DNA from: Sipunculus nudus
Taxonomy: Eukaryota; Annelida; Sipuncula; Golfingiida; Sipunculidae
DNA: 64,000 bases
Assembly: GCA_026874595.1 (NCBI GenBank)
Contig: CM049311.1
Coordinates: 76,644,453 to 76,708,452, forward strand
Reading direction: 5' to 3'
The notes beneath the pieces are model-generated. The model was not told the origin of the DNA and searched no databases. It saw only the letters and a list, made by a program, of their open reading frames with translations. A program made the translations under genes and the position numbers. Of this stretch, positions 1 to 64,000 are shown in pieces. Each line of letters starts with the position of its first letter. Within the stretch, counting starts at the first letter, position 1.

Positions 1-1594
1 AACCAGGGGTCCCAGGCTTCATTATAACCTTTCCATTAACTTATAAGATTGTAGGTAATCTGGTGTTGTAAGTCAACTGAGGGTAGAATCATGTAGGGTC
101 AGAGTATCCTGTGACATCAAGTAGATCTGAAAAAAAAAACATTTAACAGGATTGATTTGTGTCAAATTCATCATTTTTTTGCTAACTTTCACATGGTCAG
201 CATGCCATTCCTAGCAAGTTAATAACTTTTCAGAAGAGCTGTGATAATTAGACAAGGATTCCTTATGTTGTTTGCAGAACATTTGTTCCTTAACTCGAGC
301 AACAACCACTGCTTGGTCCATTTGTAAATGATGTCTTTACAAGATAAATTTTAGTGTCATGAGCAGCTTATCCCACTAGTTAGTTAAAAGATGTGATGCC
401 CATTTGCTAAATATTTCTCCTGATGATTCGACTAAATATAAGATACTACTGTGTATAGGATTCACTGAAATGGGTAGTCTTCATAAACCAAACATTCATG
501 TTCAGGACCTGGAACAATCACAGAAACTCATGTAGTATCACTGTGGTAACTTTATGGGGAACTGATTGCAGTACAAGAGCCCCAGGCTCAGGTTCGCGTT
601 TGTTGAGATATTGTGCAAAGACCAAGGTGCCTGCAAGGGATTAGTACTAGCTTGTATTCTGTTTGATGTACAGCCAGGGGGAATGGGGCAAATTCATAAC
701 CACAGCTCCCTGATCAATAGCCTCACAAATTGGAAGGGGCCAACAATGGGACTTGTTGACAAATTGGATGCAGCCCTGTAGCCAGTAAGACTGAAACTTT
801 CGGTTTTAAAAAAACCTTGAAACCACTATTGGCCATCTTCAGCCAGGCAGACTTGCAGCAGAGAAGAAAACAGACATGTTAAAATTGGTTTTAGGGCCAG
901 TGTATACTCACTTCATGCATTAACTTAATCTAGTCAGATTAATTTGTCATACCATGGATTCTGCATGTGCAGGTCCTCTTGTTTAATGGTTTATATGGAG
1001 ATCTTGCAGTGTCCTGAGGTCAGTATTCTTTGGACCATGCAGTGTTCTTTGGAACATTGTATTCTCTGCACTACATTTAATAAGACCAACTAAATTCATT
1101 AACAGATGGGTTCTGTATCATGTTCACATCTCAAATACTTTCAAAATTGCATCTTTTCTCTTGTTTCACACAAGCTGACATGAGTGTATGCATGGCTATG
1201 TAAAGTGATAATGTCCATTAAATTAGGCTGGTGTATTATTCCCATATAGCTGCTCTTGTACTTGCATACATTGGACTTTTTCTTGACTGCCTGCAAGAAC
1301 ACCTTTGCTGAGCTTAATCACCTCATCCTCTGTGTCAGGTGATATATATTTACGCACTAGAAGCTGGTTATTACATTAGCTGGTCATTAGGAAGATGTTG
1401 TACCACCATCCAGGCGAAGCATAAGTAGTTTGAGTGCAGCAGAGAAATTATTTTTCTGCTGATTTGACTTGAAATATCATGCAAATATTACCATTCTTTT
1501 GATGATTGAATTGCTCTAATTATCCAAAGAATGTGAAGAATATGGCCCAGAATATGTAAAATTTGATAATTACATGGTTAATGTTTAAGAAAAA

Positions 1595-2240
1595 GAGGCA
1601 TGGTGGTTGACATGGATGGCTGACAGGGGGATCCAAAGAGGCTTGATTTCTGACAGAGGGACTGGCAGGAGATCAAAAGACAGGCACCTTGGCTATATAT
1701 GTGTTGACAGCAGAGCTATAACCGCTTGATCAGTAACATCATGTTAGAGAGGCATAATGGTTTAGAAGAGATAAAAAAAAGAGATACAAGTGATGACAAC
1801 AGAGCCAGAGAGACCTGGTTTGTGGTGATAAAAGATGATACAAGGTGTAGAAGGAGATCTGATTGTTGACATGCATGAGGGTTGACAGGATATCCAATGA
1901 GACATGGTGTTTGACATCCTGTGACAATGATTGACTGATTGATTGACAGAAGAACTTTGACATGAGAGTTGAAATTGATAAAAAAAAGCCAAATAGACCT
2001 GATTTACAGTATGGACAAATGGAAAACAAAGAGAATTGGTGGTTGAAAAGAGATAAAAAGAGACATGATGTTTCATCAGACCTAAGAGACATGATTGGTG
2101 ACCTAGATGAGTTTTCATTAACAGAAAATTCTAAAACATATGCATAATGGCTTCTTTAAGGATTGACAGGAAAGCCAATGAGGCCTGTTGTTTGGCATTT
2201 GGGTTAACTGGAAATCCAAAGACACATGGTGGTTGACTAG
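1595..2240. repeat. Degenerate repeat of ttgacag/atccaa phrases
   Basis: Phrases of the type gttgacaggatatccaatga followed by gacatggtgtttgac recur with varied spacing (near 1607, 1640, 1870, 2161 and 2200). Units are too diverged to set a firm period. No coding potential is evident; the overlapping ORFs on both strands are shadows of the repeat. Confidence 0.5.
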
Positions 2241-2464
2241 CAATTCATGTGATATTGAACTTTCCTGTTGGAGGCTTATGGGAATTGGTGAGTTTATTTC
2301 TATATGTTATGGTTGAAAACCAAAGTGCATGTTGCAAAACCTTTGGTTACAATTTTCTGAGGGTCAGTTACAATTCAAAAAAAAAAATTTTCTTCTGCAT
2401 TCTCTCTGTGGGAGGCCTCTCATGCTTCACTTGGCGATTGAAGACATCAAGTTTTTATACACCC

Positions 2465-3090
2465 GTTTATGACGGGACTTATTATGATATACTCACTGTC
2501 TGTCTGTTAACTTTTTGTGTTGCCACAAAAACTTACAGGGGCTTTGATGGGTTTTCACAAAACTCACCATAACTAATGCGCATATTTGATAAGGTCAGAG
2601 GTCACTAGGCTACTTTGTGGTGTCACCACAATAACTTGTGAAGATTATGATGGATTATGATAAAACTCAACAGATATGTTAACCAATAAAACATCTTGCC
2701 CAAGTTCTATTTCCAACAAAATCCACGCATATGGAATAAGGTCAGAGGTCACTGCACATTAAGCATTGATGACTTGCCAATGAAGGCTCCGTTGTGACTT
2801 ACCAAAAATCCTATGGATTTTCATGCAACTCATTGTACATATTTCCCAATAGAGCTTCACACCTCAATTAAATTCTCAGCAAAATTATTGCATATTTAAT
2901 GAGGTTAGAGGTCACCTTACTTTGGTGGCACCACCCAGACTTACCAAAAACTGATGGATTTTAATGTAACTCATGATGATAGTTTCTCACCTGAATTACA
3001 TTCTCAGCAAATTCAAGCATTACTAATGAGATCAAAGGTCATAAAATATGCAACAGGCTTAATATGCACCATTTGTGGTGCTCTTGTTTA
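2465..3090. repeat. Dispersed repeat, copy 1 (also at 29940-30497)
   Basis: Shares long stretches with 29940-30497, including aggtcactaggctactttgt, tggattatgataaaa and ccaaaaatcctatggatttt-type phrases. Each copy repeats internally with 'tttaatgaggt.agaggtcac' followed by 'gatttt.atg.aactcat'. It ends at ctcttgttta in both copies. Class unknown. Confidence 0.75.
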
Positions 3091-3409
3091 CCTTTCTATC
3101 ATAAGTTTTTAATAAAACTTCAGAATTTATGGAAATTTTATTATTTAATTTTTTTTTTAATTATGAGTAGCTGGAGCTCAAAATCTAGAAATTTCTACAG
3201 AAACTCAAAATAAAAGTTGTTTATGAGAGAAATAAAAACTGTTGTGTGCAGTGCCTGAGGAACCAAATTTTTTTTGCCCAAGTGGATTATTTTCTATAGA
3301 CAGAAGCAATGCTCCTAAAACATTGCCATAGGTAAACATCACAGTTTGCATTAAAAGCTTGGCCATCTTTTTTTAATGAGAATTTCTAATCATAACAGAA
3401 AATATTCTA

Positions 3410-3960
3410 CCTTATAGGCAGGATATCTCAAAAGTCATTCAACACAGGAACTTCATTTCTTCAGTGCTGATGCATATTAATAAAATCTAGTCAAGTTCAA
3501 AGATGGGTGACTTTGACCTGTTTTCAAGGTCACAGAGCTTAGAAAGAAAAAAAACTTAGGAGCTTATTTCTCAGGAACCATTGGGTGGATTTTCACAAAA
3601 ATTACCATGCTCATTGGGACTGATAGTCTGTACCTGCTGCACAAGTTTTGAGGCACCACCTACAATTTCTGATTTTTAATGAATTTTTATTGGATATTTC
3701 AACTTTGGCCGTGTGAAAGGGAAACCTCAAAAGTCATTCAACACAGAAACTTCATTTTTTTTTCAGTGCTGATGCATATTAACAAAATCTTGGTCAAGTT
3801 TAGAGATGGGTTACTTTGACCTATTTTTCAAGGTCACACAGCGTAGAGTAGAAAAAAACTTAGAAGTTTTTTTCTCAGGAACCACTGGGTGGATTGTTAT
3901 GAAACTTGGTATAATGATATGCCTTGATGATCTCTAAGTCCTGCATAAGATTGCTCTTAC
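3410..3960. repeat. Dispersed repeat with two tandem copies (ggatatctcaaaag / aaggtcacagagctta)
   Basis: Two direct copies of about 300 bp (start near 3418 and 3722) share aagtcattcaacacaggaac, tcaagttcaaagatgggtga and aaggtcacagagctta. Related copies lie at 11395-11600 and 62550-63390, where they belong to a longer element. Class unknown. Confidence 0.75.
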
Positions 3961-4669
3961 CATACTTGCAAAAGCACTACATACTTCTCCAGTTTAAATT
4001 TATAACTGAGACATGTACAGATATACATCCATGTGAGAACAAATATTTCATACTTGTTACTGTTACGACCAATAAACACTGTTCTTTTGGCTGAGGGCTC
4101 TTGTCAGCTTCTGCTGATATTGTAGTTCATATATGTAATATAATTGCTGAACATGTTATGCAAGTTTTGGCACTTGGTAAAGTTAACTCAATCTACAGCA
4201 AATATTGCATGATGAAACATTGTAATAACCAATAAAGCAAGATCAACCTGTTTGAAAGTGTATGCGACTGAACCATCGAGAAGAAATTATGTGATTATCT
4301 TTTTTTCTCTGTTCATTAAATAGATTTTTATTTAACAGAAATATTGTTTGTACTGATGAACTGTTTGTCATAAATTTTCCTTTGAATATTTTTTCCAAAA
4401 ATTATAATTGATTTGTTTTAGAACTAGACAGTCCTTTGAACAGTGATGAATATCACAAAATGAGTAAACATAGATAAAAGCCCTCATGAATCATACACAT
4501 TGCCATTATATACTTTGAAATCACAGACCTGTAATTTGTTTTGTGTTTAATGTTCTATGGGCTCTTTGTATATATGGGCATTTCAGTATGACTTAAAAGG
4601 CTTGAGGACTTTTAGTTTTCTAATTAACTAAAACTCAGGTACACCACCAGCTATATGAACATTAAACAT

Positions 4670-6324
4670 ACCATATTTCCTTGATCAGACGCCGGGCCTT
4701 AAATAATCGCTTGCCTTGTTTAGTCGCCAGGGTAAACAGTGTCCCAGAAAAATAAACGCCAGCCTTAAATAGACGCCGGTCTTGTTCACAGGCCTGGTGT
4801 CAGAGTAGTTTCCATGTTTGCCGCCAGATGTCTTATCCTTTCACTATAATTGGTGCATTTACTGGTAAAATTGACCATAGATTGTTGTATGAATTTCGAT
4901 TTGTGTTTTATTGATATTTAATTCTTCTGTAAATATTTTTTTTATCTTAAATGAATGCCTATTTCCATGCATGAGGGACACCAAATAGTACCGATTTGTC
5001 CATATGATTAAAGCCGATCACTGATCGTCATAAACGCTATACAAATACGTCAGCAGTGAGATGCTAACACTATCATTGCTGTTAAGCTAGATAACAATAT
5101 TACAGCTTGATACAGGCAATTCAACTTGGTACGGTAAAAGTATACCTCAAGGATGGTTGAACAGAACTGTTCAAATACGTTTTGGCACATATTTCTTGTG
5201 TAGCATGAAGACAAGCGGTACAATTTGTAGCTACTGTCAAGCCAAATTATGCTCCTTGCGTTCATTTTTGAAGGGCTTTTAAGTGCGTCCCCACTGTTAC
5301 CAAAACCATGCTTCTGGGATAAACTTAAAGTTGAAAATAGTATTTACTCTTGTCCTCAACAATATATTCAGAAATATTCCTGGCAGTAAATATCACATAC
5401 CAGTATATACCAGGTTGGAAACGCTTCAATACGCTGTTTCAAGCTGAATCAGTAAAAAGTTGGACAAAAAGTGTCATGAAAACAAATTACGTCGGGCCGT
5501 TATACATACCAGCCCCCTGGTTTTCGATGGAACCAATATTACCAGTTGTCCACGGTGCACAGTTAATGGAAGAGCCACCCGTGTTCAGTATAAACCAGGT
5601 CAGAAACGCTTGAAAACGCTGTGTCGAGCTGAATCAGTTGAATATTTGACGGGAGGAAAGTGTCATGAAAATGAATTACGCTGTGCCCTTATAAGTACAA
5701 ACCCCCCGTATTTCAATGGAACCAATGTTACCAGTTGTACGCGGGGAACAGTTCACGGAAGAACCACCTGTGTTCAGAGGGAAACAATGTTACCAACAAC
5801 ACACGGTGCAAAATGAATGGAACAGCCACATGAAACACCTGGGTACGTGGTTTCGAGAGGCCCGCGTGGACAGATTCTTGTGGACAACTGCAATCTCTCG
5901 CTGTGGTTCCCCATTAATTCTTAATGAATGGAACAGCCACATGAAACACCTGGGTACGTGGTTTCGAGAGGCCCACGTGGACAGATTCTTGTGGACAACT
6001 GCAATCTCTCACTGTGGTTCCCCGTTAATTCTTATTATGGTGCGTGATTGTGGAGATTGCGCGTGTCCAGTATCCCTATGGCATTTAAGGAAATTTCGTA
6101 AACACAATCCGTGTACCAGCGATGTTTTCAATTGTGTACCTAAGAAGTGACCAGCGGGTTTATTGTTTCGGTGTGTTTTATCTTTTATAGTTTGTCTGAT
6201 GAGCCTGATAATGGATTTTTTAATAAACGCCGGCCTAAAATAGAAGCCGGCATTGTTTAGACGCCGGGTCAAAGCAGGGTTTGAAAAAAATAAACGCCCA
6301 GGCGTCTATTCAAGGAAATACGGT
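4670..6324. mobile_element. 1.65-kb TIR element, probably non-autonomous, with 5-bp target duplication
   Basis: The left end reads accatatttccttgatcaga and the right end, on the opposite strand, accgtatttccttgaataga: a clear terminal inverted repeat extending into agacgcc. The flanks are aacat at 4665-4669 and aacat at 6325-6329, a 5-bp target site duplication. Subterminal regions are full of gacgccgg/aaacgccgg motifs facing inward. The interior holds two imperfect direct duplications (about 5470-5620 vs 5660-5780; 5812-5922 vs 5925-6035) and no recognised transposase. Superfamily not assigned; 5-bp duplications occur in more than one DNA transposon group. Confidence 0.88.
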
Positions 6325-8702
6325 AACATGTAATCTGTGAAAAATGTGAAAATTTCAAATGATATTTATATGAAACTGATGTACAAAAAAAATAGCCACA
6401 GATCTCTGTGAGGGATAATATATTTTTTTTAATATTAAGGATGGACACATTGGACCAGTAAATAAGCATAAGAAATGAAACACCTTATGGAAATTAGTAT
6501 ATTACAATACTAAAAACCACAGAGATGTAAAAAAATACAGTGAATAAATGTATCAGACATTAAATTTGTATATAACTTATCTTGGTTACCTTTATAACAA
6601 ACAAGCATAGGTGCATGTTAAATAATTTGAGTATTTGAAGGGAACCACTGACATGATGGAAGGACAAAAATACTAAACCTAACCATGTCACAATGATGGG
6701 GTATGGACCTTGCTTAATGATGCTTGATGGAGATGTTTATTGCTTGGGCCCAGTGTTGTTCTCATACAGGATGCCCCTGTGGCTTGATTGCTGAACATGA
6801 AACATTGATATCATCTAATGGCAAGACCTGCATTTTCCCAGGTGGTAGGCCTCTAAAATATAAATATCCACAAGTTAGTCTGGTGGGAATTCACAATGTA
6901 AATTTCCTGCCAGTGCTTTTGAGTTTTGGTCTCTGGTGACCTTTTTTGGATCTGGCTGAAAGTACTCATGTGCACAGAGCAGATAAAAAGGTAGGGCTTC
7001 CTCTGTTGGGCTGCTTGACAAGCAATTTTGTTTATGCTGATTTAAGTGAGAACATGAAATCTTATGGCTTAGGACTCCAGCTAGGTAGGGTAACTTATTT
7101 TCTCCTATGGAGCCATTTTGGTCCCTGTTCGCCATGAGAAAAAAATAACTCTTGAATAACTGGGTGAGTTGTTGCAGGTTCTAAAAGAAACCTTATGTCT
7201 CCACCATTTCACTACTGGAATCATGATGGTGCTCTTAGGACTGAGTGGTAAATCTATAATTTATGATAACCAATTACATTTACTATATTTCATGATTATA
7301 AAACCTTTAGGTAACAGCCTATTTAATTATTTACCATGGCAAGAGACTGATTATTATAGATAAGCATTTAATTTTTCAGCTGCTCTTGCTTCAGCTGTTC
7401 CATAGGTGTTAATAATCAGTTTCCAAGTATTTGGAGAAGGGAATAATTACACGATAACCAATACTACAGCATTTCATGATCATGCAAAGCACAAGCTTGG
7501 AAATCTTCTCTGCAGTGCTTTAGTCAGTGAGGTCTTGATGCCAGGGTTATAGTGGTAATTAGTTAACGGATGACAATTTGTCATACAGGCAGGGAATAGG
7601 ACTACTCAGTGTTTCTTCAGTTCTGAAAAGAAAAACTGAGGCAATGAAGCCTCTTTTAAAACTCCAGTGGCTCTTTTGAACTGCACTTACTGTTTTCTCT
7701 AAAGACTCCCTTTGCAGCTGTTCCTCATTGTAACCAGAAGGCAAAATACTGGGCAGTACATGTCTTCCATAGGCAAGTGTGGTTTCTCTCTGGCTGTTAG
7801 ATGTTCTAACTTGTCATAGGTAGTGTAACTGTTTTAAAGACATTGTTCTGTGATGAATGGCTCAAATATAAGTACTTTATAAATACCACTTTCTGACTTT
7901 TATATTAAGAACAAATTGAGATGGATTAAATTATATGTGGTCCTATATGATCCATACATGGTTTTATAGTCATTTTATTTTCCCATACTATAAACAGGCC
8001 TTACAGATCATCTTTTCGAGGTTGAAAAGGGGTGCACATGAAACCTTTGTCAATAACTGTTTGTGGGTAGAATGCATATTTTGAAACCTTAACATATCTG
8101 ATAGTATATTTCATCTAATATGAGGGATTACTTTGAAGAAAATGATAAAAATTGAGCAATTATAGTTTGATGAACCTGTAAAATAAGAAAACAAACCAGC
8201 TAGGCGTGTGAATTGTAAGGGCTCTTAGGATCGTTTCAACTTTCAATTCATAACCTTCAATTCAATTCTTGGTTAACTTCCTACTTAAGTAGTAAATTTC
8301 AACTTTAAAAATATAAAAGCAATTTTAGCAAAATGGATGTCAGTATGGATGTAAATTTAAGAAAATAAGCTTGCCATATAGGCCTGTGTTTCAATGCAAG
8401 TGGAGTAATCCACCAGATCCATCACTTAACATAGTTTTAGGGCACATACACAGGTAAAGACTTTATCACCTCGAACTGCTCAAAGAGGACTTAGGGATGG
8501 TACATGCAAAAAAACAATTATTGAAATGAAGGGATTCAAAAGTAAATAATTGGTTACAATTAACTGAGGGCTTGTAATTCAGTTTATTGATTCTTCAATT
8601 CATTTTTTTTTAAACCCCTTCAACCAGCATACGCAAGCAGTAGCCCTCATTAACTTGTGTGCTTTTGACATTAGATCTGTAAGCGTCAGTAGAATAGATA
8701 CA
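6325..8702. other. Intron or flank without recognised features
   Basis: AT-rich sequence with short scattered ORFs on both strands and no recognised protein family, RNA gene or long repeat. Part of the region before exon A. Confidence 0.5.
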
Positions 8703-8950
8703 TGTGTATGTCTGTGTAATCACTTTAATACATTTGAACTTTTCATTTCAGTTTGTGCCTTTGTAACATATGCCAACAAACAGTGTGCTGAGAATGCAAT
8801 AAAGGCCATGCATCAGTCTCAAACAATGTATATGTGTGTGTAATCACTTAAGTACATTAGAACTTTTCATTTCAGGTTGTGCCTTTGTAACATATGCCAA
8901 TAAACAGTGTGCTCAGAATGCAATAAAGGCCATGCATCAGTCTCAGACAA
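8703..8950 (+). repeat. 124-bp tandem duplication spanning acceptor and exon A
   Basis: Copy 1 begins near 8703 (tgtgtatgtctgtgtaatca) and copy 2 near 8827 (tatatgtgtgtgtaatcact). Each includes the branch/pyrimidine region, the AG and 77 nt of coding sequence. High identity in both intron and exon parts suggests a recent event. The breakpoints sit in similar TGTAT/ATGTG sequence, consistent with microhomology or slippage, which is inference. Confidence 0.9.
8752..8843 (+). pseudogene. Duplicated, donor-less copy of RRM2 exon A (decoy or poison exon)
   Basis: Bases 8752-8828 match functional exon A with four differences in 77 nt (first base G to T giving Val for Gly, one silent AAC/AAT, CAG to GAG giving Glu for Gln, one silent CAA/CAG). 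It keeps the same acceptor context (cattttcatttcag-like, AG at 8750-8751). It lacks the final GAG and the gtaagt donor because the duplication junction falls right after ACAATG. Read in the exon's own phase it runs TAT ATG TGT GTG and stops at TAA 8841-8843. The copies are 124 bp apart. If spliceosomes use the upstream acceptor, the mRNA gains a premature stop. Expression is not shown by sequence alone. Confidence 0.85.
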
Positions 8951-8955
8951 TGGAG
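8876..8955 (+). CDS. CELF1/2: CELF exon A: second half of RRM2 (80 nt)
   Basis: The acceptor is ttcatttcag ending at 8875 and the donor is gag|gtaagt at 8956. The exon enters with the last two bases of a Gly codon and leaves in phase 0. It reads [25 protein letters not shown]: the RNP1 core (GCAFVTY) and following helix of RRM2. The 80-nt length is, from memory, the length of the equivalent vertebrate CELF exon. A 95% identical copy sits immediately upstream at 8752-8828 but lacks a donor, so this downstream copy is taken as the functional exon. The exon before it (RRM1 end and RRM2 start) was not found in bases 1-8700. Confidence 0.95.
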
Positions 8956-9596
8956 GTAAGTAGTCTCACAATGGTATATTGCTGTTAACTTCATGAGCAC
9001 AAAATGGATGGGTACACTTTATTCTGTGCCCCAGTTTTAAATATATTACCACAATTAACTCAAGATAAAGGATACATACAGAAATACCACAAAATGGTCA
9101 AGTTTAACACAAGCAGTTTACACTTGGTAATTATACAGGTAAATTTTTGCTAGGGACCCATATCCTGAGCCTCCAAACACAGAAGGATACTCAACTTGAG
9201 CAAGTGCAACCATCAAGGTTTTATTGTAATTGACATTCAGTATCCTTGTTAACAGATATTAACCTGTGAGCAGATATATGCCTAAGTAACAAGGTGGCTA
9301 ACCAGTGTCCTGTTGCTTAGGCAAAGCATCCATTTGTTGTCCGTCTGTCCACCTACAGTCCATCTGGTAGCTGTTCTTTCATCAGCAACTTAACAGCTGA
9401 TGATACAGTTTACACAAATGCTCATACATTGTTCACTCCTACATTTATCATGTTTTTCTAAAGTTTTTTAAATACTTCTGTATCATTTTCTAAATGTATG
9501 TAACATTTTTTATACTTATGACAAGTATTATATATGTTTATGTGCTCATATACATGCATATATATCTGTTATATATCTATCTACAGCTTGCTAAAA

Positions 9597-9692
9597 CATA
9601 TATATATATATATATATATATAAGTGAACATATATGTGTTATATTTATATTTTTCATAGATCACTTTATAGATCACTCTGTGTGTGTGTGTG

Positions 9693-9772
<80 letters not shown>
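9597..9772. repeat. TA/TG microsatellites
   Basis: (TA)n at about 9597-9622, then (TG)7-8 at 9679-9693 passing into a long (TA)n that runs to 9772 with one interruption (tacatata). Self-complementary and able to form cruciforms. The YIYIYI ORFs on both strands are artefacts of it. Confidence 0.97.
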
Positions 9773-9777
<5 letters not shown>

Positions 9778-10198
9778 GCATATACATAATATATAATATA
9801 TAATGATATATAATATATATTTCATGTAAATTAAAAAATGTCAATAGGCTAATTAGTTATAATTTATATTATAAGTTAACCAAAATTATATAATTTATAT
9901 GTTAATTATAATTATACTTGTGATCTTTATGTTCCACAAAGGGAAATGTGACACCCAATCTTTTGAGCAAATAATCAGGCTAATTAGCTAATTGGTTTCT
10001 GATTGGGGTCTCTACAGCTAAAGTGATGTTATCAAAACAATCACAAACATCAAAGAGAATGCCTAGGGTTCTCCTAAACTATTAACAGAGACATATAATT
10101 ATAAATTATATATTGTAAAATAATATAATCATAAAAGAATGATAATTGTACTAAGAATATTATATTAAAAATCCAACATATATTAAAACATATAATAA

Positions 10199-10202
<4 letters not shown>

Positions 10203-10285
<83 letters not shown>
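10203..10285. repeat. (AT)n microsatellite, about 83 bp
   Basis: An uninterrupted AT dinucleotide run, about 430 bp after a similar tract. Length is likely polymorphic and prone to assembly error. Confidence 0.97.
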
Positions 10286-10288
<3 letters not shown>

Positions 10289-10544
10289 CATAATTAATAT
10301 AGAATATTTATATAATATAATGTATACGTATTTCCTGTAAAAACAATAACATCAGTGGGCTTATTAGGTATAATAAATATTGGGATGTTAATCTTCATAT
10401 TATAATGTGTTTGTTAATTATAAGTTAATCATAATATTTATACTCTTCCACACAGTAACACAGGGTTCTCAGAATACAGAAGTATTTAAAAAAACTTAAG
10501 AAAAACACAATAAAATCATTTAATTTTACATTTTATTCAAGGGT

Positions 10545-10655
10545 GGGCTTTTGTCCAGGTCTGCACTTTTAGGGGTGGGTTTTTGTCCAGTGGGCTCTTG
10601 TCCGGTGGGCCTTTGTCAGGGTGGGCTTTTGTCAGGGTGGGCTTTTGTCTGTCAC
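10545..10655. repeat. G-rich minisatellite, unit about 15-19 bp (gggtgggcttttgtc)
   Basis: Five to six imperfect direct units of gggtgggcttttgtc and relatives (gtgggctcttgtccg, gtgggcctttgtcag) lie in an otherwise AT-rich intron. Repeated GGG/GGTGGG on the transcribed-sense strand could allow G-quadruplexes in RNA. Confidence 0.85.
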
Positions 10656-11394
10656 CCGTCTTAATCAGGCAAATTGTTTTATGCTAGAATACTTTTAGTA
10701 CATCAGTATTAAAGGCACACTAAAATAATGATAATAAAACTAATAACAGACATGAGTTTCTATTGTCCAGTCTTTGCTTCTTAAACCACCATTACACAAA
10801 ATTTTGGATCAGAATGACATATCTACAGATCATAATATAAAATTGATATTTCTTTCTCTGATCTTGTCATGAATTTTGGTATGCCTCTGATCTTGAAGAC
10901 TGATCCTGCTTGACCAGTGGTGCCATCTACCTCTTTGCCATATACAGGTTCTGCAATGTTTTAAGATGTAACATCCATGTTTGAATTTGAGCCTACCAAG
11001 AAAACAAATAAAAAATTTGTTAGATAAAATAAAATAGTCACTTTATATCTGTAATTATATTTGACACAGTATGTGTTATTAAATTTTATTTAATAGTTTT
11101 ATATTTCAAATAATTCTACTGAAGTGCAGATAAAGTTTTATGGCCAAGTCAAAACCTATGTGACAATAGCACACCATTTCCAGCTGTAAATAATATAAAT
11201 GACATCAATCCTCTTCCCTGTCTCCAAGGATATTATCAAAATCTTACATAACTTGAGTTAAACACTATCAACTTATAATAGAGCTTATATTACCACACAA
11301 AACTAGTATTTGCCTACCTCCTATTCCAAAAAATTTTGTGATCATATATAACAGCTGAGCGCCCTGATCCATTGATCCCTTGTTCAGTTTTGGC

Positions 11395-12012
11395 CTTTTG
11401 CGCAGGATATCTCCAAAGGTATTCAACACAGGAACTTCATTCTTCAGTGCTATTGCATATTTACATAATCTAGGTCAAGTTCAAAGATCGGTGAGCCTGA
11501 CCTACTTTTCAAGGTCATAGTGCTTATAATAGAAAAAAACTTTGGAGCTTATTTGTCAGGAAGCATTTGGTGGATTGTTATGAAACATGGTACATACCTC
11601 TCCAATTTAAAATTTATAACTGATTATCAACTTTTGCTAATATTTTAGTTTTGCAGTGCAATGCTTACAGATACTGGCCAATTTTTTGGTCTGTTGGCTC
11701 ATAATGACCACTTACAAATCAAGTAAGCGTTTCGTCCCAGTTGACGTATGTTTGACCATATGACATATCCTGAACATAAAAAATTTCATGAAAAATAGAA
11801 ATTTTTATGAAAAATGCACATGTATGGACTTTTTTCACAGTGCCTGCAGATGCTGGCCTGATTTTTGGTGTGTTGCTTGATAATGACCAGTTACAGATCG
11901 AGTTTTCATTTTGTCCTGGTTGATCTACTTTTGACCATGTGACAGCTCCTGAACTTAATAATATTAACAAATATTTCTAATTTGCTCCAGGCGGGGGCAT
12001 TTGTGTGGTTCC
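11395..12012. repeat. Truncated copy of the 61961-63797 element
   Basis: Shares gcaggatatctccaaaggta, tcaacacaggaactt, tgcctgcagat.ctggcctg and the terminal phrase gcgggggcatt...ccgacacatctag with the element at 61961-63797. It lacks the left end of that element. Same orientation. Confidence 0.8.
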
Positions 12013-13628
12013 GACACATCTAGCCCTATTCTGTTTGTATTTGGTTGTCACAAAATACCCCCCATACTGTTCAGATTAATTTTAGGTTTCTCACACTTTG
12101 AATTTTGACACACTGTACATGAATGTTATGATTGATAACGTGGTCAATTTTTGGTGGATACTTATGAAATTTTTAACACACATTACAGAGATAACAAGCA
12201 CGAGGTTAATGACTTTACCAATCATAAATTTCACATATATCTATTAATAGAACCAGGTAAATCAGGTAAATTCAGGTAAGTATAGTGTTTATGTTGTTTT
12301 AGCATATTTGTACATGAATGTCTATATTAAATCCCGGTGAAGACATTGTAGAATTTAGGAACAATAAGGGAATTATCATCCACCGGTACCTGGTGTATTG
12401 TCATCGAAGATCTAGTTAAAACAGGTCAATGAAATATGATTAAGGTTATTTAATTAATTATAGGTAGGGAGTCCTGAAATAAAATAAACAAAACCATATA
12501 TTTGTTCGAAGAAATTAAAAAAAAAAATAATACTTGTATATTTGACATGAAATGTCATTTTGATTTCAAATAAGGATAAATTGCAATTGCCTACCTGTTC
12601 AGGTATGAAGAACTAATTAAGACCAGATGAACTTCAAAGAAAGGTGACCAAAAATGCAAATTCACAGATTTTTACTTCAAATATGTATAAAATCCCATGG
12701 AAATAGCCAGAAGGCCACTAGAATGTTTAAATCTAACATTTATATATGTATTTCAACCTATTTTATGCTAACTTAGATTGTTTTGGTACTGCCAGTTAAG
12801 TGTGTATTTCCGTTTTTGTCGCCTGCTGACAATTTTTTTCCAGGGAATCTCCGTAGAATTGCATGATGGTAAACAGTGTCAAAACAATTTCAGAGATCTT
12901 TTTTAACTTAAGACATAATAAACATTCTTGAATTTCAGTAGGTAAGCTTTATTCAACATCTTTTCAATTTTTTTTTTTTTTCAAAACATATTATGAGATT
13001 TGTCAAAGCACGAGGTATATCGAGTGGCAAGTCTGACAGTGGCCATCTTGAAAATTGGTGACATCGCTCGACCTTCATAACAGGCATCATAAACATAGAA
13101 AATGGCTTAAGGAATGAGAAATATTCAAATTTTAAGTACAAAATGATACTAATTAAGACTGATATCAGTCTTTTGTGGAATTTTTATATGAGTAATTGTC
13201 ATAACCACATGGCACGGTCAGTTGAAACATTGCGCTTGTTGGCAAACTTTGTAACACTTTGCCGACTCTATTCAACCAAGTGACTTGCCAACACAGTCCT
13301 AATTAGAATTTCATTAATATTCACAAAAAATTCCCATGTAAGTAAATAAAAAGTTATCAACTTTACGGTAGGGGTGTCCTTGAGCCATATAGAAACGTGT
13401 TCAATGGTGAAGCATAGATATTTAAAGAAAATTATTGGCATGGAAAATTAGATTAGGACGGTAAGTGTATCATACGTTATCGTGCGTTATGAATACAGGG
13501 CATTAGTTTTGTGATGGGTGTCCAGGGGGCGCAGCAAACAGCAATCGGTTAGTGTTGCAATTAAAAATAAAATATACAGTGGTTAATGTTGCAGCAGTAT
13601 GGCTGATATCATTGTATCGCCAGACATA

Positions 13629-15195
13629 GTCTGGAGATACTATGGTTTAGGCACGGTCGCGCCGCAGAGATTTCTTTTGGACACAATAACTCAAAAAATA
13701 TTTCACGGATCTTTACCAAACTTGGTATATATATAGATATGGGTGAGAGGACAAGGCCTATTTAAAATGAGGTCATGACCTCAACTAGGAGAGTGACCTT
13801 GACCTTGAATAGGTTCAATTTTGGGGAAAATCACACCAATTCTTAAATATCTCAAGAAAACTTGCATGGATTGATCCCAAAATCAAGTTGATCGAAGATC
13901 ATGGATAGGGTTGTCATGTTCCAGTAACTGGTGGCGCCACCTATTATTCTTTACTTGTTTTCATGCCGTTTAATATCCCCAAAATTGCTACTTGACAGTA
14001 CTGTGAGCATTATAAGTCAAAAACTAATGGACAGATTTCTTTCATATTATGCATATACATGGATATGGGTTATGGGATGATGTTATTTTAAATTGGGGTC
14101 ATGACCTTTCCTATGAGAGTGGCCTTGACCTTGAATATTGCCATATATGGTAAAAATCACACAAAATCATTAATATCTCAATAAGGGATGCATGCATTGG
14201 TCCAAAAATCAACATGTTCGAAGATCTTGGATTGAAATGTCATGTACCGGAAACAGGTGGCGCCACCTGTTATTCTTTTACTTGTTTTGTGCCGTTTAAT
14301 ACCCCATCATTGCCACTTAACAGTACATTTATAACCTGTGAGCATTATAAGTCAAAAACTAATGGACAGATTTCTTTCATATTATGCATATACATAGACA
14401 TGGGTTATAGGATGATGTATATATAAATTGGGGTCATGACCTTTCCTAGTAGAGTGGCCTTGACCTTGAATATTGCCATATATGGTGAAAATTACACAAA
14501 ATCATTAATATCTAAATAAGGGATGCATGCATTGGTCCAAAAATCAACATGTTCGAAGATCTTGGAAAGTGTTGTCATGTACCGGAAACAGGTGGCGCCA
14601 CCTGTTATTCTTTTACTTGTTTTGTGCCGTTTAATACCCCATCATTGCCATTTATCAGTACTGTGAGCATTATAAGTCAAAAACTAATGGACAAATTTCT
14701 TTCATATTATGCATATACATGGATATGGGTTATAGGATAATGTTTATTTGAATAGGGGTCATGACCTTTCCAATGAGTGGCCTTGACCTTGAATATTGCC
14801 ATATATGGTGAAAATCACACAAAATCATTAATTTCTCAATAATGGATGCATGCATTGGTCCAAAAATCAACTTGAAGAAGATCTTGGATAGTGTTGTCAT
14901 GTACGGGAAACAGGTGGTACCACCTGTTATTCTTTTACTTGTTTTCCTGCCGTTTAATACCCCATCATTGCCATTTAACAGTATTGTGAGCATTATAAGT
15001 CAAAAACTAATGGACAGATTTCTTGCATATACATAGACATGGGTTAGGGGATGATGTATATTGAAATTTGGATCATGACCTTTTCTATGAGAATGACCTT
15101 TTCTATGAGTGTGGTCTGATATTAATTGTTGCTGAAGATGGGGGGCCTTTTCTTAAAGGGGGGGGGGGGGATTAATTGTCTGGGGATACTATGGC
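13629..15195. repeat. Tandem array of about 325-335-bp units, about 4 copies, bounded by gtctggRgatactatgg
   Basis: The phrase gagcattataagtcaaaaac recurs at about 14005, 14340, 14665 and 14988, giving a period of 323-335 bp. Each unit contains tcatgacctttcc, ccttgaccttgaatattgcc, gatgcatgcattggtcc and the palindrome ggtggcgccacc or a variant (13930, 14256, 14591; ggtggtaccacc near 14915). A 17-bp direct repeat, gtctggRgatactatgg, lies at both ends (about 13629 and 15178). Confidence 0.88.
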
Positions 15196-16079
15196 ACCTG
15201 CGGTGCCAAGAAATATCTAGTTTGCTCATGTGTCAGCTCTTGATATGCTCAGCTGTAATCTTTAAACTCAGCTTGTAGTGCCCTCCATGGAGAACAGAGC
15301 CCATCAATTTCATATGTCGTCATTTTTCAGTGACATAAAGAATGTAAAATTTTTTGTAGTTAAGACTGAGCCTAGGAGCTGGACATGATTACTGTCTTTG
15401 GGGACAATTAACGCGATTTGTATTTTATTTGTGGTAGAGGTTATACCCAAGTAATATGTTATCTCTGTGACCCCCGGATGCAGTAATTTGCCGGGCTATC
15501 CCTGAGTCTATGCCAAGTTTTCTCACCCCTGGTGCCCTCTCTTGGGTTTAGAGAATAAATAAAGGAAGATGATTTCTTTTAACCTTGAGCCCTGACAGTA
15601 CCCACAGTAGAGCAATTTGTATACAAACTGTCAGCAGCAAAACCTACTTCATAGCACTGAATCAATATTGTGGGATCCTTCTGTGGTGATCCTTATTCTA
15701 AGTGGCAGACTCCACCATAAAATGTAATATAAGGAAAAAGATTTGTTTTGAAATGGTTTCTTTTAGCTTTACCATGATCACAGTATTTTTATAAGAGTTA
15801 AGTCCTGAACTTGTTTGCTCTGTTTGAAAATTCCCCTTATAACATTTGAAACTTTTTAAATATTTAATTATGGATGACTTTAAGGCTAGATTAAAGTGCC
15901 CAGATACCTTTGTAGTTGGGCCATCAGTGGATGATTGATATTCTTGCAGCTGGTGTATATACTTGTGAATAATCTGTTCATGGTTCTCCTCTATTTGCCA
16001 TGCATCAAACTTTTTTGTGTGCAAGGGATTACTTGGATCTCTGGTCATCAATGTGAACATGTTTTGTGAACTTACACAG

Positions 16080-16220
16080 GGATGCCGTGCACCATTGGTT
16101 GTGAAGTTTGCTGACACACAGAAAGAGAAGGAGCTGAAGAAACTGCAACAGGCCAATGCTAATCTTATGTCGGCCAGTGGCATGTCAGGGATTGGGTCTC
16201 TCACACCTCAGTATATTGCT
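16080..16220 (+). CDS. CELF1/2: CELF exon B: end of RRM2 and start of linker (141 nt)
   Basis: Acceptor cttacacag (AG 16078-16079), donor gct|gtatgt at 16221, phase 0 at both ends, 47 codons. It begins GCRAPLVVKFADTQKEKELK, the last beta strand of RRM2 followed by the charged helix typical of CELF proteins. It then runs KLQQANANLMSASGMSG and ends LTPQYIA, matching the conserved 'GPQYLA'-like motif at the linker start. The preceding intron is 7.1 kb. The first codon joins directly to GAG of exon A, restoring the family signature TMEGC. Confidence 0.95.
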
Positions 16221-19200
16221 GTATGTACCTTTTATTTTATTTTAACCTCTGTTGAATCTATATTGAGTGACTGCATTGTAATGGTAATGTTACAAATTTG
16301 ATGAGAAAACATTCCTCAACTGATGCCATCACTTCCAGGAATTAAATTTTGTTTGAATCAAGACTAACTTGTCATAATAGTTGGTAGATAAAAATGCACA
16401 CTAATTTTCATAAGGCCCACCTCCCTACAGATTTTCACTGAAAGCAATCAATAGCTTTTTTAGATGAAGACAAAAGAAACAAACAAATACACAAGCAGAA
16501 TACATGTGTGAAATACAGCATACATCAAAACTCACATATGTAAATTTTCGTGCAAAGGTTCATATCAACTTCTTTAAACCAGCTCTGATCCCTTCAGGGA
16601 ACTCTCTGTGACTTCTTTTGAAATATTACATTTGGTCTTGTGTGCCATGAATTTTAACAGAGGTTATTCAAAGTTAAATGTCCACAAAACTTTCAGAAGA
16701 CCTCATAGCAGAAGAAGATGATGAATTGAGGACAACTTAATTAAATAGGAGTCTGTCCATTTTCTTGACTCTACTTTTTCTTTTATGCAGATGATATTAA
16801 AGTCCTTATTCTTTTGTTGGAATTTATGAGTTACTGGCCAAAGTTAATTTCAAACTGATGGAACCAATTACTAGAGGTGGGATGCAGGTTTCAAGCATTA
16901 ATGGAATTCTTCATTTTGTAGTGTTTTTTGTCTCTGTGTATTTTCATCCATGGTTCACATAGAGCTGCATGTTTATCAAAGCATATTTGAGACATAATGA
17001 CTGATGTTCAGTCTTCTTAATTTAGGCAAACGTTTCACTCAAATAAATCCTCTTTAAGTCCTACTGTAATTCATTAACTAAAAAATTGAACTATGGTTTT
17101 AATCTTGTTGTTTCATGTATTTAGCTAGCTTGTGCCATACATCCAATTCAGGCATGTAATTCCCACCATCATGTGTGCAACTTCAGCTCATTAGGATGGC
17201 ATCAGTACTTCTGAAATGACCTTGCTTGGTGTACAAGGATTTAATCTGCTGGGTTATTATATACTTATACAGCTATATCTGACTTGACACCAGTGTCTTT
17301 CCCGAGCGATTGCCAGTTAAAACCTCCCACTATCTTTGATTTAAGTAAATGACAAAAAGAGAGTTGAAAATTTTCCTATCTATGCTCTCCTTAGGTTTTC
17401 TGATAGGAAAAAATGCCACAAATCCTAATGGACATAGTTACATTCGTTACTACATGGACAGGATGGTTTGTAAATCCTCCACCTACATTTCCATAATCTT
17501 TGGCTACCAACTGGCTCAGTAACTAGTTGGATATAGATCAGGATGCTGGGTCTAATCAGTTACTGATAAAAATTCCCTTGACAAAAAATTGTTGTTGCCA
17601 GAATTTGACTGTGGGATAGATCCAGATTCATTTCAAATTGATGGGGTAAATTTTTGTGAGATGGAGTCCTCAAATTTGAAAATTTCATTTGTGTTCTGTA
17701 GTTTAAAATTTCTAGGGTTGAATAAGCTTTAAGTGAATGAATTGATGAAATTTGATAAATAAATAACGAGTCATTGAAATAATATTATTCACAATATAAT
17801 TAAGTTTAAAATAAGTTTCATGTGAAATTCATCTCCTCCTGAAAATATTAAATTGTCTTTCCTGTGCTTGTCAGTATTCATGCATGTCATTGCAAACTTC
17901 ATTGAACTGATAAAGGCAAGTGATTCAAATCCAGGATTCTTCACATTACATTGTAATTTTAGTGTCTGCCAGCGCCAGATGTGTTTTATGTCAGTAAGCT
18001 GGCAGCTTACATGTAATAAGTATCTACAAATAACCTGATACTGAAAATGACCCCATTAGATCAGCAGTTTGGTATCATGTGAGACAATGTGTGGCTTGCC
18101 CACACCTCTGGTGCTGAACTTGATTTAGCTGGTAGGTGTCACATTCTAGGCAAGTGTGAATCTGTTGCAAATAATGACCATGGTTAGGTGTTGTTGATGG
18201 CCTTGCAGCAGAAGTTTTGTCCCATTATTTTGGCTTCTTATTTGAAAAATCCATCAAAATGCAAAACCGTTAGCGAGAGTTCACATTTATCAGGGAAAGA
18301 ACCACAAGGTTTTTTTTCTCCTATGCTTTAGCATTATATTTTCATTCAAAATTTGATAAGCAGGATAAGAGTTTTTTCTGTGTTCATCCCATGAAATGTG
18401 TGATGATAGCCCACATAATTGTTTTGATTTTTATGTGACACAATTGATTGGTAGATATTTACTTTTCATAAAACTATACATTTAAAGGATTTCTATTCTT
18501 AAATATTGGGTCTGCCTGACAATTTAGGTATCATGTTCTCAATTGCAACAGAAAATGAGATTTGCATAACCAAAAAGTTTGGCATAGACCAGTTTTGAAT
18601 GATTACTACTCAAGTTGATGTTTTCAGAGTTACTACAAAAAAATTATATATTATTTACATCCCATCTACAATATACCAAGAGATATATATGTGTCCCTAG
18701 ATGTGGCATGTTTTCATAATATGTTGGGCTTGAGTTCCATGGCTGTCAAAGAAATATGAATTATGCCAGATATTGCTGCAGTTTTTTTGTCATAGTATAC
18801 TTTTCTTTTGTTAATTTACACAGTACCCATTGTGTTTGTTGCCCAGTCAAGCATAAACAGATAAAATTGACCAAACAGTATCATTGATTCGGGGAAAATT
18901 AAGTTAATACAGCTGAAACCATAACCGAACCAGCCCTTCACAGAAGAATGAATTTTCTGCAGTGAAAAATTTTTAGCGTTAGAACCACAATTCACACCTG
19001 TCAAAAGTTGGTTCCACATTGTCAATACTCCCAGGCAGTTCTTTTGTTTCACGATAAGGCTACACAGTGGAGCTTTAGATTTAATGGCCCATAAAACACT
19101 GCCTATTAAACCTGGTTACAAATTAAACTTGCATGAATGAGCTGTTTTTTGCTGACTTCACCCTTTTGTGCTCCTAATTATTGTTTATGCTGGCAACGGA

Positions 19201-19947
19201 ATTTGCCTATATATAGTAGGACAGCTCATCCCTCACCAGCCAAAGGATGTGAAATTTTTTGCTGATTCAGCATTATTGATGAGTTGTTTTCCTGTGCTGT
19301 TCAACCTCTTGACCTCTCTGTCTTACATTTGCATCTTTGCCTTCAGATATAACACACAGGCTTGTGGGAATGGAGATGAAATCATTCCCGGGGCCTTCCA
19401 CTTCAGCCTGTGTTAATTAAAGCATTACTTTTGGCTAGAAATTCAAGGCTGAGATTGATGTCGATAATACTGGATATTTATGGCTGCCTTAATGACAGTG
19501 CAATCAGGCGGTGCTAATTACCATGCAGTCACTTATTTTTTTAATATATTCAGCCATGCACCCAGCATTGGCTAATCACAAACACTTGTCACATCATCAG
19601 ACGTGATTGTATAAAAGATACTTCAGCAGTGCCAGCCGTTGACTAATTGAACCATTTATTTGCCCAGTGTTTTGTTGATACCCCAGCCAGCATTACCTCC
19701 ATCACCATAACTTTTGGTCGGCCTAGTTCTAAATGCACTGAATTATATCTGTTGTATATGTTCACAAAAACAGGAGATGCTCAGGGTAGTGACATTACAA
19801 TAGATTTATTTCAAATTGAATACTTGTGCAGGTCCTTTTGAACTATTAATCTTGAACACAAATAATCTATCATGTTTACCAAGAGGTGCTTAAACTGGTA
19901 TCTAAATATACATATGGGTGTTTCAGCTAGTAATTTTTTTTTTTCAG
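16221..19947 (+). other. Intron B-C (3.7 kb)
   Basis: No repeat family shared with the rest of the window and no recognised exon. Several short ORFs look random. Confidence 0.75.
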
Positions 19948-20005
19948 CTATTGCAGCAAGCGGCAGCTGCTGGTAATCTTGGTGCTTTTGGTAACCTTGG
20001 CACAG
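19948..20005 (+). CDS. CELF1/2: CELF exon C: linker, LLQQ motif (58 nt)
   Basis: A long T-tract acceptor ends ttttcag at 19947; the donor is acag|gtgcgt at 20006. It enters in phase 0 and leaves in phase 1. The product LLQQAAAAGNLGAFGNLGT fits the family segment 'LQLLQQ..SSGNLN' following 'PQYLA'. This exon switches the gene from phase 0 to phase 1, the phase of every following intron. A second tttcag lies 21 nt upstream (19921-19926), but the sequence after it (ctagtaat) puts a TAG in the required frame, so it is unlikely to be used for coding. Confidence 0.9.
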
Positions 20006-23000
20006 GTGCGTATCAATTTATTTTCATTAAAATCTCAGGTGCTGATGTGAATAAAAGTAGATCCGCTTATGTGCTCTCTCCAGGAATATTACCTAGGTGG
20101 CTTGCTTATCTGTGGTGATGGTGAGTGCACTGGTTTGGGTTTAGATGTCAGCATTTCTTCTTTTTTTAACATATGATATATATCTAGCTCTGCTAGGTGT
20201 TTTATGACTTTGATAGAGAACTGCATAGTTATTTGTTAGCTGCAGATTTCTTGTCATGAATCCAGTATAGGTTTTGCAACAGTTTGTTCGCAAATTAGCA
20301 TTCCTTGAAATTCACATCAAATATCACCAACCATATTTACTGCAACAATATTTTAAAATTCTGTTGTATTTGTCCGTAAGAAATTGAGACATATAATGCT
20401 TTCAAGCAAAGTATATGGCTTTCTTTCAGTATTGTTCTTATTAATCTCAAATATCCAACAATAGTCATATTAACATCTAACAGTTTTTTGCAGTATAGGC
20501 TGTTTAAGGTGCAAATAATACATTCATTTTGTTTCCATTAAAAATCAGGTGATTGTCTCATTTGGAAGTTTGAATTTTCTAATGGAATTTGCCATTTGGA
20601 ATAAAATGGAATAAAAATTTCAGTTTAAATATTACTTTGAAAACAATGTATCAAATTGTCATGCTCAAATTTGTGTCTTTAAAATCTTTAAATCTTAAGT
20701 TTTGTTCTTCAGATTTGTAAAATTGTAAAAAAATAATGTGTGATGCATTGAAAATTGTTGTTTAAGTGTTAAATTAAAGATATTGAAAGTGTTATTAATT
20801 TAATTATCCAATCATCATTATGGTAACATGTTTTTTTAACATGACTCAGTTGTTATAAATACAGATATAATTTATGTGTGATCATGCAAGTTATCTAAAA
20901 AACACCATACATCATGAACATTGCTGTGTAAAGCTGACATCAGGCTGAGGAAACTTCCATTTTGCAGCTCTATTTGTCAGTCAGAATATTTGCTGAGACT
21001 GGCAAATGAAAACCAGATTACAGTAAATCTGCAGGGATTCAGAAACGAGCTGGGCTGACAAGCTTGGCTGACTGAGTCAGTAGTGTAAAATGGGATCTAG
21101 ACCAATAAAGGCCTTGATTAATCACATTTGCACTTGATTTTGATACAAATACATAACTTTTTTCTGAAGATTTTGAGTCAGAGAATCACATTTCTTATGA
21201 TTAGTGATGCTAGGGTTAAGTTGGCTGTTATTATTTAATAAATGAGCAAATCAAATTACTCCAGGTTTCTTATTTCGCTGCATCTCTTCATTGGAAGAGT
21301 TGTCTTGTTGAGAAATCACAGGGCGAACATGCTGCAGTGGATTGTCCAAGAAATCTGTCGATATGGAAATAATTTTAATGCAAAGCATTGAAATAAACTG
21401 TGAGGACTGTTGTCATTTGTTTGAGATTAAAATAACACATGGGACAGTTAATCAGGTTCATGACAAGTATAGAATATCCTAGTTCTAAATTATAGGACTT
21501 CTAGGCCTGTGATGGACACGCTGTGTCTGGTGTGGCCCCCAACATCATAGGGATTACTCTGTGATTGACGGGAGACTTGCCTGCTTTATCTGGCCATTGC
21601 TTTTTGTGATATTGATGGAACTATTAGTAGTGTCAGATGGAGACGCTTGCCTTGGCCAACCAGAGCAGGGGATGTACAGTTAGGGACCCATCAGGATGGG
21701 GGGTTGAAGGATGGCACCATTATCTTTCTTCCCATGTGACTGAAGTCCTATCTTATCTTGTTTGGCAAATCATAGCAAATCTTCATAACAGACGATGTGT
21801 AACAACAACAAAAAGAGCACACAATGTCAAGAACATACAAGCTCCATCCTCTGTACAAATTAGCCAATACTACAGCTCAATAAGTCTTCCCATTTGCCAG
21901 TTACTCACTGCCCTTGTTATTATATTAGAGAAACACTATTTTTAGCAGCTAAAAATACCCATAGCAGTAGTACTGCTAGTACCTTAGGTATTGAGCCTTT
22001 GGGAAAAAAATGAACAATGGAAGCTGTTTGGCTCTGTACATATCAATAAGGGCAAGATCACTTTTTTTTTTACAGGGGAAGAATATAGTGCTACAGTTTT
22101 TAATATATCATAAACATAAAAAATAGAAATTGAAAATGATCATATGTTTTAAGTATGAATTTGATCATAACAACATAAGTAATTTTGTAAATAGGACCAA
22201 ATCATTAGTACAAAATACAGCTTTTGTATATTAAGGTCTCAGGACTGTTAAAGGGGGGGGGGCCAAATTAACCCCTCTCCTGACCATAATTCAGTGACAC
22301 ACAACAGGCAAGTGGTGTGGACAAAGGATATTCCAAGAGAATTTTGTGTCTATCTCTCCATAACTGAGGGATTTTATGATACAACATTTCTTGGCCATAT
22401 CTTGCATTAGAAAAGCTAAAACATATTTGCTAAACATGTTATTCATAGTTACTACAGGTCATTAGGTTAGGGCAAGAGCCATGTGTCAAGTGTGATACTT
22501 GTAATTGTACCAACACATTTTTATGTTAACCTTTCAGTTTGTATTAACCTCAGCTGCCCTTTTTGCTGACTGACACCAGTTTTAGCCATACTAGACAATG
22601 AAAAATAATTAACCCATCGCATTTTTAGCTGTATTAAGGATGATGTCATAGCAGCATTGATACATTATTCAACATGTTGCCATGTTTGTCTCATGAAACA
22701 GCCTCAACTGTCGCTGGTTTGAAAATAAAGGCATTTATAATTTAACAGTTTATTTAAATAAAAGATGGACTCACTTTAATTGCCTGTAGAGATCAAGGTT
22801 GTTTAAGGGTATAAAATGTACTCTTCTCTTAAAAATTACATGAAAGGAATAAAGAAAAGTGCAAGTTACCTACATCACATATATTTTATGTATAAATATT
22901 TCAAGATCAGTCTTCCCAGCGATACTGACACCTGGTGACAAAATGTATAACTGAAGTCAGAATTTGTCATGGAATAGAATTTTCAACATTTTTATATACT

Positions 23001-24352
23001 TCTCTTTGAGATTGAAATACTGTTTAAAAATGCCTTAATATTGCCTACAGTAATTTGCCATTTGTTAATTCTTATAATTCTAAATTCATCCCACATTTAT
23101 CTTCTTGGTCTATATTCCTATTTTAAGTTTTATAATTGCAACTAGTAGTAGTGAGGAATACAGTATTGTCAGTATTCCTGCGATTAATTTGTACTATCCC
23201 CTTCACAAGCTATTCTTTGAATACAATCTTTGTAAGAAAACTGTAAATAAGTAGTGGTATATGTTAAAATAGTTTTTTTTGCTCACAAGGGAAACCTTAA
23301 TTATTATATATATGAGAACAAATTTAAAATCTTAATTATGTGTGAAGTTTCCATGTAGTGTGTCAGCTGTTGCCAAACAGTATTGTACAAAAATTCAATA
23401 ATCACACCTAAAAGTGTAGTAATTATTAGTGATATTCTGTGATACATGAATCCATGTCATGATATTATTCATCAGGAAATTTAAATTCAGCCATGTACAG
23501 ACATTTTCATAAATATTAAATAGTTTCATTCTGATTAATTCATGCTTCCTTTAGAGGCCATTTCTGTTCAAAACAAAACTCTCCAAGTTAGGGATTATGG
23601 GACAGCAGGGACTACTTGTTTCAACTATCAAACTTCAAAATTAATATTTGTTAAAATTCAAGAATAAGTCTGTTTACATTGCACATGAGCATACTTACCA
23701 ATTATTACTTGCCTTTAAGTTCTTTCCCAAAAACGTTCATGTTCATGTAATTTGCCTTGAAACAATTATAATCTGACACACATCTCCACTAAATTTAATG
23801 CCTCTGCCACTGATGTATTAATAAGCACAGGAAAATGGGTTTATTTAACAACAATCCCTGAACAACAAAGTTGATCTTGATGTGCAGTGTGTTCTGAATT
23901 ATTCCTATCATAAATTTCTGGGTCAAGTGAGAAAAAAAAATAAGGCAAAAAAAAACACACACAAGAAAGCCAGTGTTCTGCAGCATGTATTTGAACATAG
24001 TTTCATCATTGTTCATGTAAAGATGTTTAATTATTTGGCCAAAAATTATGGTATTTTAATCTTTACACACATAGATCTATCAGCATTTCTATAAATTCAT
24101 ACTAGTACATGACCATATGTGTTCAAGTCACATGAACTTTCATTTGTTTGTTCTAGTGTGTACATGTTTGTGTGTCTGTGTGTCTGTATTAACAGTGTTT
24201 GGGGCTTATCATGCAGGATAAGACTTTAACCATTTCTAACTTCACATAGCCTATTCTAGTCTGGACAGACCCAGCTTATCAACAGGAATGAATAAAAACG
24301 TATGCTTCCCAGCTTTCCAGCCATTAATACCTGGTTGGCTTATACTTTACAG
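20006..24352 (+). other. Intron C-D (4.3 kb)
   Basis: Unique-looking AT-rich sequence. Notable items are a homopolymer G run near 22252-22262 and the UGU-rich tract at 24144-24200. An ORF at 21637-21945 is not recognisable as any family. Confidence 0.75.
24144..24200 (+). promoter_or_regulatory. UGU-rich intronic tract upstream of exon D, candidate CELF-binding site
   Basis: The tract reads ttgtttgttctagtgtgtac, atgtttgtgtgtctgtgtgt, then ctgtattaacag. CELF proteins bind UGU- and GU-rich RNA, often in introns next to regulated exons. It lies about 150-200 nt before a symmetric cassette-type exon. Autoregulation is inference; such tracts also arise by chance in AT/GT-rich introns. Confidence 0.35.
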
Positions 24353-24421
24353 GTCTGAATAACCTACAGATGCAGCAGTTACTGACTGCTGCTGCAGCGG
24401 CAGCCGTAGGCAACAGTCCAG
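24353..24421 (+). CDS. CELF1/2: CELF exon D: linker, Ala-rich (69 nt, symmetric)
   Basis: Acceptor tactttacag (AG 24351-24352), donor ccag|gtaact at 24422, phase 1-1, 23 codons. It reads GLNNLQMQQLL then T, six Ala, VGNSP. The family counterpart is 'GLNAMQLQNLAALAAAA'. It can be skipped or included without changing frame. A UGU-rich tract lies about 150-200 nt upstream (24144-24200), the type of site CELF proteins bind. Confidence 0.92.
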
Positions 24422-27400
24422 GTAACTTGCTGTTCATTGGAAAAAAAAACGTTTTTCCATTGCCTGCTTGAGTCTTTAACTTGTAGTTATCCTTCACTGC
24501 AGATAGGTTCAGTTTTTATCCCAATTGAAAAACCTCTTTCCACCTGTCCCAAGGCCAGGCATCACATTATTAATCAGTAACTGAACCCAGATTTGATTTC
24601 TGATCATAATTTCTGGATAAATAACATTTGTCTACAGTGAGAAAAGGAGACAGAATTTTTCAGAAACACGTTTTTCATTATAATTTGGAATATGATTATA
24701 AATTGAAATGATTAAATTTTTGCCAGTCCTTTTGTTTATTGGCAGTGTAATTGAGGTGCATTAAGTAACTGAATTATTATATTTGTCTGGCCTTTGGAGG
24801 AAATACCACAAGTTTATGATAACCCAGTAGTAGCCTGTTCCCTGATTGTTTACTTACTTCCTGATTCACTGCTGCTTTCTTAGTTTTGCCATTTTGTGAC
24901 CGAAAACCTCTTTCCATCTTTCTGTCTACCATAAGTTTGTGATTGTTTTATTCTGGTGATCTTGTGCCTCTTTCACAGAGCAACAGTAAAATGTTTCAAA
25001 ACCATTTTGATTGCAGATGGATATTCAGCCACTGTTGTTATGTAGAATAATATAATTTTGCCTAAAACATTTTCATCTGAAACCAGAGGATGGTTTCAAA
25101 CAGTTCTTGTTGTAATTCATGTGAAAACTAGGAAACAAAAGAAAATTCCTTAGGGAAATGCTGGAATAGTCAACTTGCTGCTGGAGCTTGTTATCAGCAC
25201 TTCATTTAAATATGAATGAAGCACTGGCAGCACAGCTCAAGCTTTGTACATATTCATGCATTTACCTGACAATGACAGTCAAACAGTGATAACCCAAAAA
25301 TTGAATTTTAAACATTTTCAGGATATGGCAAGGCCAAAATGGTCTGACCTTTCCGCTGTTGTTGGAACCCATTAGAAGGGATTCTTTGCTGTTGCTGGAC
25401 TTAATCATGGGTTTCATTATATAAATGACATCACCACAGCAAGCAGGTGCAATCTTTCTGAGAATTGTAGTGACAAGATGAGGGAAAATAGAGTGATTTG
25501 CTTGCTGCCTTTAGCTGTTGCCATATTTAATATACTGGTATACACCTGCATTGCATTGTGGTTGTTACTGTTGCCATTATTGCTGTTGTTTGGCAAACAC
25601 ATGAATGTTCATTCTCCAAACCCAAAATAAGTTTCATGATAAATAGGAGCAGTGATTCCATGAACATTCATTTTCCTTGATGATGCCTAAGTTAATCAAC
25701 TACATGAATTCATCAGACTGATTCAAAGTATCCTCTGGCCCAAGAGAAGAATTTGCATATGATAACCTGTGAAAGGGGTAACAGTGACTTTGGTTCAACA
25801 AATCTAACCTGTAAGTGAACCTGTACGTCTTAAGTGTTGCAATGTCATCCAGTGTGAGTATTGTGGAAAAGTGTGACCATAAAAAAAAGTTGTATGGGAT
25901 CAAATTTAGTGTTTGGTCCTTAGGATTTTGAGAACATTTTATAATGGATGTACATAAGTTAAATTTATGTTTTAAGTTAGTTATTGTTGAAGTATCAACA
26001 GTTCTAAGATATTGTGTATTGTTATTTTATGTTCATTACTCTGAAATTCATGCTTTTTTAATAGTACAGCACTAAGCTAAATTTTCTGTGTAATTGATAT
26101 GTGAAGGATCCCTTTAAAGTTAAAGTCTGAATTAATGTATGTGTAAGGGGTTAATGTGTAAATTCAAATTTGATTGCTTTTTCTTGTGAGAAAGTAAACT
26201 ATTTTTGACAAGAAGAGTGTTCACTTCAACAGAATTTACAATAAATCAAGACCATTTAACTTCCATCAAACAACTATTTATCCTGATTTTATTTCAAATT
26301 TCGTGACAAGAATTTTGAAATCACTCACATTAAACTTCAGACCACTTCATTCCATGGGACCAATTTTACAAGTCTTCTTAGGAATTGCTCAGGAAATGTT
26401 AAATCACAAATGAAATAGGAGTGTTGTTTCTTCTTAAAAATGAAATCAGTGAAAAAGTGTTTGCTCTGAGAGTAACAGGAATTAGCAGTAATTCAGTGTG
26501 TTTTCAATTTCTGACAATTTGCAGATTCCTTAGCAGTAATAAATTGTTTTCTGTTTCTGATAATTCTCAAATAAATGAACCTTTGTAAGCCAAGTACTGT
26601 TCAAAATTAGATGTAACATCTTTAATCATAATATAAAGGACATATCTGGTAAGGCAGAGCTACAAAATCCATAAGATGCTCTTTTTTTCCTTAGTTCAGA
26701 TAAAACAGTAACCTGAGCTGCTGTAAATAGAGGTTATGTCTGGGTATGAATGTTATTTATGTCTGCAACATGTTTAAGATCATGCATATGATATAGGGTA
26801 AAACATCTTTGTAAATTATATCATGCAGACAGTTTTACAAAGTCTGAAATATTAATCTTTTTTTAGTCTTGTTCTTTAATGAAAGAAAATCAGATTCACT
26901 CCAAAAATCATAATAATATGTGGTAAAATGAACACAATCTCTGGCAAGGCACTCATGTTTTCCATATTAACAACATTTTGCATGAACTTCAGGTAACTAT
27001 TTCAATTTTTTTAGCTGCTGTAAGTAAATTAGTCTGCAAGTCTTGTTTCTTTAAGATTTTTATTATTATTTTTTTTTCTGATAGAAATGAAGTTATTCCA
27101 AAATAAACATGAGAGAAGTTGATTCAGCAATGTAAAAAACATTAAAAGTTATTGGATATTTCTTTCTGTTGAGTAACAAGATCAGGGTGTTTTGTGTATC
27201 TACAATACCTTGTTTGCAAAACATATTAGAATAGTCACACAAGTAATATCATAATACCTACATGCAAAATAGTAACTTGTTAGTTAAATTAGTTAAACTA
27301 TAAATGACACTCTTAAGAACTAAAGTTTAATTAGGTATGGTTGAAGGGGTATCTATGACCCTACCTGGAAAGCCACAGGGACAGACAGCTGAGAAGGCAC

Positions 27401-27564
27401 ACATAAAGTTAACATCAGCTCTTTAACATTTTATGTCACATACCGGGTAGTTGAGATACAGGACAGTAGATTTTAATGAGAGTAAGCATTCAGGGCCTTG
27501 TCTTGTTGTAGTCATTGCTGTATGTGTACATTGCATGTTGATGCCTGTTTCTCCCGGTGTGCAG
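24422..27564 (+). other. Intron D-E (3.1 kb)
   Basis: AT-rich, no shared repeat family seen, no recognised exon or RNA gene. Confidence 0.75.
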
Positions 27565-27660
27565 GCCTGGCGGCTCTTGCTGGGTTAAACAGCACAAACT
27601 TACAAAGTAATGCCAATACCTCGACAACAGGGAGTGCCACTTCGTCAAGCACCACAGCAG
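27565..27660 (+). CDS. CELF1/2: CELF exon E: linker, Ser/Thr/Asn-rich (96 nt, symmetric)
   Basis: Acceptor cccggtgtgcag (AG 27563-27564), donor gcag|gtactc at 27661, phase 1-1, 32 codons. It reads GLAALAGLNSTNLQSNANTS, then a Thr/Ser run ending STTA. The LAALAG start continues the Leu/Ala-rich pattern of exon D; the rest is a low-complexity polar stretch, likely disordered. The frame stays open for 284 nt past the donor, but the next good donor there is in the wrong phase. Confidence 0.9.
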
Positions 27661-29939
27661 GTACTCAGGCATGCAGCATGCGAGCTTCCCTCTTTTTCTT
27701 CATCTGGCTGACTGGTTTGATAGAGTTTTCACCTCCATTTATGTTAAACCCCCCCAACCCACCCAACATGCTGCGGCACCAGTTCTTATACCCCTTATCC
27801 CCCCCCCCCCCTTGTATTTCTCTACTGGACTCTTTATGTGTATATCGCTACTGTTACAAGATACTTGTTTACCAATTTGTCCTTGTATGTAATTCATATG
27901 TGCTGGTCATGTATATCAGTCTGATACAGGTAACTTCTTACTAGTGTTTTTGAGAGCATAACTGCGTGAGGGTTTCTTATTTTTAAATTCTAATGTGTTA
28001 TTAGAGCTTTCTAGGCAAAGTTTATTTGCCATGTCAAAACAAACAGTTTTTTTTATTTTGCTCAACAGTGATGTACTCTTCTATTCATAATATCATATTT
28101 AATACATATTCCATTTTTGTGGAAAGAATACTGGCTTTTAGAAAATCATATATATTCAGGATGGCACATTGAAACTTCTGGTATACACTGTGCGTGTATG
28201 ATTCATTGATATTGTTCAAATTTTTTTAATATTTACATACTGGCATGTACTAAACAGGTATCTTGTTTGAAGTGGTGAATTGTAGTCTGACTCGCAGAAC
28301 AATCTGTGGCCAACTGTGATTTGTATGTAGAGGTTAATATGCATGTCTGTCTCATTTAGCCTGCATGTGATGAAATCCTAGGTTTCACTCTAGAAAAGGA
28401 GCCTTGAAGCTCCTGAATACATTAGTTCATGGATGTTGCTTTGTTTTATTATTATGTTTTAATTTTTCAAACTGTAATTATTTTGGTACTAATTTAACTA
28501 TGCTTTTAATTCAAGAATTTCATTTTCATAATTATAATCATGTAAGTCATCAGTAAATCTCTAGTGGAAGGAACATTTCAAAGCACAGATTTAATAATTG
28601 AAGTGAATAACGTTGTAGTATAAATACAAATTTTAAGTCATTGTTGTTCCATTTTTTAAAAGTTAATTGTACACAGCATATTTAGGAAATTTGAAAGGTT
28701 TCTGGAAACATGCCAAGAATTTCTATACATTTGTTGCCCCTTCATCCAGTTAAACAAAACAGCTGTAGATGTTTTCCAGGTAGTGCCTAGATACTTCTTT
28801 AAATTTAAATATTTAATTTGTCTGGTTATTGGATTCTGTATAAAGATAAATGACGCAAAATCAACCAGTGCTAAAAGCATTACTATATGTCCTCTTGAGA
28901 CAAGCATTAGCTGATTTCAGCACTTGATTATCAGCTGAAACATTATTTACACTGTATCATCAAGGTATTTACCATTACTTTTGCAGTAAATCACATTTTC
29001 AGTGTTAGCTTTGTGAATTTCCCATGGGAATTATTGGAATTTAATTATAGGAAACCTGTAACTTCTCAACTGGAATGTTATGTTTCAAGTTTAAAATTTA
29101 AAGCAATCAATCTTTAGACATTGCAGAAAACAAATTAAAATAAAATATTATGAGACAGTCCCTTAGAACATCGTAGCATATAAACATGTATCAAACGCCA
29201 ATGATTTTCATAAATATACAGTTTTACTTTTGACTACATTGTGTTGATGGGATTTGATTTCCCAAAAATTTTTTTATCACAATATGTGCCTGAGAAACAG
29301 AAATTGAATTACTTATTACTATATTATGTTTGTGATGTTCAAAATGCAATCTCTGAAGTAGAATTAAGTAGCTGATGATCCCATGTATATGTATAAACAA
29401 TATTTTCAAGGAAATCTGTATTGCCTGTTGTATATATAGTATGTAAATGAGCCTCTTGTTAACTAGTCATGAAGTGTGTTGGATTTTTGCATTCAGTAAT
29501 GATATGGCAAGAAACTACTAAACCACTATAAATGACTAAGACACAATTATTACTAACATGATGACCTATGGTCTTGCAGACTTGTCAGGTGATCTCACTA
29601 ACATTGATCAGTGCATGTTTTGAAAGCATTTCTCATTAGGCTAGACTTTGCTTTGCTGTTAATAATATATCATAATTTTATATTATGACTTAAATATATG
29701 TTAATTACAATACTTTTTAGAATCATAGATTCTGAAGATAACATGACATTTATATTCATATATTATAAAAGAAATACCTGTTTTAACTCTATCAGTAGAG
29801 TGAAAGAGCCTTTGTCTTGTACCCCACCCCATATTGGGATGCTGTGGTTGCAGTTCTTTTAATTTTGTCACACTTGAACAGACTTTTCATGCTTCATATA
29901 ATCCTGGTACAAAATTTATTTTTGCCATTGATGCCATAT

Positions 29940-30497
29940 ACAGTGGAGCACTGTTTTTAAACGTCCTTCATATGATAGGAGTATTATGGTATACCCACCA
30001 TCCGTCCTTCTGGCCGTCCATCAACATTTACTGTCGGTGTGATAACTTACCAGGCTTTGATGGATTCTCACAAATTCTAACCATATCTACTTAACAAATG
30101 ATCTCGCCCTAGTTCGGTTATGGGCAGTTATTATCCACACATATTAGATCAGGTCACAGATCACTAGGCTACTTTGTGGTGTCATTAAGATAACTTATGA
30201 AGAATATGAAGGATTATGATAAAAGTCATCAGAAATGTTAATCAGTAAAACATCTCTCCTAATTTCGATTTCCATCAAAATCTATACATATTTAATGAGG
30301 TTAGAGGTCACAGTACTTTAGAGGCACCTTGGTGACTTACCAAAAATCCTGTGGATTTTCATGAAACTCATTATACATATTTACCAATAGAGTCTCTCAC
30401 CTAAATTACATTCTCATCAAAATTCATGCATATTTAATGAGGTCAGAGGTCACCAGGTACATGACGGGCCTACAGGACATTTGAGATCTCTTGTTTA
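29940..30497. repeat. Dispersed repeat, copy 2 (pair with 2465-3090)
   Basis: Same orientation and order of phrases as the upstream copy: ccaggctttgatgg, tcactaggctactttgtggt, tatgaaggattatgataaaa, tttaatgaggt.agaggtcac twice, ending ctcttgttta. Clearly diverged from copy 1. Confidence 0.78.
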
Positions 30498-31146
30498 TAA
30501 ATTTTTGAGGAACAAGATTTTTGTGTGGGTATAGAGATAAATGGTTGTGTTTAAAATACAATCTCTGTTTTTATGTCATCAACCTGGTAAAGTGTAACAT
30601 AACAGACTAACATATAATGGTCAATGGCCAGAGTAAATAACATGGGAATCAGAATAGAATAACCCGTGACAAATATGATTGTCAAAGGAAAATTATACTT
30701 TCATTTAGTTCAGAATTATTTCACTTTATTCAGATTATTCGTCAGATTACTAGCAATCTGAAGCCAGATTACTGGATGAAATCACTCCCATTTGGTATCA
30801 AGAAAGGTTGGATTACAGCACATGTGGACACTAGCCAGTGATGTGTTATCAGTTGCACACCTTCACTACTATGACCAATGTGGTGATGCATCCCACGAAT
30901 TAGGTAGTCAGGACAATAAGTAAATTAGGTCCTCCCAGCATTTAAACATTAATTCTTTATCAACACCTTTACTCTTGTTAAAAAATTCCAGATTAACAGT
31001 CATGAAGTTATATCTCAGTTTTCAATATTTATCAACAGGTTTTCGGATAAATGTTTTTCTGTAAACTGTTAACAGCACTCCACTGTATGTGACATAACTA
31101 TGTGATGCAACAAATAGCTGAAGATATTCACAAATACTGCTAGAAT

Positions 31147-31188
31147 GATAATAATAATAATAATAGTAATAATAATAATAATAATAAA
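31147..31188. repeat. (AAT)n microsatellite
   Basis: ATA/AAT trinucleotide run with one G interruption (aatagtaat). Confidence 0.95.
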
Positions 31189-31857
31189 AGAAGAAATCCA
31201 GATGTCTTTTTAAAAAATATTTTTAGGTCTTAGGAAGCACATAAATACCTGTTTTTATGCAGAAATGGCACTTATGGTATTGCCAGCTTTACATTTAAGC
31301 AAAGCTTCAAAACTTTTTTTCTTGAGAGCATATTTTATGATGGCATGGCAGAATATATACATGTTACAGGGTGATTGCTGGACAACATGTATATATCAGG
31401 TCAAAATGCTTTCTTAGCAGAATGGAATACATAAAAATACCAAATAATTTTTTGTCACTTTTTGTTCAGTGAATTTATTTATTTGTAAATTAACTTATTA
31501 ATTAGATTTATTCACTGAGGTGGGAGTTTTTATCTTTAAAAGCTTTTAAAAATAAATTTTAACATTTTAATAGGAAAGTATTATGTACAATATATTTGGC
31601 TTGATAACCAATATAACTTGTTTGTTTTAAAGCATAGATGACTTTGCCGCAGTAACATGATTTGTTTTCGATATTTCACTTGTACTTTTTGCAGTGCAGG
31701 TTCAGAAAATATTTTTATTTTATTGGAATAAATGTAACAGAAGTGTCAGTGTTATGATGACAAAACCAGGCTGAACAGAAAGAAGGCCAGGCATAATTAC
31801 AATGTTTTCCAGGCCGTCTTTAAACCTATTAAAGATGACTGTTTGTTGTCATTACAG

Positions 31858-31935
31858 GTGAAAGTGGAAACCTGCAGAATCTCCAAAACCTCCAGGGGCT
31901 GGCAGCACTGGCCAGCATGACAAATAACCCTACAG
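31858..31935 (+). CDS. CELF1/2: CELF exon F: linker, NLQNLQ repeat (78 nt, symmetric)
   Basis: Acceptor gtcattacag (AG 31856-31857), donor acag|gtaaga at 31936, phase 1-1, 26 codons. It reads GESGNLQNLQNLQGLAALAS then MTNNPT. The internal NLQ triplet and LAALA motif resemble exons D and G, suggesting related exons. Its 3' third and donor are tandemly duplicated 87 bp downstream, giving a second candidate donor near 32023. Use of that donor would add an in-frame TAA at 31950-31952. Confidence 0.92.
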
Positions 31936-32062
31936 GTAAGACTGGCAGGTAACACTGCTGTCACAGGGTCTCCTACAAAATACATGTAGCCATACTGGCC
32001 AGCATGACAAATAAACCAACAAGTAAGACTGGCAGGTAACACTGCTGTGACAGGGTCTACTA
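31907..32062 (+). repeat. 87-bp tandem duplication of exon F 3' end and donor
   Basis: Copy 1 starts at 31907 (actggccagcatgacaaata) and copy 2 at 31994 with the same 20 bases. Both continue through a gtaagactggcaggtaacac donor region and the phrase actgctgt.acagggtct. Copy 2 changes acag|gtaaga to acaa|gtaaga (gt at 32023). Copy 2 has no acceptor of its own. A shorter third trace of cagggtct.ctac follows near 32066-32080. Confidence 0.88.
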
Positions 32063-33850
32063 CTTACAGGGTCTGCTACCTAATACAAATATGATTCTCT
32101 GTCCAGCGCAGGCCTGTGCCACCCAGAGAAGTTAAGATCCAGAGAAATGCAATTCACTGTATATGCTGTGTGATATGGATAACATCCTAAAATGTATTTA
32201 TGCTCTGTCACACCAACATGCACACACCCGAACATGCCCAGAGTTATCCCATAATTAATCAAGACTTGATATATATCATTCATACCCATCCAGTCACTTG
32301 CTCTGTTCTCAGAAGTGCTGAAAGAAGCACACAAGACATGGAATTGTGGGAAAAATTGGCTGAGGTTTATTAAAAATAACATAAAAATTTTCATATTCAA
32401 CATAGTCAGCAATTATCCCTTCTTTCCCACTGACAGGAAGGTGGGGTACAACACGCCATATATATAGTATAGGTCATAATAAAAGTAAAAGTAGTAGTAG
32501 TAAAAGTAACCAGTTTACACCTCGATAAATATATATTTTAGAAACAATCAACTTTAAAATTTTAACATTAACAAGTAGAACACAGAGTGCTTGAGTCGGT
32601 GGTGAAGGGGCTGGTGGTTGGATTTTCTTCCAGATAGTACGTTGCTGGTTGTTGTTTTTCCTGACAGATGAATTCACTAGTAGTCGTTCCTCTTGGTACT
32701 AGTGGTAGATGGTTGCCGAGTGTTGGTTGACGAGTGATTTTGTCCCAGCGCGGGCTTGTCTTCTCGTACAAGGTCCTGGACTGTTATTGGCCAGTAATTA
32801 CTTCCGGTTTGCAGTGCATTATGGTCGCCCCAAATCTTTCTTAATATAATATTTAATGAAGTATTTAGTCCAGTTAGAATACGGATGGGGATGTATGTAA
32901 CATATATTTACTAATCGGGACCCTTCTTGTCAGGGTGAGGTCCTCTGTAATAATTATTCAAGATCTAGCTACCTTGAACTTCCGCCCTCTAGTAAGCAGT
33001 GCCACCATATTGGATATTTGCCCTCTCCTAGTTAATTCCGCGTCTTCATGAACTGGTTATACTGCAGATAAAATTAAACTACTTGTTTCAAATGAATCTG
33101 TTTATCTAGCAAGGTCCTCACGCTGCTGGCTATTGGTTTCCATACGTTAAGAGTAACAGATTTCCCAGAACACAGTGTTACCTTAATTATTGCCCAGCAC
33201 TGCCATACTAATAACGATGTCTGCCTCCAAGTATTCTCACTGTTTGTCAGGAAAGTTTTAAACTCTGATTTGGGTTATCATTACCTTCTTTTCAACCAGG
33301 CAGGTCTTGGGCTTTAAATTTTTGTGTATATACTAGTATTGTCCCCCCCCCCCCCTGAGTATTGTTTCCTTTATTAGGGCCCAACACCCAAAACACTGAT
33401 GGTGTGAGAGCATAAAATTATTATCTGCTTGGGGCAGAGTAATTATATTAAAGCATGGGTATTTTACCCATATTTGGCATATTAATAAGCAAAAATTTGA
33501 GTTGATCAGTCATCTGTTTCATTCATATGTATCATATTTCATTATTGGAATGTTAATGGTGTTAAATCAATTTACTGTTCTGAATGGTTATATTTACTCA
33601 AGTTTCATCACATTTAAATAATATCACATATTATTATATGTTTATTTACATAGTTGGCACATTTTTTCCTGTATTTACATATGATTAATTATGATGACAA
33701 TCAAGGGATGTTTATACATATTTAGTATGATCTTAGAGACTCTAAATTATGTCAGCTTTTTTGTTGATTTATGATGTTTGTCACTTGCTAGGCTGTCAGA
33801 TATGGTAACTATTGATCTGTTCTGACTGGGTGTGTTCCTTTAAGTTTTAG
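31936..33850 (+). other. Intron F-G (1.9 kb)
   Basis: Begins with the duplicated donor region. From about 32400 to 33300 the base composition is less AT-rich than its surroundings, with a GTA/AGT trinucleotide patch at 32480-32510. A homopolymer C run lies near 33342-33354. No gene recognised. Confidence 0.7.
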
Positions 33851-33946
33851 GTAGCATTCAGAATTTGGCAGCTATTAATCAGCTGGCTGCAGCAGCTGCC
33901 AATCCTGCTAGTGCTGCGACAGGAATGCCGGGTATAGCCACCACAG
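33851..33946 (+). CDS. CELF1/2: CELF exon G: linker, Ala-rich (96 nt, symmetric; alternative donor at 33971)
   Basis: Acceptor taagttttag (AG 33849-33850), proximal donor acag|gtacgc at 33947, phase 1-1, 32 codons. It reads GSIQNLAAINQLAAAAANPA then SAATGMPGIATT. A second donor, caag|gtaact at 33971, extends the exon by 24 nt in frame and adds GTLQHYSQ. The distal donor looks at least as strong by eye. Which is used cannot be decided from sequence. The protein pattern (GxxQNLA..LAAAAANP) parallels exons D and F. Confidence 0.9.
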
Positions 33947-34740
33947 GTACGCTACAACATTACAGCCAAGGTAACTTTTACAAATCCCCACTCTCACTTC
34001 CAAATTGGGTTGTGCAGCCATATTATAAATTTGTTGAGACCCAGATGGTCTTGGCAGATTTAATAATGTTCAGCCTAAACTTGCTGTCTGGGCCTAAACA
34101 AATAAAATGGTATATACACCAATAGACTTGTACATAACCATGGTTTGGGATGGTGGTAGCAGCTTTTAATAATGATTAATCAAAATACATACTATTTGTT
34201 GTCTCAGTGAGCATGTTTCAGTGAAGCATGATTCATTAATGGTAAGTTTTACTTAGAAATGAAATTGATCTCCAAATTCATTAATTCATTGTGAATTCAG
34301 TATTAAAAAGAAAATCAAAATCTAGGAACATTTTGATCATTTGTGAATAGAAACACAAGCATCAGTTAGTTTTTACTGTATTAGCTGTATTTTATAAAGT
34401 ATTAATAGCAAGAAGAATCCTGTTACACTCTGCTAAAGTGCAAGTAGAAAAGTGAACATCTCTGTTGCTGGGAAATAAAACATGCTATTATGAACTGGAG
34501 AGTCACGACTCGGACTAGATTATCTCTGCTGTGCCTTGTCAGATAAAGGAAGCATCCAGTCTGCTTATTTTTAGTTATGAAAGTATGCTTGACATGTCAT
34601 GGAACTACTGCTGCCTGACCAACGGAGGCAGTGGCTTACAAATAATGACAGCTTCTCCAGGATCCTCTGCACCGTGTTTTATGGTTTCCTGTCTTTGGAA
34701 AGTCTCATTTTGCCATTCTTAGAGTTGTATTATCTTTCAG

Positions 34741-34767
34741 GTACCAACTCTGTGGCATCCAACACAG
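34741..34767 (+). CDS. CELF1/2: CELF exon H: 27-nt microexon of the linker
   Basis: Acceptor tattatctttcag (AG 34739-34740), donor acag|gttcgt at 34768, phase 1-1, 9 codons reading GTNSVASNT. The family has a 'SGTNAL' segment at about this place in the linker, which supports it. The donor (gttcgt) is the weakest in the gene, as is common for regulated microexons. It is too short for ORF-based gene finders and was found by phase and splice-site fit. Moderate confidence; transcript evidence would settle it. Confidence 0.72.
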
Positions 34768-36080
34768 GTTCGTTACGCCGGCTTTTTTGTGCCAGCTTTC
34801 ATTGGCCCTTTAATGGGCATGCTCCCTCTTTGCTGCCAACATCCACACAAATTGATTCACAAATGTGAAAGCATAGTGCACCAGGGATTCTGAAACCTCT
34901 GCTCCTGCAGTCCATTTTCCTTCTTTTTGAGTCGATAGCATGATTATTTCATGATCTAACCTCAGCCCAAAAATTTTTTTCCCCTGATATCTGGGGGCAT
35001 GTATTGGAAAGCCATTCAAATTGTTCCCTGAAAACAGGTATGCTTACATTGTACTAACTACACAAACCTGAATGTTACCTGTGTGGATGGGTCAAAAATA
35101 GAATAAATGAGCTTCACTTTTTGTTCTTTTAACATTTATTTTAACAACTTTGGATCAAATTCTTTATTTTGATTCAGTTGTTCATTATTTAAAGCTTTAC
35201 CTTGAGTTAACATTAAAACGTGAATCAACATCTAAAATGTGGTTTGGAAATTTGTTTTAGAATATATATGCATTGTATAAACTTATCACAATTTTGTGCA
35301 TTAATGTTAAAAGATTTCTCTTATAAATACAGTTGAATTAATTTATCTATGAGTGCAATTAAAGATGTTTTATTTTCTACAGTGTGATTTTAAAGAAGAA
35401 ATATTTTTAAAATTCCTGTTGGTTGTACATTCTCAGCTTTTTCAAATTTATTTACAGTTTTTTAAACAAAACCATAAATATTTTCTATCCATTTGTGTTT
35501 TTTTTTTGCATTGCTAGTTAAGTTCCCAAAATCAAGCACATACTTGTACATATATACAGCTCTAAAGAAACCTGCTTCATGGTTCTAGTGGCACCCTCCG
35601 TCGTGGTGTGTTTGTTTTATCTGTAGTTTAATCAGCCGCACCTCATTTCTGCAGTGTTGCCCTAACCTGATTAACCAGCTTAACTGCTTCTTAAATATAA
35701 CTGTGTAGCGCAAAATATTATTCTGTGGCTCTGGTTCTCTGCATTATCACAGCTTTATTGTATATCACTGGATATTGATGATGGTTGATCTGCATCAAGG
35801 AGATATCTAGCAGCATTTAGCTAATGTCATCTTGGTTATTTCTGGCATCATATTAATCATCGTGAGTTAATACCAAAGGGTTTTCAGGTAGTGGGTTTCC
35901 TATATGGCTAAGTGTGTTATGCCTTTATTTTAGAGAAAATACGCTGCCTCCTCAAGTCAACTTAAATACTGATTTCCACTCTTCATGCAAATTTATAGAG
36001 TCTGCAGTGTTTCTGAGACCAGCTTTACCAGAATTTAGCACAAGTCAGGTCTAAATGTATTACTGCTCATAGCAGGCCCC

Positions 36081-38820
36081 TTTTTAGCGAACCTGTGAGC
36101 TTATGCGATGGTGTGGCGTCGTCCGTCGTCTGTACGTTAACCTATACTATCTTGAAAACGGCAAGAATTAGCATCATCAAATTTTATGCATAAAATTAGT
36201 CATCTAAAAAATTCTATCGGATTTTGCTTATTTTTTGGCTAACTGCATTTTCTTAGATTTTATAGGGAAAAAGCTAAAAAAGCTTAAAAAATCTTCTTCT
36301 CCGAATCTGTTCAGCCAAATTGTCCAATATTTTACAGAAATGATTTCTGGAACAATCTCTCTGAAGTTTGTTCAAATGGTTTAAGTTCGGTGATTTTTGG
36401 CCGAATTACAGGAAGTTGAACTTAAGTCATCTGTCTAAAAAAGCATACTAAAATTACAATCTCAGAAATGGCTTGAGCTATCATCACCAAATTTTATGCC
36501 AATGTTGGTCACATGAGTCATATCTGAAATTGAGGTATTGGTGGCGCCACCTGCATCGGCCTTTTTTGTACGGGGGTCATCAGTGCCCGTATCAAACTGA
36601 AGTCTACAAATAACTTCTTCTCTGAAACGATATAGCCAAATTGTTTAATATGGCACAGAAATGATCCTAGGGTAGTGCTTTCTGAAGTTTGTTCAAATGG
36701 TCTCAGTTCAGTGACTTTTGGCTAAGTTATGGGAAGCTGAATTTAGTCATATGACATAGCAGCCAATTTTAGCTAAGTGGCTAAAAAAATCTTCTTCTCA
36801 AAAACCACTGGGCCAAATTCTTAAATCTCACACATTAATTATCCTTAGATGTTGATAATTCAAGTTTGTTCAAATGGTCTCAGTTCAGTGACTTTTGGCT
36901 AAGTTATGGGAAGCTGAATTTAGTCATATGCCGTAACAGCCCATTTTAGCTAAGTGGCTACAAAAATCTTCTTCTCAAAAACCACTGGGCAAAATTTTTA
37001 AATCTCACACATTAATTATTCTTAGATGTTGATAATTCAAGTTTGTTCAAATGGTCTCAGTTCAGTGACTTTTGGCTGAGTTATGGGAAGCTGAATTTAG
37101 TCATATGCCGTAACAGCCCATTTTAGCTAAGTGGCTACAAAAATCTTCTTCTCAAAAACCACTGGGCCAAATTCTTAAATCTCACTTGTTAATTATCCTT
37201 AGATGTTGATTATTCAAGTTTGTTCAAATGGTTTTGGTTCAATGATTTTTGGCTGAATTATGGGAAGCTGAACTTTGCCATTTTGCTGTATTTTCCCATA
37301 TGAGTTATAAACCCACAAAACGTTTTTTGACTGATGATACTGAGGCTAGTTTGTTTAATATTTTGCAAGAATAATTCCCTGAATAATTCTTATAATAATT
37401 GTCTTTTATGGTTCCAAAGAATGAATTTTGGCTGATTTATAAAGATTGAATTGAGTCATTTTACCATATATGTTAGCTGTGTGAAGCAGATACATCTAGC
37501 ATAGCACCAGTTAATCAGCAACAATTACATCATGCCTCTAGACATTTAGATTTCAGGTTATCTATGGAAAATATTGACAAGAATGTTTTTTAAAAGCTTT
37601 TAAAAATGTAGATTTATGATATTAGATATCATCTGTACACTAACTCATAATTTCTCAGGAATAGCAGGAGCTACCATCCCAAATTTTATGCAGTTATCTG
37701 TCACAAAATAAATGTTGATGGATTCAGCTTATTTTTGCTATCTGTATTTACTTAGATTTTACAGGGGAAAATCTGAAAAAAACTTTAAAAGTCTTATTCT
37801 TCTAAACAGTCAGAAATTTACAGAAATGATCCCAGAGGCGAGCCCTCTCAAGTTTGTTCAAATGGTTTGTGTTTGATAAATTTTAGCAGAGTTACATAAC
37901 AGGCCAAGATTGTGTATGTTTCTTGAATAGGTTGAGAAACTGCCAACTTGTTTCAGATTTGGCAACAGATCAAGAGTTCATTCAATGCAGCCAAATATAG
38001 GTCAACAGTTCAATCAGTGCAGCCAAGCACAAGGCATGTGATCACCTCATGGGTGTCATGTAAGCACCTCATGGGCAGCATGTGATCATCTCATTGGTAG
38101 CATGTGATCACATCATGAGTATCATGTGATCACCACATGGGTGTCATGCCCCTCAGGGCTGCATATGGAGCCAATCTGTGAGCTTATGCAATTGTGTGGC
38201 TACTATTTCAGATTTGGCAACAGGCAAAAGGTCAGTCTGGATTTATTTATAGCTTTGGCAGACTGCCAACTGTGTCAGATTATGCAACAGGTCAAGAATT
38301 CACTCAGTGCAGCCAGGTACAGGTCAGAAGTTCACTCAGTGCAGTAGCCTGAGCCAGTAATTTGTCACAGTACACTCGGGGCAACAGCCTTTCTCACCTA
38401 AGCCTGGTCAGCCCCATGCATCAGACTCAAGGTAAGTTTGATGTATTGGCCTGTTATTCTGACCTGTCTATGTGTCTTTAATGGCTTTCTCGTTCACAAG
38501 ACAGGTGTCGCCATCTGCAATGACTTTTGCAAAGTGTATGTGCCTGCTTAATTCTACGGAGGAATTTGATATATCAGCCTGAAATTGGGCATATTTATAC
38601 ATGTCAAATAGCTTTGTTGTATACAAGACTGGTGGTGCCACCTACAATAATTTTTGTGTTGTGTGCACCCATGCGAGAATTTCAGCAGTGATGTTTGTGT
38701 ATTGTTTCTTGTTCAGATGTTAAGTACTTGCATTGTTCATATATATGAAAAGTAGTGGTTCAGCATTGAAGCGTTATACCTGGTGTATATCCATATGCAC
38801 AGGTTCGCATTAGGCCTGTA
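36081..38820. repeat. Dispersed repeat family R1, copy 1 (about 2.75 kb)
   Basis: Starts tttttagcgaacctgtgagc and ends gcacaggttcgcattaggcc followed by tgtaggccttgttt. The 11-mer GCGAACCTGTG (36087-36097) is repeated in inverted form as CACAGGTTCGC (38798-38808), so the two ends carry short inverted repeats. The same ends and order are seen in copies at 43758, 53037 and (left end) 60200. No long ORF. It contains a 177-bp tandem array (36660-37275). Class not assigned. Confidence 0.85.
36660..37275. repeat. 177-bp tandem repeat inside family R1
   Basis: The phrase caaatggtctcagttcagtg and its variants recur at 36701, 36878, 37055 and (diverged) 37232: exactly 177 bp apart each time. Units also share tatgggaagctgaatttagt, cccattttagctaagtgg and ccactgggc.aaatt.tta. 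Copies 2 and 3 are nearly identical. The 53-kb and 60-kb family members carry fewer units. Confidence 0.92.
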
Positions 38821-39842
38821 GGCCTTGTTTCATTAACAGAACTTCCAAAAATAAAGTCACATTTCTTAGTATTTAAAAGAAAATATTAGAAGTGGCACTC
38901 CTTAGGATACACTTGGCATCACTGACAGTTCAAGAAGACGCATTAAGGTAACATTGATAACATTAAGGTAGCTGAACTGTGTAAGTACATGTACTGGTAG
39001 TATTAGGAACTTCAAGTAAGGTGGGAGATTAAGGTGACAGTTTATAAATTAGATATCAATTAGTAAGCTATAAATTTAGATAATATCAAAACTATAGCAG
39101 CACTATATAAACAGGTGACACTGCTAGCAAATTACTTCATGCATTTTCCACCCAAATATTTAAATCATAAACATGTAAAATGGCTAATGAACTATGCTTT
39201 TGTAATAACTCTATAATACATTTACAGTAAAAGGGCAATAAAAGTTTTAAAAAACTAGTGTATTTTGAGGTTTCCTGGATAGATCTTTCCTGCTTTGCCA
39301 TTAACAGAAATCCATTTGGACACCAAGAGGCATTTTCATTCAGTTTTATATGCATGAAGCAGTACTAAATGTTTTGAGGGAGATTAGATCCAGACAAATA
39401 ACTGTACAAAGTTAAAATAGTGTCATTTTCGTGAGTCTAGCTTTTATAAAGCTTTATGCTTTATTTTAGCCCTTACTGTAAACCCTTTGGAAGAATATTA
39501 ATTGAAAACAGATAGTAGATTTCAACAATTCACCATTAAACTGTGCAAAATGAAACAAAAATGCTGTCTTACTGATTATACTAAACAAATGACACTCCAT
39601 AAAACATGTTCTGTTCCTTAGTTATTATTGTATTCCATTGTATTCAGAGTGTTTTCAAGACAAAAAAGCACCAGTCTTTGTCAAGACTTATTGAATGTTG
39701 AAACACAGTCAGACGCTCTCCATTTGTTGATTAGAAAAAGGATAACATTGCAATTGGTTTGCTTTGTTAAAAGGTTTTGTGTGCTTGCTCATGCTAGATT
39801 ACAGTAGATGTCTGTCATTCAGACGGCATGTGCTGCTTAATA

Positions 39843-39845
<3 letters not shown>

Positions 39846-39897
<52 letters not shown>
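39846..39897. repeat. (AT)n microsatellite
   Basis: About 50 bp of uninterrupted TA dinucleotides. Confidence 0.96.
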
Positions 39898-39900
<3 letters not shown>

Positions 39901-40434
39901 CCAGTAATATCCAAAGTAAACATGTTATATGTCCTAATTTCTGTAGCTGCAATGATTGGAAAGCCAGGTAGCGTATGATCAAAATATGGAAGGTTTTTGT
40001 CTGGTAGCAGAGAAGGCAGGCTCCTTCATCATTTGGTAGATGGAATATAAGCTATTTCAATAAGAGGCATATGCATTCAAAGAAGATTAAAACAAACTAA
40101 ATCAGAAAAAAATAAATTAATATGATATGTTTGCTCTGCCCAGAGTGATGCAGTCTCTGTTTTATGAAGCCTGCCTTCTCATCATGATTTTTGTTTTCTG
40201 GAGTTTTCTGATTGGTTTTGTGTATACGTTGTGTGGGTATGTGAAATGACTTGGACATTGGATATCCGTAAGTGGTCCCCTCTTTGTCAACTCTTTGATG
40301 TTAATATTCACAACTACATCTGATGTAACTAGATCTACAATAGTCTGTTCCATCATCACATGCTAAACTTCTGTGATAAGTTTTGTCTGTAATCTTTTGA
40401 CACAGACATAAAAGGGAATAAAGGAAAATACCTA

Positions 40435-42494
40435 TAGTCCGTTCCACCAACTGTGAAACACTGTTTTTTTTCATGGTTTTTTTTTCTACCTTGATATATA
40501 ATCTATGTTCTTAGCGAGACGGTGAATGCCTAGAAAACGACCTTGTATGTGAAATCTTTACCGTCATAATGGAATGACGTAACCGTGACATCATGGTCGT
40601 CGCGCTGAATTTCCTGAATAAACGTTATGATGAGGTCAGCAGGTGTCAGTCACCGTATTCAGTAGACCCAGCTAGGCTCCAATATCTTATACTCTATACT
40701 GCCCATCTTTTAACATAGTACACAGAGCCCTGGACATGGCCAGGCAGGCAGTTTCATTCATGTAGCCTGTGGTCTAACTTGTCATTATATACACCCGACA
40801 TAAAAGGCATAATTATCCAAAACTGACGCAATTATATTGCTTATGTTTATCCACCCATCATATGTGTCTGAAGAACATTATTGGATCATCATTGTTACCA
40901 GAGCCTGACGTAAATCCACTTTAAAACAGTTTTTTGCACTGCTGGGAATATATTTTGTCAACTTGTAATACACGCAGGCAGTAAGTACCCTGTCATTGGA
41001 GGCGATGTAGGCATCATGGCTCCATGGCAGCACAAACTGTGGGTAACAAAGCCAGGATTCCAAATTAAGAAAATGAAAAGCTACCATCCGTTTAATAGTC
41101 ATGGTATTGAATTCACGAAATGAATTGTGATTTTATCATAAATACTCCATTTGTTTATCAACAAAATTCAAAAGAACTGGTACATTTATAATATATCAAT
41201 ATACTGGCTTCTTGCCACCCCCACTTATAATGAACTGGTCGGAATATTCTCCTAACTTCTGACCATTCCGGGTGTACTTGCAGTGCGATAAAGACAATCC
41301 CATTTCAAGGTTGGGATCATGCAAGACATAAATTATAATGTTTATTCTGGCCCGTAGGTTATGCCTAAATTAAGGCAGAAATAAAATTATGTTTTCAGAA
41401 ATGACATTTAATTGGTATGTGGACATAATCACTGTAAACATACGTCATATTTAAAAAGGAGGTGATAATGAATATATGTTTCTGATACTACCAATAATTT
41501 CAGAACAGGCCTTTAGCAACACCAGAATTTCCTTTTCCATGGATTTCCTTATTCAATCGTACAAAACAAACCAACGCAAGGCTAATCAAATATTGTGCTT
41601 GTGACAGAGGCATTTATGTTAACTTGGCCAAGAATGGGTAAGGTATTCAAATGACTGTCACTGAGGAATTGTTTATTTATGATTAACGAAAACAAGAGTT
41701 CACTAAAATTAGCGGAGCTTGAAATTGACATTGGATTGAATGGACTGTGTGACCTCTGCCCAGAGAGCCGCCCAGTGATACATTGTAAAAGGTGATGGTG
41801 CGTGGGGACGTGCCTGGAGAAAATTTATAGGGCACACAAGTGTACCCAAGTTTTGCCGTTTTAACCATTAATATTGTGAATGTTATAAACACTGCTTGTA
41901 ATCACTGATAAGTTCATAAGAATAGTAATCTTCCACCGATATTTAAATTATGGGTGGCGGTGGTGGAAATAATACTTGAATGATGTCACTGTTATAAGCA
42001 CATTCAGGTGATACATTGTTGTTTGTGATGAATACCGACACCTTTTAAGCCGAGATGTTGTAGTTATTGTTGATGTAAATGTATCAGGTTTGGGGTGCCA
42101 TTCATCGTTCATGTACAATCATATGATATAACAGGGGCTACATACATGTAAAAATGATAGTAACGTGCTAACTGCTATTATTGTTTGACCACCTCACATA
42201 GCCAAACAGCGGGATTCTATCTCCTGCAAAATGGAACACCGCTTATGACATCACGCACGTGCGAGGAAGAATCTTGTCTTTTGACCATGCACAAAATGTT
42301 GTAAACAGCCCACGAGTTTCTCCTGGATTTTGATTTTTGTTCATTACAGGCTAGTTATCTCAGGTATGTGGCATTTTTCCTGTCAGAAAATTAGGTCGCG
42401 TTCTCACTTACCTCTGTACCAAAAATCTTTGTTCAATCTCAATTCTTTTAAAAATGATCGCGAAACAGTGTTTCATGGTTGGTGGTACGGACTA
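40435..42494. mobile_element. 2.06-kb TIR element flanked by TA
   Basis: The left end reads tagtccgttccaccaactgt then gaaacactgttt. The right end on the opposite strand reads tagtccgtaccaccaaccat then gaaacactgttt: about 32 bp inverted with a few mismatches. TA lies at 40433-40434 and 42495-42496. A TA target duplication is typical of Tc1/mariner-pogo and some other superfamilies. The interior has no intact transposase; minus-strand ORFs of 74 and 69 residues (40878-41102, 41683-41892) are not recognisable. Probably non-autonomous or decayed. Confidence 0.82.
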
Positions 42495-43757
42495 TAATAG
42501 GAGAGAAGTATGTTTTCACAGATTTATGTTAATGTGATACTTAGGTATTTTGTATGATGTTGAGATTCTTTTTGGCATTACCTTATTTTCCCAACACAGA
42601 AATACCTTTTTTGCAAGCTTTTGCAAATTTTGTTTAAGTATTGACAAATTGCAGTTCTAGACCATTGGTGGAACAGACTACATACACAGTTAAGTGTACT
42701 AACAATGATGATCTCTAAGTTCATAGTGAATCAACTAGTGTTTTCTCTTTCCACTGTCCTTCTTTTTGTCTTTTCTTGAACATGGGTCTCCTGTTCTAGT
42801 CTTATCCCATAGAATAGTGAAAGACAGTGTTCTTCTCTTGTCCCTACAGTCTCTGGATGTATGGTAGAATTTGTATAGAGAAATGGTGATCATTATTTTG
42901 TTTTTGTATTACAATGGTCACACCAGTATGGTGCCCTGTGAATATTGTTGTTTATTATTTAAACTTTTTTTCTGGGAATTTCTTTGATTATTCGGTATAT
43001 ATAATTATAAAAGGTTCTCTTTAACTAACTGCATGTTGAGAGAGGTTTTGATGTCATTTTTAGGCTGAACAACAGAAGTGACAGATTTCAATCCATGCCT
43101 TTGGGTTTATCATTAATTTAACTTGCCAAATATTTAAGACCAGTTGACTTGCCAATCAGGCATAATATTTCATAACCCCAAGAAGCTATTTACAGAGTGT
43201 AAGATCTCTGCGTAGGTGTCATGATTTCATATTGACCACTGTTTATAGCTCTCATGAGACAGTCACAATTTGTTTTATCTTTGCACATATATCAGCTGAT
43301 CTGCTTAGGCCATTTTCCAATATTTTACATGAAACATTATTCAGCAGTGCATCATTCACAAAGGATGAAAATCCTTTAAAATATTCCAATGAGTTGCTTG
43401 AATTCAGCTGCTTTTGAAAATTTCCCTTGAGAAGACCTTTAACCCTTTATTGTTTATATTTGTTTTAGATTTATGACGAAGTCTGAACTCTTTATATTTA
43501 CATTACTGCTGATTTCTTTCTCAGCTTTTAATGTTTCTTGACCAAAATTTTAACAATTCTTATGTGTTAGCTTTAGATTAGTGGAAACTTTAGAACTGAA
43601 AATAAATATGCAATAACTTTTTTCTTCTTTTTATATCTCTGAATCTAGTTACAAGAGGAAGGTCTAGTTGTCCATGTCAGATGCAATTGTAAGCAGTAGA
43701 TGTACTTATTATTTAATGACCTCCTATAGGATGTTTTATTTTATCCTGTGAAAAATT

Positions 43758-46135
43758 TTTAGCCAACCTGTGAGCTAATGCGATGGTGTTGCATCGTCCG
43801 TCGGCCTTTATCTGTACATTAACCCATACTTTTTTTTAAAACAGCAACAGTTAGCATTACCAAATTTTATGCAAACAATTATTCATCTAGAAAAACTATT
43901 GGATTTTGCTTATTATTCAGCTAACTGCATTTTCTAAGATTTTATAAGGAAAAAATTAAAACTAGAATACAGGTAGTTGTCAAGCAACTACGTGTATCCG
44001 CCAAAATCAGAGTGGAATGAGTAAAGTGAGGCATGGATTGAGTGGCAAGGGAAATAGAGTGAGGTGTGTTGCATATTAGCATTGATGTCTGCAGCCGAAA
44101 TGTGTATGTAGGTTGCGCCACCTACCAAAAATTCCAGAAACCTGTCCAAGTTGTATACATATGCAAAATTTTAGGCAGAAAAGTCAAATCACTACATGTA
44201 TATGAGTGATTTTATCCCACAGCAGACAAACAGAAGGACTTGTGCAAAAGTGGTCGCAGGTGGCACCACCAATTTTGTGTATGATTAAGAGCTATGTGAG
44301 ATCTATACACATGCAAAATTTCAGGGGATATGTCCAACCAGTCCTGAGATATAAGCCTGAATGTCTGCAGTGTTAACATAAATGTAGGTGGCACCACCTG
44401 CCAAAAAATTGAGAAAGCTAACCAAGATGTATAAACACGCAAAATTTTAGGCAGATAAGTCAAACCACTACAGAGATATGAGTGATTTTAGCCCACGGCA
44501 GACAAACAGACGGACAGTGTAAGTGCCTGCTTATTTCTACAGAGGAATTTGGTATATCAGCCTGAAATTGGGCATATTTATACATATCAGATAGCTTTGT
44601 TGTATACAAGACTGGTTGTGCCACCTACAATAATTGTATCCGCCAAAAAGAAGTTTTGTGGATACTATGTTTTTGACTGGGTTCCGCTGCCGCCGGTGTT
44701 TCAAGAGAACTCCTCAGAGATTACTGGATGGATTTTTCCGAAACTTACACCAATTATCGGGTCACATGTTAACTGGTGCCAAACCAATTGGCGTTGACCT
44801 TTGACCTTTCCTCTCTGCCCAGCGTCCATTTGTGCGTCTGTTTCCACACATAAACCCACATATCTCAGAAACCGTTTAACCCATCAGGAAAAAAAATTTT
44901 GTACAAATGTAGCCCTTGGATAGCTTTATAACATACACAAAAAATGGTGGCGCCACCTGCAACCATCTGTTTGTTTGCCTTGGGTTAAAATCACTCATGT
45001 CTCCGCAGTGGTTTGACTAATTCACCTGAAATTCAGCATGCGTCTACATCCTGGATAGCCTTTATGACAGGCGCCACCTACATTCACGTTTACGCTGCAG
45101 ACATCCAAGCTCGTCTCTCGAGAACCATTTGACTGATTGGGCCAAAATTTTGCATGTGTATAGATCTCACATAGCTCTTTATCATACGCAAAACTGGTAG
45201 CGCTACCTGCAGCCATTTTTGCACAGCATCCGTCTGTTCATCTGCCTTTGGTTAAAATCACTCATTTTTCTGCAGTGGAGATAAAATCTCTCATATCTTG
45301 GCAGTGGTTTGACATATCTGCCCAAAATTGTGCAGGTTTATACATCCTGGACAGCTCTCTTGAATTTATGACAGGTGGCGCCACCTACATTCTAGTTTAC
45401 GCTTCAGACATCCAAGCTCATATCTCGGGAACTGTTTGAGTGATTGGGCCAAAGTCTTGCATGTGTATAGATCTCACATAGCTGTTATCATACGCAAAAC
45501 TGGTGACGCCACCTGCAGCCATTTTTGCACATCATTCTTCTGTTTGTCTGCCATGGTCAAAAATCACTCGTATACATGTAGTGGTTTGAATTATCTGCCT
45601 TAAATTTTGCATATGTATAAATTTTGGACAGGTTTCAGGATTTTGTGGTAGGTGGCGCAACCTACATACGCCTTTCGGCTGCAGACATCCACGCTAATAG
45701 GCAACACTTCACTCTATTTCCCTTTGCCACTCAATCCATTCCTCACTTCACCCATTCCACTCTGATTTTGGCGGATACACGTAGTCGCTTGTCAACTACC
45801 TGTAATCTAGTTTTCGCACAGTATATGCCCCTGCTTATTTCTGAGGAGGGGTTTGACATATTAGTCTGAAATTGGGCATATGTATATTTCTCTGATAGAT
45901 TTGTTGTATACAAGATTGTTGGAGCCAGCTACAATCATTTTTGTGTAGTGTGCACCCATGCCAGAATTTCAGCAGTGATGTTTGTGTAATTGTTTCTTGT
46001 TCAAAATGTTAGTACTTGCATTGTTCATATACATGTTACAAATGTACTTAAAAAGTAATGGGCCAGCATGGAAGCATTATACCTGGTGTATATGTGACTG
46101 CACAGGTTCGCATTAGGCCTGTAGGCCTTGTTTGT
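43758..46135. repeat. Dispersed repeat family R1, copy 2, interrupted by a foldback element
   Basis: Left end tttttagccaacctgtgagc (one change from copy 1), then ttaacccatac and the tgcattttctaagattttat phrase, broken at about 43956. The right end resumes at about 45817 with gcacagtatatgcccctgct and finishes gcacaggttcgcattaggcc. The middle of R1 is missing, so the foldback replaced or rearranged it rather than inserting cleanly. Confidence 0.8.
43957..45816. mobile_element. Foldback element with about 560-bp inverted arms
   Basis: The outer left end aaaactagaatacaggtagt is inverted at the right end (ctacctgtaatctagtttt). The first about 170 bp on each side are strongly complementary: gtatccgccaaaatcagagt on the left versus actctgattttggcggatac on the right. 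Complementarity continues inward to about 44512 on the left and 45255 on the right, through several palindrome-bearing units. The loop (44513-45254) holds a unit starting gtatccgccaaaaagaag. Each terminus itself contains a small hairpin, gtagttgtcaagcaactac. No coding sequence recognised. Confidence 0.85.
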
Positions 46136-47033
46136 TAATAAATCTACTTTGAGATTGTCTAATGGATAACTGTTATTTTAAGTTCATGTGTGCCACACCC
46201 TGTTCTGATGTACTATATTTTCTAGACTATATTTTGTCACCTATTACTTGAAGAATTCTTTCTTAGGGCAGATAACACCCTTATTTTAAGTTTATAACCA
46301 CTGTATAAGGATTGTATAGGACACATGGATGTTCCTCATGGTATATAAACTAGCTATGATGGTTTTACAGCAAGTTACTGTTATCATCAGTCTATCATCA
46401 TTAGTCAGCATATTAACAAGGCCTGTGCTAGAGACACTTGTTTTCTAAGTATCTGTGTTGAATCTGGCACAATTATTTTAATCAGGTTTTAGTCCATCAT
46501 TCCCCTTCATATCAAGGTGTTTTAGATCTGTTGTTCAGCCAAAGTTATAAAAAGGAATTTGGTTGTTGTGTTTTGTAATTTTGATTTGAACATCAAATAG
46601 TGCATTTTTTGTTGTTGCTTATTTTGAAATTTCAGAATTATCAAGAAAATTCCAAATGATATTTGGATTTTCTAATTGAAAAATGTATTTACTTGCTTAT
46701 TTTGTTCAAGCCATACTTCTTTTAAACAAATAAGTTATTCCTTATTTTTGAATGTTGGCGCTTAGAATTTGTTTAAATACTGTCTATTGGCTGTATCAGT
46801 TACAACAAGTTTACTGTATAATCAGTTTATTTATTTGGATGTATACATAATTTTTTTTTCTTTTTTTTTTAATATGTAAAGCCAATTATATTATATGAAA
46901 GACTTGAATATACAATAGATTCTGAAAATTTGATGAGTGGATCTCCTCCTTGTCTACAGCACAGTTAAGAGTGTGCAGCAGTCAAATATGAGGTATTTGT
47001 ATACAGAATATTACCAATGTCATCTTGTTGCAG

Positions 47034-47249
47034 GCTCCACAAATACTACAAATTCTGGAGGCTTGTCAGGGCTGCAGGCCAGCCCGCAACTGAGCAGTGT
47101 GGTAAACCCGGCCATGGCTAGTAGCATTAATGGCATTGGTAATGCTGCTGCTGCACAGATGTCCTCAAGTCAAACCAGTATGGATGCCCTGTCCCAGGCT
47201 TATACAGGGATCCAACAATATGCAGGTTTGTCTGGTTTACTGAATCAAG
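47034..47249 (+). CDS. CELF1/2: CELF exon I: linker to pre-RRM3, AYTGIQQYA motif (216 nt, symmetric; alternative donor at 47226)
   Basis: Acceptor cttgttgcag (AG 47032-47033), donor caag|gtaaag at 47250, phase 1-1, 72 codons. It begins GSTNTTNSGGLSGLQAS, has a low-complexity middle, and ends with SMDALSQAYTGIQQYAG, matching the conserved CELF motif 'TMEALTQAYSGIQQYA'. An inner donor gcag|gtttgt at 47226 would shorten it by 24 nt in frame, removing GLSGLLNQ. It follows a 12.3-kb repeat-filled intron. Confidence 0.95.
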
Positions 47250-49719
47250 GTAAAGTTCATTTTCTCATCTCTGATTGTTTGCAGATTGTGTTTGCTGCCT
47301 GATTGTTCCTACTGACTGCACCCTGGGTTTCTGTCGTTGCTGCTGCAAGTGTTTTCCACTCTAATCCCTCTGATAAACAACAGAATTTCAGACCACTGTG
47401 TCATAAAAGGCTCTTTGGTTAACATTCAACTTAATATCATGATTATTAAAATCCGTCTAAGAGAGTTTAACATTTTACAGATAAGAATTCAAACATTTTG
47501 AAAAGTGTTTGTCTAATAAATTTGTAAATGCATTCTTAAAGTGTGAACCCTGTGAAATGTTTAGAAACACTCTTATTCTCTCTCATATAAAAATGTAACA
47601 ATGTCTGAGAAGAAAAATCAGATGAATTTCCGATAATCAAGCAGGCAATCTTGAAAACAGAACACAAGACTCACAGTAAATCAGAAGTGAAAGAAAAATT
47701 TCAGTTCGTCCTAAAAAAGGACTCTAAAACTTTCAGCAAATGCAGCCACAATGCATGGTACAGAAATAAGAATCTAGGGTAGCAAATGTTTTATTACAGT
47801 CCAAGCTATTGTTTATCCCACTCATTTCCTTCCTTCAAGTTTTATTTTCAAGAACCTTTAAAAACACTTAGGTCTGGAGGTCTGTTGGCAATTCAAATTA
47901 GCATGCTGGAGAGTGTTTTGGAAGCATCTGGTTTCATTTCTTTTTTTCACTTAAATCTCTTGAAAAACAAAAGCAAAATGCAAAGGCATTAATATTTTTT
48001 TGGAAAGGGAGAAAGTTTTTAAAGAAGCATGAAACTGATATTCTGGTGAATTCTCTCCAGTGCACTTAGAGTAAAGTTGTTCCATTCTTATTTTATGTGA
48101 TATATCCTGTGAACTGCCTGTTAAAGTATTTACATGAAAGCAAGGTGTACCCATCACCATTTTGCTGCTCATGTAATCAAAAGGACAGACAAACAATTTT
48201 TTTTATGTTTAATAGTGCTGTGTATACATTTTAATGAAAGTTTTCCACCATTGTGTGGCATTCCTTTATTCTTGATTAGCAATAAGGAATATTTTTGGTA
48301 AAGATAAAGTTTAATGCATCATTGCGAGAGTGTCCTTTTTAGGTTGGGTTTATTGGGGTTGTGGATCATTTAACTGTGGAATGTAATGGAACAGCTTTGT
48401 GACATTGTTAATGGTTCTTGTTTGTTCTAGTTGTAGGTGAAGTATCAATGTGTGATTGTTGGCGTATGCTCCAGTTGTTTCCATTGTTTGCTTACAATAA
48501 TGCACATACTGTATCATTTCCATAAGCCCTTTGTTAAGGACAGAAAATAAATTGTGTACCAAAAGTACTCTTTTATTCCTCTTTCCTTAGCTTCAGAGGT
48601 GAATGTGATTTTTTTCTCTCATCTAGTAAGAATGATTGTGGAAAATATGAAATTTTGGAATTATGCATTTAAAACTTAAGTATAATATCAGCATAATACA
48701 TGATATTTAGTGCTAGACCTGTAACAGATGGCTAATGGATAAATTTGATTCCAACCAGACAGTTGATGAAGATGATAATATGATTTGTGTTCTTTTGTCT
48801 AATCAGTAATTTTGAACACAGTCTTATTATGTAAATATATGGGAAATAACTGAATAATCCAACTGAAGTATATTTGATTGGACATCAGCTGTCTGGTTTA
48901 CTGCTGGAAAATTAAGGAACATTTATTTTGTGGATTGTGATTTATTTATGATCGGGACCAGGTGTGTGTTTGAATAAATTAAGGAAGGCAAAGAAGCCAT
49001 CTTGAGGACTGTACTGTTTAAGTGTCTGTGATAATTCATTAGATATTTGGAAAACCACAGTTACTCTGTAACTCTTGGATAATGTTTAAAATTTATATGA
49101 GTGATTTCATATTACTAACTTGCACCTTATGGTTTTGTAATAGCAAACATGACAGTTAAGATCAAATCTGTTCAAATTTATGAAATATGACCCATTGACC
49201 AATTTTATTTGTAAACTTTACAGTTTACAACTTAAACAGAAGTTATATAGTAGCCATGAAAGGTAATGACTTTGGGTATTGAAAGAAATGGTTGTATGTC
49301 CTCACAATGAAACTTTGCCATTCTAAGTTGTATAAAAATGAATAATTAATGAAGGCATCACCTGATCTCATATCTCACCCATAAACATCTGCTAATGACT
49401 TGTTGTGCTCAATTTGGAGAGTCAGTCCCAAAAAGGGATCAAATGATTATAGATTATCATGACAGTTTGAATTATCCAGAAAGTCTTAGATTAAAATGTA
49501 ACAGACTTGTACTCTAATGCACAACACCACAGGTTGCACTTCAAAATAAGTGCACTAATACTTACTCACAATGCACAACATTCTTTTCATTATGTACAAT
49601 AACTATGATAACTTGTGTTGTTTTTGTTCCAACACCTGTGCTAATAGATGGTTAAATTATTTCTTCAAATGATATTTTTTTTTTTTTTATTGTTAGCTCT
49701 GCTGACTGAAAGTCATCTG

Positions 49720-51743
49720 AGCTATAGCGATCACTCTTTGTCCGTCGTCCGTCTGTCCGTCTGTCCGTCCGTTAACCAGGCACAAATCGTAACCGCTGGA
49801 CCTAGAACCTTGTAACTTGGGATTCTGAGAGGTCCATGAAAAATCTCCTTGGAAACCAGAAATTAGGTCTCTGTTACCCATATCCTTCGAGCTATATAGC
49901 CCCAAAGTACCCCCCAGAAAAGTCAAAAATTTCATACAAAAACTTCAATATCTCATTAACTACTTGACTGATGGTCATGATTTTTGGCATACATATTGAT
50001 CATGAGATGTTACATCACTTCCTGCAGACTGGTGGCGCCACCTGTATTTTTTTATTTTTTACGAATTTTTTTCTCTATTTTTGAGACCTTTAAAAATGTG
50101 AACATCTGTTAACAAGGCACAAATCATAAAGACTGGACTTAGAATCTTAATTCTTGACACACTGAGAGGTCCATGAAAAATCTCCGTGGACACCAGAAAT
50201 TAGGTCTCTGTTACCCATATCCTTTGAGCTATGGGGCCCCAAAGTACCCCCCAGAATAGTAAAAAATTTCATACAAAAACTTCAATATCTCAATAACTAC
50301 ATCACTGATGGTCTTCATTTTTGGCATACATATTGATCATGAGATGTTCGATCAGTTCCTGCAGACTGGTGGCGCCACCTGTACTGTTTGATTTTTTACG
50401 ATTTTTTCCTCTATTTTTGAGACCTTTGAGGATGCTGTCATCTGTTAGCGTGGCACAAATCGTAACGACTGGACCTAGAATCTTCATTTTCGACACACTG
50501 AGAGACCTATGAAAAGTCTCCATGGAAACCAGAAATTAGGTCTCTGTTACCCATATCCTTCGAGCTATGGGGCCCAAAACTACCCCCGAGAAAAGTCAAA
50601 AATTTCATACAAAAACTTCAATATCTCATTAACTACATCACTGATGGTCATGATTTTCGACATACATATTGATCATGAGATGTTTCATCAGTTTGTGCAG
50701 ACTGGTGGCGCCACCTGTATTTTTCAATGTTCACGAATAGTTTTCTCCATTTTTGAGACCTTTAAGGATGTAGTTATCTGTCAACAGGGTACAAATCGTA
50801 ACGACTGGACCTAGAATCTTCGTTCTTGACACACAGGGAGACCCATGATAAGTCTCCATGGAAACCTGAAATTTGGTCTCTGTTACCCATATCCTTTGAG
50901 CTATGGCACTCCAAAGTACAGCTCAGAATAATGGAAAATTTGATACAAAAGCTAAAGTATCTGAACAACTAATGCAGAGATAACCATAAATGTTTGCATG
51001 GATATTGATCATGGAGTGTTTCGTAAGTTTCTGCAGACTGGTGGCACCACCTGTATTTGTTCAGTTTTTTTTTTACGAAATTTTTCTGTATTTTTGAGAC
51101 CTTTAAAGATATGAACATCTGTTAACAGGGCACAAATCATAAAAACTGGACCAAGAATCTTCATTCTTGACACACAGGGAGACCCATGAAAAGTCTCCAT
51201 GGAAACTTGAAATTAGGTCTCTGTTACCCATATCCTTTAAGCTGTATGGGTCATAAATACCCCCCCAGAATAATGGAAAATTTGATACAAAAACTGCAGT
51301 ATTTCAATAACTACAACACTGATGGTCATGATTTTCGGCATACATATTGATCATGAGCTGTTCCATCAGTTTCTGCAGACTGGGTGTGCCACCTCTATTT
51401 TTTTTTCAAATTTTTACGAATTTTTTTCTTTTTTTTGAGACCTTTAAAGATGTGGTTATCTGTCAACAGGGTACAAATTGCAACAACTGGACCTAGAATC
51501 TTCATTCTTGTCATGCAAGGAGGCCCATGAAAGGTGCCTGTGGAAACTTGAAATTAGGTCTCTGTTACCCATATCCTTCAAGCTATAGGACTCCGAAGTA
51601 TCCCTCAGAATAATGGACAATTTGATACAAAAACTGAAGTATCTGAACAACTAATGCAGAGATCACCATGATTTTTTGCATGGATATTTACCATTAAGTG
51701 TTTTTATTAGTTTCTGCAGACTGGTGGAGCCACCTGTATTTTT
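49720..51743. repeat. Tandem array, unit about 336-341 bp, six copies
   Basis: The phrase ggtctctgttacccatatcc recurs at 49866, 50203, 50539, 50875, 51216 and 51557, giving periods of 337, 336, 336, 341 and 341. Each unit has ggacctagaatctt.att, gatggtcatgattttcggca, catattgatcatgag.tgtt and ctgcagactggtggcgccac or a variant. The first unit is preceded by a gtccgtctgtccgtctgtcc run. ORFs on both strands are repeat shadows; one carries the recurrent translated string of the palindrome. Confidence 0.93.
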
Positions 51744-52797
51744 GTATCCGCCAAAACGGCGGCATTCGTTTCCAGAGAGCTCCTCGGAGACTAATGGACC
51801 GATTTTTCCCAAACTTACACCTATTATCGGGTCACATGTGAACTGGTGCCTAACCAATTTGCATTGACCTCTGACCTTTCCTCTCTATCCAGTGTCCATT
51901 TGTGGGTCTGTTTCCACTCAAAAACCCTCATATCTCGGGAACCGTTTGACCGATCAGGAAATAAAATTGATACAAATGTAGCCCTTGGATTGCTTTATAA
52001 CATACACAAAAAATGGTGGCGCCACCTGTAACCATGTTTGCACAGTGTCCATCTGTTCATCTGCCTTGGGTTAAAATCACTCATATCTCTGCAGTGCATT
52101 GACTAATTCACCTGAAATTTGTCATGTGTATACATCCAGGATAGCTTTCTTGATTTTATGACAGGTGGCGCCACCTACGTTCACGTTCACGCTGATGACA
52201 TCCAAGCTTATATCTTGGGAACCGTTTGACCGATCAGGAAATAAAATTTATACAAATGTAGCCCTTTGATAGCTCTGTAACATACACAAAAAATGGTGGC
52301 GCCACCTGTAACAATGTTTGCACAGCGTCTGTCTGATAGTCTGCCGTGGCCTAAAATTACTCATTTCTCTGTAGTGGTTCGACATAACTGCCTAAAATTT
52401 TGCAGGTTTATACATCATGGACAGCTTTCTTGATTTTATGACAGGTGGCGCCACCTACATTCTAGTTAACGCTGGACACATCCAAGCTCATCCAAGCAGG
52501 GGTTACCTGCAAAGATTTTTGCACAGTGTTTGTCTGTTTGTCTGCCATGGGCAAAAATCGCTCATATACATGGAGTGGTTTGACTTTTCTGCCTAAAATT
52601 TTGCAGGTGTATACAACTTGGACAGCTTTCTGGATTTGTGGTAGGTGGCACAACCTACATACACATTTAGGCTGCAGACATCCATGCTAATATGCAACAT
52701 ACCTCACTCTATTTCCCCTTGCCACTCAATCCATGCCTCACTATCCGATTTTGGCAGATACATGTAGTCACTTGTCGGTTACCCGTATTCTAGTTTT
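51744..52797. repeat. Foldback-related segment: loop plus right arm only, inserted in the 337-bp array
   Basis: Collinear with 44637-45816 (loop and right arm of the foldback): starts gtatccgccaaaacggcggc and ends gtcggttacccgtattctag. The array sequence resumes after it (tttctctatttttgagata), so it interrupts an array unit. The left inverted arm and outermost left tip are missing. Palindromes ggtggcgccacc lie at 52015, 52164, 52295 and 52444, spaced 131-149 bp. Confidence 0.82.
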
Positions 52798-53036
52798 AAA
52801 AGTTTACACATTTTTCTCTATTTTTGAGATATATAAATACAGACTAAATCTTGGCCTGTTGGTTAATCTGTTTGATGCTTCAGTTGAATGGGTATATACT
52901 ACCATTCTGATGATAAAATTTCCTTTTGCGATTCTCTTCCCAGTCAGCTGAGCGTCATGACCCATGGGTCACTTGTTGTGGTTATGTGATCAATCCCCAT
53001 TCAGTTAGACTCATTAGATAAAGATTGTGATTCCTG

Positions 53037-55472
53037 TTTTTAGCGAACCTGTGAGCGATGGTGCGGCCGCGTCCCTCAAATGTCGTGCCTCTTCTGTAGG
53101 TTAACCATAGTTATCTCAAAAATGGCAGGAGCTAGCATTACCAAATTTTTTTGCAAATAACCAGATATCCAAAAAACTATATCGGATTTTGTTTATTTTT
53201 TTTCTAACTGCATTTTCTTGGATTTTACAGGGAAAAAGCTCAAAAACTTTTAAAATCTTCTCCTCTGAAACTGTCCAGCCAAATTGTCCAATATTTCACA
53301 GAAATGATCCATGGAAAAATCTCTCTCAAATTTGTTCAGATGGTTCCATTTCGGAGATTTTTGGCCGAGTAACAGGAGGTTGAACTTTGTCATCTGTCCA
53401 AAAAAAGCATATTAAAATTTCAATCTCAGAAACGGCTGGAGGTATCATCACCAAATTTTATGCAAATGTTGGTCACATAGGTCATTTCTGAAATTGAGGT
53501 ATTGGTGGCGCCACCTGCATCGGCCTTATTTGTACGGGGTCATTAGTGCCTGTATCACACTGAGGGCTACAAAAAACTTCTTCTCTTAAACCATATGGCC
53601 AAAATGTTTAATATCGCACAGAAATGATCCTAGGGTAGTGCTTTCTCAAGTTTGTTCAAATGGTCTCTTTTCAGTGACTTTTGGCTAAGTTATGGGCAGC
53701 TGAATTTAGTCATATGCCACAACAGCCCATTTTAGCTCAGTGGCTACAAAGATCTTCTTCTCAAAAACAACTGGGCAAAATTCTTAAATCTCACACATTA
53801 AAATTATCCTCAGATGTTGAAAATTCAAGTTTGTTCAAATGGTTTTGGTTCAGTGCTTTTTGGCTGAGTTACGGGAAGCTGAACTTAGCCAGTTTGCTGT
53901 ATCTTCCAATATGAGTTACAAACTTGCGAAAAGTTTTTTGACTGATGCCACTGAAGCCATTTTGTTATATATATTACAAGAATAATCCCTACAATAATTC
54001 TATAATAATTGTCATTAATGGTTCCACATGAATGATTTTTGGCTGAATTATTGAGATTGAATTGAGTCATTTTACCATATATGTTAGCTGTGTGATGCTA
54101 TTACATCTAGCCTGGCACCAGTTTATCAGCATCTATTACATCATGCCACTGGACATTTAGATTTCAGGTTATCTTTGGTTAATATTGACAAGAAAGTTTT
54201 TTTAAAAGCTTTTAAAACATTTAGATTTATGATTCAAGTTATTCATCATACCAGGCAATGTTACAATCTTGGATATTCAACTCTCTGTGGCTATATAAAG
54301 ACAACTGTACGTGGATTATATATTATTGGTATCCCTACTCAACTTAATTCAAGAATTTGCCATCAATGATATATATCTGTATTTTAATTTTGCATTCAGT
54401 ACGATCCGCAATAATTTTACATATATTCCTGATTTCTTTTGTAAAAAAGTCAGCTGAAAAGCATTTGTATTGGGAAAATAAATTTCAAAGTTATTTCAAG
54501 TAGGGACCACATTTGTGTACAGATGGCAGCAGATTGCCAGTGCCTTGATGTTGGCCATTAGCCAAGATGATGTCAGCTCTATAAATAGTTTTGCCACAGA
54601 GCCAGGATTGGAAGAAGTGCAGCGAGTTATAGATCAAGAGTTCACTCAGTGCAGTAGCTGCATTCTATTTATAGCTTTGGCAGATTGCTCACTGCATCAT
54701 ATTTGGCACCAAAGTTCAACCTGAATCTATTTATAGCTTTGGCAGACTGCCAACTGTGTCAGATTATGCAACAGGTCAAGAGTTCACTCAGTGCAGCCAG
54801 GTACAGGTCAAAATTTCACTCAGTCTAGCCAGGTGCAGGTCAAGAGTTCACTCAGTGCAGTAGCTTGACACAGCAATTTGTCACAGGTCACTCGGGGGCA
54901 ACTGCCTTACTCACCTAAGCCTTGTCAGCCCAGTGCATCAAACTCTGGGGAAGTTTGATGTATTGGACTGATACCTGTCTATGTGTCTTTGATGGTATTC
55001 TCATTTACAAGACAGGTAGTGCCACCTACAGTGACTTTTGCATGGTATGCGCCTGCTTATTTCTACAGAGGAATTTGATACATCAGCCTAAAATTGGGTA
55101 TGTTTATACATATCGGGTAGCTTTATCGTGTACAAGACTGGTGGCGCCACCTATAATAATTTTTGCACAGTGTATGTCCATGCTTATTTAGCCGGAGGGG
55201 TTAGACATATCGGTCTGACATTGGGCATTTGTAATATCTCTTGGTTGTATACCAGACTGGTGGTGCCAGCTACAATCATTTTTGTGTTGTGTGCACCCAT
55301 GCCAGAATTTCAGCAGTGATGTTTGTGTAATTGTTTCTTGTTCAAAATGTTTAGAACTTGCGTTGTTCATATACATGTTACACATTTTCTTGAAAAGTAA
55401 TGGTCAAGCATTGAAGCATTATACCTGGTGTAATCCCATTGCACAGGTTTGCATTAGGCCTGTAGGCCTTGT
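53037..55472. repeat. Dispersed repeat family R1, copy 3 (about 2.4 kb)
   Basis: Starts tttttagcgaacctgtgagc and ends gcacaggtttgcattaggcc then tgtaggccttgttta. Internal order matches copy 1 (palindrome at 53504, ttagctcagtggctacaaa, acatttagatttcaggttat, agttcactcagtgcag units near 54640-54860, palindrome at 55140). It has fewer 177-bp units, which accounts for part of the length difference. Confidence 0.85.
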
Positions 55473-56733
55473 TTATTTCTTTAACATATTTTTGTGAAAT
55501 GGCACACATTAGATCTATATTGGCACCATGAAATTTCTTAAGTAGCATTGTTTACTTTAAACCTTTGATACAGCAGTGTATGGGTGAGATTTGGTGATGT
55601 TCTTCATCATTATCTATTTGTTTTCTTCTGTATAATGTAAGTTGGTGGAAAGCAAGGTCTCTGTGCCAACTTAAATGAACTTCTCCTTGTGGCTTCTTTG
55701 CACTAAAAAAATTCATAAGAGAAGTTCCTGTTTAATAACCCTATCTGTGCCTTATTCTTGCATATGCAATTCAGTGTGGTTTTGTTGGCTACACTTGTTT
55801 TTAAATAAATAAACGATGAAAAATAGTGTTCTAGTTAAGATAATACTGGAGAAGAGATTCATTCATGGTGCACAGAGACCAGCTTTTGGCCCCCTCTAAT
55901 GAACTGTGTTGTGTGTATAATATTATAATAAAATAATAATGCCGAGATGTTATCTCACATTACACTGATCACTGCACATCCTGACAGCATTAGAAATTAT
56001 ATAGCTGTGTAATTGTTAACATGTTAGTGTACACTCTTCCCTCAGCTGTCTTACATCCAAACTCTGTCTCTGCATAGCTTTGCCCAGGTGTGTGTCCTTG
56101 TTTACCCAATGCACTGTGATGTACATACATCGTTTACACTGGCTGAGGAGATAATGTTAAATGTTAAGTGATAAATGATAAATAAGTTAAAAGTCACAGT
56201 AAACCCATACAGAAAGGCATTTTCACTATAATTTAATATAATAAAAGATATCTCAAACTGAGAGAATTAATACCTGAGTTTTATGAACCAGAAAGATAAC
56301 ATGCAGTGTTTGTTTTAGTGCATAAAATTGCATGTAATCATACATCAGATTTTAAATAAGAATCTTCCCCTGGTATAAGCATTGCTGTGACATATATTTA
56401 ATGATTAACTGTAACAGCTGATAATGAAATTCATCCTTTGTAACAGCCCATGACCTTTTAAACAGATCTAGCCTTCTTTATTCCTTGGCCTAATAATAGT
56501 GTAAGAACATGTTTGTTTTATCAAGAGTGTCCACTACTGAAGTCATTTTATTTGTACTCATGGTCTGTCACATGTTATAGCACTACTCAGGCACAATCAC
56601 TGATTAATTTGCAGTGTTGATCTACACCTGGGCAGTTGTTGAGAGTAGCTGTAGTGATAACTGATGTCTCGTGATGTCTCTGTTGGAATATTAGTGATGG
56701 CAGTGCTCAGTTTTATATTTGTTTTCTTTTAAG

Positions 56734-56820
56734 CGTCTTTCCCAAATGCATTCGCTGCTCAGACAGCTGCCCAGCTCCAACAAGCAGCCGCCAACTCCCC
56801 GGCTGGAAAAGTCACAGAAG
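56734..56820 (+). CDS. CELF1/2: CELF exon J: linker before RRM3 (87 nt, symmetric; alternative donor at 56842)
   Basis: Acceptor gttttcttttaag (AG 56732-56733), proximal donor gaag|gtcagt at 56821, phase 1-1, 29 codons. It reads ASFPNAFAAQTAAQLQQAAA then NSPAGKVTE, leading to GPEGANLF in exon K, as in '[11 protein letters not shown]' of the family. A distal donor aaag|gtattt at 56842 gives a 108-nt exon that inserts GQSSVLK in frame just before RRM3. Confidence 0.92.
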
Positions 56821-59020
56821 GTCAGTCAAGTGTCCTCAAAGGTATTTGTTCTCTGCATTTTCTTTGATTTTGCTTATACTAATCTCTGGGGCAGTATTGA
56901 ATTTAGAGCAGGAAATACTCATCCACAGCTTACTGTGAAGTAAATTGTGTATAGGATCAATTCTGTGCTTTGTTTTCTGCAATAAGCTTTCTCTGAGCTC
57001 TGCAGAAGAAATAGTTATTTCCATATTTTTGCAGTGCCATTCCAACCCTTATTATTTATTGTTTACCACAATAATTTGCAGAACGTGTGAACAGTAGAGT
57101 TATACATGATACGGTTGTTAGGGGGATATTCTTAAAGGTATACTTGTGTAGATGCAGTGTCATATAAAACTAAAGTAAATTGTCCTTTAGGTTTCAGTGT
57201 AGTTGCCTTTTCATACTTGGATTTGGTTAACAATCATTCATAAACATTTCATGTCAACAGGATAGGAATGTGTGTTAGGCTTAATTTATCTAAATTTTTT
57301 TTTATGTTTAGTACAACCAAGCTTTGCATGGACATTGACTTTTGTAACATTCTTCTGCTTAGCTGTGCAATGTATGATAAAAGTCACCACTTGATGCATG
57401 CATGGCCCTTATACAAATGAAACATCCTTACAGTTATTCAATGGGATAAAAACAAACTTTTCTTGACTATGTGTAATTTTTTTGTGTGTTGTGCAAAATT
57501 GATTTATTTCTTCATGGATTTTTAATTTGATTTAACCAACTACAGGTTTATCAAAAATATCTCTGTTGCTCATATTCATGTGGTACAAATATGAAAACAC
57601 TGAGGTAAAGTAGTGGATATGCAGTTTGATATCACAGACTGTATCAATCTCATCCAACTGTGCACTTTTCCTTCATCATCATTGGGAACTTTTATTTTGA
57701 CTCTACTTGGCTCCCATGGGAGCATACAATGCAGGTGGCTGTGATTAGTGTTAGAATGTTATTCATTCTTCACTTATCTGCCATCTGTAACCAGCACCCA
57801 CTCATCCCTTTGTGAAGAGAGTACAGAGGTCTTATTTCAAAAAGCAGTCAAAACCAGAAGCATACCCACAGGTCCAGAGCCGTAACTTTTAAACCATCAT
57901 ACCCCAGTGCTTTCTGAAATATATTCTACAAGTGTTGCCTATATATCAGTGCACAGTAAATCTGTATTCTTTTTGCAATAGATTGTTGGTATCTGAAAGA
58001 GTTAATGGTTCTGTTTAAGGGATTTCATTTTGCCAAATATTATATTTTGATATGTCATCTGTAGATACACTGGTCAGATTTTAATATTTCAATATAATAA
58101 CATCAGTTATTTTTTTTTGCTGCTAATGATGAAAATTTTTGCCTAAGATTTGCATTTTGGTTGATGTGTGCGTTACAATTATTCTCTTGTAAAATATGGA
58201 TCTGTTTGATTTACTTTTTTTTCACTATTATGTTAGAATGTACGTGTTCACTTAAAGCACTGCAGTGATAAGAAAGCTGAAAGGGGGCTCTGGTGGAATT
58301 ATTTCAAAATTGTAGTTGGAGGATCCCAGGTGCCAAGTTTGTTAAATGTGATAAAGATCTTCAAGTGGTGGAAGAGCTATTGACAAGATACTGAGCATAT
58401 ATGTAAAATAACAAGGAGAAGTTTAGTTGTCTTAAAATTTGTGGTAATTTATTCTGCTTTTTATCATAAGAGATGCTCAAATTTTGGTCCTAAGAAAAGC
58501 TTACACATGATATCATTGCAGTGCCACACCAGATTTCAAGAATACGCCACGCGTTTCTTGATTGAACATGCATGTTCTGCTGTGTTTTGAATGTTTGCAT
58601 TTGTTTTTAGCCCAGCTAAAACAGTTCATCATGTTAATATTCCTAATATAATTTATCCTGTGATGCAAATATTGTTACAAAATTGTTTTCAACTGACTTC
58701 ACCGCTATGCAATTTAAGAGACATATCGCTTTTTGTAGTAATTTTCATTGGGACACTTTTTTAAGTATGAACACAGTTTAATTTCTTAAATGTGATTTGA
58801 TTTTAAAGAAGGAATTATAGCTTCAGAAAGATTATCAATGTTCCCTTTCACAAGAGAGTACTGCAGTAAATTCTATCTCTGGAGATTTTTCCAAAACTTC
58901 GTAAAAAACAAACAAACAAGGAAATGAAAGATTAATTTTGAAAAAAAAATGAAAGTAAGGATGAATTCATGATTTGATTTGCAACTTGTATGTTGATGAG
59001 GAGGGTATTTCCTATTTCAG
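56821..59020 (+). other. Intron J-K (2.2 kb)
   Basis: AT-rich, without repeats shared with the rest of the window and without recognised exons. It begins with the 21-nt segment that the distal donor of exon J would retain. Confidence 0.8.
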
Positions 59021-59164
59021 GGCCTGAGGGAGCCAATCTTTTCATCTATCATCTGCCTCAGGAGTTTAGTGACCAAGACCTCCTTCAGACGTTCTTGCCT
59101 TTTGGCACAGTTATATCTGCTAAAGTATTTATTGACAAGCAAACCAACCTTAGTAAATGCTTTG
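59021..59164 (+). CDS. CELF1/2: CELF exon K: first two-thirds of RRM3 (144 nt)
   Basis: Acceptor cctatttcag (AG 59019-59020), donor tttg|gtgagt at 59165, phase 1-1, 48 codons. It contains RNP2 (LFIYHL), the helix [26 protein letters not shown] and the start of RNP1 ([10 protein letters not shown]). The 144-nt length and the intron splitting the Gly of RNP1 are, from memory, conserved in vertebrate CELF genes. Confidence 0.97.
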
Positions 59165-59668
59165 GTGAGTACAGAATTTTTTAAATTTTTATGTAGTTCA
59201 TAGCTGAAAGTTATTATTTATTATGAGTGAAAAATGGTGATTACTTTCCCTACACTATTCCAGGTATTAGTTGTTTAATACTAATAATAATTTCACACCA
59301 GTATAAATTGAAGTAGTAGTTTCATATGCTTTCTCACGCATCACTAAAATATGCCTTGATGATGGAATGTAGAAGAAATTTTTTCTAATTAACATTTCCA
59401 ACAGTTATACTTCTTGGCTCTTTTGAAATCATATATTCTGAAGTGCATGTAACCACATGTTTACTCACACCATATATGTTGTCAGACTAACAGAAGATGA
59501 GTCCAGCTTTTTAAGATCTATCCAATTCAGCTGAGCTGCAGTGTTAGGTTCAGGTAGTCAGTGGCCAATCAAGACATTCTGGCAAGATTTAACTGTCATA
59601 AAGCAGATATGTAAGTTCTTCTTTTTAATAAATGGCTGTAATTTTATATGTGATTCATTTTTCTGCAG
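59165..59668 (+). other. Intron K-L (504 bp)
   Basis: Donor gtgagt, acceptor tttctgcag with a pyrimidine-rich lead. It splits the Gly codon of RNP1 in RRM3. Shortest confidently placed intron of the gene. Nothing else seen inside. Confidence 0.95.
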
Positions 59669-59796
59669 GGTTTGTGAGTTATGACAACCAGGTATCTGCA
59701 CATTCAGCCATCCAGGCTATGAATGGTTTCCAGATTGGCATGAAGCGACTCAAGGTGCAACTGAAGAGGCCCAAGCACGAGAATAAGCCATACTAG
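59669..59796 (+). CDS. CELF1/2: CELF exon L: end of RRM3 and stop codon
   Basis: Acceptor tttttctgcag (AG 59667-59668). The exon completes RNP1 (GFVSYDN), then reads [35 protein letters not shown] and TAG at 59794-59796. The C-terminus (LKVQLKRxK...KPY) is the CELF family ending, so the protein is intact. A strong donor aag|gtgagt lies 17 nt past the stop. Confidence 0.97.
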
Positions 59797-59813
59797 TGCT
59801 CACACACAGCAAG
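59797..59813 (+). other. Start of 3' UTR, ending at a strong splice donor
   Basis: After the stop the sequence reads tgctcacacacagcaag and then gtgagt at 59814, a consensus-quality donor. This predicts a 3' UTR intron whose acceptor lies beyond a recognisable point, perhaps outside the window. With only 17 nt between stop and junction, the normal stop would not trigger junction-dependent decay under the usual 50-55 nt rule. No polyadenylation site can be assigned. Confidence 0.65.
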
Positions 59814-60199
59814 GTGAGTTTGTCCACTCCTTGGGAGATATCTTTCAAATAACTATTGTGTCTGTAGTATTTTGCCCCCAGTTCAAACCCTGTTTTGATA
59901 TGACATTAGCAGACCTTTTTTTTGATATGCATGGCATCTGATTAACAGTTGTTTATTAGGGAATGAGATGGTTTCTGCATTAAGACATCAAATTTAACTG
60001 AATGGTAAACATGATCAAATGTAATGACACAGCCTCTGTGATTAGAGGGAATATTAAAAACAGCATACTGTAGATGTTTCAGAACTTGCTCTCAAGAAAT
60101 ACTTTTTACTTTCCACAAAGAATCCTGTAGATTCACATTTACATTATGTTAAACTTTCTGCACTGTCGTGTTTCACTTGATACGTGGACAGACCTGACT

Positions 60200-63100
60200 T
60201 TTTAGCGAACCTGTGAGCTTATGCGATGGTGTGGCGTCGTCCGGCGTCTGTACGTTAACCCATACTATCTTGAATACGGCAAGAGTAGGCATCACTTAAA
60301 TTTATGCAAAAGATTAGTCATCTAAAAACCTCCATCGGATTTTGCTTATTTTTTTGCTAACTGCATTTTCTTAGATTTTATAGGAAAAAAGCTAAAAAAG
60401 CTTTAAAAATCTTCTCCGAAACTGTTCAGCCAAATTGTCCAATGTTTCACAGAAATGATCCCTGGAACAATCTCTCTCAAGTTTGTTCGAATGGTTTAAG
60501 TTCGGTGATTTTTGGCCGAGTTACAGCTAGTTCAACTTAGTCATCTGTCCAAAAAAGCATATTAAAATTACAATCTTAGAAACGGCTGGAGCTATCATCA
60601 TCAAATTTTATGCGAATATTTGTCACATTAGTCATATCTGTAAATTGAGTTATTGGTGGCGCCACCTGCATCGGTCTTTTTTGTACAGGGGTCATCAGTG
60701 CCCGTATCATACTGACAGCTACAAAAAACTTCTTCTCTGAAACCATATGGTCAAATTCTTCAATATCGCACAGAAATGATCTTAGAGTAGTCCTTTCTGA
60801 AGTTTATTCAAATGGTCTCAGTTCAGTGACTCTTGGCTGAGTTATGGGAAGCTGAATTTAGTGATATGCCATAACAGCCCATTTTAGCTCAGTGGCTACA
60901 AAGATCTGCTTCTAAAAAAACACTGGGCCAAATTCTTAAATCTCACACATTAATTATCCTTAGATGTTGATAATTCAAGTTTGTTCAAATGGTTTTGGTT
61001 CGGTGAATTTGGGCTGAGTTATGGGAAGCTTAACTTAGCCATTTTGCTTTATTTTCCCATTTGAGTTATAAACCTGCAAAACATTTTTTGACTGACGCCA
61101 CTGAGGCCAATTTGTTTAATATTTTACAAGAATAATCCCCTGAATAATTCTTATAATAATTGTCTTTTATGGTTCCAAAGAATGAATTTTGGCTGAATTA
61201 TAAATATTGAATCGAGTCATTTTACCATATATGTTAGCTGTGTGAAGCAGATACATCTAGCCTGGAACCAGTTTATCAGCATCAGTTGCATCATGCTTCC
61301 AGACATTTAGATTTCAGGTTATCTATGGTTAATATTGACAAGAATGTCTTCTAAAAAACTTTAAAAAAATGTAGATTTATGATTTTAGATATTGCTCATG
61401 CCAGGCAATGTTTACAATCAGAGGTATATGTTAACCCATACTATTTCAAAATCGACTAGAGCTAGCAACATGCAATTTTATGCAAAAAAATTAGCCATCT
61501 AGAAAAATCTTCAATTTTCAGATTTTATTGAGAAAAAGCTAAAAAAAAAATTAAAAATCTTCTCCTCCGAAATGGTCAAGCCAATTTGTTCAATATTTCA
61601 CAGAAATAATCTTTTCTACCATCTCTTTCAAGTTTGTTCAAATGGTTCAAGTTCAATGAATTTTGGCCAAATTACAGAAAGTTGAACCTAGTCATCTGTC
61701 CAAAAAAAACATACTAAAATGACAATCTCCAAAATGGCCAGAGCTATCATCACCAAATTTTATGCCAGTGTTGGTCACATGAGTCATATATGAAATTCAG
61801 GTATTGGTGGCACCACCTGCATTGACCTTTTCTTTGTACGGGGGTCATTGGTCATCTGTATATTAACCCATAATTTCTCAGGAATAGCAGGAGCTACGAT
61901 CCCCAGATTTTATGAAATAATCTGTCTCATATCAAATGTTGAGGGATTCAGCTTGTTTTTTTATGCCCCCGCCACAAAGTGGCCGGGGCATATAGTTTTA
62001 CCCATGCCCGTCCTTCCGTCATTCCATCATTCAGAAATCAAACAGTTGTACGGACTTTTTTTTGCAATGCCTGCAGATATTGGCCTGATTTTTGGTGTGT
62101 AGGTAGATAATGACCAGATATAGATCGAGTTCTCGTTTCGTCCCAGGTGACCTATTTTTGACCATTTAACGGCTCCTTTACTTAGAAAATTTCATGAAAA
62201 ATAGAAATTTTCATGACAAATACACATGTACGGATTTTTTTTCGCAGTGCCTGCAGATATTGGCCTGATTTTTGGTGTGTGGACAGATAATGACCAGTTA
62301 CAGATCGAGTTCGCGTTTCGTCATGGTTGACCTACTTTTGATTGTTTTACGGCTCCTAAACATAGAAAATTGCATGAAAAATATAAATTTTCATGACAAA
62401 TGTACATGTACAGCCGTTTTTAGCCCTCAGCTCATAGGCTGATGGGCTATTGTCTTCACGCTATTGTCTTCTGTCCATCCGTCTTGCCGTCCGTCTGTCC
62501 GTCCGTCTGTCTGTCCGACTGACGTTTGTCCGTCGGCGTCTGTTAACTTTTACCTTGTGAGCAGGATTTCTCTAAAACTATTCATGGTTGGAATTTTATT
62601 TCATCAGTGAAGATGTTTTTCGATAAAATCTCAGTCAAGTTCGAAGATGGGTGACCTTGACCCATTTTTCTACATTTTAGAGCTGATTATAGAAAAATAC
62701 TCAGAAGCTTATATCTCGGGAACCATTGTTTGGATTTTCACAAAACTTACTATGGTCATTGGGACTGATGGTCTGTACGTGCTGCACAATTTTGGTGGAG
62801 CCAACTGCAATTTCTGATTTTTTAATCAATTTTTATCGGATTTTTCAATTTTGGCCTTGTGAGCGGGATATCTCTTAAGAATTCACCGTTGGAATTTTAT
62901 TTCATCAGTGAAGATGTATATCAACAAAATCTTCGTCAAGTGCAAAGATGGGTGACCTTGACCTATTTTTCTTTGTTTTAGAGCTGATTATACAAAAACA
63001 CTCAGAAGCTTATATCTCAGGAACCATTGTGTGGATTTTCACAAAACTTACTATGATCATTTGGAATGATGGTCTGTGCGTGCTGCACAATTTTGGTGGC

Positions 63101-64000
63101 ACCACCTACAATTTCTGATCTTTTAATGAATTTTTATCAGATTTTTCAATTTTGGCCTTTTGTGCAGGATATCTCCAAAGGTATTCAACACAGGAACTTA
63201 ATTTCTGCAGTGCTAATGCATGATATTTACAAAATTTTGGTCAAGTTCAAAGATGGGTGATCTTGACCTACTTTTCAAGGTCACAGAGCTTAGTATAGAA
63301 AAAAACTTAGGAGCTTATTTCTCAGGAAGTATTTGGTGGATTGTTATGAAACATGGTACATACCTCTCCAATTTAAATTTATAACTGATTATCAGCTTTT
63401 GCTAATATTCTAGTTTTGCAATGCAATGCTTACAGATACTAGCCTAATGTTTGGTCTGTTGGCACATAATGACCACTTACAGATAAAGTTCGCGTTTCGT
63501 CCCAGTTGACTTATTTTTGACCATATGACAGATCCTGAACATAGAAAATTTCATGAAAGACAGAAATTTTTTAAGAAAATGCACGTATGGATTTTTTTTC
63601 ACAATGCCTGCAGATACTGGCCTGATTTTTGGTGTGTTGCTTGATAATGACCCGTTATAGATCGAGTTTGCATTTTGCCTTTGGTGACCTACTTTTGACC
63701 ATATGACACCTCCTGAACTTAAAAAATTTTTACAAAATTTAACAAATGTTTCTAATTTGCCCCAGCGGGGGCATTCATGTCAGTCCGACACATCTAGCTG
63801 CTATCTGCATTTACTTAGATTTTATAGGGGAAAAGCTGAAAAACCTTTAAAAGTCTTCTTGTAAATGGTCCAGCCAAATGGTTCAGTATTTGACAAAAAT
63901 GATCCCAGAGGCAAGCCCTCTCAAGTTTGTTCAAATGGTTTGCATTTGATGAATTTTAGTGGAGTAAAACGAATTTGAACAGTCATTTGGCCAAGTAAGC
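60200..64000. repeat. Dispersed repeat family R1, copy 4 (runs off the window)
   Basis: Left end tttttagcgaacctgtgagc at about 60200, then the same phrase order as copy 1, with the palindrome at 60655. From about 61425 a second, diverged run of the 5' portion begins (ttaacccatactatttcaaa, agctatcatcaccaaatttt). At 61961-63797 it is interrupted by a nested element, then resumes with gctatctgcatttacttaga. The right end is outside the window. Confidence 0.82.
61961..63797. mobile_element. 1.84-kb element nested in family R1 (gccccgcc ... cgacacatctag ends)
   Basis: The empty site is visible in copy 1 at about 37727 (ttcagcttatttttgctatc); here the two halves are separated by 1.84 kb. The left end has tgcccccgccacaaagtggc then cggggcata, a GC-rich hairpin. 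The right end has gccccagcgggggcattcat and finishes ccgacacatctag. Inside are two direct units with cctgcagatattggcctgat, a gtccgtctgtctgtccgac run and two or three units of the 3410-type repeat. The same right end occurs at 11985-12012. No ORF recognised. Confidence 0.8.

Follow-up and report, generated by a model that had tools for sequence, protein, structure and literature searches.

Satellite-like monomers in HINE/pearl elements diverge over most of their length but retain short conserved boxes, which to our knowledge is unexplained. DTC84 of Donax trunculus is reportedly a HINE-like element whose core repeats carry a conserved palindrome. The passages of PMC5139131 on these bivalve repeats place the DTC84 palindrome near the repeat junction and describe a 12-bp palindrome in the monomer of phBglII400 from Ruditapes philippinarum, with 13 of 16 array breakpoints at the palindrome. 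Cg_HINE elements of Crassostrea gigas (Cg170/HindIII-type repeats) are described as non-autonomous Helentrons with a 5′ subTIR and inverted repeat (IR), a GTCC-type microsatellite, and a 3′ subTIR and palindrome; their arrays are short, composed of 138-181-bp monomers, and divergent monomers share two conserved segments (PMC7492417). For DINE-1/HINE, the account in PMC4067079 lists subTIRs, a 3′ palindrome, a T-rich target and optional tandem repeats. Here we analyze a 64-kb stretch of Sipunculus nudus DNA (the window) in which one 12-bp palindrome, GGTGGCGCCACC, recurs in the central repeats of several elements; the box is defined to 13 bp and counted genome-wide.

Abundance and extent of the box

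The window holds 16 exact copies of GGTGGCGCCACC, all at the positions reported in a sequence-only reading of this DNA. The near-copies mentioned there are also real: 35 window sites have at most two mismatches, whereas dinucleotide shuffles (n = 100) average 0.37 such sites. No other perfect 12-bp palindrome of the window, (AT)n aside, exceeds three copies. Both variants said to have changed symmetrically and stayed palindromic are present, at 14913 (GGTGGTACCACC) and 45196 (GGTAGCGCTACC). Genome-wide (1,426,538,692 bp), we counted 111,729 exact copies, compared with 14 for a control with the letters in reverse order and about 7 expected from base composition alone. In the first 100 genome sites (99 gaps), spacings of 128-131 bp (14 gaps) and 147-150 bp (17 gaps) recur, as do spacings of 276-280 bp (4) and 335-337 bp (7). 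The conserved box is 13 bp long and consists of GGTGGCGCCACC plus an asymmetric T. This T, at +12, is invariant (101 of 101 copies), and the bases past the palindrome, from +12 to +15, are T, R, Y and A.

Host elements in the window

In the window, the box-carrying modules form the central tandem repeats of non-autonomous elements that have Helentron/HINE (pearl-like) anatomy and differ in their ends; all are on the + strand unless indicated otherwise. Element C (13611..15223) holds the 335-bp array (F1), with exact palindromes at 13930..13941, 14256 and 14591 and the variant at 14913. Its left end has a GTATC...GATAC inverted repeat and its right end the hairpin TGGCACCtgcGGTGCCA followed by ...CTAGTTT; the left boundary recurs in L007, L009 and L015, and the right boundary in L017. 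Element B copy 1 (36081..38830) contains repeats R1 (palindrome at 36540) and F5 (38504 and 38631). At its 5′ end it has TTTTTAGCGAACCTGTGAGC and a GTCC sequence, with GTCCGTC at 36121 near the start, and at its 3′ end GCACAGGTTCGC, AGGCCTgtAGGCCT and CTTGTTT. Copy 2 (43756..46136) is split by sequences of element X, one at 44636-45814 and a partial one at 43958-44513 (minus strand), and this nest is what had earlier been taken for a foldback element. Copy 3 (53037..55477) has palindromes at 53504 (R1) and at 55015, 55140 and 55259 (F5), and partial relatives of B (60199..61848) have them at 60655 and 61806.

The X copy at 44636..45814 sits in a T-run. It has GTATCCGCCAAAA and a complementary IR at the 5′ end, TTTTGGCGGATAC, a hairpin and CTAGTTTT at the 3′ end, and palindromes at 44946, 45067 (with a 3-bp loss), 45196 (the symmetric variant), 45374, 45502 and 45651. 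Another X (51744..52797; palindromes at 52015, 52164, 52295, 52444 and 52644) is nested in element A (49690..52979), a HINE-like element with a 5′ subTIR at 49696-49708, a microsatellite at 49739-49769, a 3′ subTIR at 52941-52953 and the 3′ palindrome GACCCATGGGTC at 52959-52970. Both ends of A recur in L024, and its 336-bp array has palindromes at 50031, 50368, 50704, 51040, 51382 and 51723. Element Y (62418..63798), the ends of which are partly resolved, holds a 301-bp array with palindromes at 62794 and 63095; in its family the palindrome is already degenerate, and a decayed relative lies at 3649.

SubTIRs near both ends, a hallmark of HINEs, were identified by eye as GCTCTGCTGACTG and CAGTCAGCTGAGC in A (one mismatch), GTATCCGCCAAAA and TTTTGGCGGATAC in X, and GCGAACCTGTG and GCACAGGTTCGC in B, and are less clear in C. 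The 3′-end palindrome or stem-loop, another HINE feature, is GACCCATGGGTC in A, AGGCCTgtAGGCCT in B, GTAGTTG...CAACTAC in X and TGGCACCtgcGGTGCCA in C. A third such feature, a microsatellite beside the tandem array, lies at 49739 in A and 62470 in Y, and B has the GTCCGTC near its start; none was noted in X or C. HINEs are expected to insert into T-rich DNA without target-site duplication; A, B and X each have T-runs at their ends, and X sits in T-runs of other repeats. As candidates for the autonomous Rep/helicase partner expected of a HINE, the genome has at least 143 Helitron_like_N matches (150 of 195 candidates scored), seven of them in open frames longer than 2,200 aa.

Shared module and common descent

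The palindrome had been assigned to repeat families that differ largely in sequence. Several families do carry it, but most share one core-repeat module and are not of wholly different origin. Using a module profile with the palindrome masked, we searched a 250-kb genome sample made up of 200 kb of contig C1 (23 exact palindromes) and five further stretches (4). All 27 exact palindromes lie inside one degenerate module of ~130-170 bp; the profile had no match in five dinucleotide shuffles of the C1 200 kb. The sampled exact sites are thus in one module, which in the window is located in HINE-like elements. Besides the 13-bp box, the module has a second conserved stretch, TCT at -78 to -76; in the example at 52348..52500 (+ strand), an ATCTC-like stretch ~78 bp upstream is followed by ACAGGTGGCGCCACCTACA at 52441-52459.

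Palindrome-masked profiles built from the other families recovered 19 of 38 held-out copies at E ≤ 1e-3, the match being required to cover the copy's own upstream flank (21 of 38 under a laxer overlap rule). Recovery was 3/4 for F1, 1/4 for F3, 11/14 for F4 and 4/7 for F5, but the masked profiles of other families recovered neither the 336-bp array (0/6, best E = 0.02) nor the 301-bp array (0/3), and for these two it is the alignment that suggests common descent with the rest. The window profile found nothing in L001-L004 and, in L005, a single match away from the motif (E = 0.41). Pattern searches for relatives outside the genome (viral contigs, one genome-contig scan, plasmids and phages) returned chance matches or none.

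Constraint on the box

As the sequence-only reading had noted, the motif is preserved; it is so to a greater degree than its flanks, in different families and in a CpG-poor setting. By parsimony on trees built from the flanks only (n = 101), the ten non-CpG palindrome columns have 34 terminal and 4 internal changes, compared with 719 and 795 in 132 flank columns (Fisher p = 1.5e-7). Per column, these are 3.4 terminal changes in the box and 5.45 in the flanks, and 0.4 internal changes in the non-CpG box and 6.0 in the flanks. The contrast is also seen in 63 sample copies from the palindrome-masked search (terminal/internal 24/1 in the box, 625/498 in the flanks, p = 1.5e-5) and in the largest cluster (11/1 and 236/252, p = 0.003). 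The latter is the only single cluster with a significant result; cluster1 gave p = 0.53 and the other three tested are too small. Non-CpG divergence from the cluster consensus is 48/1001 in the box and 2692/13060 in the flanks, the box position being the best match within 8 bp. The module profile was trained on palindrome-bearing window copies, which makes box-less families harder to see and would inflate the apparent constraint. The central CpG columns have 6 and 4 internal changes, almost as frequent as in the flanks; since 37 of 46 changes there are of CpG type, constraint on the central CpG cannot be judged from them.

The box is constrained in propagating lineages and is eroding in individual copies. 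If it had no function, all sites would descend from one monomer, and recent spread, array homogenization and the choice of motif would create the apparent conservation. This reading is in line with the terminal changes, which show near-neutral decay of single copies, with the shared origin of most families and with the absence of symmetric covariation (below). It also agrees with a window-only test that found no significant slowing of decay in the box (mean difference -0.058, bootstrap -0.129 to 0.022; 20th of 131 windows by rank). In 4 of 11 window subfamilies (F4b, F5v1, F5v3 and F6), divergence of the box equals or exceeds that of the flanks. However, flanks of the same copies have diverged on internal branches where the non-CpG box has not, homogenization would preserve flanks as well, and the palindrome was masked in the search that yielded the sample copies. 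We regard absence of function as unlikely. The sequence-only reading had named one descent, neutral decay and no excess of symmetric variants as the pattern that would speak against it. Symmetric changes are indeed not in excess, descent is largely common and decay of individual copies is nearly neutral, but in propagating lineages the box is under strong constraint.

Symmetry and hairpin formation

Palindromic covariation, for which the symmetric variants had been a hint, was not found. In the window, there are 2 complementary mirrored changes where the null gives 2.74 on average (p = 0.86); in the 101 copies, outside the central pair, there is 1 against 0.71 (p = 0.52); and genome-wide, for the one mirrored pair counted, 128 sites compare with 47.5 expected (2.70), and 485 with 196 in an asymmetric control (2.47). 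Mirrored changes of any kind show a slight excess in the 101 copies outside the central pair (4 vs 1.38, p = 0.04). Symmetry ends at 12 bp in 68 of 101 copies, where T at -1 stands opposite T; 31 of 101 have A at -1 (the ACA...TGT form). The invariant +12 T and the missing covariation do not fit a strictly symmetric site. As DNA, the 12-bp core folds at -1.3 kcal/mol, one ACT...TGC form at -2.5 and the ACA...TGT form at -6.5, while the terminal hairpins of A, B, X and C range from -3.2 to -10.0 kcal/mol.

The palindrome could be a hotspot of recombination or template switching: by extruding, or by stalling replication of the single-stranded intermediate of transposition, it would change the length of the array. 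Analogous proposals appear in the text of PMC5139131 for the DTC84 junction palindrome and phBglII400 junctions. Insertion points of X lie 9-10 bp 3′ of a palindrome in two of three independent cases, and hairpins of the ACA...TGT copies are as strong as the elements' terminal ones. We nevertheless regard a hotspot as unlikely: the hairpin is weak in the copies with T at -1, covariation is missing, the 336-bp array, read by eye and without the nested X, ends ~45 bp beyond its last palindrome, and T-runs suffice to explain the X insertions. As hotspot evidence, X insertion near palindromes was rejected as weak, because the A-nested copy is shared with L024 and represents one event, and the L014 insertion does not adjoin a palindrome.

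A hairpin or self-cleaving RNA in array transcripts is highly improbable. The palindromic sequence does lie in tandem arrays and the ACA...UGU form folds at -10.3 kcal/mol (RNA), but where T is opposite T the stem is only 4 bp (68/101; -4.7 kcal/mol, RNA, for one such form), constraint acts on two of the four bases that would form the loop, covariation is lacking, and Rfam gave no match in the whole window at the gathering threshold or in 43700-55500 at E ≤ 1. Among the shared functions suggested earlier, a protein site or transposition signal is reasonable, because the motif is preserved beyond its flanks and across families, whereas the RNA hairpin is left unsupported by symmetry that in most copies stops at 12 bp and by the Rfam result. 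A double-stranded site is favored over a hairpin, since the outer two bases of the would-be GCGC loop have no internal change, symmetry mostly ends at 12 bp and the core hairpin is weak.

A candidate cis site of Helentron-like elements

Constraint in amplifying lineages combined with decay in copies is the pattern expected of an element cis signal, which opens the question to binding and transposition assays. We consider it fairly probable that an old core-repeat monomer of ~130-170 bp has GGTGGCGCCACC(T) as its conserved core box, and that this box is a cis site of HINE/pearl-type elements; the box probably serves the jumping DNA rather than each host site. The monomer would have been carried as short tandem arrays in several non-autonomous Helentron-like families with different ends, and the box would have spread with them to more than 110,000 exact sites. 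The box may act for the element itself, as a double-stranded recognition site in cis whose half-sites GGTGG and CCACC flank the central CpG. A putative binder is either the Rep/helicase system of the element or some host factor; binding is predicted to aid replication, recombination or expression of the element or of its arrays. A more specific version is possible but doubtful: one 13-bp element-encoded recognition box, common to otherwise different Helentron families via core-repeat exchange, might serve as a dock for the Rep machinery, or for an architectural or transcription factor of the host, and have seeded this genome with over 100,000 potential sites.

Alternatively, the box could primarily be a host factor site, for example a CTCF-like one with head-to-head overlapping half-sites (TRYAGGTGGCGCC on the other strand), and the elements would exploit or incidentally disperse host binding. 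The CTCF core consensus includes an upstream CC[AG], and CTCF and E2F sites need their central bases. T, R, Y, A at +12 to +15 partly fit a CTCF-like reading, outside modules the core TGGCGCCA occurs 6 times in 243 kb where 0.96 is expected, a 6-fold excess, and AGGTGGCGC occurs within oligos given in the text for two published CTCF sites (a guide oligo in PMC6344568 and a binding-assay oligo in PMC6925871). Yet the upstream CC[AG] is not matched by the box on inspection against this consensus, its central bases change freely, which speaks against both CTCF and E2F, and other palindromes are also over-represented outside modules. Moreover, copies decay almost like flanks, which implies that most sites are not selected in the host, and we view this explanation as improbable. 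Should a host factor bind the box, these elements would disperse regulatory sites on a large scale.

Comparison with known systems

Relatives are known in bivalves, and the box was not found in print in the literature searched. A text search for the 12-mer GGTGGCGCCACC gave only an unrelated match; for TGGCGCCACC, the matches listed concern other subjects, including bacterial tandem repeats; and the running text consulted from the palindrome, satellite and HINE literature yielded relatives, not the box itself. The AGGTGGCGC core of the CTCF site lies on the minus strand of the box, which differs in having no upstream CC[AG] and a varying center. DINE-1/HINE elements have the same end anatomy as those described here, and the passages of PMC4067079 on them mention no palindrome shared by central repeats. 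phBglII400 resembles our repeats, by description, in having a 12-bp palindrome in its monomer, but it is a classical satellite, unlike the element-borne arrays here. BIV160/Cg170 repeats are described as having a ~160-170-bp monomer with two conserved motifs, and the module here also has two conserved stretches, a likeness of layout rather than of compared letters. With Cg_HINE, the likeness likewise concerns element anatomy and monomer size as described, not segment letters; unlike its reported 138-181-bp monomers, units here also measure 276-337 bp. DTC84, as described, differs in that here one exact palindrome is common to several element families with different ends.

Abundance of the palindrome and its surrounding module

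The sequence-only reading had listed 16 exact copies of the 12-bp palindrome GGTGG(CG)CCACC (hereafter the box) in the window, and every one was recovered where it had placed them. With up to two mismatches allowed, there are 35 sites, against 0.37 expected. Genome-wide, the exact palindrome occurs 111,729 times in 1,426,538,692 bp (153 contigs), or once per 12.8 kb, whereas the palindrome read backwards, used as a control, occurs 14 times. Since the motif is GC-rich and contains a CpG, while the window is AT-rich with a CpG observed/expected ratio of 0.30 (0.53 in a 200-kb sample), this frequency is not compositional.

Because the palindrome reads the same on both strands, copies were oriented first by their flanks. 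Thirty-one of the 35 sites scored positive in an ungapped flank model; 44946, 51723 and 52644, slightly negative, were retained and 2924 (−45) was excluded. The module, a degenerate core-repeat monomer of ~130–170 bp, is represented by a profile of the 34 copies so oriented, in which N stands for every palindrome position. It recovered 34 of 34 copies, and beyond these a partial copy at 3865 and decayed ones at 3561, 44982, 45824 and 51283. Masked profiles leaving out one family at a time recovered 19 of 38 copies at E ≤ 1e−3 under a strict overlap rule and 21 of 38 under a laxer one. These held-out profiles retrieved none of the six copies of the 336-bp array and none of the three of the 301-bp array; the tie of both arrays to the other families therefore consists of the palindrome, an ATCTC-like stretch ~78 bp upstream and the alignment.

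The association extends beyond the window. In 20 systematic 10-kb stretches of one contig (C1), all 23 exact palindromes lie inside modules detected with the palindrome masked. Mismatched sites inside these modules number 22 with one mismatch and 4 with two, versus 2 and 13, respectively, outside. Five extra stretches (C2–C6) contributed four exact copies, all from one stretch and all within modules, and five shuffles of the C1 sample gave no module matches. At a further locus (L025, 7843–7876), two one-sided box variants lie inverted, 22 bp apart, outside any module.

Elements carrying the module

The modules belong to larger elements, whose ends were determined by eye. Element A (49690–52979, forward strand) combines a GTCC microsatellite and the 336-bp array with subterminal inverted repeats on its 5′ and 3′ sides; the palindrome GACCCATGGGTC lies on the 3′ side. 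Element X (51744–52797 and 44636–45814, with a partial copy at 43958–44513 on the minus strand) lies within T-runs, starts with GTATCCGCCAAAA and ends in an inverted copy of that start, a hairpin and CTAGTTTT. Element B (36081–38830, 53037–55477 and 43756–46136) contains the repeats previously named R1 together with F5 repeats, and element C (13611–15223) contains a 335-bp array. The inverted arrangement earlier described as a foldback element is present, but as element B holding X and an inverted partial X. A second copy of A at another locus (L024, about 5975–9366), 95% alike across 49690–52491, has both A ends and the nested X, hence the X-in-A composite spread as a unit.

By anatomy, A, B and X are, as far as tested, of the HINE/pearl kind, i.e. 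non-autonomous Helentrons, and the features described above match HINEs as described in PMC7492417 and PMC4067079. Helitron_like_N has 143 matches in the same genome (150 of 195 candidates scored), seven of them in open frames of >2,200 aa that are stop-free within the match. Autonomous partners thus plausibly exist, with these matches as candidates.

Of three independent X insertion points, two (44636 and 51744; the third is L014 6704 (−)) lie 9–10 bp 3′ of a palindrome, in differing host repeats. All complete A, B, C, X and Y elements in the window are on the forward strand, the minus strand having the partial X alone; modules at the sample loci are present in both orientations. In element B, the F5 part is immediately preceded by a 22-bp tandem repeat with TGATCA (38035–38148). 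Separately, 8702–8952 holds a tandem duplication of two 127-bp copies (93%) with an RRM exon of CELF-like sequence; the copies could be alternative exons of a host gene.

Evolution of the box

In the window alone, slower change of the box than of its flanks is not significant (equal-weight divergence of 0.104 against 0.147 for the median of 131 windows, at rank 20; the bootstrapped difference spans −0.129 to 0.022), and box divergence is at or above that of the flanks in families F4b, F5v1, F5v3 and F6. Searching window and sample with the masked profile yielded 112 matches, of which 102 span the place of the palindrome and 101 have full flanks. Mismatches to the palindrome (best match within 8 bp) number 0 in 43 copies, 1 in 33, 2 in 15, 3 in 8 and 4 in 3. 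For seven clusters of at least three copies (98 copies; three singletons left out), the box departs from its cluster consensus at 4.8% of non-CpG positions and the flanks at 20.6%, a ratio of 0.23 (95% 0.15–0.88), with flank divergence inflated in the largest cluster, a mixture of subfamilies. In three clusters, of 6, 3 and 3 copies, the CpG is already gone from the consensus, and two of these show no constraint.

On trees built from flanks only, 34 changes in the non-CpG columns of the box fall on terminal branches and 4 on internal ones, versus 719 and 795 for the flanks (Fisher 1.5e−7, n = 101); the 63 sample copies give 24/1 versus 625/498 (1.5e−5). By cluster, the contrast is 11/1 versus 236/252 (0.003) in cluster0 and 8/3 versus 169/122 (0.53) in cluster1, the three remaining tested clusters having 0–4 box changes each. 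Judged from sequence, this is the pattern that a signal required during element multiplication and useless later would leave. Internal changes per column are 0 or 1 from position 0 to +12, except at the central CpG (6 and 4), where 37 of 46 changes are C>T or G>A, so that decay may mask constraint. Isolated columns scattered upstream change slowly too, e.g. T-C-T at −78 to −76. Position +12 is T in 101 of 101 copies, whereas position −1 varies (68 T, 31 A); the conserved unit is therefore GGTGG(CG)CCACCT, not a longer palindrome.

Two variants that stay palindromic had been noted in the window; the counts do not bear out covariation. Genome-wide, the single variants GGTAGCGCCACC and GATGGCGCCACC occur 4,607 (both strands) and 9,525 times, the mirrored double GGTAGCGCTACC 128 times and the asymmetric double GGTAGCGCCATC 485 times. 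Excess over independence is 2.70-fold for this one mirrored pair versus 2.47-fold for the asymmetric one, assuming equal arm rates; the ratio of these ratios could reach 2.3 given 4-fold arm differences in opposite directions, but the 3/8 change is equally frequent in both arms (3 and 3 in 101 copies). The shared excess probably reflects copy age. Among the same 101 copies, off-centre complementary mirrored changes number 1 versus 0.71 expected (p 0.52) and mirrored changes of any kind 4 versus 1.38 (p 0.04). As the two excesses are alike and the off-centre complementary count is near expectation, complementary mirrored changes are not specially favoured.

Possible function and comparison with known systems

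With both arms and the extra base conserved, covariation absent and the hairpin weak in two thirds of copies, the conservation pattern points to a putative protein-binding site in double-stranded DNA, composed of two half-sites of which one would be the better. A recombination hotspot, as discussed for the bivalve repeats DTC84 and phBglII400 in PMC5139131, is a rival reading, favoured by the stronger hairpin that copies with ACA...TGT form. The protein could be a CTCF-like host factor, the minus-strand box reading AGGTGGCGC; upstream bases of the CTCF consensus are absent from the box, and its central bases are variable. Two CTCF sites from the literature were represented by oligos that contain this same AGGTGGCGC (PMC6344568 and PMC6925871), and PMC10658181 reports CTCF use among spiralians in one squid. 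Outside modules, the core TGGCGCCA occurs 6 times versus 0.96 expected, several other palindromes being over-represented there too.

The motif was not found in the literature text searched. For known motifs the letters are given in figures and supplements, so the box may be identical with one already published. Neither a count of such size for one box nor the internal/terminal contrast appears in the accessible text of the comparison literature. Already known in HINEs are conserved segments within otherwise divergent monomers and the presence of one palindrome per core repeat.
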